Shown: in pieces, positions 1 through 64,000 of the stretch | How the letters are laid out: each line of letters opens with the position of its first letter | Numbering within the stretch: position 1 is the stretch's first letter | Source of the DNA: Herminiimonas arsenicoxydans | GTDB taxonomy: Bacteria > Pseudomonadota > Gammaproteobacteria > Burkholderiales > Burkholderiaceae_D | Length of the DNA: 64,000 bases | Assembly: GCA_000026125.1 (NCBI GenBank) | Contig: CU207211.1 | Coordinates: 1,550,001 to 1,614,000 of the forward strand | Direction of reading: 5' to 3' | Notes under the pieces: model-generated | What the model saw: only the letters and a program-made list of their open reading frames with translations | What the model was told of the DNA's origin: nothing | The model's database searches: none | Translations under genes and position numbers: made by a program

Positions 1-781
1 CAGACAAAAGCATAGGATGATATTTTTCGAGTTCTTCTACAGGCAAGCCAGGCACATGTGAAGTCAGCTTGGGTGTCTCGTCGGCGACGGTAGCGGCTGG
101 CATGCCAGTCCAGCGGCTTAACGCAAGGCGCGCATTCCGCAAATCCTGTGTGTTCTTGCGCGTTGCATCTTGCGCCTGCGAGAGCGTCAATTGCGCTTGC
201 ATCACGTCAGAGGCATTTGCCTTGGCACCTCGATGCGCAGCATTCATCGCATTCAGATCTTCGGCCGCTTCTTTTTCCATCGCACTGACCAATGCCAATG
301 TGCGCTGGCCGTAAAGTACATTGACCCATGCCTTGGCGGCTTCTTCCCGTACCTTTGCGACGCTTTCCAGATAAGTACTTTCTTCCATTTCGACGGCGCG
401 CTGGGCACGCTCGGACCGTGCAATACGCTTGTCTGCAGAGACCCATTGCTGTTCGATACCAACCCGACGCATGGTCATAGAATCGCCAGTCGTGCTGTAA
501 CGGTCGGGGCCGCTCATTGGCACATTGTCGATACCAACTTTCAGCATCGGATCCGGCAACTGGTCGGCTTTCGCTGCTGATTCGCGGCTGGCCAATACGG
601 ATGCATTCGCGGCCTTGGTCAGCGACGACCGCTGCATTGAAAGCTGTAATGCTTCGTTTAATGTGAGTCCGTTGGATTGGGCGTGAACAAAAGATGTGCC
701 TAAAGTCAGCGCCAGTAAAACACTGATGGGGCAGAGAATGCGCGACTGATAATTCAGTGGCGCGTGGATACGCAAAAACAT
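1..781 (-). CDS. TolC/CusC-family outer-membrane efflux protein, 5' part (runs off window)
   Basis: The reverse frame from ATG at 781 stays open to base 1, so only about 260 N-terminal residues are visible. It begins with a signal peptide (MFLRIHAPLNYQ..., hydrophobic stretch ILCPISVLLALTLGTSF, cleavage near VHA-QS). A TolC/OEP repeat follows: LTLNEALQLSM, PDPMLKVGIDNVP and long alanine/glutamine-rich helices (ERAQRAVEMEE). This family forms the outer-membrane channel of tripartite RND metal pumps (CusC/CzcC type). It lies 71 bp downstream of a small exported protein on the same strand, so the two are probably one operon that continues leftwards into RND pump genes. The metal is unknown; copper is likely from the neighbours. 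Longer frames on this stretch are out-of-phase shadows. Confidence 0.85.
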   Translation of the reverse strand, partial: MFLRIHAPLNYQSRILCPISVLLALTLGTSFVHAQSNGLTLNEALQLSMQRSSLTKAANASVLASRESAAKADQLPDPMLKVGIDNVPMSGPDRYSTTGDSMTMRRVGIEQQWVSADKRIARSERAQRAVEMEESTYLESVAKVREEAAKAWVNVLYGQRTLALVSAMEKEAAEDLNAMNAAHRGAKANASDVMQAQLTLSQAQDATRKNTQDLRNARLALSRWTGMPAATVADETPKLTSHVPGLPVEELEKYHPMLLS

Positions 782-852
782 ATAACCCCCGGTAGAAAAG
801 ACGAACGCCGACCACGGCACAATGCCGGTCAGCGAAACAACTGGGGGTTAAA

Positions 853-1233
853 TCAAATGCGGAGTCGTTGCGTTCGGAGATAAGGCGGGTCTACGCCTAA
901 TTCCAGAGAAACGTTTGTCCAGGCTGAAGCCAGAACGACAGGAACAACCGGTAGTGGTGCCGGCATGATAAATGAAACGATGGTTGGCGCCAGCGACGGT
1001 GCGGCGGCCAGATGTTCAAGTGCCAACTGTGTGCCTGATTGTTGGGAAGCACAATGAACCGGCTTCTCGACATCCATCCCTGCACATGGTGTATCGCCCA
1101 TCGCCATCTCTTGCACAGGGGCCGTTGTCTGCGGACAGACGTAGGCAGCCATTGCTATTCCTGAAGTCAGAACGGTCATGACCAGGACGCAAGCAATTAA
1201 GCGGCAAAAAGATGAAAAGGAGTGTCGGCGCAT
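853..1233 (-). CDS. small exported Cys-containing protein of metal-efflux operons
   Basis: This is a 126-residue protein starting at ATG 1233 (MRRHSFSS). A signal peptide (LIACVLVMTVLTSGIAMA) is followed by a short mature region with Cys (YVCPQ, TPCAGMD, HCASQ), a proline-rich hydrophobic stretch and a basic tail (PPYLRTQRLRI). An in-frame upstream start at 1332 exists, but the signal peptide favours 1233. I know no firm function. Small exported proteins with this layout (signal peptide, His/Cys loop, Pro/Arg tail) sit first in several metal operons, and others occur in this window. It is the probable first gene of the operon with the outer-membrane efflux gene just downstream. A role in periplasmic metal sensing or binding is inference only. 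Confidence 0.7.
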   Translation of the reverse strand: MRRHSFSSFCRLIACVLVMTVLTSGIAMAAYVCPQTTAPVQEMAMGDTPCAGMDVEKPVHCASQQSGTQLALEHLAAAPSLAPTIVSFIMPAPLPVVPVVLASAWTNVSLELGVDPPYLRTQRLRI

Positions 1234-1465
1234 TTGGCGGTATTTATAAAACTTTTTACAGTTTAGCGCAATTAATTCATATGCATGGCCATGTTGCACC
1301 AACGGATTACATCTTTGTAATACCGGTGTCATGTGTGTGTAACCGCTAAATTTCTACAATTCATCCATTGATACGCTAGATCGCTAAGCAGCTGAAACGA
1401 CGTATCTCACCGATTTCGTTTTTGAATTTACTTAGACGAATCAATCCTAACTTTGGAGAATTGAA

Positions 1466-1810
1466 ATGAAGAGCACACACAAGAAACTCATTGCGGTTAT
1501 TGCGATATCCATAGCATCAGGCACTGCTTTTGCGCACTCCGCAAATACGAATATCTTGCAACTTGCCCAAGCAGAAGAGTCTAACTATCCAATCCTTCCA
1601 TCATTTGCGTCGACCAAAACTCGCGCAGAAGTAAAGGCGGAGTTACAGCAGGCCCGCGAAAAAGGGCTGCTTACAACTACTGATAGCGGCTATCCAAAGT
1701 TACCTGTAGTTACTAGTAGCAAAACACGAGCCCAAGTTAAAACCGAACTTGAACAAAGCAAGGCAAGTGGCGAATTCAAACGACTTGAGAAAGAGCAATA
1801 CAGTGGCTAA
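1466..1810 (+). CDS. DUF4148 periplasmic protein
   Basis: This 114-residue protein has a signal peptide (KKLIAVIAISIASGTAFA). The mature part carries two copies of the DUF4148 pattern YPxLPxxxSxKTRAEVKxEL, at about residues 45-70 and 75-100. A good ribosome site (TTTGGAG) precedes the ATG. DUF4148 proteins are small secreted proteins common in Burkholderiales, of unknown function. It is transcribed divergently from the small exported protein and efflux channel to its left and seems to be a single-gene unit, ending before a strong palindrome. Nothing in it points to metal binding. Confidence 0.85.
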   Translation: MKSTHKKLIAVIAISIASGTAFAHSANTNILQLAQAEESNYPILPSFASTKTRAEVKAELQQAREKGLLTTTDSGYPKLPVVTSSKTRAQVKTELEQSKASGEFKRLEKEQYSG

Positions 1811-1839
1811 TCATTCGTCCACCTAACAAGTTCTTCCCT

Positions 1840-1903
1840 AGTACTGCCTATTGTCGAAAGATAACCCATCCCAGTCTATGCTGGGATGCGGAGCGACAGT
1901 ACT
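1840..1903. terminator. nested palindrome / probable transcription terminator region
   Basis: An 8-bp perfect hairpin (CATCCCAG, loop TCTATG, CTGGGATG; 1867-1888) lies inside a wider inverted repeat AGTACTG (1840-1846) / CAGTACT (1897-1903). The motif ATTGTC/GACAAT is also mirrored across it. There is no clear T-tract. It separates the DUF4148 gene (+) from the convergent ATP-grasp gene (-), so a bidirectional terminator is the simplest reading. The nested arms could equally be a mobile palindromic unit. Confidence 0.5.
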
Positions 1904-2029
1904 CTAGACAATCCTCTAGCAACACAAAATATAGCCTTTTAGGCCATATCGTATACGAACATTTATCTGTAATTTCCTATCCTTGATGGCTCTGCAATTG
2001 GACAGTTCATGGCTAGGTAAATACCTGCA

Positions 2030-3406
2030 CTAAATGCAAGTCAGACGACAACATGCCAATGCATCCGCAGCGCTCTTCAATAGTTCGTTTTCATCTGGCC
2101 TTATTGCGGTATCAGGCACGCTGTAGACCGGCGAGAATCCTCCACCTACCGTACGAAAATTCGTAGTCTGTCCCTGATACAAACGAGCTGCCGTCCATTG
2201 AAGCTGGCCGTCATAGACATAAGCGCGAATATCAAATTTAAGCATTTCCGGGCTATCTTTGCTTCCACTGACTCGTTCCCCTGCCGCCATGATTGCTTGC
2301 GCCACGTAATCTCCCGCTAAAATTTCTGCCCATACTCGCTTGGTTAGCTTGTCTCCCCGATACGTGGCGCGAGAACCAAAGCCTGCACGTGGTTTGAAAA
2401 ACAAATGACGGCGGTCTTTCCATAGTTGCTCGGCATTGATAGCTTTCACAATTGAGGTTCGCGGAATATTCGATAACAAAATTTCCTGAACGTCGAGAGG
2501 AACGCCAAGCTCATGCAACATTTCAACATCGCCAAGTAACGCGAGATTATATTTGTCGGCATACAGCGCATGCGCTTGCGGATGTGGCGTCAATACCACT
2601 GCATTGGCCAGATAGGCTGTGCGTAAAGCGGCACACTCCTCTGTTTCCAACATGAAATCGGTTAACCGGTTATAGACTAGATCGATGAGCAGATCGCCGA
2701 ACCATAACTTCCCTTGACGCCACTCTAAATCAGACGGGTCGGCAATGACCGCCTGTATTTGGTGGCGCTTGAACAACTGCTGGAATAACAGAAACTCGGG
2801 ATACATATATTGCTGCTGCGGATGCGTGTCGACAATCGCGATTGTCTTAAGCGATGTTTCTTTAGAAGATAAGCTCCATTCGCTTTGAAACATATCGACG
2901 AAAGTTTTTTCAAGTGCCGCAGCCGATTCATTGGCTAATGCCATTCTCTTTGGATCCAAGCAACAGGATTGATGCACACGTGCCATGACAGCATTGAACA
3001 TCGCGCCACCAGCGTTGGTGTTAATTTCAATGAGCCCCAAACCATCGTTACTTAAATGAAAGTCATAACCAAAAAAGACACCTTTTGCCCCGCCCGGATC
3101 GTGTCGAACAACCTCGGATGCATTGGCAAAAATACGTGCTCGATAAGCTGGCAGAGCAATGACCGATTCAATCGCCCGGATCACGCTTACCATGCGCTTG
3201 ATCTGGCTATCTGATGCGAATACCGGTCGCGCAGAAAATAAATACGGGCAACGTTCTTCGACCAGAGCCATTAATTCAGGAGAATCAAGTTCAATGGCGA
3301 GAGCATGTTTCAGTGCGTCGCTATCCAGACTTATGCAAAAGCATGCGCGATTGAACTGCTCGCTAAACTGACCGACGATCTTTTTTTCCTGAAGTGTAGG
3401 CGTCAT
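2030..3406 (-). CDS. ATP-grasp-like ligase of unknown substrate, downstream of copA
   Basis: This is a 458-residue protein from ATG 3406 (MTPTLQEKK), 31 bp after the Cu-ATPase stop, with a weak ribosome site (ACGGAA). An upstream in-frame start at 3469 would overlap copA and is less likely. The C-terminal half has ATP-grasp features: FFKPRAGFGSRATYRG (nucleotide-binding loop), KFDIRAYVYDG, and a closing ARLYQGQTTNFRTVGGGF block with Asp/Asn of the usual metal-binding type. The middle has GLIEINTNAGGA, a segment seen in glutathionylspermidine-synthase-like, permuted ATP-grasp proteins. Family knowledge suggests ATP-dependent amide or ester ligation; the substrate is unknown. Being co-transcribed behind a Cu+-ATPase raises the possibility of a thiol- or peptide-based metal ligand, but that is speculation. 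Confidence 0.6.
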   Translation of the reverse strand: MTPTLQEKKIVGQFSEQFNRACFCISLDSDALKHALAIELDSPELMALVEERCPYLFSARPVFASDSQIKRMVSVIRAIESVIALPAYRARIFANASEVVRHDPGGAKGVFFGYDFHLSNDGLGLIEINTNAGGAMFNAVMARVHQSCCLDPKRMALANESAAALEKTFVDMFQSEWSLSSKETSLKTIAIVDTHPQQQYMYPEFLLFQQLFKRHQIQAVIADPSDLEWRQGKLWFGDLLIDLVYNRLTDFMLETEECAALRTAYLANAVVLTPHPQAHALYADKYNLALLGDVEMLHELGVPLDVQEILLSNIPRTSIVKAINAEQLWKDRRHLFFKPRAGFGSRATYRGDKLTKRVWAEILAGDYVAQAIMAAGERVSGSKDSPEMLKFDIRAYVYDGQLQWTAARLYQGQTTNFRTVGGGFSPVYSVPDTAIRPDENELLKSAADALACCRLTCI

Positions 3407-3437
3407 TAATTTCCGTCTTAGGGTATCTGTAAAAGAA

Positions 3438-5810
3438 TCATTTGCTTGTGCCACGCAGCCGCAATGCATTGGTAATCACCGATACCGAGCTCAGGCTCAT
3501 CGCAAGTGCGGCAATCATGGGAGACAGTAGCTGTCCGGTAAATGGGTACAGTAGGCCTGCGGCCAATGGAATACCTAGCGCGTTATAGATAAAAGCAAAG
3601 CCCAAGTTTTGATGCATATTCCGCACTGTATCCAATGAAAGTGTTCTAGCTCTTGCAATGACACGGAGGTCTCCCTTAACTAAGGTCAGATGCGCACTAT
3701 TAATCGCGACATCGGTTCCCGTTCCCATGGCAATGCCGACATCCGCCTTGGCAAGTGCAGGCGCATCGTTGATACCATCCCCTGCCATTGCTACAACTTT
3801 TCCTTCTTTTTGCAGGCGTTCTACCAATGCCAGTTTGTCTTGGGGCTTAACTTCGCCATGCACTTCGCTAATTCCGAGCTTTCCAGCCACCGATTTTGCG
3901 GTGGTAACCCCGTCCCCGGTTGCCATAATCACGTTGATGCCTGCTTCCCTCAACACTGAGAGTGCTTCCATCGTTGTCGTTTTAATTGGGTCTGACACCG
4001 CGACTAGCCCGATCAACTTTCCATCGACGGCCACGTGCATCACACTTGCACCTTCACTCCGTAATTCTTCGGCTTGCGTCGACAGACTACGCCACTCAAT
4101 CTTTTCTTCATCCATGAGCGCCGTATTACCCAATGCTATTCGGTGACCAGCAACAATGCCGCGCACACCAATCCCACTGGATGATTCAAAGCTTTCCGGT
4201 TTATCCAGAGTCAGACTACGCTTGCGCGCTTCAGTCACAATGGCTTGAGCAAGTGGATGTTCGCTACCTTGGTCGATACTGGCGGCAACCTGAAGTACCG
4301 ATGTCTCTGTTTGACCTTGCGCAGCAATAACGCGATCAAATGCAGGTTTACCTTCAGTCAGAGTGCCGGTTTTATCGACAATCAGAGTATTTACCTTACG
4401 CATGCCTTCTATCGCTGCAGCATCCCGAAACAACATACCTTGTGTGGCTGCACGTCCTGTCGCTGCCATGATTGACATCGGCGTGGCCAAACCAAGTGCG
4501 CAAGGGCAAGCAATGATCAAGACTGCAACCGCATTGACGAAGCCAAAGACCCAACTCGGTTCTGGGCCAAATAGACCCCATCCCACTAGCGTTAGAAAAG
4601 CGATGCCAACGACAACCAATACAAAATATCCGGCAACAACGTCGGCTAGACGTTGCATAGGTGCACGGGACCGCTGCGCCTGCGCCACCATTTGTACAAT
4701 CTGTGAAAGCATCGTTTGGGAGCCAACTTTTTCGGAGTGAATAACAAGACTGCCACTAGTATTAAGCGTCGCACCGATAACCTTATCTCCTTGTCGCTTG
4801 GTCACGGGCATTGGTTCGCCAGTTAACATGGATTCATCTACTGCGCTTTCTCCTTCTGCGACAACACCATCCACCGGTACTTTTTCACCGGGACGCACTC
4901 GTAAAGCGTCACCAATATGAACGTGAGTAAGAGGCACATCCTCTTCAGTCCCATCCTTGTTGATTCGACGCGCAGTCTTTGGGGCAAGTCCCAATAGGGA
5001 CTTGATAGCAGCTGATGTTTGTGAACGAGCTTTTAGTTCAAGAATTTGCCCAAGTAAGGTCAATGAAACGATGACTGCAGCTGCCTCGTAATAAACACCG
5101 ACACGTCCATGTTCCATGAAGGTCGACGGAAACAATCCAGGTGCAAGTGTCGCAACCACACTGTAACCATACGCCGCTGTTACACCGGCCCCGATTAACG
5201 TCCACATATTAGGACTACGTCGCACGATGGATTGATAACATCGTTCAAAGAAAGGCCACCCCGCCCATAACACCACAGGTGTACTTAATGTTAGTTCAAT
5301 CCAGTTTTGGTAAGGAATGCCTCCTGGAAAGAAACGGTGCGCACCCATCGCCAAGAAAGTAACAATGATAGTTAGCGGCAATGTCCACCAGAAGCGGCGC
5401 CGAAAATCCACGAGCTCGGGATTTTCTTCATCCTCAAGCGAAGGCATGAGAGGCTCAAGTGACATGCCACATATCGGACAATTGCCAGGAGTCGGTTGCC
5501 GGATCTCGGGATGCATCGGGCAGGTATAAATCGTTCCACTCGGCATGTTTTCAGCCGTTCCCGCGGTGTTCGGCTTTATGTAAGCCTGGGGAGTGACACC
5601 AAATTTATGCATACAACCTGCACTACAAAAATGATATTTATTTCCTTCGTACTCAATTTCTTTTAGCGGATCGGCCGCTACTCTCATTCCGCAAACTGGA
5701 TCAGTAAAAGGTTTATCCGGATTTTTTACTCTCTCATCCGAATTTATTGAAGATTTAAGGTGGTGACTATGATCACCATGAGAATGATCGTCATGGGCGT
5801 TATTGTTCAT
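3438..5810 (-). CDS. copA: Cu+-exporting P1B-1-type ATPase, intact copy 1
   Basis: This 790-residue inner-membrane pump is predicted to move Cu+ (or Ag+) from cytoplasm to periplasm using ATP. In order it has a His-rich N-terminus (residues 1-20), a YHS-type domain (DPVCGMRVA...[11 protein letters not shown], about 35-75), a heavy-metal-binding [12 protein letters not shown]...CPICGM segment (about 95-120), six to eight membrane helices, the CPC motif ([13 protein letters not shown]), DKTGTLT, the HP motif (SEHPLAQAI), [10 protein letters not shown], and the TM7/TM8 Cu+ signatures YN...P and MSLSSVSV. It lacks a classical ferredoxin-like HMA domain, as CopF-type pumps often do. An ATP-grasp gene follows on the same strand. 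It is closely similar to the disrupted copy around the large transposon, so it may be the only working Cu+-ATPase in the window. Confidence 0.93.
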
Positions 5811-6008
5811 TTGCCAGTCCTTTGTTTAAAAACCGAAGCAATAATGTCAAGAAAACGCGAGTGATTTTCAGCTTACCATCTGAGCGCTAGAAAAAATAAA
5901 CCATCTCGGCCTATTATCTTGCAGGTTCCAACTATGGCAATGTCAAGAGAGAATGATGGTTTCAGTAATGAGTTGATTGCCGCCTTTGTAGATTAATCCT
6001 TGGCAACA

Positions 6009-7229
6009 TCATATTTTCTGACTTACTGATCGTGGTTTACTTAGCGACCCAGCACCTTTAACGAGTTCCGGTTGCATTTTTTTCCATATTTGGCCCGTCT
6101 CGATTGCAGGAGCATAAGCTGTGACTACGTTGAGTACTTCATCGATAATTTCGACCGGGCGATCAAGCCTACAGTGTGCTTTTCCAAACTCTATAAGGTG
6201 CTCACGAGTTGGCCAGACTTTTGCCTTGTTCATTTTTAAGGCAATTGTGTCACGTGGAATATAAGCTGTTGTACATACGATGTCATACAGAGGTGACAGT
6301 CGAACATCGTTTGTCTCAGGTGTCGTGTACAACATTCCAAAATTTTTCAGATGCGCATCGCCATTCCGTACTGCTATTGACAGCACAAGCGATTTAAAAA
6401 ATTCGGCAAGCGATTCCGTCTTGTAAGTGCTGCTTGAGAAAATATCGATGGCCTTCGCTACGTTCTCATAGCTTGAATCGTATTTCCCGTCATTTTGTTT
6501 GCCAGTTAGAGCGGTCATATCTTCGAACCCAAGATACTCGCCCGATATTGGATCTATATCAAAGCGCTCAATAACAAATACTTCCTTGTTTTCAGATAGC
6601 CAAAATTTCGGAACATTAAGTCCTGCAAGCATTCCCATTGTCATGCAATGGAATTCATTCTCCGCCAGTCCTTCATAATCGACTCCACTGGCCTTAATAA
6701 TCAGCTTACGATCTTTCATTACTCCTTTGTCGACCGTTTCCTTGTCTTCATAGGCGACAGCAAGAACCTTCGGCTGTACTCCAGAAATTCCTGACGTACC
6801 TGCATATTTTTCAGCTAGGTAGTCGAATAGACTTTCACTTCCCTTCCACGACAGTAAGGCATTGAGGTTTTCCGCTTTTGCGTGTTCAACGTGATTTTCG
6901 TTAAGACTGACACTCACTCGGCCAATCATGTCACTGCCAGTGAGTGCCAAAATATTGAAATCGTCCATTTTCATGGTCTTACCGAACCGTTCGCGAATCC
7001 AATGAAGTAAATAACCTTCCGGAAGATTCTGCCGTAATACACCAGGCAAAATATTGGCAGCGTATGTCTCTGCTCGCAGCGGCATCGTCAGGCTGATCTC
7101 GCAATGCGGGTCTTCGGTACGATATCCAAAAACAATCTGTGATTCGCGCGTGAGCTGGCCGGCCAAGCCTTGGCTTGTATGCACATTCAATTGTTTGAGC
7201 CGTTGCGGCTGAGGGTTCGATTTATTCAT
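6009..7229 (-). CDS. hipA: HipA-family toxin kinase
   Basis: This 406-residue serine/threonine kinase is of the HipA type. The N-terminal subdomain is recognisable (LPEGYLLHWIRERFG). SGISGVQPK is the HipA glycine-rich ATP-contacting loop, NGDAHLKNFG the catalytic loop, and LSPLYDIVCT the metal-binding Asp motif. HipA toxins phosphorylate glutamyl-tRNA synthetase or related targets and stall growth; the target here is not known. The start overlaps the end of hipB by 8 bp, typical of translational coupling of an antitoxin-toxin pair. It is AT-richer than the flanking metal genes and lies just downstream of the Tn7-like operon, so it is plausibly transposon cargo or a maintenance module. Confidence 0.92.
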   Translation of the reverse strand: MNKSNPQPQRLKQLNVHTSQGLAGQLTRESQIVFGYRTEDPHCEISLTMPLRAETYAANILPGVLRQNLPEGYLLHWIRERFGKTMKMDDFNILALTGSDMIGRVSVSLNENHVEHAKAENLNALLSWKGSESLFDYLAEKYAGTSGISGVQPKVLAVAYEDKETVDKGVMKDRKLIIKASGVDYEGLAENEFHCMTMGMLAGLNVPKFWLSENKEVFVIERFDIDPISGEYLGFEDMTALTGKQNDGKYDSSYENVAKAIDIFSSSTYKTESLAEFFKSLVLSIAVRNGDAHLKNFGMLYTTPETNDVRLSPLYDIVCTTAYIPRDTIALKMNKAKVWPTREHLIEFGKAHCRLDRPVEIIDEVLNVVTAYAPAIETGQIWKKMQPELVKGAGSLSKPRSVSQKI

Positions 7230-7479
7230 CGTCTGCGAAGATTGTGTTTAGCTCGGATTCGGTCGGACGCTTTGATTTTTCTATGACTGCGATGTTCAGT
7301 CCAAGAGCATTGAGAATGCGTTCAATTTTGCGGAAGCCAATATCATTGGAACCAGGCCCATTTTCGAGATCAATGAGCGTGCGGCGACTGATATCAGCTC
7401 GAACGGCTAATTCTGCTTGGGTCAACTTCAGAGCACGGCGGGCTGAAACGATAATTTTGGCTAGATCAAGAGTATTCAT
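7222..7479 (-). CDS. hipB: HipB-family antitoxin, helix-turn-helix
   Basis: This 85-residue protein has a Cro/CI-type HTH (LTQAELAVRADISRRTLIDLE, about residues 18-38, given in two parts: LTQAELAVRA and DISRRTLIDLE). Its C-terminus is short and polar (IFADDE). HipB neutralises HipA and represses the hipBA promoter. It is the first gene of the pair and overlaps hipA by 8 bp. A strong palindrome lies directly upstream of the start and is the obvious operator. Confidence 0.9.
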   Translation of the reverse strand: MNTLDLAKIIVSARRALKLTQAELAVRADISRRTLIDLENGPGSNDIGFRKIERILNALGLNIAVIEKSKRPTESELNTIFADDE

Positions 7480-7492
7480 GTGAAGAATTTAG

Positions 7493-7523
7493 CACTTTAT
7501 ACTGAAATATTCAATATAAAGTG
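7493..7523. promoter_or_regulatory. palindromic operator/promoter upstream of hipBA
   Basis: There is a perfect inverted repeat CACTTTATA (7493-7501) / TATAAAGTG (7515-7523). A second small palindrome, TGAA-ATA-TTCA, is nested in the 13-bp centre, and a further half-site, AGCACTT, lies at about 7532. It sits 14 bp upstream of the hipB start on an AT-rich promoter. Autoregulatory binding by HipB is inferred from position and symmetry. Confidence 0.65.
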
Positions 7524-7560
7524 AAAAATACAGCACTTATTGTAGGAGGCAGAAGAATTA

Positions 7561-8562
7561 TCACTCTTGCATCATGCTGGTAAATAAACGTAGTTGTGAC
7601 GCATCGACAGCATCCTGCAAATCATTATCGGACAATACAAAATTGGGGCAATCAGAAGCTCGTGCCATTTGTAACAGGCTCTCAATTGCCACTATCGTGT
7701 GTTCCATTGGCAAACCGCCACTTTCACCACCAACATTTGCCGTCGTCAATGCAGACCACAGCTTGCTTGCGTAAATCTGGAGACGAAAGCCTTGTTCAAA
7801 TGCGCGGGGTAAAAAGAAACGCGTATAGCTCCAACCAGACCCTTCTGGATACTCTGTTCCTTCGTCAAAAGTCTTCAAGATTTCCTCCAATTCTTCGATG
7901 GAAGTACAACCATTGAAAGCTAACGGCTCACTTAAAAACCGAGCAATAATTTGACGTTCCCCAGCAATCATCATCGCGGCCCTACGATGCAATATCTCTG
8001 GCTGAGCGAATGATAGAGTTGTCATGTTTATATTCTTAAGTTTGAGATCATTATGTACAACCAACAACTGACTTAGATCAGTTCCACTTAGAAGATGCAT
8101 TTCATCGATCAGTAAAACAAATTGCATTCCCCTACGTCGCCCTACATGCATTGCTATGTCGGTGACGGTATTACGAAATAAAACACCGGTATTAGTTCTT
8201 CCTGCAAGCTCATGGTTTAAGCCCTCCAGTAAGAGGCGATACATATGTGCTTCGCTTGGCCGGGAGGCACGCGCGCTAATCAATAAAAAAAAAGTCTTCG
8301 GAAACTCAGCTTCGAGCATCCCTTTAATCATCATCAAACATGTGGTTTTGCCGATACGAGGAGTTGAATAGAAGTTGAGACCCGTGCGACGAGCCCATAC
8401 CCTTTCTCGCACCAAATCGTAGGTTCTCTGAAGAGTAGGAGTTGGCAAAATATAGGTTTTTGTCACCATAGGATGGTCATCAAGCATCTTCAGAATATCT
8501 GCTGAAGAAAACTTAGCAATTGATGTTCGTGAGGAATTGGGTGACTCATTCGCAGCATCCAT
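7561..8562 (-). CDS. tnsC: TnsC/TniB-like AAA+ ATPase of a Tn7-like transposon
   Basis: This 333-residue AAA+ protein is predicted to regulate the transposase and link it to target DNA. The Walker A-like segment is FYSTPRIGKTT (about residue 65). The usual first Gly of GxxxxGKT is Ser/Thr-like here, but GKT is intact. Walker B is FVLLIDEMHLL (about 140). Sensor-like and helical regions follow. The start at 8562 has a GGA ribosome site and follows tnsB by 8 bp, so tnsA-tnsB-tnsC form one operon on the minus strand. IstB/TniB ATPases are relatives, but the neighbouring TnsA endonuclease makes a heteromeric Tn7-like system the best reading. Confidence 0.85.
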   Translation of the reverse strand: MDAANESPNSSRTSIAKFSSADILKMLDDHPMVTKTYILPTPTLQRTYDLVRERVWARRTGLNFYSTPRIGKTTCLMMIKGMLEAEFPKTFFLLISARASRPSEAHMYRLLLEGLNHELAGRTNTGVLFRNTVTDIAMHVGRRRGMQFVLLIDEMHLLSGTDLSQLLVVHNDLKLKNINMTTLSFAQPEILHRRAAMMIAGERQIIARFLSEPLAFNGCTSIEELEEILKTFDEGTEYPEGSGWSYTRFFLPRAFEQGFRLQIYASKLWSALTTANVGGESGGLPMEHTIVAIESLLQMARASDCPNFVLSDNDLQDAVDASQLRLFTSMMQE

Positions 8563-8570
8563 GGTGATTC

Positions 8571-10538
8571 CTATCGATGATTTTTGGTCTTCATTTGAAT
8601 TGGAGACGGACGTCCAATCAATGAGCGCCTTTTGCTCGCATCATTAACTGATTTACCTCTTTTAATTTTGTCTTCCTGCGGGGCAGTTATTGTAGGTTCA
8701 AGACCTGCCGCCTTCGATACGTGAACTACTGCTGTTGCTACCTTGGGCGGAGGAGGTTTGATTCCCCCTTTGTGTTTCACCCCTTTTCCGATATGTGCAA
8801 GATATACCGCTACTGGGTCATCAAATTCAGTTAAGACGATAATTCGCTCATATGCCAATCGATTGATAATCTTACGTGTGCGGCGACTGTGTTTAGTTAA
8901 ATTCCATCGCCCCGCTGCTTTCAGTATCCCAAGTTCGGTTCCATTTGGGAGGAATGCACGAACTTGTCGCATATCGTCTTCATCAATTTCAATCGTTACT
9001 TTCTTACCTATTAGATGCCCCGCCTCTGCAAGAATAGGGTTGGTGTAACGCACCCGGTCAATTTGTACATATGGTCGACGACCTGTTTTCTTGCCTCCGC
9101 GTACAAAATGCGTCTCCGTTAATAGAAACAATTTTGTTTCCGCTGCAGCCCGCGCTGGAAGATGCCTTACTATCAAGCGAGCTACTGGTCCGTCTATGAA
9201 GTAACGCAAATAATCCAGCGGCGTCATATACGAAAGGCCCTCGGTGGGAGTGGCGTTATGCTGAGCAAAATAGACGTCAGTTAATTTTTCTGCATCATCA
9301 GCATTAATCCCGTATCTGATTGCTTTTGCCTCAGCATCATCTGCGCGACCCTTACGAGGGTGGCTACCTGTAGTGGACGGCAAACGTTTGAATACATCAT
9401 CGCCAATTTTCCGAAATGTTCTTTCAACATTCGGTCTCCTTTCGAAATGGCCCACTGGCCCCCAATTAATAATCATGCCAAGCGTTTTCCTAACGCGGTC
9501 ATGTAACGCTGTGGCTAGGTGAGCCAGCGCGCCATCCAGCATAGTGATTTCCCAAACTGCACCAAATGCGAGGGGGATTACACCGCTAGGGAGCCCACTA
9601 CCAATCCCATATGTAAATGGGGGGCCGGCAAGAGGTTCCCATTTTTTTGCGACAGCATCGCGAATAAGAGCAACTATGTCATTTGCCCCAACTTCGCTCC
9701 GGTAAACAAATGACCATGCAAGGACAGCAGTGCTCGCGCGTTCAACAGCAGCAATTAACCAAATCCGTTCGAGTAAAACTTGCTTGCTCGTACCCTCCGG
9801 TGTTAAGAAGTCGATAGTAAAGTGAGCTTCAATACAGTAGGCATCAATTTCGACTGCATCATATGGATCTTCAAAAGATAAGAAGGGAGGATCGCCTGTT
9901 CCGACAGCTAAGTGCGCCTTTGCGTCAATCTCTCCTCGTCGATAAACGGATTTCGAAAAATATTTGTTGAGTACACCCACCATGAATTTTTGGATCGTGC
10001 GAATACCAAGGTACTTGGTATTGAATGGCCATTCGTGACGACAAATGCCTTGCTTCTCGATGCACTTAATAAATAAATGGTGTAAATCTTTTGCGCGCAG
10101 CTTGTATTCCGGAATAACCTTTGCCTTAGCATCTTGCATAATCCATCGTACTAACTCGCTTTCCAAATTTGGAAGTCTCTCCAAAAGATTGGACAATGCA
10201 CCAGACAAACCACCTTGGGCTTCGGGGAATTTCGTTTTTATCGCGGCGCGGCGCTGATAAGGTTTTAATCTAATGTTTGGGACAACAGCGCGAAAACCGA
10301 ATATTCGGCCATCTTCCGCCAACATCAGACACTTACGTGCCATGGTCGGTAAATAGCGCTGATCAACGCCTGTACGCTCTGCAATACTCGCAACGGCTTC
10401 GTTGGCATAATATAAGCGTATGGCCTCCTCGTTTCTTTGATATCGCACTTTTATCTCGGGTGCAAGGCTGGCTACACTAACCGTCGGCCACGTTTCAATC
10501 GGCGGTGCATCCTGAAAGGCATTGCGGCGTGACCACAT
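8571..10538 (-). CDS. tnsB: TnsB-like DDE transposase
   Basis: This is a 655-residue DDE (Mu/rve-fold) transposase. The retroviral-integrase core has a first Asp in EIDAYCIEAH (about 230), a second in EITMLDGALAH (about 335) and a Glu in RPNVERTFRKI (about 375). A beta-barrel-like C-terminal domain and a basic tail (GRPSPIQMKTKNHR) follow. I chose ATG 10538 (MWSRRNAF), one base after the tnsA stop, over an upstream start at 10607 that would overlap tnsA. TnsB joins the transposon 3' ends to the target while TnsA cuts the 5' ends. Base composition is AT-richer than the surrounding metal genes. Confidence 0.88.
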   Translation of the reverse strand: MWSRRNAFQDAPPIETWPTVSVASLAPEIKVRYQRNEEAIRLYYANEAVASIAERTGVDQRYLPTMARKCLMLAEDGRIFGFRAVVPNIRLKPYQRRAAIKTKFPEAQGGLSGALSNLLERLPNLESELVRWIMQDAKAKVIPEYKLRAKDLHHLFIKCIEKQGICRHEWPFNTKYLGIRTIQKFMVGVLNKYFSKSVYRRGEIDAKAHLAVGTGDPPFLSFEDPYDAVEIDAYCIEAHFTIDFLTPEGTSKQVLLERIWLIAAVERASTAVLAWSFVYRSEVGANDIVALIRDAVAKKWEPLAGPPFTYGIGSGLPSGVIPLAFGAVWEITMLDGALAHLATALHDRVRKTLGMIINWGPVGHFERRPNVERTFRKIGDDVFKRLPSTTGSHPRKGRADDAEAKAIRYGINADDAEKLTDVYFAQHNATPTEGLSYMTPLDYLRYFIDGPVARLIVRHLPARAAAETKLFLLTETHFVRGGKKTGRRPYVQIDRVRYTNPILAEAGHLIGKKVTIEIDEDDMRQVRAFLPNGTELGILKAAGRWNLTKHSRRTRKIINRLAYERIIVLTEFDDPVAVYLAHIGKGVKHKGGIKPPPPKVATAVVHVSKAAGLEPTITAPQEDKIKRGKSVNDASKRRSLIGRPSPIQMKTKNHR

Positions 10539-10539
10539 G

Positions 10540-11226
10540 TCAAAACTCCTCCAGCCATTTCCATTGAGTCTCATAATTGAACGATCGATGAGATAAATCG
10601 ATCGCAATTACCCCCTGTATTGCGCAGCGAATAAATAACCCAATTACCGTTGGTATGTCGTGCCCGAAGAAATCCTGCAAAATTTGATCGAGTGTCCCTT
10701 GCGTTCTTGCTTTCAATACTATTAGTAACCGTCCTTGTAATACTGCATGGTCTTGATCGCGTAAGGCAGCGGCAAAGCCGAGAGGCTTTAACCATCGAAT
10801 ACTAGTTTTAACGTGGGGTATTAAATCGTCGTCGGTGAACAGTCGATATTTGATTCCTTCGCGCTGAGCCTCACTTGCTTGCGCAAGAAGCTGACCACGT
10901 GCCTCATGTAGTTTGGTTGAGTCACTTTTAACTTCATGAAACTCTTGGTGTCCGTCGACGTATTCAACTTCTGCATCGAATTCCGTTCCGCGGTACTCCT
11001 TATCATCAAACGAAATGCGCAGTTCTGGTGCAAGGTCAAACGATCTCACCGATCGATTCAGTTCTAAGAAATTCAGCCAATGGACGAACTGACGTCCGCT
11101 GGGAAGTATCCAATCCCTGTTGGTCTTGACGCTGTAGACAAGGTAGAGATCATTGTTCTGTTTGCCGCGCCCACGATACGCTGCAAAAACATGTAGACGT
11201 TGTTTGTTTTTGGGCGACTTGCTCAT
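10540..11226 (-). CDS. tnsA: TnsA-like endonuclease
   Basis: This 228-residue protein starts at ATG 11226 (MSKSPKNK), which has a GAGGTG ribosome site 8 bp upstream; an earlier in-frame start at 11271 lacks one. The restriction-endonuclease-like core is visible: EFDAEVEY supplies the Asp and HEVKSD the E-V-K metal/catalytic motif. TnsA cleaves the 5' ends of the element, so movement is by cut-and-paste. Its stop is one base from the tnsB start, showing tight coupling. An AT-rich 140-bp stretch to the right, with short repeats such as TTCTAAAAA, may hold the promoter. Confidence 0.82.
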   Translation of the reverse strand: MSKSPKNKQRLHVFAAYRGRGKQNNDLYLVYSVKTNRDWILPSGRQFVHWLNFLELNRSVRSFDLAPELRISFDDKEYRGTEFDAEVEYVDGHQEFHEVKSDSTKLHEARGQLLAQASEAQREGIKYRLFTDDDLIPHVKTSIRWLKPLGFAAALRDQDHAVLQGRLLIVLKARTQGTLDQILQDFFGHDIPTVIGLFIRCAIQGVIAIDLSHRSFNYETQWKWLEEF

Positions 11227-11370
11227 GCGATACACCTCATGAAAGTTAGTCGATATCCAACTGATAGACATTGAAAAGCGACTTATAAATAATCGATTAT
11301 GATTTTTAGATTGTGAATGAAATTCTAAAAACTTCGTGCGATTCAGCTTTTAATAACTAAAAATTTAATG

Positions 11371-12029
11371 TCATAACCACGTCGTTTCTACGAGGTTCAA
11401 GCATTTCTCATCGATTGACTGATGAACTTCTGATTCCTTATGAAGGATCGCTAATACTTTTGAGTAGGTAGGAAATAAAGACAGTTCTTTGTCATCGACT
11501 ACCTGAGCCACTTGATGAAAGAAAAAATTTGAAGAACCGCGAGAACCTTTTACTACTTCTTCATCAAGATATTTACTTATATTAGGAAATAAAATTGCTT
11601 GGCTGGGCACACTTCTTTTGCCGAACCAAACTAAGGGTTCTTGTGAGTAAAGATTTCCCATTAAAAATAGATAATATTTACTATCTTTTAAAGTCGATAA
11701 TTTTTGATAGATTCCGAAATATTGGGCGTAACACCAGTTAAGAACGAAATCATCGTCCACCTCCGTAACAAAACTTTGGAGATCAGGTGTTTTCAGAGTT
11801 AAGCGACGCCGTGTCCGCTGGTCAAGCTCAGACAAATTACGTCCTTCAATCGACATCCGCCACAACAAAAATGCTAATGCTGGTTTAGCTACCTTATCGA
11901 CATTAAAGCTAATGGCATAACCATTGCACAAAAGTATATTGTTAAAGCATCCCCTATAGCGTCGGACAAATTTATCAAATAAATGGCGTCTAAGACTTTT
12001 GTAACTTTTGACCAAATCTAGAGGTACAG
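11371..12029 (-). pseudogene. tniQ: 3' fragment of an IS-interrupted gene, possibly tniQ/tnsD-like
   Basis: The frame is open from the IS edge (12029) to a stop at 11371: VPLDLVKSYKSLRR at the junction, then FNVDKVAKPALAFLLWRM and a C-terminus LVETTWL. It has no start of its own beyond a TTG. It lies on the same strand as the tniQ-like N-terminal fragment on the other side of the IS and directly upstream of tnsABC. I cannot recognise a domain in it. I infer it is the distal part of the same gene. The Cys-rich zinc-finger centre expected of TniQ proteins is absent, suggesting that DNA next to the IS was lost. Confidence 0.45.
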
Positions 12030-13011
12030 TGGAATTACCAGCATTTAGTAGACAGCTGATTTCCGTCTACGATGTGCGGTTTCAAACGTATTCGGACTGA
12101 CACCACCAAGATGACTGTGTCGTCTTACCCCATTGTAGAAGTCATCAATGTATTCGGCTAGGTCCAGTGTAGCGGTTTCGCGATCAGCATAAATGTGCTT
12201 TTTGACGCGCTCTTTCTTTAAACTGCTGAAGAAGGACTCTACCACTGCGTTATCCCAGCAATTTGCCCGCCGACTCATACTCGGCTCCAGATGATTAGCC
12301 TTGCAGAACCGTCGCCAGGCGTCGCTGCCGTATTGCGTTCCTTGGTCTGAATGAATCAAGGTATGGCGAGGGCGGCGGCTGCGCACTGCTTTGGCAATGG
12401 CATCGAGTACTAATTCGCGATGAATGGTAGGTCGAACAGCCCAGCCAACGACCTTTCTTGAGAATAAATCCATCACCACGGCGAGATAAAGCCAGCCCTG
12501 CCACGTTCGGATATAGGTAATGTCAGTTACCCATGCTTCGTTTGGCCGCGTAACCGTAAATTGCCGTTGGAGTAAATTGGGGATCAGTGGTGATGGCTTT
12601 GAGACGGGTATATGCCGTATGCGATAGCCATGCAGCGCTCGCAACCCATTTTCTCGCATAAGACGGGCTACTCTGTGCTTACTGCATAGTTCCCCGCGCT
12701 CCCTTAGATCTTGGAAGACTCTCGGGGCACCATAGATGCCATGACTTGCCATGAAGGATGCTCTGATCAGCTTAAGAAGCCGAGCATCTTCCTGTGCGCG
12801 ATCAGACAAGGGATTCTTCAACCACGCGTAGTAACCTGATCGTTCAACATCGAGAGCCTGGCACATGCTGATTACACTGAATTCGTCACGATGCGATTCA
12901 ATAAATTTATATGCTTGCCTTACCTTGCTGGAGGCCTTGATTTTGGACATGGTCACCACCTTTAGTTACAGGTCGAATGCTACTCCTGTCTACTAAATCC
13001 TGGTAACTCCA
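12030..13011 (-). mobile_element. IS3-family insertion sequence, 982 bp, no orfA
   Basis: The terminal inverted repeats read inward as TGGAATTACCAGCATTTAG and TGGAGTTACCAGGATTTAG, continuing with TAGACAG on both sides (about 24 of 27 matching). One orfB-type transposase is enclosed. Only about 60 bp lie between the right end and the transposase start, so there is no room for orfA, which normal 1.2-1.5-kb IS3 elements carry. Flanks are ...CAG and CCC..., so no 3-4-bp target duplication is visible. Confidence 0.8.
12045..12950 (-). CDS. IS3-family OrfB transposase
   Basis: This 301-residue protein starts at ATG 12950 (MSKIKASSK) behind the ribosome site AAGGTGG. It has an N-terminal HTH_21-type region (YYAWLKNPLSDR, HGIYGAPRVF) and an rve DD(35)E core: WVTDITYI, LIHSDQGTQY and AVVESFFSSLKKE. 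The tail, RRHSHLGGVSPNTFE, is typical of IS3. In most IS3 elements OrfB is made as an OrfAB fusion by frameshifting; here OrfA is missing. The element is therefore probably unable to move unless OrfA is supplied in trans. Confidence 0.9.
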   Translation of the reverse strand: MSKIKASSKVRQAYKFIESHRDEFSVISMCQALDVERSGYYAWLKNPLSDRAQEDARLLKLIRASFMASHGIYGAPRVFQDLRERGELCSKHRVARLMRENGLRALHGYRIRHIPVSKPSPLIPNLLQRQFTVTRPNEAWVTDITYIRTWQGWLYLAVVMDLFSRKVVGWAVRPTIHRELVLDAIAKAVRSRRPRHTLIHSDQGTQYGSDAWRRFCKANHLEPSMSRRANCWDNAVVESFFSSLKKERVKKHIYADRETATLDLAEYIDDFYNGVRRHSHLGGVSPNTFETAHRRRKSAVY

Positions 13012-13229
13012 CCCGATAGTTTCTCGAAATCAATCCAAGAGCTATCAGTAATATCCAGTGCATTAATTTTCCGCTTTTTCGATACCTCGGTTTGTATAAG
13101 TCGCATCAAATTATGCGGGGTAATCTCGTTCAATACGCATATTTTCAAGAACAGAATCCACGCCGACTCAAAAGGTGCTGGACTAGAGGGATGCCACGAC
13201 AGTCTCGTATGTAGCTTTGCCATAACCAT
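13012..13229 (-). pseudogene. tniQ: 5' fragment of tniQ-like gene, cut by IS3 element
   Basis: The frame from ATG 13229 (or 13223) runs about 72 residues into the IS at 13011. The segment SPAPFESAWILFLKI, followed by NEITPHNLMRLI, matches the TniQ/TnsD N-terminal pattern (PxPxESxxSWLxRL...NxxSPxxLL). TniQ proteins guide Tn7-like elements to target sites. Position and strand, upstream of tnsABC, support this. The remaining open frame reads a few IS-derived residues (GVTRI) before stopping. Identification rests on about 30 residues, hence modest confidence. Confidence 0.5.
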
Positions 13230-13306
13230 ATCCAATACAGGACGAGGAATATGATTATGTCTCCTCCTCCGGGATTTAGTTCCACTGTCCGCAAAGTCGA
13301 ATAATC

Positions 13307-13325
13307 AGTTCTAAAAATTAGAACT
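13307..13325. repeat. perfect 19-bp palindrome upstream of the Tn7-like operon
   Basis: AGTTCTAA (13307-13314), centre AAA, TTAGAACT (13318-13325). It is preceded at 13286 by TGTCCGCAAAGTCGAATAA, which resembles the TGT... start of Tn7-like ends. A related string, TTCTAAAAA, recurs near tnsA at about 11323. It could be a regulatory operator or part of the element's right end; the sequence alone does not decide. Confidence 0.4.
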
Positions 13326-13626
13326 AATTAGTCAACCTGACTTCGCCTATTACAAGAGATAAGAGGTGTAGCTGTTTGAGGTAAATGAGATCGTTGAATG
13401 TGGGAGACATCGATGTATTACTTCGGAGCGCTACAAATCGATAGTGCCAGCACCTAGCAGCTTGGCCGAACCGACCGCCCCGTAAATTGCGCAGACTCCA
13501 ATATGCATTGCGGATCTGTTGCAGCAATTCCATGCATTCAGCCTTTGATAATTCATCGAAGGAAAATAATTCAATTTGTTGCACGGAAGCTACTTTAATG
13601 CAGATTGAACAATATAATCGAGCCAT
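13324..13626 (-). CDS. hypothetical short ORF, doubtful
   Basis: This 100-codon frame starts MARLYCSICIK and contains FDELSKAECMELLQQIRNAY, a plausible amphipathic helix. I recognise no family. It abuts the palindrome at its 3' end and overlaps the 5' flank of the DUF4124 gene on the other strand. It may be a truncated host gene at the edge of the Tn7-like element or a chance frame. Confidence 0.25.
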   Translation of the reverse strand: MARLYCSICIKVASVQQIELFSFDELSKAECMELLQQIRNAYWSLRNLRGGRFGQAARCWHYRFVALRSNTSMSPTFNDLIYLKQLHLLSLVIGEVRLTN

Positions 13627-13651
13627 TCATCGATTAGAGGCAGATACGACC

Positions 13652-14071
13652 ATGCAACGTACCCTATTCGCTTTTGCCCTTGTTTCCGCTGTTCCGGCAG
13701 CCATTGCGCAATCTCCGGTCTACAAATGCGTCAGCAAAGGGAAAACCGTTTATTCCGAATCGCCTTGTCCGATCGGCACCAACAAGCAGTCGAAAATTGA
13801 TACGACGCCGGAATATATGGGCAACGAGACATATAGCAGAGCCACTATCAACTCTGCCAGAGCAAGAATTCGGGCAGGAATGAATGAGATTGGCACTGCG
13901 GTTTCGACGGTTAAAAGCAAGCGTAAAAACGACCAGCTGTGCGAATCAATAATCAGAGACCTTCAAAACCTAGACGCTCGATCACGACAACCGCTGAGTG
14001 CGTGGGAGCAGGATTATATCCGTAAGGAGAAAATCCGCGTTCATCAAGCAGCTGCGGAATGGGATTGTTAA
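13652..14071 (+). CDS. DUF4124-type secreted protein
   Basis: This 139-residue protein starts at ATG 13652 (MQRTLFAFALV) with a signal peptide ending VPAAIA-QS. The mature N-terminus SPVYKCVSKGKTVYSESPC is the DUF4124 pattern (VYKCxxxGKxxYxxxPC), with two Cys that probably pair. The rest is helical and basic (KSKRKNDQLCESIIRDLQ). DUF4124 proteins are periplasmic and of unknown function, frequent in Burkholderiales. A longer in-frame start at 13487 would remove the signal peptide from the N-terminus and is rejected. Confidence 0.8.
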   Translation: MQRTLFAFALVSAVPAAIAQSPVYKCVSKGKTVYSESPCPIGTNKQSKIDTTPEYMGNETYSRATINSARARIRAGMNEIGTAVSTVKSKRKNDQLCESIIRDLQNLDARSRQPLSAWEQDYIRKEKIRVHQAAAEWDC

Positions 14072-14428
14072 AGTCAAAAGCGGTTTGGCATGGCGCAAGA
14101 TCGTTCGACTGCAGTGGAAATGACAAGGGCGCATTAAACCGTAGTCAATATGCGCCCTCACCGGTCTACATGGGCGCTTCACCCCATACCCCCGATACTT
14201 ATTGCGTCTCTAGCCGCGTCATGGCGGCGTCAACAATTTTCCATGCGCCACCGAACTGGTCTAGACGCTTAAGATGTTGCATACGCTCATTAGCAGGCAG
14301 TTTGCTAATGAGAAGCACAATCGGAATCATTGGTTTCTGTTGGCGCTGTGGTCGTCGTTTTAACATTGAATACAAGTTCAGCAAAATAGCAGTCCCATAA
14401 TTCAAAGCTTATTTCTCATGGAGGTTTT
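14072..14428. other. intergenic stretch with one strong hairpin
   Basis: There is no convincing gene here. A perfect 10-bp inverted repeat CTCATTAGCA (14286-14295) / TGCTAATGAG (14303-14312) with a 7-nt loop is the only clear structure; it has no T-tract. A 68-codon minus frame (14199-14405, containing MLKRRPQRQQKPMIPIVLL) overlaps it and has no recognisable family or good ribosome site. The right end carries the GGAGGT ribosome site of the next gene. Confidence 0.5.
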
Positions 14429-15492
14429 ATGCCGTTCCAAAAATCGAAGCGCCAAGCTGTTCAAGCATGTCTTGTGGCTACTCTTGCTATCCCGCTGTTG
14501 GCAGATGCATGTACGCGATTTGTTTATCTTGGGGAGAACGGCAATACCATCACCGCCCGCTCCATGGACTGGAAATATGACATCGGCAGCAACCTTTACA
14601 TTTTGCCTCGCGGGATGGAACGAAGTGGCGAAGCTGGACCAAATTCATTACGTTGGGTTTCGAAATATGGTTCTGTAGTAGCAACTGCTTATGATATTTC
14701 TACTGCAGATGGCGTCAACGAGGCGGGACTTTACGCAGGTGTCTTGTGGTTGACTGAGTCACAGTTCCGAAGTTTGGTGCTCAAAGTAAGCCAGGGTTAA
14801 CTATTGCGGCATGGACGCAATACGTGCTGGATAACTTTGCCACAGTTGTCGAAGCTGTTGAAGCATTAGAGAAAGAGCCCTACACCCTGGTAACAGATAA
14901 TGTGCCGGGTAAGCAAAGACTCACGACATTGCATCTTAGTATTTCGGATGCTAGTGGCGACAGTGCAGTTTTTGAATACATCAATGGCCGACAAGTTATT
15001 CATCATGGCCGTCAGTATCAGGTACTGACGAACTCACCCACATATGACCAGCAACTAGCGCAGAACGCTTATTGGAAGCAAATTGGCGGAACAGTCATGT
15101 TGCCCGGTACGAATCGTGCAGCGGACCGTTTCGCTCGCGCTTCCTTTTACATCAACGCTATTCCGAAGGCTGGAAAGCCCGACGAGAGCGTCGCAAGTGT
15201 TTTCAGTGTGATTCGAAACGTATCTGTGCCACTTGGTATTGCAACACCTGACCAGCCTGAAATATCTTCAACGCGTTGGCGTACGGTGTATGACCATAAA
15301 CGCAAACTATATTTTTTTGAGTCTGCGCTGACACCGAATACCTTTTGGGTGGATACCAAGAAAATCGACTTTTCGAAGGAAACTGGTAGTGTCAAAAAAC
15401 TGGAACTGGGTCTGAACCAATCGCGCACATTTTCCGGCGAAGTCAGCGGCAGCTTCCGTCCGTCCAAGCCTTTCCTTTTTCAAGGCATTTGA
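14429..15492 (+). pseudogene. choloylglycine hydrolase / penicillin V acylase-family gene with frameshift
   Basis: It starts at ATG 14429 with GGAGGT just upstream. A signal peptide ends LLADA, then comes the nucleophile Cys of this Ntn-hydrolase family (CTRFVYLGENG) and TARSMDWKYD. The first frame (to a stop at 14800) holds about 112 family residues. The correct continuation, KFGAQSKPGLTIAAWTQYV, is in the next frame from about 14769 and runs to 15492. One C appears to be missing in TTC-CGAAG at about 14768 (TTC CCG AAG expected). Without it, the gene would encode a full-length periplasmic amidase of about 350 residues, substrate unknown. A recent lesion or a sequencing error fits, since no other damage is seen. 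Confidence 0.8.
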
Positions 15493-15516
15493 AGCAACTT
15501 GCGTTCGTCAGAGCTG

Positions 15517-15554
15517 AACCGGCATTCTCATAGATTTATCAAGGAATGCCGGTT
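15517..15554. terminator. 11-bp inverted repeat between convergent pseudogenes
   Basis: AACCGGCATTC (15517-15527) and GAATGCCGGTT (15544-15554) pair perfectly around a 16-nt loop and are followed by GAAAAA. The repeat lies where the hydrolase (+) and NRAMP (-) frames converge, fitting a bidirectional terminator. The NRAMP frame stops inside the loop. Confidence 0.55.
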
Positions 15555-16106
15555 GAAAAATGCGGAGCCCGCAGCGTAGGCCAGCAGAGAGAATGTCAGC
15601 CATTTCAGGAAGAATACGTAGCGATGGTATGGGATGAACACTTGCAGCAGCAAGTGTGCCGAATACAAAAAACGCTGTCATCAGATGACGGTTGAAGCCC
15701 GTGACCAGCTCCGCCACCTCTCCCATGGCAGCGACATCGGCCGCAATATTAAGAACATTGGCTATCAGCAGCAACAGCACTACCATCATCAGCACGGCCA
15801 GTGAAAATGTGTCCTTGATATTGGCTGCCAGCCCTTTTCCCGTGACCCTGCCGATGCGCCCGCACATGGACTGGATTGCCGCCATTACATTAAAGGAAAT
15901 GCCAGTGGCATTGTCCACAGCATGTTGAGGCCGAACTGGGCGCCTGCCTGCGAATAGGTAGCTATGCCGCTGGGATCGTCGTCGGCAACACCGGTGATCA
16001 GTCCTGGCCCGACCCGTGCCAAAGGATGTTCCTTCAGGCGTTCCCACAAGGCGCGAAGACCCTTCGCAGGAGCCGTGGCGCCCGAATCGGTATTGGACGT
16101 TTTCAT
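15528..16106 (-). pseudogene. NRAMP-family divalent metal transporter, truncated and frameshifted
   Basis: The start MKTSNTDSGATAPAKG leads into PGLITGVADDDPSGIATYSQAG, the TM1 signature of NRAMP/MntH carriers (H+-coupled Mn/Fe uptake), with DPSGI intact. At about 15897 a tandem TAATG-TAATG duplication shifts the frame; the continuation MAAIQSMCGRIGRVTG lies in the second frame. A further shift near 15660 restores LLLQVFIPYHRYVFFLKWLTF in a third frame. The gene ends after about 200 residues, against roughly 400 in the family, so the 3' half is deleted. It is clearly a relic of a once functional transporter. Confidence 0.82.
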
Positions 16107-16280
16107 ATGTATGGAGACGGAAGTCTTCTACAAATGCTGGCGGCAAAAAGAAACGGGGAATAGATCCAACTGCAATCTTTCCCCGTTGACTTGCCGGCAC
16201 CACCATGTCGGGAAAGATGGATTTTTCCCAGCAAGCGCTACGAACAGGCACTTGCATGCCAGATTGTTGGCAAATTCAGA

Positions 16281-16712
16281 TTATTTGAATATGGTGACCG
16301 GCAACTTGCTATGTACCAGTACCTTTTGTGCTTCGCTCCCCAGTAAAAACTTGTCCAATCCTTTGCGTCCATGCGATGCCATGAAGATGGCGTCGCAATG
16401 ATATTTATCGGCAGCCTTGATAATTTCATCTGATGCGCTGGTCCCTTCGACCACATGAACCTCGGCATCCACGCCTAGTGATGCTGCGTGCGTCGCGATT
16501 TTATGTACATATTTTTCGGCTTCCTTGCTGATGGCCTGGGCAAACTCTCCGCTGGTTGCTTCCATTCCGTAGACCGGAAAATAAGGATAGATTGTGGCAA
16601 CCGACAAGCCGACGATCTTGCTGCCATGCTCCTTCGCAAATTGCAAGGCGGCTTGCACTGCCTTGTCCGACAGTTCCGAGCCATCGGTAGCGAGTAAAAT
16701 TTTCTTGAACAT
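16281..16712 (-). CDS. uspA: universal stress protein, UspA family
   Basis: This 143-residue protein starts at ATG 16712 (MFKKILLATDGSELS) with GAGGAG upstream. It has the Usp fold: ILLATDGSELSDKAV at the N-terminus, ASHGRKGLDKFLLGS (the ATP-binding loop type) and a final strand KLPVTIFK. Usp proteins help cells survive stress and oxygen or growth shifts; the direct target is unknown. It diverges from the cation ATPase at 16974, and a perfect FNR-type box lies between them, so both may respond to oxygen limitation. Confidence 0.92.
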   Translation of the reverse strand: MFKKILLATDGSELSDKAVQAALQFAKEHGSKIVGLSVATIYPYFPVYGMEATSGEFAQAISKEAEKYVHKIATHAASLGVDAEVHVVEGTSASDEIIKAADKYHCDAIFMASHGRKGLDKFLLGSEAQKVLVHSKLPVTIFK

Positions 16713-16792
16713 GATTGTCTCCTCTAAAAAGATCATTACTTTTTAATCTTAATGCTGCTTGACTCATCCTATTGGAGAGCGAAACCGGACTT

Positions 16793-16806
16793 TTGATCTA
16801 CATCAA
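16793..16806. promoter_or_regulatory. FNR/Anr-type box between uspA and cation ATPase
   Basis: TTGAT-CTAC-ATCAA matches the FNR/Anr/CRP-FNR consensus TTGATnnnnATCAA exactly. It is 80 bp upstream of the uspA start (minus strand) and about 170 bp upstream of the ATPase start (plus strand). The distance fits activation of uspA best. No FNR gene is in the window. Confidence 0.7.
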
Positions 16807-16973
16807 GTAAGGGTGAAAGCTTCTTCCATCTCGTCACCTGGCGGGCGTCTTTTTTGACAGTATTAGAAATATAGCCATCAGAATTTTCAGTTGCTCCTGT
16901 TTCCAGTGTTGAGTGTTTCCTGGTGGATATAACGCGCGACGATGAGCAATATCGCCATCAGACAAGGATCGCC

Positions 16974-19511
16974 ATGAGTGATGCTGCAAAGATTCCCGGA
17001 TTGACAGCCGTAGAAGCTGCGATTCGATTGAAAAATGAGGGCGGGAACGCTCTGCCAGACAAAAAGCACCGCAATTTTCTTGTCATTGCGATCCAGGTAT
17101 TGCGTGAACCCATGTTCATTCTGCTGCTGTGTGCTGCCCTGCTCTATCTGCTGATTGGCGAATTACACGAAGGTCTGTTTCTATTCGCCATGGTGCTGGT
17201 TACGCTAGGACTGACGCTCTATCAGGAGCAAAAAACCGAGAGTGCCCTCGAAGCCTTGCGTGACATGAGTATTCCTCATGCACTGGTGATACGTGACGGT
17301 TTGCCGCAGACCATTGACAGCAGAATGCTGGTACGTGGCGATTTGCTGATCTTGTCCGAAGGTGATCGTATTGCAGCGGATGGTTTTCTGATGTCCGGTA
17401 CCGGGCTGCAGGTGGATGAATCACTACTCACAGGAGAAGCCGTTCCGGTCTACAAAACGGCAGGTAATGACCAGATATCCACTGGGTATCCAGCGGATAT
17501 CTCTTCCTCCAGCCTGTACGCAGGCACCCTGGTAGTTCAGGGCGACGGTATTGCAGAGGTAACAAAGACCGGCATACACAGCGAGATGGGCCGTATCGGT
17601 TCTGCGCTCAACGACATCACGCCGGAATCGTCGCCTTTGCAAAAACAAATGTCCCGATTGATCAAAACGTTCGCGTTTCTTGGGATCGCTTTGAGCATAG
17701 TTCTCGCCCTGGCTGAAGGCTTGCTGCATGGTGACTGGCTGCAAGGCTTGCTGGCTGGCATTGCTCTCGCGATGTCGATGATGCCGGAAGAGTTCGCCGT
17801 GATATTGACTGTCTTTCCAGCACTGGGGGCATGGCGACTCGCACGCGCCAAGGTTCTCACGCGACGATTGTCAGCCATAGAAACACTCGGAGCTACCTCG
17901 GTTCTCTGTACTGACAAGACCGGCACACTGACCGAAAACATAATGAGAGTGGCGCGCCTTTATATCGATGACGAAGAGATCGATATCGAAAAGATGACGG
18001 AGATGCCACTTCCGCAAAGCTATCACACGCTGCTTGACCTCTCGATACTGGCGAGCCGAGTGCTGCCGCTCGATCCAATGGAAAAAGCATTTCATCTCGC
18101 GGGGAAAAAATTCCTTCCGCGCACGAAATCGCAAGGCGAACAGCAACTTATTCGTGAGTATGGATTGACATCCGAGCTGCGTGCCATGTCGCAGGGTTGG
18201 ACAAGCCCCGATCAGGATGCCCATGTAGTCGCAGCGAAAGGTGCGCCTGAGGCGATTGCCGAACTTTGCAGGCTGGATGCCATGAGCCGGTCACGGATAC
18301 TGGCAAGTGCGGATCGCATGGCGGCGGACGGTTTGCGCGTGCTGGGAGTGGCCCGGGCTACCTTCGATGGCGATATTTGGCCTGCAGATCAGCGTGCTTT
18401 CCAGTTTTCTTTTTCCGGCTTGATCGGACTGGCAGACCCCTTGCGCAGTGATATACCGGGAGCAATCCGTCAGTGCCGGGCTGCGGGGATACGCATCATC
18501 ATGATTACCGGCGACTATCCGGTAACGGCCATGACCATTGCACGCCAGGCAGGACTGGCAGACGGAAGTGTGTTGACGGGCGAGATGATGGCAGCGCTTG
18601 ATGATGCGCAGTTGTCTGAACGCATTAAAACGACAACGGTATGCGCCCGCATTTCACCAGGGCAAAAACTGCGTATTGTGCAGGCGCTGAAAGCGGATGG
18701 GGAAGTAGTTGCCATGACAGGAGACGGTGTCAACGATGCGCCGGCGCTCAAGGCTGCGCATGTCGGGATCGCGATGGGTCAGCGCGGTACCGAGGTTGCG
18801 CGGGAAGCAGCCAGCCTGGTGCTGCTGGACGATCATTTTGCCTCCATCGTCAGGGCGATACGCATAGGCAGAACAATATTCGGAAATATGCGCAGAGCAA
18901 TGACGTATGTGCTGTCGGTTCATGTATTGATTGCCGGCATGGCATTGACCCCCTTGTTGCTGGACTGGCCCATCATGCTGTATCCGATGCACATCGTATT
19001 TTTAGAATTGATCATTGATCCCACCTGCTCCCTGGTTTTTGAAAATGAAGCGCCGGAAGACAGCATCATGAATGAGCCCCCACGTAATCCGGCGGCTCCC
19101 TTATTCAGTACGGTCGCATTGTTTCGGGCATTGCTGGAGGGCGTCGGGGTGCTGATAGTCGTTGCACTGTCATATAGATGGGCTTTGGCGAATATGCCTG
19201 AACAGACCGCCCGCGCATTTGCTTTTACTGCCTTGATCGCTGCCAATCTGGCCCTGATATTTTCCAATCGCTCACGGAAAGACGGTGTAACTGCCATGTT
19301 TCGCAGGGTCAATACGACGATGTGGAGCGTTGTTGGCGCTGCTGTTTTCCTGCTTGTCCTCACACTTCAACAGCCAATGCTTCAAGCGATCTTTCACTTC
19401 TCACCCCTGTCAGCGATCGAAATGTCGAGCGCCATGGCAATCGGCATAGCGAGCGTTTTATGGTACGTCCCGCTGGCATGGTGTCGAGACAGCATAAAAA
19501 GATTGCGTTAA
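16974..19511 (+). CDS. P2-like cation-transporting P-type ATPase (PacL/PMR1-like)
   Basis: This 845-residue pump starts at ATG 16974 (MSDAAKIPGL). It has a cation-ATPase N-domain (residues 5-60), TGE loop (DESLLTGEAVPV), MMPEEFAVILTVFPALGAW in TM4 with the Glu expected of Ca2+/Mg2+-type pumps, [39 protein letters not shown] and a C-terminal membrane domain (EDSIMNEPPR). It has no CPC motif or metal-binding N-terminus, so it is not a P1B heavy-metal ATPase. Ca2+ or another hard cation is the likely substrate. It is divergent from uspA. Confidence 0.88.
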   Translation: MSDAAKIPGLTAVEAAIRLKNEGGNALPDKKHRNFLVIAIQVLREPMFILLLCAALLYLLIGELHEGLFLFAMVLVTLGLTLYQEQKTESALEALRDMSIPHALVIRDGLPQTIDSRMLVRGDLLILSEGDRIAADGFLMSGTGLQVDESLLTGEAVPVYKTAGNDQISTGYPADISSSSLYAGTLVVQGDGIAEVTKTGIHSEMGRIGSALNDITPESSPLQKQMSRLIKTFAFLGIALSIVLALAEGLLHGDWLQGLLAGIALAMSMMPEEFAVILTVFPALGAWRLARAKVLTRRLSAIETLGATSVLCTDKTGTLTENIMRVARLYIDDEEIDIEKMTEMPLPQSYHTLLDLSILASRVLPLDPMEKAFHLAGKKFLPRTKSQGEQQLIREYGLTSELRAMSQGWTSPDQDAHVVAAKGAPEAIAELCRLDAMSRSRILASADRMAADGLRVLGVARATFDGDIWPADQRAFQFSFSGLIGLADPLRSDIPGAIRQCRAAGIRIIMITGDYPVTAMTIARQAGLADGSVLTGEMMAALDDAQLSERIKTTTVCARISPGQKLRIVQALKADGEVVAMTGDGVNDAPALKAAHVGIAMGQRGTEVAREAASLVLLDDHFASIVRAIRIGRTIFGNMRRAMTYVLSVHVLIAGMALTPLLLDWPIMLYPMHIVFLELIIDPTCSLVFENEAPEDSIMNEPPRNPAAPLFSTVALFRALLEGVGVLIVVALSYRWALANMPEQTARAFAFTALIAANLALIFSNRSRKDGVTAMFRRVNTTMWSVVGAAVFLLVLTLQQPMLQAIFHFSPLSAIEMSSAMAIGIASVLWYVPLAWCRDSIKRLR

Positions 19512-19596
19512 AAAGTCAGTGAAACATACGGCTGCGTGATTGCTGCAGCATTTCATCCATGTCATGAACACGTCACTCTTGGCCGAAAAATATTGC

Positions 19597-19627
19597 TTGA
19601 CACTCCCATGGTGGGAAGCTTTATATT
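19597..19627 (+). promoter_or_regulatory. MerR/CueR-type promoter of the copper operon
   Basis: TTGACA (19597-19602) and TATATT (19622-19627) are separated by 19 bp, the overlong spacer typical of MerR-family promoters. The spacer holds the dyad CTCCCATGGTGGGAAG, whose CCCA/TGGG arms resemble CueR operators. It lies 55 bp upstream of the first gene of the copper operon. No cueR gene is seen in the window, so the regulator would act in trans. Confidence 0.65.
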
Positions 19628-19681
19628 GATGTCGCAAGTTCATCAAAATCGAGCTTACTGTTATATATAGTCACCCACCAT

Positions 19682-20092
19682 ATGAACCGCACCCTCAAGA
19701 CACTGCTGCTGTGGCTGTTAGTCGCTACGCTACCCATTCAGGGGCTGGCTGCTGCCATGCAGACGTCGTGTGGACCGGCGCATCATACGGCGTTGGAGGT
19801 GGCGGTAGATGACAACGCGCATCATCACGATGGCGGAGCCATGCCGGACCTGGATGACGCCGTTGCGGCACATCATTCTGCATCTGGCTTGTCTTCGACA
19901 TCGGACCATACATCCACGCCTCACAAGCATCTATCCTCCGCATGCTGTGTTGGTGCTATCGCATTTACCTCAATCACGCTGTTTACCCCAACGTATACAA
20001 GCTCCGAGCTTGTCCTCGTCTCCCCTTCCCCGCTAGTCACCGGTTTCATCCCGACTGGCCTGGAACGCCCTCCCAAACGTATTTCCGCTTGA
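19682..20092 (+). CDS. small exported His-rich protein, first gene of copper operon
   Basis: This 136-residue protein has a signal peptide (LLLWLLVATLPIQGLAAA) and many His (CGPAHHTALE, NAHHHDGG, AAHHSASG, TPHKHLSSACC). A hydrophobic stretch (VGAIAFTSITLFTP) precedes a Pro/Arg tail GLERPPKRISA. It belongs to the loose CzcI/CopL-like class that often opens metal-efflux operons. Periplasmic metal binding or tuning of induction is inferred from the His content. It is followed at 127 bp by the next operon gene. Confidence 0.72.
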   Translation: MNRTLKTLLLWLLVATLPIQGLAAAMQTSCGPAHHTALEVAVDDNAHHHDGGAMPDLDDAVAAHHSASGLSSTSDHTSTPHKHLSSACCVGAIAFTSITLFTPTYTSSELVLVSPSPLVTGFIPTGLERPPKRISA

Positions 20093-20218
20093 TCGACATA
20101 CCGCTGTACGGCATCAAGTAGCTCGAACCTTATCCGTTCGGCGACCTGCTTCCCGTATGAAGCTGCGTGCTTAGTCATTTGGATAGCACGCGTCTTGATT
20201 ATCGACGTAGAGGAAATC

Positions 20219-20551
20219 ATGTTTTTTTCACTCAAGCTTATGGTTGCCGGCTTGGTATTGCTGCCGCTCGCAGTACTTGCACAAGCAGTGCTGCAACAGC
20301 CAGACCCTGCCGATGCAGATGCCGCCGTTCCGGCGCCAGGCTATACATCTGCATTGAACAACTATCGCCCCGCAAAGGATCAAGCCGCGACGCCTGACAA
20401 GCTCTGGCGCGCCGCAAACGACGAGGTGCAAAATCCCGCAGGACATGCCGGTCACACGATGGAAACCGAATCGAGTGATGCTGCGCCTGCGCCCAAGACG
20501 GATGCGCACGCCGGACATGGGCATGACAGTCACCAGAACAAAGGAAAATAA
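20219..20551 (+). CDS. small periplasmic His-rich protein of copper operon
   Basis: This is a 110-residue protein from ATG 20219 (MFFSLKLMVAG; ribosome site GAGGAAATC). It has a signal peptide (VLLPLAVLAQA). The mature protein is low in complexity and ends with His motifs (GHAGHTMET, DAHAGHGHDSHQNKGK). The stop overlaps the ATG of the following outer-membrane gene (TAATG), indicating translational coupling. I recognise no enzyme fold. It often accompanies TolC-like/multicopper-oxidase copper operons, and copper binding is likely. Confidence 0.7.
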   Translation: MFFSLKLMVAGLVLLPLAVLAQAVLQQPDPADADAAVPAPGYTSALNNYRPAKDQAATPDKLWRAANDEVQNPAGHAGHTMETESSDAAPAPKTDAHAGHGHDSHQNKGK

Positions 20552-21969
20552 TGATGCGCTCTCTACAACAGGCGCCGCGCCTGAAGATGCTCGCCATTGC
20601 CTTATCCGCTTTGATTCTGGCTGGCTGCGCGACTTTTTCCAGCGACGGTGGACTAGCTTCCGTCTCCGCGATTACCAAGGAACGCACCGGATATCCGGTC
20701 CAGCGTGAACAGGCGAAGCAAGACAGAACTTCTATTGAGTCGACAATACGGCAACTCACCGCACAGCCGTTGACGCCGGACACCGCCGTACATATTGCCT
20801 TGTTGAACAACAAGGGCTTGCAAGCCTCACTGGCAGATCTGGGTATAGCCGAAGCTGACCTGGTGCAGGCTGGCCGCATGCGCAATCCGGGTTTTTCCTT
20901 CGGACGTCTGCGCGGCGGCAGCGAGGTGGAAATCGACCGCAGCATCATGTTCGACCTGGCCGGTTTGCTGACGATGCCCATGCGCAGCGAAATCGAAGGC
21001 CGCCGGTTTGAACAGGCAAAACTCCAGGCGGCATCGCAAGCGATCCAACTCGCGGCAGATAGTCGCAAAGCCTACTTTAACGCCGTCGCGGCGCAGCAGA
21101 CAGCCCTGTATATGGAGCAGGTTGCGAGCGCGGCCGAAGCAGGTGCCGAACTGGCGCAGCAGATGACCAGGGTCGGCAACTGGAGTAGGCTGGATCAGGC
21201 ACGCGAACAAGTGTTTTATGCAAACGCGATTGCGCAACTGGCCAGGGCACGTCACAACGCGACCGCAAGCCGCGAGCAGTTGACGCGCCATCTGGGCTTG
21301 TGGGGGCGCGACACTGCATACACGCTTCCAGCCCGTTTGCCGGACATTCCCACAGCACCAAACGATGCGCTCAATATCGAATCGCAAGCAATGGCGCAGC
21401 GACTCGATGTCAACATGGCCAGGCGTGATGCGGAAGCGACCGCCAAGGCACTGGGATTTACCCATGTCAGCGGTTTCATTAACGTCTTTGATGCCGGCTA
21501 CGCCAACAAAAGCACAACCGGAAAACCGCGGGAGAATGGCTACGAGATCTCGCTGGAACTGCCGCTCTTCGATTGGGGCGGTGCCCGCGTCGCCAGAGCA
21601 GAAGCCACGTACATGCAGGCTGTGCATCGCGTCGCCGACACGGCGGTGAAAGCGCGTTCAGAAGTACGGCAAGCCTATTCTGCTTACCGCACCACGCATG
21701 ACCTGGCCAGACACTACAGCCAGGAAATTGTCCCCCTGCGCAAGAAAATTTCGGATGAAGTGCTGCTGCGTTACAACGGCATGCTCGCCAGTGTGTTCGA
21801 GCTGCTGTCCGATGCGCGCGACCAGATCAACAGCGTCAATGCCGCCATCGAGGCGCAGCGCGATTTCTGGCTGGCCGAAACCGATTTGCAGGCTGCCGTC
21901 AACGGCAATGGCGGCGCTCCCCCTCCTCTGGGCGCGCCGGCTTCCGATGCAGCCGCAGCAGCACACTAA
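20551..21969 (+). CDS. TolC-family outer-membrane lipoprotein of copper operon
   Basis: This 472-residue outer-membrane efflux protein has a lipobox (ALILAGC-ATFSS), so Cys27 is the probable lipid anchor. Two OEP repeats are visible: LTPDTAVHIALLNN...AEADLVQAGRMRNPGFSFGR near the start and a second half with EISLELPLFDWGGARVARAE, the common TolC-family strand motif. Long helical segments fit the periplasmic tunnel. No matching RND pump lies beside it, so it may serve as a channel for periplasmic copper or for another pump. It is co-transcribed with the multicopper oxidase 12 bp downstream. Confidence 0.85.
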   Translation: MMRSLQQAPRLKMLAIALSALILAGCATFSSDGGLASVSAITKERTGYPVQREQAKQDRTSIESTIRQLTAQPLTPDTAVHIALLNNKGLQASLADLGIAEADLVQAGRMRNPGFSFGRLRGGSEVEIDRSIMFDLAGLLTMPMRSEIEGRRFEQAKLQAASQAIQLAADSRKAYFNAVAAQQTALYMEQVASAAEAGAELAQQMTRVGNWSRLDQAREQVFYANAIAQLARARHNATASREQLTRHLGLWGRDTAYTLPARLPDIPTAPNDALNIESQAMAQRLDVNMARRDAEATAKALGFTHVSGFINVFDAGYANKSTTGKPRENGYEISLELPLFDWGGARVARAEATYMQAVHRVADTAVKARSEVRQAYSAYRTTHDLARHYSQEIVPLRKKISDEVLLRYNGMLASVFELLSDARDQINSVNAAIEAQRDFWLAETDLQAAVNGNGGAPPPLGAPASDAAAAAH

Positions 21970-21981
21970 GAGGAATACAAA

Positions 21982-23376
21982 ATGGTTACACGCAGAAATT
22001 TTTTCACTGGCGCGGCGGCCATGGTTGGCGCCGGTTTCGTCAGTCGCATCGGTGCCGCTTCGCTGCCGGAAGCGGCAACCATGCAGGGCGCTGCTACCCA
22101 GGCGCCCCTCAGTCCACCCAATGGCCGGCCGTACAATCCGGTCGTGACGCTGAACGGCTGGTCGCTGCCCTGGCGCATGAACAGCGGCGTCAAGGAATTC
22201 CATCTGGTTGCCGAGCCGGTGATACGGGAACTTGCTCCCGGCATGAAGGCGAATCTGTGGGGCTATAACGGCCAGTCGCCGGGGCCAACCATCGAGGTGG
22301 TGGAAGGCGATCGTGTTCGCATCTTTGTGACCAACAAGCTGCCGGAACACACCAGCATCCACTGGCATGGTCAGCGCCTGCCTAACGGCATGGATGGCGT
22401 GACCGGTCTGACGCAGCCCGGCATCCCGCCGGGCAAAACGTTTGTCTATGACTTTGTCGCCAGGCGCCCCGGCACTTTCATGTATCACCCGCACGCCGAT
22501 GAAATGGTGCAAATGGCCATGGGCATGATGGGATTCTGGGTCACGCATCCTAAAAATCCCGACTTCATGAAAGTCGATCGGGATTTTGTCTTCCTGCTCG
22601 GCAATTACGATATCGAGCCCGGCAGTTACACGCCGAAAACGGCCACCATGCTGAACTTCAATTTATGGACGATCAACAGCCGTGTCTTCCCCGGTGTAGA
22701 TCCGCTGGTGGTGCGGCAGAACGACCGTGTCCGCATTCGCGTCGGCAATCTCACGATGACCAACCATCCTGTTCATCTGCATGGACATGAGTTCGAAGTG
22801 ACCGGCACCGATGGTGGCTGGACGCGTCCCGAATCACGCTGGCCGGAAGTCACGACCGACGTTGCCGTCGGCCAGATGCGCGCCATAGAGTTTGATGCTA
22901 CCGACCCGGGCGACTGGGCTTTTCACTGCCATAAATCCCATCACACGATGAACGCGATGGGGCATGACGTCCCGACCATGATAGGCGTCGATCATCGCAG
23001 TGTGGCTGAAAAAATCAACAAGCTGGTGCCCGACTACATGGTCATGGGTGAGCGCGGCGGTTCGATGGGCGATATGGAAATGCCGCTGCCTGACAACACG
23101 CTGCCTATGATGAGCGGCCAGGGTCCCTTCGGCGGCGTCGAAATGGGCGGCATGTTTACGGTAGTCAAGGTACGCAAGAACCAGAAGCCGGGCGACTACA
23201 GGGACCCGGGTTGGTACCAGCATCCGGCGGGTACGGTTGCCTACGAATGGAAAGGCGCGCTTCCGCAGGCAACGCGCAAGCATTCCGCAGGCGGACAGGC
23301 TATGCCCTCTTCCCAGGCGCCGAAGAACATCGAAATGACTGTGCGCAAGCCAGGCGGCCACGGCAGTCACGATTAA
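21982..23376 (+). CDS. periplasmic multicopper oxidase
   Basis: This 464-residue oxidase has a Tat-type signal (VTRRNFFTGAAAMVGAG). The four copper-ligand motifs are present: SIHWHGQRLPNG, GTFMYHPHADE, HPVHLHGHEFEVT and DWAFHCHKSHH followed by a Met-containing loop (MNAMGH), giving type 1, 2 and 3 copper centres. Such enzymes (CopA/CueO-like in the wide sense) oxidise Cu+ to the less toxic Cu2+ in the periplasm. It is shorter than CueO and has a Met-rich patch (GGSMGDMEMPLPDNTLPMM, about residue 355). It is the centre of the copper operon, between the TolC-like lipoprotein and the cupredoxin. Confidence 0.92.
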   Translation: MVTRRNFFTGAAAMVGAGFVSRIGAASLPEAATMQGAATQAPLSPPNGRPYNPVVTLNGWSLPWRMNSGVKEFHLVAEPVIRELAPGMKANLWGYNGQSPGPTIEVVEGDRVRIFVTNKLPEHTSIHWHGQRLPNGMDGVTGLTQPGIPPGKTFVYDFVARRPGTFMYHPHADEMVQMAMGMMGFWVTHPKNPDFMKVDRDFVFLLGNYDIEPGSYTPKTATMLNFNLWTINSRVFPGVDPLVVRQNDRVRIRVGNLTMTNHPVHLHGHEFEVTGTDGGWTRPESRWPEVTTDVAVGQMRAIEFDATDPGDWAFHCHKSHHTMNAMGHDVPTMIGVDHRSVAEKINKLVPDYMVMGERGGSMGDMEMPLPDNTLPMMSGQGPFGGVEMGGMFTVVKVRKNQKPGDYRDPGWYQHPAGTVAYEWKGALPQATRKHSAGGQAMPSSQAPKNIEMTVRKPGGHGSHD

Positions 23377-23404
23377 CAAGCTGTTCGATTATGAAAGGAT
23401 AGAT

Positions 23405-23926
23405 ATGACAAAGCGGACAAATCGGATTTCCCGTCGCGTACTGATTGCACTGGCGACTTCCCTCGCCTTCGCCGCTCCGGCCGTTCTGGCGCATGGCGAG
23501 ACGCATGAAAAAATCAATCAAGCGACGAAAGTTATTTCCACTGAAGAGCATCCATTTGGCAAGGAAGGCGATGCCAAACGCGTTGACCGGACGATACACA
23601 TCGATATGAGCGACTTTATGCGCTTCGGACCGTCGGATATCACCATCCGCCAAGGCGAAACCATCAAATTCGTTGTCGCCAACAAAGGAAAGCTGATGCA
23701 CGAAATGGTGATAGGCACCAGGGAAGGCCTGAAGCAGCACGGCGAGATGATGAGAAAGTACCCGGGCATGGAGCATGACGAACCCTTCATGGCGCATGTC
23801 GGTTCGGGCAAGAAAGAAGAAATGACGTGGCAATTTACGCAAGCCGGAGAATTCTATTTTGCCTGCCTGCTTCCCGGCCATTTCGAGGCCGGCATGGTCG
23901 GAAAAATTACAGTGATCAAAGGATAA
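23405..23926 (+). CDS. cupredoxin (plastocyanin/azurin-like)
   Basis: This 173-residue periplasmic protein has a signal peptide ending APAVLA-HG. The C-terminal cupredoxin fold has type-1 copper ligands in KLMHEMVIG (His) and FACLLPGHFEAGM (Cys, His, Met). The preceding core is IHIDMSDFMRFGPSDITI and QGETIKFVVANKG. It probably carries copper or passes electrons to or from the multicopper oxidase encoded 28 bp upstream. A methionine-rich insert, EMMRKYPGMEHDEPFM, may add soft copper-binding sites. Confidence 0.88.
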   Translation: MTKRTNRISRRVLIALATSLAFAAPAVLAHGETHEKINQATKVISTEEHPFGKEGDAKRVDRTIHIDMSDFMRFGPSDITIRQGETIKFVVANKGKLMHEMVIGTREGLKQHGEMMRKYPGMEHDEPFMAHVGSGKKEEMTWQFTQAGEFYFACLLPGHFEAGMVGKITVIKG

Positions 23927-23929
23927 GCG

Positions 23930-24379
23930 ATGAGACAAGCTCTATTTTCAAGAATGATACTGGCCGGCGTCATGAGCCTTCCTTTGCTGGCCGGCGCCGC
24001 TGTGCCGGTCGTTGAAGTTTACAAAAGCGCCTCCTGTGGCTGTTGCACCGAATGGGTCAAGCATTTGCACAAAAACGGCATTGCTACCAAGGTACAGAAC
24101 GTCGAAGACACTTCCGGCTACCGCGCCAGATTCGGCATGCCGCAAGCGCTCGGTTCCTGCCATACCGCGAGAGTGAACGGCTATGTGATCGAGGGCCATG
24201 TTCCGGCCACGGAAATCAGGCGCCTGCTCGCCGAAAAGCCGAAGGCGCTCGGCCTTGCGGTGCCGGCCATGCCTATGGGTTCGCCAGGAATGGAAGGTCC
24301 GCGTAGCGACCCCTATGACGTTTTGCTGGTGCAGGCAAACGGACGCTATTCAACTTATCGCCACTACAGCGCGAAATAA
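23930..24379 (+). CDS. DUF411 metal-binding protein (CopG-like)
   Basis: This 149-residue exported protein is of the DUF411 family, with a signal peptide ending LLAGA. The mature domain has a thioredoxin-like opening (PVVEVYKSASCGCCTEWV) with the CGCC motif, then GMPQALGSCHTARVNGYVIEGHVP. DUF411/CopG proteins bind Cu in the periplasm and are linked to copper resistance. It begins 3 bp after the cupredoxin stop. The exact role (redox or storage) is not settled. Confidence 0.85.
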   Translation: MRQALFSRMILAGVMSLPLLAGAAVPVVEVYKSASCGCCTEWVKHLHKNGIATKVQNVEDTSGYRARFGMPQALGSCHTARVNGYVIEGHVPATEIRRLLAEKPKALGLAVPAMPMGSPGMEGPRSDPYDVLLVQANGRYSTYRHYSAK

Positions 24380-24398
24380 ACCGGAGAAGGAAACAAGA

Positions 24399-24740
24399 AT
24401 GAAAACCATGACACAACTTTCCATTGCACTTGCAATCAGCCTGACTTCTGCATCGCTTGCCTTTGCAAACCATACGCACCATCACGCGACAGACGCCCAA
24501 TCAAGCGAAGCCTTAGCCGCCATGTCTGAGGGAGTCGTGAGAAAAGTCGATAAGGAGAACGGAAAAATTACCATCCGGCATGGAGAACTGAAAAATCTCG
24601 GTATGCAGCCCATGACGATGGTATTCCGCATCAAGGATGTGGCCCTGCTTGAGCAGACGAAGGCAGGCGACAAGATCAATTTTGTTGCAGAAAACACGGG
24701 AGGCCAACTGACTGTGACACAGCTTGAGATACAAAAATAA
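24399..24740 (+). CDS. CusF-like periplasmic copper chaperone
   Basis: This 113-residue protein starts at ATG 24399 (MKTMTQLSIALA), 19 bp after the DUF411 gene with GGAGAAGG upstream; a longer frame from 24198 overlaps that gene and is rejected. After the signal peptide (SLAFA-NHTHHH) comes the CusF OB-fold: EGVVRKVDKENGKITIRHGE, then LGMQPMTMVFRIKD. The conserved His plus MQPMTM supply the His/Met2 and aromatic-type Cu+/Ag+ site. CusF hands Cu+ to CusCBA-type pumps. Its partner pump is not adjacent, but a CusC-like gene lies at the left edge of the window. Confidence 0.9.
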   Translation: MKTMTQLSIALAISLTSASLAFANHTHHHATDAQSSEALAAMSEGVVRKVDKENGKITIRHGELKNLGMQPMTMVFRIKDVALLEQTKAGDKINFVAENTGGQLTVTQLEIQK

Positions 24741-24909
24741 TCCGGAATGCGGCATGGATGAGCTCTGCATCTAATCGGGCCGCAGTAAGAAGTTGAATGC
24801 CCATACAGGAATGCTCATTTTGGCCTATGGTGAATTATGGCGTTCTGGCAAATAGGTCTGTAATCGATTTTGAATGAGAACAATCTACTTACACTCACAG
24901 GAGATCATC

Positions 24910-25263
24910 ATGAAATCAGGGTTTTTATTCACTACACCTGTTGCCGTTCTGGCGGTACTTGTTTTGACGGGCTGCGCTACCGACGCAGCAACTCGGCACA
25001 ACTTGCATTCGGATTCCATGGCATCGCAAGGAGGCATGTACATGATGGGTAAAAAAATGAGGATGTCTGATGCTGAAATGCAATCCATGTGTGACATGCA
25101 TACGCAGATGATGCGTGCGCAAACACAGGAACAACGGAAGGCAATGATGGCTGAACATATCAAATCCATGTCGCCGCAGATGATGCAGGAACACATGAAT
25201 ATGATGCAATCCGAGATGCAAATGATGAGGGAGCAGATGGGAACGCGGGCCCCTGCTCAATAA
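24910..25263 (+). CDS. Met-rich lipoprotein
   Basis: This 117-residue protein starts at ATG 24910 (MKSGFLFTTP; ribosome site AGGAG). The lipobox LVLTGC gives a lipidated Cys. The mature part is extremely Met-rich: GGMYMMGKKMRMSDAEM, then MMQEHMNMMQSEMQMM, with scattered His. Such sequences are typical of soft-metal (Cu+/Ag+) sponges in the periplasm. It has no enzymatic motif. It sits between CusF and the disrupted copper ATPase, 45 bp before the latter. Confidence 0.78.
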   Translation: MKSGFLFTTPVAVLAVLVLTGCATDAATRHNLHSDSMASQGGMYMMGKKMRMSDAEMQSMCDMHTQMMRAQTQEQRKAMMAEHIKSMSPQMMQEHMNMMQSEMQMMREQMGTRAPAQ

Positions 25264-25307
25264 GTCATTTGAAAATTTCTTCTGTAGATACACTGAAGGA
25301 TCGGCAC

Positions 25308-25891
25308 ATGAACAATGCGCATCTTCACAGTCATGAGCATGGTGCACCTGGCGATGACGCCAGGACAGCAGAAGATGCCCAAAAATCATACGTCGATCCA
25401 GTATGCGGCATGAAAGTCGCCGCAAATCCAGAGCGGAAAATAGACCACGAAGGTCATGCCTATTACTTTTGCAGCACCCGCTGCATGAGCAAGTTCGCTG
25501 CCAGCACGCAAACTTATTTCAATCCTGCGCAGGCTGAATCGGAACCTGCGCTAGCGGAAGGCGCGATGTATACCTGCCCGATGCACCCGGAGATTCGACA
25601 GCCTGCTCCGGGAAATTGTCCAAAATGCGGGATGGCGCTGGAGCCGCTGATGCCCTCGCTGGAGGAGGAAGAAAATCCCGAGCTGGTCGATTTTAGCCAG
25701 CGTTTTTGGTGGACATTACCGCTGACGGTGATTGTCGTTGGACTGGCAATGGGTTCGCACAGTTTTTTCCCGGCAGGTCTGGCGTATCAGAACTGGATAG
25801 AACTCGTGCTCAGCACACCTGTGGTGCTCTGGGCCGGTTGGCCGTTATTCGTGCGCTGGGCGCAATCGATCGCAAACCGCAGTCCGAATAT
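25308..25891 (+). pseudogene. copA: Cu+-ATPase copy 2, 5' part, split by Tn3-family transposon
   Basis: It starts at ATG 25308 (MNNAHLHSHEHG, ribosome site AAGGA). The 5' part holds the YHS domain (DPVCGMKVAAN...FCSTRCMSKF), the [12 protein letters not shown]...CPKCGM segment and the first membrane helices, ending NRSPN-M. The reading frame meets the transposon end at 25892. Joining 25891 directly to 49456 restores [13 protein letters not shown], the same sequence run as in the intact copy ([13 protein letters not shown]). The fragment lacks the CPC motif and the phosphorylation domain, so it cannot pump. Confidence 0.93.
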
Positions 25892-25928
25892 GGCTAAATT
25901 TGCCCATCCCCCAAAAATGTAAAATTAG
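25892..25928 (+). repeat. left terminal inverted repeat (IRL) of the Tn3-family element
   Basis: This 37-bp repeat begins GGCTAAATTTGCCCATC and ends with TGTAAAATTAG. It is identical to the reverse complement of 49414-49450. It does not begin with the GGGG common in the Tn3 family. The flank AATAT at 25887-25891 is the left copy of the target duplication. Confidence 0.95.
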
Positions 25929-26005
25929 CCCCCAATACTCCCTGCCACCAGCAGGTTTTGCGCCTTTCTCGGGCCATTTTTGAAGCCGACTTCCTCGCTG
26001 TTTTT

Positions 26006-26017
26006 CCATTTTTGGGG
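26006..26017 (-). repeat. left subterminal repeat, inverted copy of IR core
   Basis: CCATTTTTGGGG is the reverse complement of the CCCCAAAAATG core of the IR (25909-25919). Its far edge is 109 bp from the start of the outer core. A mirror-image copy sits at the other end at almost the same spacing. A second TnpA-binding site is possible. Confidence 0.6.
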
Positions 26018-26027
26018 AGCTTTTAAC

Positions 26028-29000
26028 TCACCTTGGCGGTGCCTCTCCTTGGTCCTTGAGGGTATTGAGCCAAAAAGTCGGATCGAAATATAAAGATGCC
26101 AAGGCGTCGATGTCCAGTATTGAAGTGCTTGGACTGAATTCAAAGGTTCCGAACAGATTAATATGCTGCCAGGCAATTGGTGAAATCCGACGCATCAGCT
26201 CGATGGCCTGCTCGTCGCCCGAGGCCAATTTTCGCTCATAGACGCGGGACAATATCAACGTGTTGTAATAAACAACTGCATTGGCGATCAGCCGGGAACA
26301 TTCATTCCACACATGCTGCTCGTCCTCCGTTTTGACACGAAACTTCCCGCCGTTGACGAACGCGACCGCACGCCGGAAACGATGATAGGCCTCCCCACGG
26401 TTCAATGCCTTCTGGATCCCTTGTCGAACATTCGGGTCATCGATATATTTCAGTACGTACTCGGTAAAGCACAAATTGTCGAGTTCCCATAGCGCCCGCT
26501 TAGTCGAGTTTTGTCGTGTGTAGCTGGAGAGCTTTCTTACAATCGTCGCCTGACTAACGTCTTTTTGCGCGAGCGAAACCAGGATTCGCTGAATATTTGG
26601 CCACTCTTTGATAATCAGATCGTCATAGACGCGCCGACATGGCTTGATCAACATATCCCCATACTGATTCGGTTGCTGGAAACCGATGATTGAAGCAGCT
26701 TTTTTCGGGAAATTCTTGTACCGTGGCGCGAACTCATGGTTGAAAGTACGCAGGATGATGAAGTTGACCTGGTTCGTGCCGTGGGTATCGGTGGAATGGC
26801 GCTCCGGCCGGATGTCCGACGTATTGTTGTACAAGAGGTCGAACACGTAATGGCTTTCATGCTCATGGGTACCAATGACCTTTGCGTTGACTGGCACATG
26901 GTTGGCCACCAACGTTATACTGCTTACCCCTTTTTGCAGCCCAAAATACTTGGGTGAATGACGGGCATTCAGCGTATCGATCTGTGTCTCCATGCGCTGT
27001 CCATCGCTACTGGAGTGCATCGCATCCTGGATGTCGTATAGATGGAATGCCGGTAACTTCGCGATTGCGTTGGTAATAGCATCGTTAGCCGCTCGCAGAG
27101 TTTCCGGGCGCAAGAAATTACGGGAAGTCGACATCAGCGATGAATGGCTCAAGCCTGAAACTTCCGACATTTTGCCCAAGCCCATGTTCGTGCCCATCGC
27201 CACCACGCAAGCAAGGATTTCCTTCGGATCTGGATCGTGTTTGACGTACCGGTCCAGCACATGGGTAAAGCCTCCCAGGAAACTGGTTTCGCCGGCCACA
27301 AACCACAACAGATCAGCAATACCGATTCCGGGAAGTTGGCTGAAAAATGGGCTGTTGACCGGCTCATCTGATGGCGGATACAGCAAGTTCCACCGCCGCT
27401 TTTCTGGCTTACCCTTGAGTTTGATGTGCTTGTTCTCTCCGTCATCGATCCGTTGATTAACCCGTTGCAGGAGGGACTCGATTGATTCCTCTAATTCCGC
27501 TAACGTGTCCTCGATCGGCGCTGAAAGCAGCCTCAGGTTCAGATCACTCAGGATGCCGTCCCTATTTTTCCATTTCTCATCGTTGATCAGGTCGTCTTCA
27601 AACCGGCGGTATTCAGTACTCTCTTGAACGAACACGTCGCCCGCCTCTAAGGCATTGCGCAGCATCCGGTAGAGCAGAAATTCGAAACGGTCCGGTTCGA
27701 TTACTTTGCGCCGGCGATCCTCCTCTGACGGTACATAGATATAGCGGTGCAAATGTTTTGGAATGACGTCGACAGGAAAAAGCGCCGGATCAATCTGGCG
27801 CGGTGATTTGTCCCGTCTGAATAAATCCTGCAAAAAATGCACCGCATGGACTAGCGGCGCGTTTTCGATGCGGCCGGCGAAATCAAGGGTCACAAACAAG
27901 TGCCGCAAATTCTGTTTGAACGTCCGGGACAAAGTGCCGTAATACGCCCACTCGAAGGCCGACTTGTCGAAGGCGATGCGGCGCATATAGTCGGACACGA
28001 TCGGGAACTGCTCGCGGTCTAGCAGAGAGAATGCCTTGTCTTTAATTTCGGAGAATGGTACCTCGGGCGCAATCGATTCATCGACGAACAACCCCAACAC
28101 CTGCCCCGCGGCCTGGATGTTCTTCAACGCGTCTTCCAGCGCTTTTTGCATCGCGGTTTCGGACTGGGCCTTGGCCTGCTTTTCGTATTGGTTGACTAGA
28201 TGGATGAACGCGTCCGTCAGATTGTCATTGACCTGGCGAAAGCGCTGGTACGCAAAGCACAAGAGAAACAGCTGAACAGTCGGCCGCTGCATGCGCTGCA
28301 GCTTGTAGACCGTGTAGAACTTCACCATCGAAGCATAGTATTTACTGCTCTCCTGGGACAGGCCGGCAGACACAAGAAACGTCACCGCAAAGTCGTGCAG
28401 CGGCTCGAAGAATTCGCGGCGCGAAACTTCCCGACGAAGTTCTCCGTAAGTGAAATCCTTGGCCTCTCGTTTCAGGGCACTGATGGTATAGATTTGCTCA
28501 TCCGCTTCCAAAAGAGTGGTCAATCGCTGCCGGACCTCAGGTGTCATGGCATCGCTCAATAACTCAGTAATGCGGGTTCGTTCGCCGGACACAGCCTTGC
28601 CGACCACATCTTGGAGCGACGAGTACGACGGCGCGACGACGCGATTGATCTCGAGCTGCTGCAGAATTTCCCGCAAGATGAAGATCGGCTCGGTCGACAA
28701 CATCGCAAACCGCTGCGCCTTGGTGTCGACCTCTGCTTTTGCGTCGGTGCCGCACAGGCGGTAATCGCAGAGCTCAAGTATGGTTTTTTGCAGGCCACCG
28801 CGGGTAGGACGTGACGGCATCTTGATGTCGCCCACGTCGCGCCCCGGAAAATACGTATTCAACAAAAAACACAGATCCTCTTCGATATCGGCGGGTTCAA
28901 ACGAGAAGAATTGCCGCTTGGCCTTGAAGTAACCCAGTTCGAGAATCAAATGCGCTGCGACAGAAGCCGTTCTGATGGCGCCGGCGGCCGCCTTTTCAGC

Positions 29001-29114
29001 CGGACTCAAATCGAAATAGAGATGGCGGTCTTCATCGGTAAAGCGCGGCATGCCGTACAGATCCTCGATTTCGTCGTCGTTTAAGATCGATAGGCGATGG
29101 GACTCTAAAGCCAT
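26028..29114 (-). CDS. tnpA: Tn3-family transposase TnpA
   Basis: This 1,028-residue replicative transposase is near full length for the Tn4651-like branch. It has an N-terminal DUF4158-type region (about 1-170), a long central helical part, and a C-terminal DDE core with Asp at about 704 (SSSDGQRME), Asp at about 776 (HSTDTHGTNQ) and Glu at about 908 (ALNRGEAYHRF). TnpA binds the 37-bp ends and joins them to a 5-bp staggered target, producing cointegrates. Its stop lies 100 bp inside the left repeat. tnpS lies upstream on the same strand. Confidence 0.95.
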   Translation of the reverse strand: MALESHRLSILNDDEIEDLYGMPRFTDEDRHLYFDLSPAEKAAAGAIRTASVAAHLILELGYFKAKRQFFSFEPADIEEDLCFLLNTYFPGRDVGDIKMPSRPTRGGLQKTILELCDYRLCGTDAKAEVDTKAQRFAMLSTEPIFILREILQQLEINRVVAPSYSSLQDVVGKAVSGERTRITELLSDAMTPEVRQRLTTLLEADEQIYTISALKREAKDFTYGELRREVSRREFFEPLHDFAVTFLVSAGLSQESSKYYASMVKFYTVYKLQRMQRPTVQLFLLCFAYQRFRQVNDNLTDAFIHLVNQYEKQAKAQSETAMQKALEDALKNIQAAGQVLGLFVDESIAPEVPFSEIKDKAFSLLDREQFPIVSDYMRRIAFDKSAFEWAYYGTLSRTFKQNLRHLFVTLDFAGRIENAPLVHAVHFLQDLFRRDKSPRQIDPALFPVDVIPKHLHRYIYVPSEEDRRRKVIEPDRFEFLLYRMLRNALEAGDVFVQESTEYRRFEDDLINDEKWKNRDGILSDLNLRLLSAPIEDTLAELEESIESLLQRVNQRIDDGENKHIKLKGKPEKRRWNLLYPPSDEPVNSPFFSQLPGIGIADLLWFVAGETSFLGGFTHVLDRYVKHDPDPKEILACVVAMGTNMGLGKMSEVSGLSHSSLMSTSRNFLRPETLRAANDAITNAIAKLPAFHLYDIQDAMHSSSDGQRMETQIDTLNARHSPKYFGLQKGVSSITLVANHVPVNAKVIGTHEHESHYVFDLLYNNTSDIRPERHSTDTHGTNQVNFIILRTFNHEFAPRYKNFPKKAASIIGFQQPNQYGDMLIKPCRRVYDDLIIKEWPNIQRILVSLAQKDVSQATIVRKLSSYTRQNSTKRALWELDNLCFTEYVLKYIDDPNVRQGIQKALNRGEAYHRFRRAVAFVNGGKFRVKTEDEQHVWNECSRLIANAVVYYNTLILSRVYERKLASGDEQAIELMRRISPIAWQHINLFGTFEFSPSTSILDIDALASLYFDPTFWLNTLKDQGEAPPR

Positions 29115-29185
29115 GCGGGAGATGGGGAAAAAGTGTCAATTGTAATTCACATCAGCCGCATCAAGCTCGTTGCGAATTGCATGAC

Positions 29186-30154
29186 TTAGCGTTCAGTATC
29201 GGGCAACTGCGGTGTGACAGTCGATAACGCTCTCCCGATTCTGTCTTTCCCGAAAGGATCGGCGCCATCTACATAACGCATGGCTGACTGTACATTCTTC
29301 CAGCCGACGTACTCCATCAATGTCTTGATGTCCCAATCGTTGGATGTTGCCCAATTGGCGAAACCGCGCCGCAATGAATGCCCGCTGTACTGTTCTGCAA
29401 AAGCGATGCCGGCACCCGCAAAAAGCGATCGCAGCAACGGCACCAAGCTATTGATGTGTAATCCCGACTCGCCAACATGGCCCCAACGGTCGACGCCGCG
29501 AAATACCGCGCCTTCCGTTATCCCTGCGAGCGAGATCCAATCTAGGTAAGCGGTAACCGGACACAGTTTCGCCAATTCGGGGGCCTTGAACGTGGTTCCG
29601 TGGCCTAGACGGTCGCCTTTCGTCTGCGGCAAAAAGCATGTCATGCCTTCCCCCGGCACTACCTTGATATATTGCACTTGCAGGTTGGTCAATTCATCGC
29701 CGCGGAACCCGCGCCAGAATCCGAGCAACAGCAGCGCCTTGTCGCGTGTATGGCGCAGCTGTGCCGGCCGGTGGCCCGCATGTACTGATGCGGCTATCGT
29801 CTGGTCCAGCGACTGCGTCACCTGTTCGAGCTGCTCAATCTGCAGGGGCCTCGCACGTTTTTCCTGCGCAGGGTGTAATGCCTGAATGCCGCGCAAGACC
29901 TTGCGTACCACTGGCGCCTTGGTCGGATCCGGGAATCCTTGGTCGATATGCCATTGTGCCAACGCGGCCAGCCGCTGCTTTAACGTGTTGATGGATAAGG
30001 ACTTGGCATGATCGACCAAGTACCGCGCCAAACTATCTGCTGTAGCGGGCAAAAAACCACCCCACTCAACCTCAAAATGTCGAACGGCTGACTGATAACT
30101 GCGACGAGTATTGTCGCGTGTGGCGGCGTGAATATATGTATCAAGAGTAGTCAT
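29186..30154 (-). CDS. tnpS: TnpS-like tyrosine recombinase (cointegrate resolvase)
   Basis: This 322-residue integrase-family recombinase has a SAM-like N-domain (residues 1-100, SYQSAVRHFEVEWGG). Its catalytic domain has Arg in GFWRGFRGDEL (about 150), HSLRRGF (HxxR, about 267), GWKNVQSAMRYV with the nucleophile Tyr near 294, and a short tail. In Tn4651-type transposons TnpS with TnpT resolves cointegrates at a site lying between the two divergent genes. Here tnpT is 18 kb away, on the other side of the cargo. It is probably co-oriented with tnpA but read from its own promoter. Confidence 0.88.
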   Translation of the reverse strand: MTTLDTYIHAATRDNTRRSYQSAVRHFEVEWGGFLPATADSLARYLVDHAKSLSINTLKQRLAALAQWHIDQGFPDPTKAPVVRKVLRGIQALHPAQEKRARPLQIEQLEQVTQSLDQTIAASVHAGHRPAQLRHTRDKALLLLGFWRGFRGDELTNLQVQYIKVVPGEGMTCFLPQTKGDRLGHGTTFKAPELAKLCPVTAYLDWISLAGITEGAVFRGVDRWGHVGESGLHINSLVPLLRSLFAGAGIAFAEQYSGHSLRRGFANWATSNDWDIKTLMEYVGWKNVQSAMRYVDGADPFGKDRIGRALSTVTPQLPDTER

Positions 30155-30173
30155 GACATCTAGTAATGAAAAT

Positions 30174-30194
30174 CGTAATGAAAGTTATTTTACG
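30174..30194. other. candidate half of the TnpS recombination region
   Basis: A short inverted repeat, CGTAA (30174-30178) / TTACG (30190-30194), separated by 11 nt lies just upstream of tnpS. The position is where the resolution site of the tnpS/tnpT family would start. No match long enough to the tnpT-side palindrome is seen. This is weak, position-based evidence. Confidence 0.3.
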
Positions 30195-30265
30195 AGGTTA
30201 CCCACGCGCATTTTCCCCATATTCCTCACCGACATGTCCATTAGTCTTTTGGTTTGACAACTCTG

Positions 30266-30700
30266 TTACTGAAGTTTGTCGTGGCAAACACATCCATGGT
30301 CGTCCGTCGGCACATTCAGATTTTGAAGAATGCCGCAGTCACGAGTTGAATGTGGTCCTGAACATTGATCCCGCAACGTAAGCAACTGTTGTTCGAGGTT
30401 CAGCAGCATTTTTACGCGTGCTTGCACTTCTACGATATGTGAATCGAGTAAATCATCGACGCTCTGACAGCCGGCAGCAGGGTTACTTTGCAGATCGAGC
30501 AAAATGCGTATGTCAGCCAAGCCCATCTGCAATGAGCGACAGTGCCGGATGAACTGAAGTCGTTCTTGGTGATGCGCTTGATACTCACGATATCCGTTGG
30601 CTGTGCGTTCTGGAACAGCCAATATTCCCGATTTTTCGTAGTACCGGATTGTTTCCACATCGCATCCGGTCTTTGTAGCTAATTCACCGATTTTCATCAA
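30266..30700 (-). CDS. pbrR: MerR-family Pb/Cd/Zn-responsive regulator (PbrR-like)
   Basis: This 144-residue regulator has a winged HTH (MKIGELATKTGCDVETIRYYE), a coiled-coil dimerisation helix and a metal loop. Cys residues occur at about 13 (TKTGCDV), 78 (AAGCQSVDD), 112 (RDQCSGPH) and 119 (TRDCGIL), with a further pair in the tail (GCVCHDK). The Cys in the HTH and the later pair match PbrR. Apo-protein would repress and metal-bound protein activate the divergent ATPase promoter by twisting its 19-bp spacer. The matching dyad is at 30719-30739. Confidence 0.88.
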   Translation of the reverse strand: MMKIGELATKTGCDVETIRYYEKSGILAVPERTANGYREYQAHHQERLQFIRHCRSLQMGLADIRILLDLQSNPAAGCQSVDDLLDSHIVEVQARVKMLLNLEQQLLTLRDQCSGPHSTRDCGILQNLNVPTDDHGCVCHDKLQ

Positions 30701-30715
30701 AATCTCCCAAAGTGC

Positions 30716-30746
30716 TTGACCCCGTAGCGACTACAGGGTGTTTACT
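30716..30746 (+). promoter_or_regulatory. MerR-type operator-promoter of the transposon cadA/pbrA gene
   Basis: TTGACC (30716-30721) and TTTACT (30741-30746) are 19 bp apart. Between them lies the dyad ACCCCGTAG-CGA-CTACAGGGT (30719-30739), close to known PbrR/ZntR/CadR operators. It sits between the divergent regulator (start 30700) and the ATPase (start 30779). Confidence 0.85.
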
Positions 30747-30778
30747 AAGCATACATCATCTACCCAATGGAATAAAAC

Positions 30779-33013
30779 ATGGCTGAAATACAACGCCCTC
30801 AAAATAAGCAAAGCATTTCGGATTGTTGCGAAGGCAGTAATTGCAGGACTTCATCTAATGCTGCCATTCAACCGTTTCCAGCGCCATTGGATGCTCCATC
30901 AAATGCTCAATCGGTCCAATACCGTATTTCAAATATGGATTGTCCCACAGAAGAAAAATTGATTCGGAACAAGCTGGAAGGCATGAATGGAATTATTCGT
31001 CTCGACTTTAACCTGATGAACCGTATCCTGAGTGTTCACCATCAATTAAAGAGTCTGGAGTCCGTTACCACAGCACTGAAAGCCATCGGTATGGATGCGC
31101 AGCTTGTTGATAGCGAAGCGCATCAGCCAAAGGTTCCGGAATCAGCGTCATTAACTGCAGCACAAAAGATCTTGCTGGCTATTTCCGGTGTGGCAGCACT
31201 GGCCGCGGAAGTCCTTGCCTGGACTACTCATACCGATGGGTCGCCTCTAGTGATTGCACTGGCCTTTATTTCAATCGCAACAGGCGGATTGCCTACATTG
31301 AAAAAAGGCTGGATTGCGTTAAAGACATTCACCCTCAACATCAATTTTTTGATGAGTCTGGCGGTGATCGGTGCTATGGCAATCGGTCAATGGCCTGAAG
31401 CCGCAATGGTGGTATTTCTCTTTGCGGTCGCAGAGCTGATCGAGAGTCTCTCGCTCAATCGTGCGCGCAATGCGGTGCATGGCTTGTTGAAACTGGCTCC
31501 AGATGTCGTGACCTTGCAGGACGCCATTGGCGGATGGCAAGAAAAGTCCGTTGAAACGGCGGTTGTCGGCGACATGATGCGCGTCAAGCCTGGTGAGCGT
31601 ATTGCCCTTGATGGGATTGTCACAAGTGGCGAGTCTTCGGTTAATCAGGCACCTATTACTGGTGAGAGCATGCCGGTGGACAAACGTATAGGGGATGCTG
31701 TCTACGCAGGAAGTATCAATGAGCGCGGCCTGCTCGATATCAAGGTATCCACCAATAGCAGCAACAGCACCTTGGCGAGAATTGTTCGCGTCATCGAAGA
31801 GACGCAAAACAACAAGGCCGCAACCCAACGTTTTGTTGATACGTTCGCTCGTTATTACACGCCTGCTGTTGTCGTCATGGCTATTCTGGTTGCCGTAATA
31901 CCGCCTTTAGTATTCGGTGCGGAATTTACACCATGGCTTTACAAGGCTCTGGTCATGCTTGTAATCGCCTGTCCATGTGCGCTAGTCATTTCGACGCCGG
32001 TAACAGTGGTGAGCGGTCTGACCGCCGCAGCAAGACTCGGCATTCTTATCAAGGGTGGAGAGTTTCTTGAGGTGGGTTACAAGTTAAAAGCGATTGCGTT
32101 GGACAAGACAGGTACGCTGACAGCAGGTCAGCCATCTGTTGTTGACGTGAAAACGATAAGCAATAACGAGCGAGAAACCATCTTGTTGCTTGCAGCAAGC
32201 CTGGATGCGAATTCAGATCATCCTTTGGCAAATGCCATCGTTAAAGCAGGTCCTGAGAGCTCACTGCATAAAGTCGTAACCAATTTCGAAGCCTTACCCG
32301 GACGTGGCGTCAAAGGTGAGATCGACGGTACGATTTACTTTCTGGGAAATCACCGTCTGATCGAAGAGCTGAAGGTTTGTAATCCAGCGATTGAAGCGTT
32401 GTTGGATGTAATTGAAGGTACTGCGCAAACCGCTGTAATGCTCGCCACGGAAAAAACGGTCGTGGGTATTATCGCCATTGCCGATAGCTTGCGCGAGAGT
32501 GCTATCGAAAGTGTTCGTCAACTGAATCAACTAGGTATTACCACCGTCATGCTGACCGGTGATAACAATCGCACAGCGCAGCAGATCGGTGCTCATGTCG
32601 GTATTAGTGTCATCAAGGCAGAACTGCTGCCAGAAGACAAGTTGACCGAAATCAAAAACCTTCAATCAACCTACGGCGTAGTTGGGATGCTCGGCGATGG
32701 TATAAACGATGCGCCAGCGTTGGCGCAAGCCGATGTTGGTTTCGCAATGGGTGCAGCAGGTAGCGATACGGCAATCGAAACCGCTGATGTAGCATTGATG
32801 AATGATGACCTTGAGAAACTTCCGGTTTTTATCAAACTTAGTCGTGCTACCCGCAGCATTCTGATTCAAAACATCAGCGCAGCCATCGGTATTAAAGCAA
32901 TATTTTTTGTCTTGGCTTTTATGGGAATAGCGACACTTTGGATGGCTGTTTTTGCTGATGTGGGCGCGAGTCTCTTGGTAGTCTTCAACGGTTTGCGCTT
33001 ACTGAGGAAATGA
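30779..33013 (+). CDS. cadA: Zn2+/Cd2+/Pb2+-exporting P1B-2 ATPase (CadA/PbrA/ZntA), transposon copy
   Basis: This 744-residue inner-membrane pump has a Cys-rich N-terminus (DCCEGSNCRTS), an HMA domain with NMDCPTEEKLIRNKLEGM (MxCPTEE), CPC (IACPCALVIST), DKTGTLTAGQ, SDHPLANAI (HP motif), [20 protein letters not shown], and the TM8 Asp of divalent pumps (FADVGASLLVVFN). It expels soft divalent ions from cytoplasm to periplasm. It is transcribed divergently from pbrR and followed by lspA, the pbrA-pbrC arrangement of lead-resistance loci. A divergent second copy is at 60266-62485. Confidence 0.93.
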   Translation: MAEIQRPQNKQSISDCCEGSNCRTSSNAAIQPFPAPLDAPSNAQSVQYRISNMDCPTEEKLIRNKLEGMNGIIRLDFNLMNRILSVHHQLKSLESVTTALKAIGMDAQLVDSEAHQPKVPESASLTAAQKILLAISGVAALAAEVLAWTTHTDGSPLVIALAFISIATGGLPTLKKGWIALKTFTLNINFLMSLAVIGAMAIGQWPEAAMVVFLFAVAELIESLSLNRARNAVHGLLKLAPDVVTLQDAIGGWQEKSVETAVVGDMMRVKPGERIALDGIVTSGESSVNQAPITGESMPVDKRIGDAVYAGSINERGLLDIKVSTNSSNSTLARIVRVIEETQNNKAATQRFVDTFARYYTPAVVVMAILVAVIPPLVFGAEFTPWLYKALVMLVIACPCALVISTPVTVVSGLTAAARLGILIKGGEFLEVGYKLKAIALDKTGTLTAGQPSVVDVKTISNNERETILLLAASLDANSDHPLANAIVKAGPESSLHKVVTNFEALPGRGVKGEIDGTIYFLGNHRLIEELKVCNPAIEALLDVIEGTAQTAVMLATEKTVVGIIAIADSLRESAIESVRQLNQLGITTVMLTGDNNRTAQQIGAHVGISVIKAELLPEDKLTEIKNLQSTYGVVGMLGDGINDAPALAQADVGFAMGAAGSDTAIETADVALMNDDLEKLPVFIKLSRATRSILIQNISAAIGIKAIFFVLAFMGIATLWMAVFADVGASLLVVFNGLRLLRK

Positions 33014-33153
33014 CAGTTACAGAAGTTTTGTACGGTTGGTGGTTTTGGCGTGTATTGGTTTCGCGAATGGCAGCTTCTACGCCCGCTCGCCTATGCTAGG
33101 CGCATTCAAGCTGATGAACGTAGCAATTCCGCTCAAACAAATGTTAGAAAAAA

Positions 33154-33726
33154 ATGAACGATAAACTCATTCAGTATGGCGAGCCTGCGCCACTTCGTGC
33201 CCGCCCGAGACGGTGGTGGGCTCTTGCAATGATAGTGCTCATGCTCGATGTTACTTCCAAGGCGGCTATATCGACGTTGATGACATACGGAGCATCTATT
33301 CCACTTACTGGCTACTTCAACTTAGTGCATGCCAGAAATACCGGTGCGGCATTCAGTTTTCTGGCTAATGCCGGAGGTTGGCAGCGGTACTTCTTTATTA
33401 CTCTCGCATTCGTGGTTTCTATGTGGCTGGCTCTCGAGCTGCGTAAGCAGCTACCCACCTTATCGGCATGGGCCTACAGCTTAATTCTGGGGGGCGCACT
33501 TGGGAATGCGATTGATCGTTTATTGCGGGGATATGTAGTTGATTATCTCGATTTTCATTGGAGTGGCTGGCATTGGCCGGCGTTCAATGTTGCGGATATC
33601 GGTATCGTCTGCGGTGCTGTGCTGCTAGTGGTAGAAAGCCTGCGTCCAACTGTAGATGCATCAAAACAGCAGCCGAAGAACATTACTACGGCTGCTCGCA
33701 TTGAATCATCCACGAGAAAGTCTTGA
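33154..33726 (+). CDS. lspA: signal peptidase II-like protein (PbrC type)
   Basis: This 190-residue four-helix membrane protease is of the LspA family. The conserved blocks are LDVTSKAAI, GALGNAIDRLLRGYVVDYLDFHW and FNVADIGIVCG, containing the catalytic Asp pair (the Asp of VVDY/IDR and of NVAD). LspA removes lipoprotein signal peptides. In lead islands (PbrC/PbrB) a dedicated copy is linked to sequestration of Pb outside the cytoplasm. It follows the metal ATPase by 140 bp. A housekeeping lspA is expected elsewhere. Confidence 0.9.
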   Translation: MNDKLIQYGEPAPLRARPRRWWALAMIVLMLDVTSKAAISTLMTYGASIPLTGYFNLVHARNTGAAFSFLANAGGWQRYFFITLAFVVSMWLALELRKQLPTLSAWAYSLILGGALGNAIDRLLRGYVVDYLDFHWSGWHWPAFNVADIGIVCGAVLLVVESLRPTVDASKQQPKNITTAARIESSTRKS

Positions 33727-33987
33727 CGCTTGCCGCATCAAAGTCGGGCAATCTTTTGAAGATCGCTGATGTCGCCATCGATTTTCTGCATATCCATACC
33801 AATAGAATGAAATTTCTAGCATAGAAATTAGTGTAAACCGCCGTCTTTTGCGAGTGATATGCTTCCGCCGCATCGTGGCAGACATAGTAGGAGTAAGCTG
33901 GTATCTGGAAGGCAATACCAGACATAGGTTAGTAGTGTCTTGATCAGAATGAGATCTCGGCAGATTTGCCTTTGATTAGTGCACTTC

Positions 33988-34947
33988 CTATTTTCCCCAT
34001 TTCGCAATGATGCGCACATAAACCAATTCGCTAAGCAGTTCCACGAGTGTTTGTGCAACGATGATCGCTGGTAAAACAGGAATTGCGCCAGGGATAGCAA
34101 GTGCGAGCGGTAAAACCACCAGCGAATTACGTGTTGCTGAGCTGAAGGCAACAGAGCGCGAAGCTGACGCGTTCAATTCTGCTTGTCGTGCAACCCACCA
34201 ACCACAAACTGGTGCCAGTACTGCATAAGCAACATACAGGGGCAGAACCAATAGCACTGAATCAATCGCTGGGCCAAGCTGAGGTACAACAGCTAAGATC
34301 ACTATAAATAGAACAAGCGCGGTGGCCGGAACAGGCGTAAGGCCAAGAACTTCAGAAATTTTCTTCCAAATATCACTGCGGCCGGCTAAAAGCTGAGTTA
34401 CTCCTGCCAATACTAAGGGCACAGCAATTAGCCATACAAATGCGTGTACGAACGGCCCGACTTCAACAAACCGTGCCGCGTCCTCACCAAGTGCTAGTCC
34501 TAAATAAACTGGAAGCAACAGCATTTGTACGATTAAAAGAACCGGAGTTGAAGCAAGCAATAGTCGTGCATCTGCACGTCCAAGATGCGCAAACGTCACC
34601 ACATAGTCGATGCATGGAGCCAGTAAGACCAGCATTACGCCTAGACGCAGCATTTGATCTTCGAGGAAGAAATGAACCAATGCCAGGACGATCATTGGAA
34701 TGATGATGAAGTTCGCAACGAGCAGTGCACCCATGAAGCGAACTTGCTTAAACGCCTGACCTAGCTCGGCTAACGGCACTTGCAAAAACGTGACAAAGAG
34801 CATGAATGCAAGCGCGGGATTAATTACCCCTTCCAACGCGGCAGTTCCCGGCACAACCATTGCTATGACCGAAGAGATCGCCACGGCACTGAAGTAGATT
34901 GCGATCTGCTGTCGTTCAAGTAGCTCTCTTAGATTTCCGATATTCAT
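33988..34947 (-). CDS. BASS-superfamily (ACR3-like) membrane carrier
   Basis: This 319-residue protein has about 9-10 predicted helices and belongs to the bile acid:Na+ symporter/ACR3 superfamily. The segment MLVLLAPCIDYVVTFAHLGRAD holds a membrane Cys in the same context as the As(III)-binding Cys of ACR3 (APC-hydrophobic-HL-D). ACR3 proteins export arsenite. No arsR, arsC or arsH is beside it, so the substrate may differ; it appears in some lead/zinc islands annotated as arsenic resistance. It ends 18 bp... upstream on the same strand lies the FTR1-like gene with only 17 bp between, so read order is carrier first, then the permease. Confidence 0.78.
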   Translation of the reverse strand: MNIGNLRELLERQQIAIYFSAVAISSVIAMVVPGTAALEGVINPALAFMLFVTFLQVPLAELGQAFKQVRFMGALLVANFIIIPMIVLALVHFFLEDQMLRLGVMLVLLAPCIDYVVTFAHLGRADARLLLASTPVLLIVQMLLLPVYLGLALGEDAARFVEVGPFVHAFVWLIAVPLVLAGVTQLLAGRSDIWKKISEVLGLTPVPATALVLFIVILAVVPQLGPAIDSVLLVLPLYVAYAVLAPVCGWWVARQAELNASASRSVAFSSATRNSLVVLPLALAIPGAIPVLPAIIVAQTLVELLSELVYVRIIAKWGK

Positions 34948-34964
34948 TTTTTATAAAAGTGAGA

Positions 34965-36911
34965 TCAAACTGATTTTGCCTGACGTCGTGACATCCAAAT
35001 ACCTATCATCACCAATGCCAGAATGATCGCTTGCGTTGTAATACCCTGCATGGTCGGATGGACCCCTAATAGCGGTACCGTGACAAAATTAATCCGATCC
35101 GCTTCAATAACACCTGCTTCCTGCAGGGCGGCGATACCATTACCAGCAAACACAACTGCTAGCAATGCCAGTAAGCCAGATGTGACACCGAAGAATGGCC
35201 CAATCGGAAGGCGAATGCTGTACTTCAGAATCGCCCAACCAATTACGGCGAGCAATATCGCAGCAGCTCCGACCCCACTCAGCACTGCGACATGGCCGTC
35301 GTCTCCGACCTGTACCCAAAGTGCTTGATAGAACAGAATGATTTCAAACAGCTCACGGTAAACTGCCAAGAACGACACGCTTGCCATTGCCCACATCGTT
35401 TTTTTCTCCAACGCAGCCGTGACGTGTTCACGAATGAATTTTTGCCACGCTTGTGCGTAGGATTTGCTATGCAACCAATAACCAACATAAAGAAGCATGA
35501 TTGCAGCAACAAGCGCTGTAATCCCTTCCGTCAACTCTCGATTCGCTCCCGAAATTGTGAGGACGTAATTTGCAACCACCCATGTCAAGATACCCAAAGC
35601 TACAGCCGCTATCCAGCCATAATGGATGTAACGTAAAGCATCCCGACGACCGGTCTTGACGACAAAAGAAATGATCGCTGCCAAGACTAAGATGGCTTCC
35701 AGCCCTTCACGCAGCAAAATAAGTAGTGCGCTGATAAAAGCGGTTGTTGCTGAAAGATTTTCTGAAAGTGCTTCATCAGCCTGATTAAGTAAGGCCTCAA
35801 TAACTTTTACTTGTTTGCTGACTTCTTCTACTGGTTTCCCCGCACTGATTGCAGCACGCAATGCCATCATTTCCAGCTCAATTTTTTGTCTGAGTGCGCC
35901 ATCAGTATTATCAAGACTACTCTCGACCAATTCAAAACCTTCGAGATAGGCAGTAATTGCAAGTTGGCGTGCCGCTCCAGCGTCACCAGCCTGATACGCC
36001 GCCAAAGACTGGACTAGCTTTTCTCTTGAAACATCTAAAGGTGAAGGACCAGCAACCTTGATCGCCTCAGGATGCGATGTCAGGTAGGCCTGCACCTGAA
36101 CCAAGGACTTGCCACCTTGCTGCTCGACCTCATCAGGAGTTTGCGTAGCCAGTGCGCGTAAATTTTGAAAATCCTTTTTTCCTTCACCATTGTTCCACGC
36201 AGATTCGCCTTGATTTACATCTTCCTGAGTGTGTCGTAATGTACCGACAAAAAATGCCAGCGCCCACCGATCTTCTTCCGTAATTTCGGTGAAAGGACGC
36301 ATTGGCGTACCTGCGACACCAAGAGCGATAGTGTTGTACAAGCCGTAGATGCTGCGCACTTTCATGCGAGCCTCTTCGTGAAAGTCGCTAGGCTGCGGAT
36401 CCATTCCTTTTGAAAGCGGGCCATCACCTCTACCAGTAGCACCATGACAAACTGCACAGTTAGCCGCATAGAGTTGTGACGCCTTGAGTAAATTCGGCGT
36501 CGATTTCGGTGTTACTGCTACTTTGTAGACGCGAATGACATCGGCGCGCAAAGCATTTGCTTGCTTCGATACCTCGCCGCCATCCACCTTGCTATTGATT
36601 GCACTGCGCAGTACCTGTCCTTTATCCAGCAGGATTGATTGCTCAGCGTTCGCCGGCATCTCTTTTAAAAGTGTCAAAGCTTGCGTAGAAAATTCAAGCT
36701 GTTCCTCGAACTCTGATTGATTCAGAACCTTCCCGTTCTTAACAAACTCTGGATAGTCCACGCTAATGTAATCGAGCATATGAACAACCGTCTGAGCTTT
36801 CTCGTCAGCGGAAATTGCTGCCATCGTTTGAGAAGTGATAAAAATACTCAGAATGAGGAAAACGAGGGAATGAAAAATAACGGTCACGCTTAATTTATTA
36901 GCAGGATGCAT
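34965..36911 (-). CDS. pbrT: FTR1-family permease with cytochrome c domain (PbrT/EfeU-like)
   Basis: This is a 648-residue protein from ATG 36911; a TTG at 36944 is an alternative. It has a signal anchor (VTVIFHSLVFLILSIF), a periplasmic helical region and a cytochrome c motif CAVCHGATGRGDG (CxxCH, about residue 160). A C-terminal FTR1 permease of seven helices carries the two metal-carrying REXXE motifs, LREGLEAILVL and YRELFEIILFY. FTR1 permeases take up Fe (oxidation-coupled); the PbrT variant imports Pb2+. It lies upstream of the BASS carrier on the same strand, and a Fur-like palindrome precedes it, which argues for iron control. Confidence 0.88.
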   Translation of the reverse strand: MHPANKLSVTVIFHSLVFLILSIFITSQTMAAISADEKAQTVVHMLDYISVDYPEFVKNGKVLNQSEFEEQLEFSTQALTLLKEMPANAEQSILLDKGQVLRSAINSKVDGGEVSKQANALRADVIRVYKVAVTPKSTPNLLKASQLYAANCAVCHGATGRGDGPLSKGMDPQPSDFHEEARMKVRSIYGLYNTIALGVAGTPMRPFTEITEEDRWALAFFVGTLRHTQEDVNQGESAWNNGEGKKDFQNLRALATQTPDEVEQQGGKSLVQVQAYLTSHPEAIKVAGPSPLDVSREKLVQSLAAYQAGDAGAARQLAITAYLEGFELVESSLDNTDGALRQKIELEMMALRAAISAGKPVEEVSKQVKVIEALLNQADEALSENLSATTAFISALLILLREGLEAILVLAAIISFVVKTGRRDALRYIHYGWIAAVALGILTWVVANYVLTISGANRELTEGITALVAAIMLLYVGYWLHSKSYAQAWQKFIREHVTAALEKKTMWAMASVSFLAVYRELFEIILFYQALWVQVGDDGHVAVLSGVGAAAILLAVIGWAILKYSIRLPIGPFFGVTSGLLALLAVVFAGNGIAALQEAGVIEADRINFVTVPLLGVHPTMQGITTQAIILALVMIGIWMSRRQAKSV

Positions 36912-36958
36912 TGTTAGAAAAATGTTAGGAAGTTGAGACTGCAATGATACCAGATGCT

Positions 36959-36975
36959 ATGAGAATGTTTCTCAT
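36959..36975. promoter_or_regulatory. Fur-like palindrome upstream of the FTR1 gene
   Basis: ATGAGAA-TGT-TTCTCAT is a perfect 7-3-7 dyad, 48 bp upstream of the permease start. ATGAGAA...TTCTCAT is a frequent variant of Fur boxes. If real, the permease would be repressed when iron is plentiful. Confidence 0.5.
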
Positions 36976-37162
36976 TTAGATTTGTGTCGAAAGGCCTATT
37001 GTCTGAATGCTTTGCCGATACAAATCAAGATTTTTTGCAGTTGGGCCCAATATCGAGAACTGGTCTAATCAATGCCTTAAGAGGAGCGTGACCCGCATAA
37101 AAAAGGTAAGCGCATCGCTTTTGTCAGTCTCATAAAGCCTGCCATGTCATTTTTCCAAATAT

Positions 37163-37180
37163 ATTCTCTCAATAGAGAAT
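37163..37180. promoter_or_regulatory. palindrome upstream of transposon czcI
   Basis: ATTCTC (37163-37168), loop TCAATA, GAGAAT (37175-37180), followed by TTTT. It is 30 bp upstream of the czcI start, so an operator in the promoter is likelier than a terminator. The upstream 180 bp is AT-rich and otherwise featureless. Confidence 0.4.
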
Positions 37181-37209
37181 TTTAAAAATAAGATACAATC
37201 CGCTTACTT

Positions 37210-37569
37210 ATGAAACGCCTCCTGATTATTTTAATGTTTGTGATTGTTCCGCTCCAGCTTAGCTGGGCAGCGGCTGCAGTCTATTGCGAGCATGAAACTA
37301 ATCCCAAAAGCGTACATTTTGGTCATCACGAGCATAAGCACATCGCATCTGCCGCAGAAGGCAAGACTGATGTTTCAAAATCAGCCGCAGCAGTTGATGG
37401 CGATTGCACTTCCTGCCATCTGGGTGGCATCGCAATCCTGACCATACCAGTACCAGCGATGGCGTTGGATCTTGTTAGTGCACCATCAATCACTGCTGGC
37501 AATCCCTTGCTTGCATCAAGTCGTCCCTCCCGACCTGAACGTCCCAAATGGGCAGTCGCCGCTTCCTGA
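37210..37569 (+). CDS. czcI: CzcI-like small exported protein (transposon copy)
   Basis: This 119-residue protein has a signal peptide (LIILMFVIVPLQLSWAAAA). The mature N-terminus is YCEHETNPKSVHFGHHEHKH, a His-rich Cys-containing motif, then DCTSCHLGG, and a tail RPSRPERPKWAVAAS. It aligns in layout and sequence with 59872-60228 (VLPLQFSWAAAAAYCQHE). CzcI opens czcCBA operons and is thought to modulate induction. It is 94 bp upstream of czcC. Confidence 0.83.
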   Translation: MKRLLIILMFVIVPLQLSWAAAAVYCEHETNPKSVHFGHHEHKHIASAAEGKTDVSKSAAAVDGDCTSCHLGGIAILTIPVPAMALDLVSAPSITAGNPLLASSRPSRPERPKWAVAAS

Positions 37570-37663
37570 TCCGGCGCCCGCTCGTTCTATTTTCTCTCTA
37601 CTCTTGATGTAGTTTCCAGCGCAGGTCGTCGGATTCCCTTTGTCTATTCCACAAGGAGATTCG

Positions 37664-38962
37664 ATGCAAAAGGTATTACTGCCGCTTTTAATTGCGGCAT
37701 CCACACTAAGCACAATTGCACTTTCAGCGTCTGCGCAGCCGATGTCGCATACCTCTGCTTATTCCAATATGGCGACCCAATCTACGCCTGCAGGGTCGGC
37801 TTACTCACGCCTAACGCTAGCAGCAGCATTGGAGCTGGCGTATAACGCCAATCCCGATATTGCGGTAGCGCGTCGCGAAGTAGAAGCAATTGAAGGGACG
37901 GTTCAGCAAGCTGGACTCATCCCTAATCCAGAGTTGGCAACCTTGGTCGAAGATACCAAGCGCGAAACACGCACGACCACCGTACAGATAAATCAAGTTA
38001 TTGAATTGGGTGGAAAGCGCGGTGCGCGTATCAGTGCTGCGGAGCGCGGCCGTGATTTCGCTCTCATGGATCTAACGGCTAAACAAGCCGACATACGTGC
38101 GAAGGTTATTTCAGCTTTCTATGACGTATTGGTTGGTCAGGAACGCATTCGCTTAGCTGAGGGGTCAGTCGAGTTAGCTAAACGAGCCACATTGATAGCA
38201 TCAAGACGAGTGATGTCTGGAAAAATATCCCCAGTAGAAGAAACGCGCGCACGCGTGGCCGAAGCAGGTGTTCGAGTCGAACTGGCGCAAGCTGTAAATG
38301 AGTTAGAAACAGCTCGTCGCCAATTAGCGGCAACGTGGGGAGGTGTCACTCCGGGCTTTGAGCTTGTTGAAAATACGGAAAGCGATCTACCAACCCTTTG
38401 GCCCTTACCTGAATTGGCCCAACGTTTGCAGCAGTCTCCGTTTTTGCTGCGCGCAAAAATTGAAGTCGAACGCAGGAAAGCAATAGCGCAAGTTGAGCGA
38501 TCGCGACGGATTCCCGATGTTACGGTGACGCTTGGTGCAAAGCGGGATGAGCAGATGGGCCGTAACCAGGCAGTGATAGGACTGTCGATACCGATACCTG
38601 TGTTTGATCGTAATCAAGGCAACGTTTTGGAGTCACTTCGCCGCACGGACAAGGCACGCGATGAGCTGGTTGCGACGGAAGTTAATTTGAACATGGAGCT
38701 TGGACAAGCACATGGCCGCTTAAGTAAGTCGCTAATCGAAGCAGAGTTAATCAAGACGGAAATCTTACCTGGTGCGCAAAGCAACTACGACGCAACGACG
38801 AAAGGTTTCGAGCTCGGAAAATTTAGCTTCCTAGAAGTGCTCGACGCGCAACGTACTTTTTTCCAAGCCAAGTCGCAGTACTTGCGCTCCTTAGCTGAGA
38901 CCTACCGTGCCGCAACTGACATAGACCGTCTGCTGGGCGAACCATTTTCTGCCATCAAGTAA
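37664..38962 (+). CDS. czcC: CzcC outer-membrane channel (transposon copy)
   Basis: This 432-residue OEP-family protein starts at ATG 37664 (MQKVLLPLLIAA; ribosome site AAGGAG), with a signal peptide ending SASA-QP. LTLAAALELAYNANPDIAVA and GTVQQAGLIPNPELATLVED are the first repeat; LSIPIPVFDRNQGNVLESLRRTDKARDEL the second (shown here in pieces: LSIPIPVFDRNQG, LESLRRTDKARDEL). It is the outer-membrane duct of the Zn/Cd/Co RND pump. It precedes czcB by 8 bp. Confidence 0.93.
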   Translation: MQKVLLPLLIAASTLSTIALSASAQPMSHTSAYSNMATQSTPAGSAYSRLTLAAALELAYNANPDIAVARREVEAIEGTVQQAGLIPNPELATLVEDTKRETRTTTVQINQVIELGGKRGARISAAERGRDFALMDLTAKQADIRAKVISAFYDVLVGQERIRLAEGSVELAKRATLIASRRVMSGKISPVEETRARVAEAGVRVELAQAVNELETARRQLAATWGGVTPGFELVENTESDLPTLWPLPELAQRLQQSPFLLRAKIEVERRKAIAQVERSRRIPDVTVTLGAKRDEQMGRNQAVIGLSIPIPVFDRNQGNVLESLRRTDKARDELVATEVNLNMELGQAHGRLSKSLIEAELIKTEILPGAQSNYDATTKGFELGKFSFLEVLDAQRTFFQAKSQYLRSLAETYRAATDIDRLLGEPFSAIK

Positions 38963-38970
38963 TAGAGGCC

Positions 38971-40548
38971 ATGATGAAATTTAAACCACGTAATAAACAA
39001 ACCACCATCATCATCATCGTCATCATCGTTGGTGCATTGCTAGGCGGCCTGATCTTAGGCATGGGCAAAACACAAACTTCCGGTGAAGAAAGTGAACATA
39101 CCGAGACAAAAGGCCACGCCGATACAGAACATCACGGTGAAAAAACTGATGCCAAGCACGATGATGCCAAAGGACATGAAGACGAAGAGCACCATGCGTC
39201 ATCAGAAGCGCAAAAAGGTCCCCACGGCGGCAAGTTGTTTAGCAATGACGGCTATGGGCTGGAAGTAACCATTTTTGAGAAAGACGTTGAGCCCGAATTC
39301 CGTTTGTACACTTTCAAGAACGGTAAGCCGCTGGATCCAAGTGCTAGCCAAGTCAGCGTTACTCTGGAACGTCTAGGTCGAAAGCCACAGGAGATCTCTT
39401 TTGTAAAAGAAGGCGATTACTTGAAGGGAAAGGCCGTTGTTGAAGAACCGCATTCATTCAAAGTGACCATCAATGCGCGCTATGGCGATAAGCCATATCA
39501 GTTTGGATACTCGCAGGAAGAAGGACGGGTCTCCATGACTGACGAGCAATTGAAGCTAAACGGTGTTCAGATCATGACGGCTGGTCCAGCACGAATCAAA
39601 ACCAGTCTGCAATTGATCGGTGAAATTCGTTTAAATGAAGACAGCACTGTTCATGTCGTCCCACGCTTAGCCGGCATCGTTGAGTCGGTTCGCGCCAACG
39701 CAGGAGACCAGGTCAAAAAAGGCCAAGTTCTTGCAGTGATTTCAAGTCAGTCACTTTCGGATCAACGAAGTGAACTGTTGGCAGCACAAAAGCGCTTGAG
39801 TCTTGCACGCACAACGTACGAGCGTGAAAAGACATTGTGGGAAGAAAAAATCTCTGCCGAGCAGGATTATTTACAAGCACGCGCCGTCATGCAGGAAGCT
39901 CAAATCATGGCCCAAAGTGCGCAGCAAAAGTTAGCTGCATTGGGCGCATCTTCTTCGTCTTCCAATCTGACGCAATATGAAATCCGCTCGCCTATCAATG
40001 GTGTCATTACTGACAAACGCATTTCGACCGGTACCGTCGCCAAAGAAGATGACAATATTTTCGTTATCTCCGATTTGTCTACCGTGTGGGTCGATCTCAC
40101 AGTACGTGCGGAAGACATCGGCGCATTGAAGACTGGGCAAAAAGGCACGGTCAAGTCGAATGCCTTCGATGCACAAGATGTGGGAACAGTTTCGTATATC
40201 GGTGCTTTGGTTGGGGAGCAAACACGTACCGCCAAGGCACGAATTGTACTTGCCAATCCTAAAGGAATTTGGCGTCCTGGCTTACCGGTAAATGTGAATT
40301 TGGTCGCTGGCGAAGTCGATGTTCCGGTGACTATATCGACGGACTCTGTGCAGAAAATGGGAGATAGAGACGTCGTATTTGGTCGTTACGGAAACTTGCT
40401 GGAAGCACGTCCTATCGATTTGGGGCGTACAGACGGTAAATTAGTCGAGGTACTTGGTGGTCTGCTGGCTGACGAAAAATATGCAGGTACAAATAGTTTT
40501 CTGATCAAGGCAGAGATCGGGAAATCAAGCGCCAGTCACGACCATTAA
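38971..40548 (+). CDS. czcB: CzcB membrane-fusion protein with His-rich extension (transposon copy)
   Basis: This 525-residue periplasmic adaptor has an N-terminal anchor (TIIIIVIIVGALLGGLILGM), then a His/Glu/Asp-rich stretch (GHADTEHHGEKTDAKHDD, GHEDEEHHASS). A separate N-terminal domain (PHGGKLFSNDGYGLEVTIFE, about 85-180) follows, then the biotinyl-lipoyl halves (LAGIVESVRANAGDQVKKGQ) around an alpha-hairpin, and a beta-barrel. The extra zinc-binding-like domain is the canonical CzcB layout. The host copy (57261-58475) lacks that domain. It is followed by the P-II-like gene after 10 bp. Confidence 0.93.
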   Translation: MMKFKPRNKQTTIIIIVIIVGALLGGLILGMGKTQTSGEESEHTETKGHADTEHHGEKTDAKHDDAKGHEDEEHHASSEAQKGPHGGKLFSNDGYGLEVTIFEKDVEPEFRLYTFKNGKPLDPSASQVSVTLERLGRKPQEISFVKEGDYLKGKAVVEEPHSFKVTINARYGDKPYQFGYSQEEGRVSMTDEQLKLNGVQIMTAGPARIKTSLQLIGEIRLNEDSTVHVVPRLAGIVESVRANAGDQVKKGQVLAVISSQSLSDQRSELLAAQKRLSLARTTYEREKTLWEEKISAEQDYLQARAVMQEAQIMAQSAQQKLAALGASSSSSNLTQYEIRSPINGVITDKRISTGTVAKEDDNIFVISDLSTVWVDLTVRAEDIGALKTGQKGTVKSNAFDAQDVGTVSYIGALVGEQTRTAKARIVLANPKGIWRPGLPVNVNLVAGEVDVPVTISTDSVQKMGDRDVVFGRYGNLLEARPIDLGRTDGKLVEVLGGLLADEKYAGTNSFLIKAEIGKSSASHDH

Positions 40549-40558
40549 GGGGATCGGT

Positions 40559-44109
<3,551 letters not shown>

Positions 44110-44238
44110 TTCCCTCAGCACTGATATTGCATGGTGTTTAACTATTTCTTTGCAGGGACTGGATCATCAACTTGATCCAGTTTCCTAATTGAAAAACGAA
44201 TTGTCATGAACGTATTTTTCATAAAGATGGAGTGAACA

Positions 44239-44691
44239 TTGGATTGGAAAATGGAATTGCTGTTTTCTGGACGGATTGTCCTTGCCGCACTTCTCGGCGC
44301 AGTTATTGGTCTGGACCGCGAACGCCAAGGAAGTGATGCGGGGGTTCGCACATGCATGGCAATTTCGATAGGATCCTGTGCTTTTAGCCTGATCTCGCTT
44401 CATGTCATAGGTGGAGACCCGACCAGAATTGCCGCACAAGTAGTAACTGGTATTGGTTTTTTGGGCGCTGGGGTGATTTTGCACGTGCGAGGACGCATCG
44501 AAGGGTTGACGACGGCTGCAACTTTATGGGCTACCGCATCAATCGGGATGGCCTGTGCATTTGGCATGTATGTACTAGCGATATTAACGACGATTCTTAT
44601 ATATGGAATATTGGCACTCCGCCATGTTCCAGGCTGGAAAAAATTTACGCGAAAGCAGCCATCTCCAGATTCGTCGGAATGCGATCGCTAA
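44239..44691 (+). CDS. mgtC: MgtC/SapB-family membrane protein
   Basis: This 150-residue protein starts at TTG 44239 (ribosome site GGAG 6 bp before); ATG 44251 is the alternative. It has four or five helices with the MgtC signature: AALLGAVIGLDRERQGSDAG, RTCMAISIGSCA, VTGIGFLGAGVI and EGLTTAATLWATASIGMACA. MgtC proteins affect Mg2+ homeostasis and membrane ATPase activity. It is 130 bp downstream of czcA and may be in the same transcript. The link to zinc efflux is not known. Confidence 0.86.
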   Translation: MDWKMELLFSGRIVLAALLGAVIGLDRERQGSDAGVRTCMAISIGSCAFSLISLHVIGGDPTRIAAQVVTGIGFLGAGVILHVRGRIEGLTTAATLWATASIGMACAFGMYVLAILTTILIYGILALRHVPGWKKFTRKQPSPDSSECDR

Positions 44692-44746
44692 CTTAATAGA
44701 TTATTGACTGTGAATCGACTCACAATTGAAGGGGCGAGGAGAAAAA

Positions 44747-44863
44747 ATGAGTATCTTTGAAAAATTAATGGGTGGTGGGCATGGTCGTCGCCATGGAGGT
44801 GGACACCACGAACGCTATGACAATAGCCCGCCAGCGAATCAAACCGAGACTTGGGGGGAATGA
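44747..44863 (+). CDS. small His/Gly-rich zinc-ribbon protein, C-terminus out of frame
   Basis: ATG 44747, with GAGGAG upstream, gives MSIFEKLMGGGHGRRHGGG..., a 38-residue frame ending at TGA 44863. The next frame continues without gap as GMKFCGKCGMERK to a stop at 44898, a clear zinc-ribbon half (CxxC). The two join if the G6 tract at 44853-44858 had one more G. Related small proteins begin MS-hydrophobic-EKL-GG-H and end in a CxxC zinc ribbon, so the intact product is about 49 residues. It is a frameshifted gene, a homopolymer error, or a programmed slip site. Confidence 0.6.
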   Translation: MSIFEKLMGGGHGRRHGGGHHERYDNSPPANQTETWGE

Positions 44864-44950
44864 AGTTTTGCGGCAAGTGTGGCATGGAGCGCAAATAAAT
44901 TGCACTGACATATGTAACGTTAATTTTGTTTGATTGAACCGAGAATTCTC

Positions 44951-45865
44951 ATGAGCGCCGGCCATACCCATGCGTTACCGACAAGACAAAATCAGAAGTA
45001 TTTACTGATTGCTTTAGGTCTAACGTCTACTTTTCTTATAGCGGAAGTCGTCGCAGGTTTCATTACTGGCAGCCTTGCCTTGCTTTCCGATGCCGCACAT
45101 ATGCTTACCGATGCAAGTGCGCTAGCAATTGCGTTGGTGGCCATTCAGATAGGCAAACGACCAGCGGATAAGCGAAGAACGTTTGGCTATCTACGTTTTG
45201 AGATTCTGGCTGCAGCATTTAACGCGATCCTGCTTTTCTTGGTGGCGATGTACATCTTGTATGAGGCTTACCAAAGATTTCGTTCGCCTATAGAAATTGA
45301 ATCGACCGGCATGCTGATCGTTGCTTCGCTTGGGTTGGTCATTAATTTGATCAGCATGAAATTGCTTAGTGCCGGCAAAGATTCAAGTCTCAATATCAAA
45401 GGCGCGTATTTGGAGGTGTGGAGCGATATGTTGGGCTCCGTCGGCGTCATTATCGGCGCACTCGTTATTCGTTTTACGGGCTGGACGTGGGTAGATTCAG
45501 TGATCGCAGTTGGGATTGGTTTTTGGGTGTTACCAAGAACTTGGGTGTTGCTGAGAGAAAGTATCAACGTGTTACTTGAAGGTGTACCTGAAGGCATGGA
45601 TTTGGAAAAGCTTCAGCAATCCTTACTTGAGATCCCAAGTGTCCAAAGTGTGCATGACTTACACGTATGGTCAATTTCAAGTGGAAAAGTAAGTTTGACG
45701 ATGCATGTAGTTAGTGAGGATTCGGAAAATCTTCATCCCGTACTGATAGCGACTATTCAATCGGTACTTGCTGAACAATTTGAAATCCATCACACCACTA
45801 TACAAATTGAGAAGCAGCCTTGTGAACAGGCCGCAGTAGAGCATTCTTTCGGCCCTTCCAGTTAA
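44951..45865 (+). CDS. czcD: CzcD cation diffusion facilitator
   Basis: This 304-residue protein starts at ATG 44951 (MSAGHTHALP). Six helices carry the CDF motifs LLSDAAHMLTDASALAIAL (HxxxD) and LEVWSDMLGSVGVIIGALV (the second metal site). The C-terminal ferredoxin-like cytoplasmic domain has VQSVHDLHVWSISSGKVSL. CzcD exchanges Zn/Cd/Co for H+ or K+ into the periplasm and, in Cupriavidus, fine-tunes czc expression. It lies in the cargo after czcA, mgtC and the small zinc-ribbon gene. Confidence 0.93.
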   Translation: MSAGHTHALPTRQNQKYLLIALGLTSTFLIAEVVAGFITGSLALLSDAAHMLTDASALAIALVAIQIGKRPADKRRTFGYLRFEILAAAFNAILLFLVAMYILYEAYQRFRSPIEIESTGMLIVASLGLVINLISMKLLSAGKDSSLNIKGAYLEVWSDMLGSVGVIIGALVIRFTGWTWVDSVIAVGIGFWVLPRTWVLLRESINVLLEGVPEGMDLEKLQQSLLEIPSVQSVHDLHVWSISSGKVSLTMHVVSEDSENLHPVLIATIQSVLAEQFEIHHTTIQIEKQPCEQAAVEHSFGPSS

Positions 45866-45926
45866 GAAAGAATAGTGATTCATGCGAACAGGCACTCATT
45901 GGACAACAAATATATTTGAATAAATT

Positions 45927-46118
45927 ATGTATATAGGAAATCGTTGGGTGCCCATGGCACTAGCAAATACGCTGCTTGTTGTAACGCTTCTGATCATATT
46001 AGTTATTTTTGGCACGTTGTATTGGTTGAGTCGTTCAGATCCTTCTAATAAGAAGACGCGAAATATAAAGCAGCAGACACCAAACGCAAAAAAACGTAGT
46101 ACACGAAAAAAGAGGTAG
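45927..46118 (+). CDS. small single-pass membrane protein with a basic tail
   Basis: This 63-residue frame has one membrane helix (NTLLVVTLLIILVIFGTLYWL) and a strongly basic, low-complexity tail ending KKRSTRKKR. It has no recognised family and a weak ribosome site. A small inner-membrane regulatory or stabilising peptide is possible, as is a spurious frame. It lies between czcD and the next small gene, all on the plus strand. Confidence 0.45.
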   Translation: MYIGNRWVPMALANTLLVVTLLIILVIFGTLYWLSRSDPSNKKTRNIKQQTPNAKKRSTRKKR

Positions 46119-46191
46119 TGCAGTAAATCTAATTACGTCATCTATGTCTTACGATATTTTTAAAGAATACGGATAGTCACGAAATCATATT

Positions 46192-46569
46192 ATGGGCACG
46201 CTGGTTACTAGATACTTTGCGTTCACAATGTTAGTCATATTTTTATTTATGACTAACGTTGGCCTATGGAGTGACCATTCAAACTGGCTCAACCATGAAC
46301 TTGAGCATAGTGTCAATGTCGCCCCCATGACAAAGACTGCTGAATATGTGTCATTGCATGATACGGATCATTCGAATAGCAGCATTGCAACAAGTTCCGT
46401 AGCAGTCGAGCACGAGTTATTACATGCCGCGAATCATCTTCAACTTTTCCTAGGCATCGACCTAGAATTTTCTTTTCTGCCTCTAACGCAATCTGCAGAA
46501 TTTTATTTCAATTATGTCGAAATTCTTCTTCTGGCATTCGACGCACCTTTTCGTCCTCCTCGGCTTTAA
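46192..46569 (+). CDS. small exported His-containing protein, CzcI-like layout
   Basis: This 125-residue protein has an N-terminal hydrophobic segment (YFAFTMLVIFLFMTNVGL) and His-bearing loops (SDHSNWLNHELEH, DTDHSNSSI, VEHELLHAANH). A C-terminal hydrophobic patch comes before the tail FRPPRL. The layout resembles the small proteins that open metal operons here (signal, His loop, Pro/Arg tail), but direct similarity is low. It precedes the glycosyltransferase by 225 bp. Function unknown. Confidence 0.55.
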   Translation: MGTLVTRYFAFTMLVIFLFMTNVGLWSDHSNWLNHELEHSVNVAPMTKTAEYVSLHDTDHSNSSIATSSVAVEHELLHAANHLQLFLGIDLEFSFLPLTQSAEFYFNYVEILLLAFDAPFRPPRL

Positions 46570-46794
46570 ATCCCTCTCAATCTAATACTTTGTCTTCGGT
46601 CTTTGTGCCGTGGCAACTAGGTATTAAGTATCAAAAATGCAGCGCATAGCGTGGATTGATTTCGCGCCAAATGCATGCCTTTGCCTAAGCACTTTTGGAA
46701 ATCACGCATATGGAAATGTGTGGTTGCACGCTTTTTTAAATAGCGCCCATTCGTGTCGGCCAAAATTTTCATTAAAAAGATAGAGAAGCCTGCG

Positions 46795-47811
46795 ATGAAG
46801 AACTTGCATCCGATTGCCCGTATCGAGACGGGTGAGTTGCCCTCATATATTTTGACTGTAGTCGTTCCCGTGTTCAATGAGGAAAGCGTCCTGCCGATAT
46901 TCCATGAGCGTTTGGAAAAGGCACTCTCCGCGTTAAATCATGAATGGGAAGTTATTTACGTTGACGACGGCAGCACTGATAGAACTCATTTCATTTTGCA
47001 ACAGCTACGAGCAAATAGTCCGAAGGTCGGAGTGGCTCGCTTTACAAGAAATTTTGGAAAAGAAGAAGCCATGAGTGCTGGCCTAAGACTGGCGCGTGGG
47101 GATGCCGTTGTAATTATTGATGCAGATTTACAAGACCCTCCCGAGTTGATCCCGGTCATGGTGGAAGCATGGTTAGAGGGTGTCGATATCGTCAATATGC
47201 GAAGAAGTCATCGAAGCGGAGAGTCATGGTTTAAAAAAGCGACGGCGCATGCTTTCTATCGTGTGATTAATCGCTTAAGCGAGGTTCCTGTTCCAGAAGA
47301 TGTCGGTGATTTTCGACTGCTAAGTCGACGTGCGATTGACGCGCTTAATCTTTTGGAAGAGAGAAATCGCTTCATGAAAGGGCTGTTCGCTTGGATAGGT
47401 TTCCCACAAGTGACGCTGAATTACAGTCGAGATGCTCGAGCAGCCGGCCATAGTAAATGGCGCTATTGGCGTCTCTGGAATTTTGCTCTTGAAGGAATTA
47501 CTGGATTCTCGGTTGCTCCTTTAAAAATCGCGACGTATGTGGGTTTAGCTTGTGCAGGTATCACGTTCATCTATGCCGCGTACTTTCTCATCAAGACATT
47601 ATTTATAGGTGAGTCTGTCAAAGGGTTTCCTACTTTAATCGTCACAGTGATGATCTTGGGTGGTTTGCAATTGATGGCGATAGGAATCATAGGCGAATAT
47701 CTAGGAAGACTTTTTATCGAGAGCAAGCGACGTCCACTTTATCTTTTGGAGGGATATCAGCCTTCTGCCATCGTGCAGTCGGAAGTGAAATCGAATGCCG
47801 TCCTGATTTAA
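46795..47811 (+). CDS. GT2-family glycosyltransferase (GtrB/DPM-like)
   Basis: This 338-residue protein starts at ATG 46795 (MKNLHPIARI). The GT-A fold has VVVPVFNEES, YVDDGSTDRTH and IDADLQDPPEL (the DxD-type motif), and two C-terminal membrane helices (APLKIATYVGLACAGITFIY and FPTLIVTVMILGGL). Relatives (GtrB, ArnC/PmrF) transfer sugars to undecaprenyl or dolichyl phosphate in the inner membrane, often to alter LPS. An envelope change limiting metal entry is a reasonable guess. It is the last cargo gene before the tnpT relic. Confidence 0.85.
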   Translation: MKNLHPIARIETGELPSYILTVVVPVFNEESVLPIFHERLEKALSALNHEWEVIYVDDGSTDRTHFILQQLRANSPKVGVARFTRNFGKEEAMSAGLRLARGDAVVIIDADLQDPPELIPVMVEAWLEGVDIVNMRRSHRSGESWFKKATAHAFYRVINRLSEVPVPEDVGDFRLLSRRAIDALNLLEERNRFMKGLFAWIGFPQVTLNYSRDARAAGHSKWRYWRLWNFALEGITGFSVAPLKIATYVGLACAGITFIYAAYFLIKTLFIGESVKGFPTLIVTVMILGGLQLMAIGIIGEYLGRLFIESKRRPLYLLEGYQPSAIVQSEVKSNAVLI

Positions 47812-47844
47812 GCGAGTCACTTCATCCTGCTTGATAACTAAGCC

Positions 47845-47917
47845 TTGCTGCAGTTAACGCATCTCCGCCTGTAATTGCTGAACCTGCTGCTCGTGCCGAC
47901 GCTGATCCTGGTCATGC
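47845..47917 (-). pseudogene. relic of a second tnpT-like gene at the cargo junction
   Basis: Read on the minus strand this 73-bp stretch gives ...DQRRHEQQVQQLQAEMR... and closely matches the coding sequence of the intact tnpT at 48808-48880, in opposite orientation. Shared strings include CGGCACGAGCAGCA and CAGCAACTGCAGG/CAGCAATTACAGG. The match then ends. It is evidently a fragment of a diverged tnpT left by recombination when the cargo was joined. Confidence 0.75.
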
Positions 47918-48180
47918 GTTGACCACCTTGATATCTATCAAAAGGATCGGATTGAAGTGATCTATAAGCGTAGAACTAAATATCTAACGGAAGTGCAAAA
48001 ATAAATAGTAAGAGGATTACTTCCGGAAAGGTAAGAAGATTAGTTCGATGCGCTTCTAAAGAAATGAAATGTACAAAACCACCTTGTTGAAAGGAAACAA
48101 ATTCGGCCTCACACAGGATAATGACTGATTATCCAGTATTAGATAACATGGTTTTATAGTTGATTTAAATCATAAAATAG
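47918..48180. other. AT-rich intergenic stretch upstream of tnpT
   Basis: There is no gene-like frame and no strong hairpin. It is AT-rich, in contrast with tnpT. It probably holds the tnpT promoter and part of a recombination region; the clear palindrome begins at 48181. Confidence 0.45.
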
Positions 48181-48208
48181 TATGTAATTACATGGTACGT
48201 AATACATA
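48181..48208. promoter_or_regulatory. imperfect palindrome upstream of tnpT: operator or resolution core
   Basis: TATGT-A-ATTAC / GTAAT-ACATA form roughly 10-bp arms around a 7-nt centre ATGGTAC, ending 23 bp before the tnpT start. Arm and spacer sizes fit a tyrosine-recombinase core site, and equally a TnpT operator. In tnpS/tnpT transposons the resolution site lies here, beside tnpT. Confidence 0.5.
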
Positions 48209-48231
48209 ACTTTATTTAGTTGAGGATTGCC

Positions 48232-49281
48232 ATGGCCCGTGCCGGATTATTGAAATCAGACGTCAAAAAAGCGCGCGATGCATTGATCGTGCAAAAGACA
48301 AATCCGTCGGTCGATGCCGTGCGGGTCGCCCTCGGCAATACCGGCTCGAAAACCACCATCCACAAGTACCTGAAGGAACTTGAAGAAGAGGATGGCGGCG
48401 TCGACGGCCGCAGGATCTCCGTCAGCGAGGCAATCCAGGATCTGGCGGAACGCATGGCGGCCCAGTTACATGCCGAGGCCGACGTACAGATCGAAGAGAT
48501 GGCTGCCAAAGCCGCTGAGCAGTCACGGGCGCACCAGAACGCAATGGCGACGCTTCAAGCGGGATGCGATGCGCTCAGCAACGACTTGCAGCGCAAGGAA
48601 ACAGCCCTGCAGAACGAGCAACAGGCGCTTGCAAGCGCCCAAGCGGCATTGCAGCGGGAAACGATCGCACGCGCAGGCTTCGAGGAACAGGCATCCGGCT
48701 TGAAAGAACGGTTGGCCGAGAACGAGTCGCATCGCCAGTCGCTGGAGCAGAAGCACGAGCACACTCGTCAAGCCCTGGAGCATTACCGGGAGTCTGTGAA
48801 AGAGCAGCGCGAACAGGATCAACGCCGGCACGAGCAGCAAGTCCAGCAACTGCAGGCAGAAATGCGCCAGCTACAGCAGACGGTCGTGATCAAACAGGAT
48901 GAGACGACACGCCTGAATCAGGAGGGTGCGCGCCTGGTCGCCGAACTGTCGCATGCCCAGAAAACGCTCTACGACAACCAAGGTGCAATACGGCAGCTTG
49001 AGCAAAAGCTAGAGACGCTGCAGGCGATCGAGCAACGGTACAAATTGCTCGAAGCACAGGTTGACGCGAAGGATGTCACCCTTGACGATATAAAGGTCAG
49101 ACTGGCTGACGAAACAAGGCAACGCACCGCATTGGCACTCGATGCACAGAAACTACAGGTAGAAGTGGCCGAGACACGTGCGAAACTCGACGCACAGCAG
49201 GTGATAGAAGCAGATTTGCGTACGATGCTGGCCAGCAAAAAAACGCAGCTAGAACTACAGCAAAGCCTGGATATTGAATGA
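48232..49281 (+). CDS. tnpT: TnpT-like KfrA-type coiled-coil protein
   Basis: This 349-residue protein starts at ATG 48232 (MARAGLLKSDVKKARD; ribosome site TTGAGG). The N-terminal KfrA_N DNA-binding domain (KKARDALIVQKTNPSVDAVR, about 10-110) is followed by a long coiled coil (about 120-345) rich in Gln/Glu. TnpT of Tn4651 binds the resolution site and helps TnpS recombine it. Here tnpT is at the far right, tnpS at the left, and both are oriented outward. KfrA-like plasmid proteins are an alternative label, but the context decides. Confidence 0.85.
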   Translation: MARAGLLKSDVKKARDALIVQKTNPSVDAVRVALGNTGSKTTIHKYLKELEEEDGGVDGRRISVSEAIQDLAERMAAQLHAEADVQIEEMAAKAAEQSRAHQNAMATLQAGCDALSNDLQRKETALQNEQQALASAQAALQRETIARAGFEEQASGLKERLAENESHRQSLEQKHEHTRQALEHYRESVKEQREQDQRRHEQQVQQLQAEMRQLQQTVVIKQDETTRLNQEGARLVAELSHAQKTLYDNQGAIRQLEQKLETLQAIEQRYKLLEAQVDAKDVTLDDIKVRLADETRQRTALALDAQKLQVEVAETRAKLDAQQVIEADLRTMLASKKTQLELQQSLDIE

Positions 49282-49324
49282 CGGGGGGACTGCATGAAAA
49301 AGGCAATCATCCAAAAATTGAACA

Positions 49325-49343
49325 GCCCCAAAAATGTAAAAAT
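49325..49343 (+). repeat. right subterminal repeat, inverted copy of IR core
   Basis: GCCCCAAAAATGTAAAAAT matches the inner half of the left-end repeat in the same orientation, so it is inverted relative to the right IR. The distance from its core to the right IR core edge is 108 bp, mirroring the 109 bp at the left end. Confidence 0.65.
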
Positions 49344-49413
49344 ACGTTGAAAACCGCGCCTAATAGAACCGCCAAAACGGCCAAAGAAACCAGAATTATG
49401 TCAAAGAGCAGAC

Positions 49414-49450
49414 CTAATTTTACATTTTTGGGGGATGGGCAAATTTAGCC
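49414..49450 (-). repeat. right terminal inverted repeat (IRR) of the Tn3-family element
   Basis: The 37 bp are the exact reverse complement of the left repeat. They are followed by AATAT at 49451-49455, the right copy of the target duplication, and then by the rest of the copper ATPase gene. Confidence 0.95.
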
Positions 49451-51218
49451 AATATGTGGACCCTGATTGGTTCGGGCGTGATGGCAGCATATGGCTACAG
49501 CGTGGTTGCCACGCTGGCACCGCAACTCTTTCCACCCTCCTTCCTTGAACATGGCCGCATCGGCGTTTATTACGAAGCTGCCACTGCCATCATTTCATTG
49601 ACTTTGCTGGGCCAGATCCTGGAACTGAAGGCGCGCTCGCAGACTTCCGCTGCCATCAAATCGCTGCTGGGTCTGGCGCCGAAGACAGCCCGCCGCATCA
49701 GTGCTGACGGGGCGGAAGAAGATGTACCGCTGAGCCATGTACATATCGGCGATGCCTTGCGTGTGCGGCCGGGCGAAAATGCCGGTCGATGGTGTCGTGA
49801 CAGAAGGCGAAAGCGCCGTTGACGAGTCTATGCTGACCGGTGAACCGATTCCTGTGACCAAGCGGGTCGGCGACAAGGTTATTGGCGCCACCATCAATAC
49901 CAGCGGCAGCCTGGTCATTCGTTCGGAAAAAGTCGGCGCGCAAACCATGCTGGCGCAGATCGTGCAAATGGTCGCACTAGCACAGCGTTCGCGCGCACCG
50001 ATGCAGCGGCTGGCGGACGTGGTGGCAGGTTACTTTGTCGTCATTGTGGTGGGGATTGCGCTGCTGACCTTGCTAGGCTGGGGCTTGTTCGGTCCGGCAC
50101 CGAGCTGGGTGTTTGGTTTCGTCAATGGGGTTGCGGTGCTCATTATTGCCTGCCCGTGCGCCCTGGGACTGGCAACACAGATGTCGATCATGGCAGCTAC
50201 CGGTCGCGCGGCAACGCAAGGCATGCTGTTTCGCGATGCGGCAGCGATAGAGGGTATGCGCAAGGTTGATACGCTTATCGTCGATAAAACCGGCACGCTG
50301 ACGGAAGGCAAACCGGCTTATGATCGCGTCGTTGCAGCATCGGGGTTTACCGTTAAACAGGTTCTGCAGATTGCGGCCAGCATCGATCAGGGTAGTGAGC
50401 ATCCGTTGGCGCAGGCGATTGTTGCCGAAGCACGCAGGCGTGGTGTCGCTCTGGACAAGCCGGACAGCTTTGAATCGTCCAGCGGTATCGGCGTGCGTGG
50501 CGTCGTTGCAGGCCGTCATATTGCATTGGGTAATACGGTTCTGATGAATGAGGAAAAAGTCGACTGGCGCAGTCTGTCCGGCGATGCTGAACAACTGCGC
50601 GAAGAAGGTGCCAGCGTCATGTATCTGGCCGCCGACAGGATTTTAGTCGGTTTGATCGCTGTCTCCGATCCATTAAAGGCAAACACACTGGAAGCCATAC
50701 AGACCTTGCGCGAAGAAGGCATCAACGTGGTCATGGCGACCGGCGATGGCGTGACAACGGCAAAATCGGTTGCCGCGAAACTGTGCATTACCGAGGTCTA
50801 TGGAGAAGTAAAGCCGCAAGACAAGCTGGCGCTGGTGGAGCGCTTTCAGCAACAGGGCAAGGTGGTGGCGATGGCAGGCGACGGCATTAATGATGCGCCG
50901 GCACTTGCGCGTGCCGATGTCGGCATTGCGATGGGAACCGGTACCGACGTTGCCATTAACAGTGCGCACCTGACCCTGATCAAAGGCGATTTGCGTACGA
51001 TCGCACGCGCCAGAAAGCTGTCATTTGATACGGTACGCAATATGCATCAGAACCTGGGCTTTGCTTTTATCTACAACGCATTGGGAATTCCATTGGCGGC
51101 TGGTTTGCTTTATCCGTTCACCGGACATTTGCTGTCGCCGATGATTGCAGCGCTGGCGATGAGCTTGAGTTCCGTATCGGTGATTAGCAATGCACTACGC
51201 CTGCGTGGCACGAAATGA
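49451..51218 (+). pseudogene. copA: Cu+-ATPase copy 2, 3' part, with an additional frameshift
   Basis: It continues the ATPase from [16 protein letters not shown]. At about 49776 the frame breaks: RVRPGEN-A... against the expected [10 protein letters not shown], while [22 protein letters not shown] continues in another frame to 51218. The sequence reads GAAAATGCCG, as if two bases were lost. The remainder contains CPC ([13 protein letters not shown]), [35 protein letters not shown] and MSLSSVSV. One oddity is Gln for Pro in the conserved [10 protein letters not shown]. Together with the transposon insertion, the gene carries two inactivating changes. Confidence 0.9.
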
Positions 51219-51255
51219 TGCACTAAATAGTCCGCTATTCATTTAAGGAAGAGAG

Positions 51256-51759
51256 ATGTTTGAAAGACCTTTCATGCAGTTCACGATTATGGTTGCGATG
51301 TCATTCGGCATGCTTGAGACCGGTCTTGCGCAACAAACTTCTGCACCCGCTATCCAGCAGAAATTGAGTGCCTTGTTCTCCAGCCGGGACGAGGCTGAAT
51401 TATTGGAGCCCGAGCAGGCATTTCGTCTAAAGACGACTTTCAAGGGATCGGCGACCTTGATCGCCGAATTACTGCCCGCTGAAGGCTACTACCTTTACAA
51501 GGACCGTATACGCTTCGCAATCAGCGATGCGAACGGCGTTGTGATCAAGACAGTCAGGTTGCCGGTGGGCGAGATCAAGCATGACCGGACTTTCGGCAAG
51601 ATGGAAGTGTACAAGCGCCCTGTGCCTGTCGAAATTGATTTGGCGTCCACATCGAAGATTAAAAAATTCACGCTGATCGCTTCGTATCAGGGGTGCCACG
51701 AAAAAACCGGGGTCTGTTATCCGCCCATCAACAAGACATTGAATTTGGCATTGCCTTGA
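51256..51759 (+). CDS. stand-alone DsbD N-terminal (alpha) domain protein
   Basis: This 167-residue exported protein has a signal-like N-terminus (FTIMVAMSFGMLETGLAQQ) and the DsbD alpha-domain pattern: EPEQAFRLKT, LLPAEGYYLYKDRIRF and SYQGCHEKTGVCYPP with the redox Cys pair. In full DsbD this domain passes electrons from the membrane to periplasmic thiol proteins. Here it stands alone, without the membrane or gamma domain, right after the copper ATPase. It may keep Cys of copper proteins reduced; the electron donor is not in the window. Confidence 0.82.
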   Translation: MFERPFMQFTIMVAMSFGMLETGLAQQTSAPAIQQKLSALFSSRDEAELLEPEQAFRLKTTFKGSATLIAELLPAEGYYLYKDRIRFAISDANGVVIKTVRLPVGEIKHDRTFGKMEVYKRPVPVEIDLASTSKIKKFTLIASYQGCHEKTGVCYPPINKTLNLALP

Positions 51760-51783
51760 ACATCAGTCGAATACCGGCATGAA

Positions 51784-51807
51784 CCTGCACCTGAGTTCAG
51801 GTGCAGG
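51784..51807. terminator. strong bidirectional terminator hairpin
   Basis: CCTGCACCTGA (51784-51794) and TCAGGTGCAGG (51797-51807) form an 11-bp perfect stem with a tiny loop. It lies between the convergent DsbD-alpha (+) and alcohol dehydrogenase (-) genes. Confidence 0.8.
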
Positions 51808-51853
51808 AAGCGCCCAAATTATGTGTATGCCGGGCAGCACCGGCATCCAAACT

Positions 51854-52912
51854 TTACTTGGCTGACAAGGACGCCATATCGATCACGAAGCGGTATTTCA
51901 CATCGCTTTTCAGCATGCGCTGATAGGCAACGTTGATATCCTGCATCTTGATCAGTTCGATGTCTGAGGTAATGCCGTGCTGGCCGCAAAAGTCGAGCAT
52001 CTCCTGCGTTTCGGCGATACCGCCGATCAGAGAGCCGGCAACCGACTTGCGCCCCAGGATCATCGGTGCGCTATTCAGCATCGGTTCGAGGCCACCCAGA
52101 TAGCCGACCAATACCAGCGTGCCGTCAATCGACAGAGTCGGAATATAAGGATTGATGTCGTGGATATAGGGCACCGTGTCTATGATCAAGTCGAAACGAC
52201 CGTTGATCGCATGCATCTGCGCTGCATCGGTAGAGAGCACCACGTGATGTGCACCCAGACGACGCGCATCCTGTTCCTTGCCCGGCGAGCGGGTAAACAG
52301 CGTGACTTCTGCACCCAGGGCATTTGCCAGCTTCAGCCCCATATGTCCGAGTCCGCCCAGACCGACGACAGCGACTTTGCTGCCCTTGCCCACCTTCCAG
52401 TGGCGCAGCGGTGACCAGGTCGTGATGCCGGCACACAGCAGCGGCGCTGCACCTGCGAGATCCAGGCCATCAGGCACTTTTAGCACGAACTTGTCGGAGA
52501 CGACTATTCTTTCCGAATATCCGCCATAGGTAGGCATATGGTCATGCCGGTCGATCGCGTTATACGTAAAAGTGGAACCCTCTGCGCAATACTGTTCGAG
52601 ATTCTTTTGGCAGGCGGCACAATGCTGACAGGAGTCCACCATGCAGCCCACGCCAACCTTGTCGCCTACCTTGAAACGCGTGACATTCACCCCTACGCTT
52701 GCCACGCGCCCGATGATTTCGTGGCCTGGCACCATCGGATAAACCGCCCCGCCCCAATCGTTGCGCGCATTGTGAATATCGGAGTGGCAAACACCGCAAT
52801 ACAGGATATCGATTACCACGTCGTTACTGCGCTGATCGCGGCGCTCGAACCGGAACGGCCCCAGGTCGTCAGCAGGCGCGTGGGTTGCATACCCAAGAAT
52901 AGTCATCGTCAT
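51854..52912 (-). CDS. zinc-dependent alcohol dehydrogenase (YahK/CAD family)
   Basis: This 352-residue oxidoreductase starts at ATG 52912 (MTMTILGYA; GGAG 7 bp upstream); an earlier start at 52963 is possible. It has the catalytic-zinc motif LYCGVCHSDIHNARNDWGG and GHEIIGRVASVG, the structural-zinc cysteines CMVDSCQHCAACQKNLEQYC, and a Rossmann motif VVGLGGLGHMGLKLA. It reduces aldehydes with NADPH. It has no obvious tie to the metal genes and sits in its own unit, divergent from the DUF2726 gene. Confidence 0.92.
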   Translation of the reverse strand: MTMTILGYATHAPADDLGPFRFERRDQRSNDVVIDILYCGVCHSDIHNARNDWGGAVYPMVPGHEIIGRVASVGVNVTRFKVGDKVGVGCMVDSCQHCAACQKNLEQYCAEGSTFTYNAIDRHDHMPTYGGYSERIVVSDKFVLKVPDGLDLAGAAPLLCAGITTWSPLRHWKVGKGSKVAVVGLGGLGHMGLKLANALGAEVTLFTRSPGKEQDARRLGAHHVVLSTDAAQMHAINGRFDLIIDTVPYIHDINPYIPTLSIDGTLVLVGYLGGLEPMLNSAPMILGRKSVAGSLIGGIAETQEMLDFCGQHGITSDIELIKMQDINVAYQRMLKSDVKYRFVIDMASLSAK

Positions 52913-53193
52913 TTCGGTCTCCGTATCTAAGCCTGGTGATTCAAATCGGTTGAGAGTGCTCATGCACAGAACAGCACAGTCCAGCTACCTGTCATAGCAA
53001 TATACCGGTTAAAGATTAATTTGTTTGGTAACTACCGTCGGCATGGGCTTGCAAACCGGAAACCCGCATTTGCATGCGCTGTTTCACTGGCTACGCTTAC
53101 TCCTGCCATGCCTATCCGCTGTTTTTTCTGCAAGCGCATGTCGGCAAGCGCCGAAGTTTACGTTACCCTGCGTGCTTTTTCCTGGGATTAGTG

Positions 53194-53670
53194 ATGATCT
53201 GGACTTTTGCAGTATTGGGGCTGGCGCTGATTGTTGCCGTACTGGCGGCGCGCGAAGGAACCAAAAGTAATAGAAAACTGGGCGGGACCATCAGCCAGAA
53301 ATCTCCATTGAGTGCCCATGAACAGGCGCTGTATTTCCGTCTGCTGGAAGCGTTGCCGGATCATATCGTGCTGACGCAGGTTGCGTTTTCCGCCTTGATG
53401 ACGGCGGACAAGCGGGCAACACGTAACGCTTTTGGCGGCAAGGTAGCCAACTTCGTGATCTGTGAAAAATCCTTCAAGGTGGTTGCCATCGTTGAAGTGG
53501 ATGTCGCCAGCTACAAGGGCAAGGAAGCAGCCGATGCCAGACATGACATGATCTTGCAAAGAGCCGGTTACAAAAGTCTGCGCTACAAGAGCATTCCCGA
53601 GATCCGGAAGATCAAGGCCGATATCGCCGGTTTGGCACAGAATGCCGATCTGTCAGCCGACCCAGTTTAA
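53194..53670 (+). CDS. DUF2726 membrane-anchored protein
   Basis: This 158-residue protein starts at ATG 53194 (MIWTFAVLGLALIV) with one N-terminal membrane helix. A DUF2726 domain with a restriction-endonuclease-like core follows: ALYFRLLEALPDHIVLTQVA, VANFVICEKSFKVVAIVEVD and ARHDMILQRAGYKSLRYK. The family is uncharacterised. A longer in-frame start at 53074 would bury the membrane helix. A hairpin terminator follows directly. Confidence 0.8.
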   Translation: MIWTFAVLGLALIVAVLAAREGTKSNRKLGGTISQKSPLSAHEQALYFRLLEALPDHIVLTQVAFSALMTADKRATRNAFGGKVANFVICEKSFKVVAIVEVDVASYKGKEAADARHDMILQRAGYKSLRYKSIPEIRKIKADIAGLAQNADLSADPV

Positions 53671-53678
53671 GGAAGCTG

Positions 53679-53709
53679 CCTGATCTGGCAATTCCCCAGT
53701 CAGATCAGG
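53679..53709 (+). terminator. terminator after the DUF2726 gene
   Basis: CCTGATCTG (53679-53687) and CAGATCAGG (53701-53709) pair perfectly around a 13-nt loop and are followed by TTTGCC. It starts 9 bp after the stop codon. Confidence 0.7.
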
Positions 53710-54104
53710 TTTGCCTGTTCTGCGTCGCTATATATCCTCTTTTTGATCTTGAGCCTGGCCGCAAAAACGTGCTGCGTTTTTCCCTGCAATGCCTGATGGC
53801 GGGATGCTCATTCTTGAAGATATTGATATGAAAATTTGCTGCCGTCACCCACTGGAAACGGCCAGCATTCATAATTACTTATACTTAAAGTAAATTGTTT
53901 TCTATATAAATTTAGATTAATAATCAATTATTTATGCAATTTTATTGATATTTAACATTAATAAAAATATTGCTTTAAAGTGCATATTTTTTGTCGCTAA
54001 AATGGTCATGTTTCTTGCCGGCACTGCTATCGATGGCGCCCGATTCATCGCAAGTTTCCTGTGTGTGCAATGTCCGCTGCGCCAGCCGTGGCACTGCCTG
54101 CTAT
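53710..54104. other. AT-rich gap between convergent units
   Basis: There is no credible gene. The stretch 53870-53990 is strikingly AT-rich (runs of TTTAAAT-type sequence) against the GC-rich flanks, and may mark an old insertion or deletion site. A 76-codon plus frame (53945-54175) overlaps the end of czcA and has no family signature. Confidence 0.5.
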
Positions 54105-57100
54105 TTAATCAAGTACCTCCCGGCGATATGCCAGTCGATACAGCAAGGGCAATATCAACAGTGTTAACGCAGTAGAAGACAGTATCCCGCCGATAACGAC
54201 GGTGGCCAGCGGCCGCTGCACTTCAGCTCCGGTTCCGGTCGCAATCGCCATTGGAATGAAACCGAGCGAAGCCACCAGAGCGGTCATCAATACCGGCCGC
54301 AAGCGCGTCAGCGCGCCGTCGCGCACCGCTTCTTCCAGTGAGCGCCCTTCCTCGCGCAAGCTGCGTATGAAGGAGATCATCACCAGCCCATTCAGAACAG
54401 CGACCCCTGACAGGGCGATAAAACCGACTGCGGCAGAAATCGACATCGGTATATCGCGCAGCCACAAGGCGATGATGCCGCCGGTCAGTGCAAACGGAAT
54501 GCCGCTGAAGACCAGCAAGCCATCCTTGATGTTGCCGAACATCGCAAACAGCAGTACGAACACCAGCAACAAGGTGACAGGAATCACGATTTTAAGGCGT
54601 TGCGTGGCTGATTGCAGTTGCTCGAACTGTCCGCCCCAGGTGGTCCAGTAGCCGCTTGGGATGTTTACCTGTTGCCGGATTTTTGCTTCTGCATCGGCGA
54701 CGAAGGAACCGATATCGCGTCCCCGCACATTGGTGCTGATGACGATGCGACGCTTGCCGTCTTCACGGCTGATCTGGTTCGGTCCGGGCGCCACATCCAG
54801 CGTGACGACTTCGCCGAGCGGAATGTAACTGGTCCTGCCTTCGCTGCCTTGCGCGCGCGGCAGTGAAATCGGCAGACGCCTGATTGCTTCCAGATCGTTG
54901 CGTATGTGATCCGGCAAACGGACGATGATATTGAAACGGCGGTCGCCCTGAAACAGCGTGCCGGCTTCCTTGCCGCCGATTGCGGTGGCAACCGTATCCT
55001 GCACATCGGCGATATTCAAGCCGTAGCGCGCGGTTTTCTCACGGTCTATGTTCACCGTCAGCATCGGCAGACCGGTGGTTTGCTCTACCTTCACTTCGGC
55101 TGCGCCGGGAATTTTCCCCATGACCGCCGCTACCTTGCTGGCTGTGTCGTTGAGCACATCCATGTCGTCGCCGAACAATTTGACCGCCACATCGCTGCGC
55201 ACGCCGGAGATCAATTCGTTGAAGCGCAACTGGATAGGCTGCGAGAATTCGTAATTGCTGCCCGGTAAACTGGCGACGGTTTTTTGTACAACAGCCAGCA
55301 ATTCATCACGCGTCTTCACTGGTTCCGGCCATTGATCCTGCGGTTTGAGCATGATGTAGCCGTCAGAAATATTCGGCGGCATCGGGTCGGACGCAATCTC
55401 TGCGGTACCGGTACGTGCAAAGATGCGTTCGATTTCCGGATGTTTTTCCTTCAGCAACTTTTCCAGTTGCTGCTGCATGGCTACCGATTGCGTCAGGCTG
55501 GTGCCGGGAATGCGCAAGGCCTGGATGGCAAAATCCCCTTCATTCAGATTCGGCACGAACTCGCTGCCCATACGCGTCGCGAGCAGGCCGGACAGAACGA
55601 CCAATACGGCAGCAAACGTCAGGACCACCGGCTTGTTGAGCATCACGCTATCCAGCGCAGACGCATACCATGTACGCGCCTGCTGCATCAGGCGATTTTC
55701 TTTCTCTTCAACTTTGCCACCTATGAACAAGGCGATCGCAGCCGGGATAAAGGTAATCGACAGAATCATCGCGCCCACCAGCGCGATGACGACGGTAAAT
55801 GCCATCGGATGAAACATGCGCCCTTCGACGCCGGTGAGTGCAAAGATGGGCAGATAAACTGCCATGATGATCAACTGGCCGAAAATCAGCGGACGTCGCG
55901 CTTCCTTTGCGGCAGCAAATACTTCATGGAATCGTTCGGTACGCGTGAGCGCACGACCATGATGCGCCTGCGCATGGGCCAGCCTGCGCACGCAGTTCTC
56001 GACAATGACGACCGCGCCGTCCACGATAATGCCGAAGTCCAGCGCGCCCAGACTCATCAGATTGGCGCTGACGTGATAGTTCACCATGCCGGTAAACGTA
56101 AACAGCATCGACAGTGGGATCACCATCGCGGTAATGATCGCCGCACGGAAATTGCCGAGGAAGATGAACAGTACCGCTATCACCAGCACCGCGCCTTCGA
56201 GCAAATTCTTCTTCACGGTGCTGATGGCCTTATCGACCAGTACCGTGCGGTCGTAGACGGTGATCGCCTGCACGCCTGCCGGCAGGGTGCGATTGATTTC
56301 GACCATCTTCCTGTCTACAGCTTGCGAAACGGTGCGGCTGTTCTGCCCTATCAGCATGAAAACCGTGCCCAGCACGACTTCGCGGCCGTTTTCCGTTGCT
56401 GCGCCGGTGCGCAACTCACGGCCGATTTCAACTTCGCCTACATCGCGTATGCGTATCGCCACACCTTGCACATTGCCGAGAATGATGTTGCGGATATCGT
56501 CCATCGATTGCACCTGGCCCGGTGCGCGTATCAGCAACTGTTCGCCGCGTTTTTCTATATAGCCGGCGCCGACGTTGCCGTTGTTGCGTTCCAGCGCGGT
56601 AACGACGTCCTGCAAGCTCAGGCCGTAGGACGCCAGCCGTTCCGGCACCGGTGCAACCTGGTATTCCTTGGCGAAACCGCCGATCGAATTGATTTCCGTG
56701 ACACCGCTGACATTGCGCAGCTGCGGTTTGATGATCCAGTCCTGGATCTCGCGCAGATCGGCCGGCGTATACGCGGAACCATCAGCCTTCTTTGCGCCCT
56801 CTTTCGCTTCCACCGTCCACAGATAAATCTCCCCGAGGCCGGTTGATATCGGCCCCATGGCCGGCGCGATGCCGGGCGGCAGATTTTGTCGCGCTTCCTG
56901 GATCCGCTCATTGACCATCTGGCGCGCAAAATAGATGTCGGTGCCATCCTTGAAAATCACCGTGACCTGCGACAGCCCGTAACGCGACAGCGAACGGGTC
57001 TGCTCCAGATTCGGCAAACCGGCCATCACGGTTTCGATGGGAAAGGTAATGCGCTGTTCGGTTTCCAGCGGCGAATAACCCGGCGCCGAAGTATTGATCT

Positions 57101-57242
57101 GCACCTGTACATTGGTAATGTCAGGCACCGCATCGATAGGCAGTTTTTGATAATTGTAAATACCCAGCCCAGCCATGCCGGCGACTGCCAGCATGACCAG
57201 CCAGCGTTGTTCAATCGCGAAGCGTATAAGACGTTCAAACAT
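54105..57242 (-). CDS. czcA: CzcA HME-RND efflux pump (host copy)
   Basis: This 1,045-residue RND pump has RFAIEQRWLVMLAVAGMAGLG at the start, the HME signature [21 protein letters not shown] in TM4, and [19 protein letters not shown] near the end. It expels Zn2+/Cd2+/Co2+ with proton exchange. It is the last gene of the minus-strand cadA-czcI-czcC-czcB-czcA cluster, 18 bp after czcB. It is GC-richer than the transposon copy, so the two have separate origins despite high similarity. A 520-codon antisense frame over it is a shadow. Confidence 0.95.
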   Translation of the reverse strand: MFERLIRFAIEQRWLVMLAVAGMAGLGIYNYQKLPIDAVPDITNVQVQINTSAPGYSPLETEQRITFPIETVMAGLPNLEQTRSLSRYGLSQVTVIFKDGTDIYFARQMVNERIQEARQNLPPGIAPAMGPISTGLGEIYLWTVEAKEGAKKADGSAYTPADLREIQDWIIKPQLRNVSGVTEINSIGGFAKEYQVAPVPERLASYGLSLQDVVTALERNNGNVGAGYIEKRGEQLLIRAPGQVQSMDDIRNIILGNVQGVAIRIRDVGEVEIGRELRTGAATENGREVVLGTVFMLIGQNSRTVSQAVDRKMVEINRTLPAGVQAITVYDRTVLVDKAISTVKKNLLEGAVLVIAVLFIFLGNFRAAIITAMVIPLSMLFTFTGMVNYHVSANLMSLGALDFGIIVDGAVVIVENCVRRLAHAQAHHGRALTRTERFHEVFAAAKEARRPLIFGQLIIMAVYLPIFALTGVEGRMFHPMAFTVVIALVGAMILSITFIPAAIALFIGGKVEEKENRLMQQARTWYASALDSVMLNKPVVLTFAAVLVVLSGLLATRMGSEFVPNLNEGDFAIQALRIPGTSLTQSVAMQQQLEKLLKEKHPEIERIFARTGTAEIASDPMPPNISDGYIMLKPQDQWPEPVKTRDELLAVVQKTVASLPGSNYEFSQPIQLRFNELISGVRSDVAVKLFGDDMDVLNDTASKVAAVMGKIPGAAEVKVEQTTGLPMLTVNIDREKTARYGLNIADVQDTVATAIGGKEAGTLFQGDRRFNIIVRLPDHIRNDLEAIRRLPISLPRAQGSEGRTSYIPLGEVVTLDVAPGPNQISREDGKRRIVISTNVRGRDIGSFVADAEAKIRQQVNIPSGYWTTWGGQFEQLQSATQRLKIVIPVTLLLVFVLLFAMFGNIKDGLLVFSGIPFALTGGIIALWLRDIPMSISAAVGFIALSGVAVLNGLVMISFIRSLREEGRSLEEAVRDGALTRLRPVLMTALVASLGFIPMAIATGTGAEVQRPLATVVIGGILSSTALTLLILPLLYRLAYRREVLD

Positions 57243-57260
57243 GATGGTATGCCTTTCGCA

Positions 57261-58475
57261 TCAATGCGCGTGTTCGGCGCTGGCTTTGCCCAGCTCCGAC
57301 TTGATGACGAAACTGCCGGTCGACGCGTATTCGCTGCCCGCCTGCATACCCTTGACGATTTCCACCGACTTGCCGTCACTGCGTCCCGTTGTGACCTGTT
57401 GCGCAATGAAGCCGTCCGCAACCTTGACGAAGACGACAGGCTTGTCGTTGATGCTGTGCAGCGCCTCGGCCGATACGCTCACCGGCACGGACGTTTCACC
57501 GGCAACAATCTCGATACTGACAAACAGGCCCGGACGCCATGTGCCCTGCGGATTGGCCAGCGTGACGCGGGCGGTTGCCGTGCGCGTCTGCTCGCCCAGC
57601 AAGGAGCCGACATAGGCTATTGTGCCGGATGCACTGGAATCGAACGCACTGGCTTTGACGATGACCTTTTCGCCGACGCGCACTGCATTCAGGTCTTTTG
57701 CCGAGACGGCTATTTCAGCCCATACCGACGACAGATCGGAAATCGTGAAAATGTCAGCGTCTTCTTTCACGGCTTCGCCCAGCGCGATGTGCTTGGCAAC
57801 GACCATGCCATCGAACGGCGCGCGGATTTCGTAACGGTTGAATGCGCCGGATGAGCCGCTGCCGGCACCCAGCGCCGCCAGCTTCTGGCTCGCATTCTGT
57901 ACGGCGATTTCAGATTCGCGCAGTGTTTGTTGCGCCTGCAGATAATCCTGTTCGGCGGAGATTTTTTCTTCCCACAGTTTCTTTTCCCGCTCGAACGTCA
58001 GCCTGGCCAATGCCATGCGCTTTTGCGCTGAGAGCAGCTCGCTGCGCTGTTCGGACAAACCGGTACTGGCAATGACGGCCAGTACCTGGCCTTTTTTTAC
58101 CTGTTGCCCGAGATCGGCCGCCACGCTTTGCACGACGCCGCTCAGACGCGGCACCACGTGTGCGGTACGGTCTTCATTAAACTGGATTTCTCCCGGCAGG
58201 ATCAGGGTAGTCCTGATGTTTGCAGCACCGGTGATCTGCATCGTTACACCCGCGGCCTTGATCTGGGCATCGCTGAGGACGATTTTGTCGCGCCGCTCTT
58301 CCTTGCTTTCCCCATGCTCATGGCGCTCTCCCTTTGCACGACTGTCATGCCCATGCTCGTCGCCGACCGCTGCATGTTGGCCGGAGAACAGGATCAGGCC
58401 GGCCAGAACCAGGCCGGCGGTGATGATCGCCATCACGGCGATGCCTTGTTTCTTATTCAGGATAATTTTTGTCAT
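57261..58475 (-). CDS. czcB: CzcB membrane-fusion protein, short form (host copy)
   Basis: This 404-residue adaptor has an N-terminal anchor (QGIAVMAIITAGLVLAGLIL), a short His-rich linker (EHGHDSRAKGERHEHGES), lipoyl halves (LSGVVQSVAADLGQQVKKGQ), an alpha-hairpin (LSAQKRMALARLTFEREKKL) and a beta-barrel. It lacks the roughly 100-residue extra N-terminal domain of the transposon copy. Its start overlaps the czcC stop by 4 bp. Confidence 0.93.
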   Translation of the reverse strand: MTKIILNKKQGIAVMAIITAGLVLAGLILFSGQHAAVGDEHGHDSRAKGERHEHGESKEERRDKIVLSDAQIKAAGVTMQITGAANIRTTLILPGEIQFNEDRTAHVVPRLSGVVQSVAADLGQQVKKGQVLAVIASTGLSEQRSELLSAQKRMALARLTFEREKKLWEEKISAEQDYLQAQQTLRESEIAVQNASQKLAALGAGSGSSGAFNRYEIRAPFDGMVVAKHIALGEAVKEDADIFTISDLSSVWAEIAVSAKDLNAVRVGEKVIVKASAFDSSASGTIAYVGSLLGEQTRTATARVTLANPQGTWRPGLFVSIEIVAGETSVPVSVSAEALHSINDKPVVFVKVADGFIAQQVTTGRSDGKSVEIVKGMQAGSEYASTGSFVIKSELGKASAEHAH

Positions 58476-59779
58476 GATGGCTCTTGTTGCGTGGTGACTG
58501 GCAGAGGTGTGCCGAGAAGACGATCGATTTCGGCGGCGGCGCGATGCGCTTCGAAAAGGCTGCGCAGATATTGCGCTCGGGCTTGCAGAAAGGTGCGTTG
58601 CGCCTCCAGTACATCGAGGAAATTGAATTTACCGAACTCGAAACCTTTGGTCGCAGCTTCATAGGCGCTTTGCGCACCCGGCAGAATTTCATTTTGCAAT
58701 ACCTGCGTTTCCTGACGCGCATTCTTCAATTGCGTCCAGGCTTGCGCCAGTTCGCCGTCCAGGCGAATTTCGCTGGCTGCCAGTTCATCACGGGCCTTGT
58801 CGGTACGCCGCAATGCTTCCAGCATGTTGCCCTGGTTGCGATCGAACAGAGGAAATGGAATGGACAGGCCGACCACGGCCTGGTTGCGTCCCAGTTCCTG
58901 ATCGCGCTTGACGCCCAGACTGACCGTTATATCCGGCGTGCGGCGACTGTTCTCCACTTCAGCCATCGCCTGCCGGCGCTCGAACTCGAGGCGTGCGCGC
59001 GTGATGACAGGCGCTTGCGCGCCGCGGATTTCCAGCTCGGTCCACGCAGGGAGATGCGGCAAGGTTTCAAGCGCGCCTTCGGCTTGTACAAATCGCGGCG
59101 CCGGATTTCCCCAGCTTGCAGTCAGGCGTCTGCGTGCATTGTCCAGTTCGTTTTTTGCCTGTCCCAATTCCAGTCGCATATTCGCTTCCGCCACCCGCGC
59201 CCTGGTTTCTTCAACCGGCGAGACCTTGCCTGCTGCAACGCGCCGCGACGCGACGTGCGTGCCGCGCTGCGCAAGAAGCAGCGATGCATCCGCCAGGCGC
59301 AAGCGTTCCTGCGCAGTCAGCACCTCGAAAAATGCGGTCATGACGGCGGCGCGTATATCGGCATTCTTGGCATCGAGATCGGCATTCGCCGCATCGAATG
59401 TCCGGCTGGCCGCCGTAATGCGAGCAGCGCGTTTGCCCCCCAGTTCGATCGCCTGATTCAGTTGTACTGTGGTGGTGCGCGTGTCACGGCGCGTATCTTC
59501 CATCAGCCACGACAGCTCGGGATTGGGACTTGCTCCGGCCTGCTGAATCGTTGCATCAACCGCACGGGCCTCATTGCGCGCTGCCGATAATTCGGCGTTG
59601 GCGCCCAGCGCCAGGGTCAGCGCCTGATTCAGCGTGATCGGAGTCGCGGGCTCTACGGTCCGTGCTGAATACGCACCGGCATGATTTGGGAAGGCGCGCG
59701 TGGCGCCATCGACAGTTTGTGCGAATGCGGGCATGAGCGTAATTGCCGCCATGCCGAGCGCAAAAAAATACCTGTGCAT
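58472..59779 (-). CDS. czcC: CzcC outer-membrane channel (host copy)
   Basis: This 435-residue OEP-family protein has a signal peptide (FALGMAAITLMPAFA-QT) and the repeats ITLNQALTLALGANAELSAA, then IQQAGASPNPELSWLMEDTR, and later LSIPFPLFDRNQGNMLEALR. It is the outer-membrane exit duct of the pump. It overlaps czcB by 4 bp and follows czcI by 92 bp. A 368-codon frame on the other strand is a shadow. Confidence 0.93.
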   Translation of the reverse strand: MHRYFFALGMAAITLMPAFAQTVDGATRAFPNHAGAYSARTVEPATPITLNQALTLALGANAELSAARNEARAVDATIQQAGASPNPELSWLMEDTRRDTRTTTVQLNQAIELGGKRAARITAASRTFDAANADLDAKNADIRAAVMTAFFEVLTAQERLRLADASLLLAQRGTHVASRRVAAGKVSPVEETRARVAEANMRLELGQAKNELDNARRRLTASWGNPAPRFVQAEGALETLPHLPAWTELEIRGAQAPVITRARLEFERRQAMAEVENSRRTPDITVSLGVKRDQELGRNQAVVGLSIPFPLFDRNQGNMLEALRRTDKARDELAASEIRLDGELAQAWTQLKNARQETQVLQNEILPGAQSAYEAATKGFEFGKFNFLDVLEAQRTFLQARAQYLRSLFEAHRAAAEIDRLLGTPLPVTTQQEPS

Positions 59780-59871
59780 CGAACTCTCCAGAGAAATAAA
59801 ACGGAGGAAAAGAATTCGACGAGACGTCAGGTCAGGCTAAGTACGTATGGAAATGAGGATCGTCCCGTCGT

Positions 59872-60228
59872 TCAGGCGACGGGACGATCGGGCCGTCTGG
59901 GGCTGTCGGGGATATGGGAGGAAAAAGAAAGGGGATGTAATTCAAGATGCAGCGAAACGAGCGGGAACAGCAGCGGCAAGGATTGCTCAAGGAAGGACGC
60001 AGGACTGACTGCGTGACAATAACCGCAGTCGGTGTGTACCTGTGCCGACTTTTCCTTGTCGTTCGACTTCTCTGCGCTGGCCTGGTGTTTATGCTCGTGA
60101 TGACCGTAATGGGTGGTCGCCGGATTGATTTCGTGCTGACAATAGGCTGCTGCCGCTGCCCACGAAAACTGGAGCGGCAACACCATCAGCATCAAAATAA
60201 TCAGCAGCTTTTTCACGGGCTGAATCAT
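59872..60228 (-). CDS. czcI: CzcI-like small exported protein (host copy)
   Basis: This 118-residue protein starts at ATG 60228 (MIQPVKKLLIILML), with a signal peptide ending SWAAAA. The mature start is YCQHEINPATTHYGHHEHKH, very similar to the transposon CzcI, then HTDCGYCHAVS and a tail RRPDRPVA. A longer start at 60306 lies inside cadA and is rejected. It opens the czcICBA part of the operon, 38 bp behind cadA. Confidence 0.83.
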   Translation of the reverse strand: MIQPVKKLLIILMLMVLPLQFSWAAAAAYCQHEINPATTHYGHHEHKHQASAEKSNDKEKSAQVHTDCGYCHAVSPASFLEQSLPLLFPLVSLHLELHPLSFSSHIPDSPRRPDRPVA

Positions 60229-60265
60229 AGCATTGAATATGAAAATATCCGCAAGGTCCGCTTTT

Positions 60266-62485
60266 TCAGATCGCACGCAACAGGCGCAAACCATTGGCAA
60301 CGACAATCAGGCTGGCGCCCATGTCGGCGAATACGGCCATCCACAAGGTCGCCTCCCCTGACAATGCGAGCACCAGAAATACAGCCTTGATGCCGAGCGC
60401 GAGTGCGATATTCTGGATCAGGATCGTGTGCGTCTTGCTGCTCAGGCCGATGAAGTCCGCGAGTTTGTCCAGGTTGTCGTCCATCAATGCAACATCGGCG
60501 GTTTCCAGCGCCGTATCGGTGCCGGCGGCCCCCATCGCAAAGCCGATGCTGGCTTTGGCCAGTGCTGGCGCGTCATTGATGCCATCCCCGACCATACCGA
60601 CACAAGCGTGCTGAGCCAGCAGTTCGTTGATGGCGGCCAGTTTGTCGTCCGGCAGCTGATTGCCGCGCGCGTCCGCAATCCCTACCTGCGCGGCAATCGC
60701 TTCCGCCGTATGCGGATTATCGCCGGTCAGCATCACGACTTTCACCCCCAGCGCATTCAGCTTCGCCACTGCAGCTGCGCTGCCGGCGCGCACCGTATCG
60801 GCCGCTACCAGTATCAACAAGGGCGCTGTTTCGGAGGCCAGGATGATCGCTGTTTTTCCGCTGCGCTCGAAGGCGTCCAGCGTCGCTTCCAGTTCGGGGC
60901 CGCAAATGTCGAGTTCATGAATCAGCCTGTGATTGCCGAGGTAGTACGATGCGCCACCTATCGCACCCTTCACGCCGCGCCCGGTCAGCGCTTCAAAATC
61001 GGCGACTTCGGACAATGCCTGAACAGATGTCCGGCTCTTCCACCAGGCCAGGACTGCCGATGAAACCGGATGATCCGAGCGCTGCGACAAGCTGGCAGCC
61101 AGTCGCAGCAAATTGTCGACATCCCCTGCACCAACCACCAGCATATCGGTCACGACCGGCTTGCCCAGCGTGATGGTGCCGGTCTTGTCGAGCGCAATCG
61201 CTTTCAGTTTGCATCCCAGTTCAAGATAAAGGCCGCCCTTGATCAGGATGCCGTGTCGTGCGGCGGCGGCCAGTCCGCTGACGACGGTAACAGGCGTTGA
61301 AATCACCAGCGCACACGGACAGGCGATGACCAGCAGTACCAGTGCCTTGTACAGCCAGGGCTGAAACGGCGCCTGCATCAGCAGCGGCGGCAGCAAGGCA
61401 ACCAGCACGGCCATGATGACAACGGCAGGAATGTAATAGCGCGCAAACTGGTCGACAAAGCGTTGCGTCGGTGCGCGTTCGCCCTGTACCTGCTGCACGC
61501 TCTTGATGATGCGCGCCAGTGTGGAATTGGATTGCAAGGCGGTGACGCGGTAGTCGAAGGAACCCATTTCGTTGATGGTGCCGGCAAAAACCGTATCGCC
61601 GATTTGCCTTGCAACCGGCATGCTTTCACCGGTGATAGGCGCCTGATTGATCGTGCTTTGGCCGTTGACGATGATGCCATCCAGCGGCAGACGTTCTCCC
61701 GGTTTGACGCGCACGATGGCATCGAGAACAACCTGGTCTGCGGCAACGGTTTGCCATTCGCCACTACTGTTGCGCACGGTCGCGATCTCCGGCGTCATCG
61801 CCATCAGCCCCTTGATCGCGTTGCGGGCGCGATCGAGCGACATCGCTTCGATCATTTCAGCCGCCGCAAACAGGAAGATTACGACCGCCGCTTCCGGCCA
61901 CTTTCCTATCGCGATGGCGCCCATGACGGCCAGCGACATCAGGAAATTCATGTTCAGAGAAAAATGGCGCAAGGCGATCCAGCCTTTTTTCAGCGTATCC
62001 ATGCCGCCCGTCAGGATCGCCAGCAGCGCCAGTGCGATCACCGGCCAGGAATGATCTGCGCCGGTAGTCCACGCCACGATTTCCGAGCCGATCGCCGTCA
62101 CGCCGGAAATTCCCATCAACAGCCATTTCGAGCGTGAAATCCGGTAATCGCCGGACAGATCGTGATGCTCGTCCAGGCCATCGCGCACCAGATTCAGCGT
62201 ATCGGATTTCACGATTGGGACCAGATCGAGTTTCTTCAATGCCGTGACGATGGCATCCACCGACATCAGATTGTGCTGTACGGTCAATTCGCGCTGCATC
62301 AGGTTGAACTGCATGCCGACTATCCCTTCCATGTGCTGGAAGCGATCGCGTATCAGTTTTTCCTCGGTCGGGCAATCCATCTTCTGGATCAGCAGCACAA
62401 CCTGCTCTGCACCTGCAACGGGTGCAGATGCTGGTACAGCGGACTGATTGTCCGCGTTGGCGTGGTCATGATCGCAACAGTGCAT
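60266..62485 (-). CDS. cadA: Zn2+/Cd2+/Pb2+-exporting P1B-2 ATPase (host copy)
   Basis: This 739-residue pump starts at ATG 62485 (MHCCDHDHANADNQ; CAGGAG upstream); an in-frame start at 62650 would run through the regulatory region and is rejected. It has a CCDHDH metal-binding start, an HMA domain (IQKMDCPTEEKLIRDRF), CPC (IACPCALVIST), [39 protein letters not shown] and FADMGASLIVVAN in TM8. It is divergent from its MerR regulator and followed by czcICBA on the same strand, so export to the periplasm and removal from the cell are co-expressed. Confidence 0.94.
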   Translation of the reverse strand: MHCCDHDHANADNQSAVPASAPVAGAEQVVLLIQKMDCPTEEKLIRDRFQHMEGIVGMQFNLMQRELTVQHNLMSVDAIVTALKKLDLVPIVKSDTLNLVRDGLDEHHDLSGDYRISRSKWLLMGISGVTAIGSEIVAWTTGADHSWPVIALALLAILTGGMDTLKKGWIALRHFSLNMNFLMSLAVMGAIAIGKWPEAAVVIFLFAAAEMIEAMSLDRARNAIKGLMAMTPEIATVRNSSGEWQTVAADQVVLDAIVRVKPGERLPLDGIIVNGQSTINQAPITGESMPVARQIGDTVFAGTINEMGSFDYRVTALQSNSTLARIIKSVQQVQGERAPTQRFVDQFARYYIPAVVIMAVLVALLPPLLMQAPFQPWLYKALVLLVIACPCALVISTPVTVVSGLAAAARHGILIKGGLYLELGCKLKAIALDKTGTITLGKPVVTDMLVVGAGDVDNLLRLAASLSQRSDHPVSSAVLAWWKSRTSVQALSEVADFEALTGRGVKGAIGGASYYLGNHRLIHELDICGPELEATLDAFERSGKTAIILASETAPLLILVAADTVRAGSAAAVAKLNALGVKVVMLTGDNPHTAEAIAAQVGIADARGNQLPDDKLAAINELLAQHACVGMVGDGINDAPALAKASIGFAMGAAGTDTALETADVALMDDNLDKLADFIGLSSKTHTILIQNIALALGIKAVFLVLALSGEATLWMAVFADMGASLIVVANGLRLLRAI

Positions 62486-62519
62486 GGATACTCCTGTTTG
62501 AATTGGTTTTACACTTGCA

Positions 62520-62550
62520 ATTAGAGACTCTGTAGCCACTATAGGGTCAA
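62520..62550 (-). promoter_or_regulatory. MerR-type operator-promoter of host cadA
   Basis: On the minus strand TTGACC (62550-62545) and TCTAAT (62525-62520) are 19 bp apart. They enclose the dyad ACCCTATAG-TGG-CTACAGAGT (62547-62527), a textbook ZntR/CadR/PbrR operator. It serves cadA and probably autoregulates the divergent regulator. Confidence 0.87.
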
Positions 62551-62585
62551 GGGTTTTTTTCGCCCGCATGAGCCAGGAGCAAAAA

Positions 62586-63041
62586 ATGACACTGCAAATA
62601 CTGAAAATCGGCGAACTGGCAGCGCAAACCGGTTCCTCGGTAGAGACCATACGTTATTACGAACAGCAAAATCTGTTGCCGCAGCCGGCTCGTTCCGCTG
62701 GCAATTACCGGATTTACGGCGAGGCGCATGTCAAACGCCTGCAATTCATCCGCCACTGCCGTTCGCTCGACATGACGCTGGATGAAATCCGCACCTTGCT
62801 GAATTTTCGCGACACGCCGGAAGAAAACTGTGCCGGCGTCAATACGCTGCTGGACAAGCATATCGGCCACGTTGCAGACCGCATCAGGGAGCTGAAAGCG
62901 TTGCAGGTGCAATTGCAGGAGTTGCGCAGTCGCTGCCTGACGGTCCAGTCGACACAGGCATGCGGCATTCTGCAAGGCCTGGCGAATGCCGATGATATTG
63001 ATCCCAGGAATCTGGGCTCCCATTCCGGCGGTTGTCATTAA
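62586..63041 (+). CDS. cadR: MerR-family Cd/Zn-responsive regulator (CadR-like)
   Basis: This 151-residue regulator starts at ATG 62586 (MTLQILKIGELAAQTG; AGGAG 6 bp upstream); an ATG at 62568 is the alternative. The HTH SSVETIRYYEQQNLL lacks the Cys of PbrR (Ser instead). Cys in EENCAGVNTLL, RSRCLTVQ and QACGILQ form the usual metal site, and the tail ends SHSGGCH. Divergent from cadA. The two MerR regulators of the window thus differ at the PbrR-type HTH Cys. Confidence 0.9.
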   Translation: MTLQILKIGELAAQTGSSVETIRYYEQQNLLPQPARSAGNYRIYGEAHVKRLQFIRHCRSLDMTLDEIRTLLNFRDTPEENCAGVNTLLDKHIGHVADRIRELKALQVQLQELRSRCLTVQSTQACGILQGLANADDIDPRNLGSHSGGCH

Positions 63042-63085
63042 ATCTGCGATCTGACGGTATCCACGCTTTCCGCATTCCTCAGGCA

Positions 63086-63106
63086 GCGGCTCCTTTCTGG
63101 AGCCGC
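63086..63106. terminator. hairpin downstream of the MerR gene
   Basis: GCGGCTCC (63086-63093), loop TTTCT, GGAGCCGC (63099-63106) form a perfect 8-bp GC-rich stem 45 bp after the cadR stop. There is only a weak T-rich stretch after it. Confidence 0.6.
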
Positions 63107-63285
63107 CATCATGTTTGCCTTCTTTCCCATCGATTTATACGTGTTGTTTACACCGCGTCCCGGTCTTTTTAGAAAATCTTTATGCCTGCACGGATAAGCT
63201 TCTTTCCACCATAACGATGGAAAAAGCTTGCGACTTCTCGAGTCTTTCCTCGTTATTTTCTTGATAACCTGGAGGGAAGAAGTAA

Positions 63286-64000
63286 ATGAAAAAATTGATC
63301 CTGGCGGCTGCAATCACAACTGTTTTCGCCGGCAATCTGGCTCATGCAGAAGAGCAAAAACCTGAACAGGAAGTCAGCTTCAATGCGGCAGTGACATCTG
63401 ATTATCGTTATCGGGGCATTTCACAAACTCGTCTGCAGGCAGCTCTGCAAGGCGGCGCTGATTATGTACACAATCCCAGCGGTTTCTATGCCGGCACCTG
63501 GCTTTCCACCCTCAAATTTGTCAAGGATGCCGGCGGGAATGGCGATGTTGAAGTGGATATATATGGCGGCAAGCGCGGCGCAATCACCAGCGATGTTTCA
63601 TACGACGTGGGCGCTCTTTCCTATGTCTATCCATCCAACGGATTGAATCCCAGCACCAATACAACTGAAATTTACGGACAACTCGGCTATGGCCCTGCTT
63701 ACATCAAGTACTCGCATTCGGTAACGAATTTGTTCGGTTATCTTGATAGCAAAAACAGCGCTTATCTGGATATCGGTGCAAATCTGGATCTTGTCGATGG
63801 ATATATCCTCAACCTGCATGCCGGCCATCAAAAAGTATCAGGGACAAATGGCGGCGTCAGTAACAGCCGCTTTAATTACACCGACTGGAAGGTAGGCGTC
63901 ACCAAGGACTTCGGCATTGTTACCGGCGCCCTGGCTGTGGTCGGAACCGATGCAGACAAGTCTGCCTATGCTTCGCCGGCCAACGCGAAATTCATGGGGA
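63286..64000 (+). CDS. TorF-family outer-membrane porin, 5' part (runs off window)
   Basis: ATG 63286 (MKKLILAAAITTVFAG; ribosome site GGAGGG) opens a frame that runs to base 64000 without a stop. A signal peptide ending NLAHA is followed by EVSFNAAVTSDYRYRGISQT, the typical opening of the TorF/Gcw_chp putative porin family, then alternating beta-strand segments (GFYAGTWLSTLKFV, GDVEVDIYGGKRG, YGPAYIKYSHSVTNLF). The function is unclear, and some relatives are linked to transport in metal-stressed cells. At least 238 residues are visible. Confidence 0.82.
   Translation, partial: MKKLILAAAITTVFAGNLAHAEEQKPEQEVSFNAAVTSDYRYRGISQTRLQAALQGGADYVHNPSGFYAGTWLSTLKFVKDAGGNGDVEVDIYGGKRGAITSDVSYDVGALSYVYPSNGLNPSTNTTEIYGQLGYGPAYIKYSHSVTNLFGYLDSKNSAYLDIGANLDLVDGYILNLHAGHQKVSGTNGGVSNSRFNYTDWKVGVTKDFGIVTGALAVVGTDADKSAYASPANAKFMG

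Follow-up and report, generated by a model that had tools for sequence, protein, structure and literature searches.

A 23,559-bp Tn3-family transposon of Herminiimonas arsenicoxydans with predicted lead, zinc and cadmium resistance genes between tnpS and a putative rst-tnpT segment

The window analysed in this work is a stretch of 64,000 nucleotides, positions 1,550,001-1,614,000 of the single 3,424,307-base contig of Herminiimonas arsenicoxydans, an environmental and non-pathogenic bacterium of arsenic-polluted sites; coordinates are those of the window, unless a contig or locus is named. It contains an element of 23,559 bp, lying between two 37-bp terminal inverted repeats, one at the tnpA end (25892-25928, forward strand) and one at the tnpT end (49414-49450, reverse strand), with the target-site duplication AATAT on the left (25887-25891) and on the right (49451-49455). 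After reverse-complementing, the two arms are identical at 37 of 37 nucleotides and the sequence diverges further inward; an apparent match of 38 nucleotides is made up of these 37 and one chance base from the flanking AATAT. The outer 12 nucleotides of the repeat are found in the window at two sites only, the two ends of the element. The two arms and the AATAT pair delimit the element, and the exact boundaries proposed by a sequence-only reading of the window, with identical repeats and AATAT on each side, are confirmed. A second copy was not seen in the genome, where the exact 10-nt end is found three times, two of them the element's own. The order is inverted repeat, tnpA, tnpS, an 18-kb pbr/czc cargo, rst, tnpT, inverted repeat.

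The transposase gene tnpA (26028-29114, reverse) encodes 1028 amino acids, with DUF4158 and DDE_Tnp_Tn3 domains in the domain scan; its product matches PF01526 at 5.4e-134 and NF033527 at 734.7 bits, the cut-off being 500. In an alignment with the structure sequence of Tn4430 TnpA, residues D704, D776 and E908 fall opposite D679, D751 and E881, which we take to be the catalytic DDE triad. The neighboring tnpS-like gene (29186-30154, reverse) codes for a tyrosine recombinase, the enzyme type used in TnpS/TnpT resolution, of 322 amino acids, in which R151, K179, H259, R262, W285 and Y294 align with presumably catalytic residues of Cre. Among the matches listed (40 of 2,023), recombinases on two Xanthomonas plasmids and one Pseudomonas plasmid are 58-62% identical to it and the others 24-69%. 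At the opposite end, a tnpT-like helper gene (48232-49281, forward), encoding a coiled-coil-like protein with a KfrA_N domain, is homologous to genes divergently adjoining tnpS in relatives; the listed reading frame begins with TTG at 48220, while the ATG at 48232 agrees with the relatives. By position, and by published descriptions, the 322-aa recombinase and the KfrA_N reading frame probably correspond to TnpS and TnpT. About 18.1 kb separate the two genes.

Two repeat segments beside tnpT form the putative resolution site, rst. Box P2, GGATAA-N7-TTATCC (48116-48134, forward), is the probable TnpS crossover site, and box P1, about TATGTAATTACRTGGTAYGTAAT (48181-48203, forward), the probable TnpT-binding site. 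P2 occurs once in the window at 11 or more of 12 positions, upstream of tnpT and with both arms intact (12/12); the best P2-like stretch beside tnpS reaches 7/12. P1, at no less than 18 of 23 positions, also occurs once, beside tnpT, and never in 20 shuffled windows. P1 had been considered as the TnpS core, and was dropped for P2, the likelier candidate, after the alignment of the L113 and Rugamonas modules described below. The DNA to the left of rst is a patchwork, and includes, at the cargo's right-hand edge, an inverted remnant of another tnpT (47755-47913, reverse; 66% amino acid identity over 53 residues). A repeat of about 95 nt at 47961-48061 is 92% identical to C1:1523860-1523954 of the same genome, near a second tnpS/tnpT pair; a second tnpT-rst-tnpS module (L111) lies at C1:1528450-1530607, about 20 kb before the window. 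A scan for promoters and terminators around tnpS and tnpT gave results no better than shuffled sequences, and for this reason expression of tnpS-tnpA from cargo transcripts was no longer considered.

The cargo begins with a CadR/PbrR-type MerR regulator (30266-30700, reverse), followed by a heavy-metal P-type ATPase of the Zn/Cd/Pb type (30779-33013, forward) and a signal peptidase II (33154-33726, forward), which, judging by their neighbors, we take to be pbrA and pbrC. An SBF-family transporter (33988-34947, reverse) and an FTR1-cytochrome c fusion (34965-36944, reverse), the latter presumably similar to pbrT, come next. The czc part comprises a czcI-like gene (37210-37569, forward; 98.7 bits, just below the cut-off of 100), a czcC-like outer membrane efflux protein (37640-38962, forward), a czcB-like adaptor (38971-40548, forward) and the heavy-metal RND pump czcA (40915-44109, forward), with a P-II-like protein between czcB and czcA (40559-40900, forward). 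It is followed, all on the forward strand, by an MgtC-family protein (44239-44691), a czcD-like CDF transporter (44930-45865), a hypothetical protein that searches of Pfam, NCBIfam and PADLOC left unmatched (46192-46569) and a family 2 glycosyltransferase (46753-47811). The protein families support the Zn/Cd/Pb cargo suggested by the sequence-only reading, and metal specificities and resistance are predicted from them. The features absent from that reading are tnpS, tnpT, rst and the placement of the cargo between tnpS and rst-tnpT.

Parts of both pbr and czc are found, in the same order, elsewhere in the genome (C1:519387-529661), at 83-87% DNA identity, and matches continue more weakly, at 67-80%, over C1:529661-532430; among the matches listed, the SBF-FTR1 part has no counterpart at C1:519387-532430. 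At this level of identity the transposon carries a diverged second pbr/czc set, and a recent copy made within the genome was rejected as its source. Near-identical cargo was not found on plasmids, where only pieces of 83-130 nt are shared, in 7 records.

The element interrupts a Cu-ATPase gene, whose 5' part, with YHS and HMBD domains, is found at 25269-25891 (forward) and whose 3' part, with a frame change near 49773-49780, at 49456-51218 (forward). For the empty site, 600 nt of left flank and 700 nt of right flank were fused at one AATAT and aligned to intact homologues; 15 stretches were recovered besides the left flank of the window itself, three of them being duplicate retrievals of a gene already counted. 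The 12 distinct uninterrupted genes, namely the paralogue within the window plus 11 genes from 10 other genomes, align with the fused flanks gap-free at the junction, and the insertion into the gene, already proposed, is certain. The site reads AATAT in 8 of the 12 and AACAT in 4. These genes are homologues, at 70-75% DNA identity, and do not represent the orthologous locus of a sister strain; among the genomes compared, none had that locus with an empty site.

A Tn3-type TnpA with its DDE triad, long terminal inverted repeats (37 bp at 100%, against about 38 bp for the family) and a 5-bp target duplication (AATAT twice, plus the empty site) agree with the earlier assignment to the Tn3 family. 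The repeats start with GGCT and not with GGGG, a common, but not defining, feature of Tn3-family ends. The lack of GGGG, pointed out in the sequence-only reading, is not unusual in this subgroup: a match to the window repeat at 24 or more of 37 positions, within 500 bp downstream of tnpA, was found at 42 of 79 relatives' loci, and in none of 395 shuffled stretches. With TnpA identity above 50%, the same holds for 36 of 62 loci. Since most of these repeats terminate in AGCC, ends with GGCT are typical of this TnpA subgroup, and the notion of an exotic repeat was rejected. An end starting with GAGG is also named in PMC4619425.

The nearest TnpA, 95% identical, is found on a metagenome contig of 4,987 bases, probably the same contig that carries a 79% identical TnpS (equal length, same source); members of the subgroup also occur on enterobacterial plasmids, at 62-64% identity. 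In a survey of 64 loci with TnpA identity above 48%, with two serine resolvases as queries, tnpS was found within 6 kb in 8, a serine resolvase match in 13 and neither in 43; for 13 of these 43, the upstream DNA is shorter than 1.5 kb. The element links the GGCT-ended TnpA subgroup to the TnpS/TnpT resolution system. At two loci, L062 and L063 (genomes G049 and G050), tnpS adjoins tnpA, and there was neither a tnpT match genome-wide (E <= 0.001) nor, in the locus, a P1-type rst core at 16 or more of 23 positions. In U. pigrum and Rugamonas, tnpT, rst and tnpS lie together at one side, with tnpA 35 and 14 kb away, respectively, a separation which we assume to be as in Tn4651.

According to PMC7157771, location of rst between divergent tnpS and tnpT is the rule. 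Tn4651 and TnXax1, as described there, resemble the window element in having a TnpS and TnpT resolvase with rst, but their tnpS and tnpT are divergent neighbors with rst in between, and passengers lie elsewhere; window TnpT and rst were compared with those of Tn4651 by description. The order that fits is instead the one of TnXocp1. As described in PMC4619425, TnXocp1 and its kin TnXop1, TnSml1 and TnPsd1 have linked tnpA and tnpS and, as in the window, metal-resistance passengers between tnpS and tnpT, czcCBA in the case of TnXocp1; the gene content of this region is described as diverse and highly variable. TnXocp1, of 18,767 bp, also shares an rst with two palindromic segments and 5-bp direct repeats. 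In contrast, its terminal repeats are 34 bp long and start with GGGG, and it has passengers beyond tnpT as well. A split tnpS/tnpT as a new architecture was therefore rejected, being already published for TnXocp1 (PMC4619425). Compared with the published description of TnXocp1, the window element is a TnXocp1-like member of the TnpS/TnpT class that differs in its type of repeat, and belongs to a kind already described.

The same order is shared by two further relatives. The element of Dyella jiangningensis (CP007444), organized as inverted repeat, tnpT, rst, 31 kb, tnpS, tnpA, inverted repeat, matches the window repeat at 18 of 21 outer positions and its TnpA, TnpS and TnpT at 59%, 60% and 46%; it is 37,228 bp long with a 31-kb gap, compared to 23,559 bp and an 18-kb cargo in the window. 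It is present as two 100% identical, inverted copies (L175-L180), which suggests that the cargo-split layout can move as a unit. The copies carry TTGTA and AAATA, one of each per copy; such swapped duplications would result if the DNA separating two insertions had been inverted, or if the 37-kb repeat had been misassembled. In Undibacterium oligocarboniphilum (L029) TnpA is 79%, TnpS 73% and TnpT, in part, 58% identical to the window proteins, and an outer membrane efflux gene occupies a gap of about 2.1 kb; the contig ends inside tnpT.

Spacing was surveyed in 195 genomes of the family, which contain 43 tnpS matches, 38 of them on a contig that also carries a tnpT upstream, in divergent orientation. 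As tnpT was scored among the first 10 candidates in most genomes, the five tnpS without tnpT may include misses. The gap between the two genes is below 300 bp in 28 of the 38, 525 bp in one and at least 1 kb in nine; among the latter, tnpS is apparently interrupted by another element in G142, and in G198 tnpS is partial and the nearest tnpT belongs to another tnpS. Ten gapped loci were inspected (window, L029, Dyella, L192, L193, L118, L121, L120, L123 and Rugamonas, the last with 985 bp); L221, where the gap is 2.7 kb, and L217 lay outside this comparison of P2. P2 remains beside tnpT, at 10 or more of 12 arm positions, in nine of the ten, L029 having retained the right arm alone. By eye, RND-like upstream DNA at 780-1000 of L029 joins rst within the P2 spacer and replaces the left arm.

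The gaps hold different genes: a CBASS-like cyclase with a 2TM effector in the tnpS to rst-tnpT interval of L193 (9442-10734), an RmrA-like HTH/M78 protein with a 224-aa partner, abutting tnpS in the rst-tnpS interval, in L120 (9060-10806), an RND efflux pump and outer membrane protein in L192, an outer membrane efflux protein in L029, and proteins without family match in L118 and L123. Gapped loci are scattered over the TnpS tree, which lacks resolution at 10 of its 23 inner forks, and only the pairs L192/L120 and L118/L121 group. We read this as a tnpS-rst slot filled several times. In the survey rst tends to stay with tnpT, and tnpS does not.

Identities of TnpS and TnpT, compared over 43 modules (861 pairs), are correlated (r 0.83), with one outstanding departure. 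L113 (G005:C15:20001-35000) and Rugamonas (L187) share 63% of TnpS and 89% of TnpT, a residual of 37.9 with a standard deviation of 5.3, the second-largest residual being 20.6. Their DNA is 87.8% identical, gap-free, over 1,161 nt from within P2; the break falls 1 nt into P2 (interval 0-11), and in L113 the left arm of P2 looks like that of the lineage to which its own TnpS belongs. The tnpS and rst-tnpT halves thus appear to have been swapped between lineages, and the position of the break fits an exchange by TnpS at rst, although an insertion left of P2 in Rugamonas weakens this reading. It is the one clean case in 14 pairs for which breakpoint placement was run, mostly uninformatively, and the only one with the break inside P2. 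The break lies 9-17 nt before P2 in L193/L112, where L193 has an insertion, and 54-72 nt after P2 in L207/L210; wide intervals including P2 were obtained for L214/U. pigrum and L203/L204, the L194/window pair is uninformative owing to the 18-kb gap, and in the remaining eight pairs breaks are outside P2, several of them from alignment gaps.

Such an exchange is proposed in PMC7157771 for the res sites of serine resolvases; no report of exchange between elements at rst was found in the literature listings and passages searched. We advance tentatively, and with more doubt than confidence, the idea that rst is a shuffling point, where TnpS would trade tnpA-tnpS and rst-tnpT halves between lineages, with the tnpS-rst interval as a recurrent dock for metal-resistance or anti-phage genes and the window element as one product. 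The tendency of rst, but not of tnpS, to stay with tnpT makes this idea testable.

We consider it very probable that the element, exactly bounded and carrying Pb/Zn/Cd resistance-type genes, is a Tn3-family unit transposon with TnpS/TnpT cointegrate resolution and its cargo between tnpS and rst-tnpT. TnpA would pair the two 37-bp ends and join them to the target, with a cointegrate as the product; replicative transposition into the Cu-ATPase gene would leave the 5-bp duplication, and TnpS, with TnpT, would resolve the cointegrate by recombining the two rst copies. As TnpS acts in trans and the whole rst adjoins tnpT, the tnpS-rst distance should not block resolution. The chances that the element is still active are about even. 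The sequence-only reading had called it composite. A composite transposon, or a cargo bounded by two insertion sequences, would suit the patchwork joins at the cargo's right-hand edge, with the tnpT remnant and the 95-nt repeat (47961-48055), but is highly improbable: there are one pair of ends and one duplication, no two insertion sequences flank the element, the cargo having been searched for other families by domain scans, direct repeats reaching 25 nt were not reported inside 25800-49550, and TnpA has a single match genome-wide (E <= 0.001). Within the unit transposon, the cargo might have been placed between tnpS and rst by TnpS recombination at rst, rather than by ordinary insertion or homologous recombination. 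The L029 join in the P2 spacer and the break of the L113/Rugamonas chimera in P2 suit an entry at rst; however, the window P2 has both arms intact, with nothing better than the 7/12 stretch beside tnpS, and the window holds no second P2 or P1 at the thresholds given above, which leaves this origin unlikely.

What the insertion cost the cell depends on the history of the target gene. Compared to the intact paralogue which remains within the window, the interrupted gene is 61% identical at the protein level in its left part and 85-86% in its right part, the latter read in two frames (paralogue residues 200-310 versus 309-789) with the switch near 49773-49780. The local motif, which removal of the element and one AATAT was said to restore, does run through the empty site unbroken, but this 3' frame change would leave the gene closed there as well. 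The further claim, an acquisition at the cost of one Cu+-ATPase, is only partly supported: the gene is interrupted, but with a second lesion present, which may have come earlier or later, loss of a working pump is not attributable to the insertion alone. That the frame change near 49.78 kb had broken the gene before the transposon came in, and the insertion cost nothing, is quite conceivable, if somewhat short of an even chance; two separate lesions and the intact paralogue favor it, while the frame change may be a base-calling error or may postdate the insertion, in a gene already silenced. The interrupted gene is one of several copper-pump genes in the genome.
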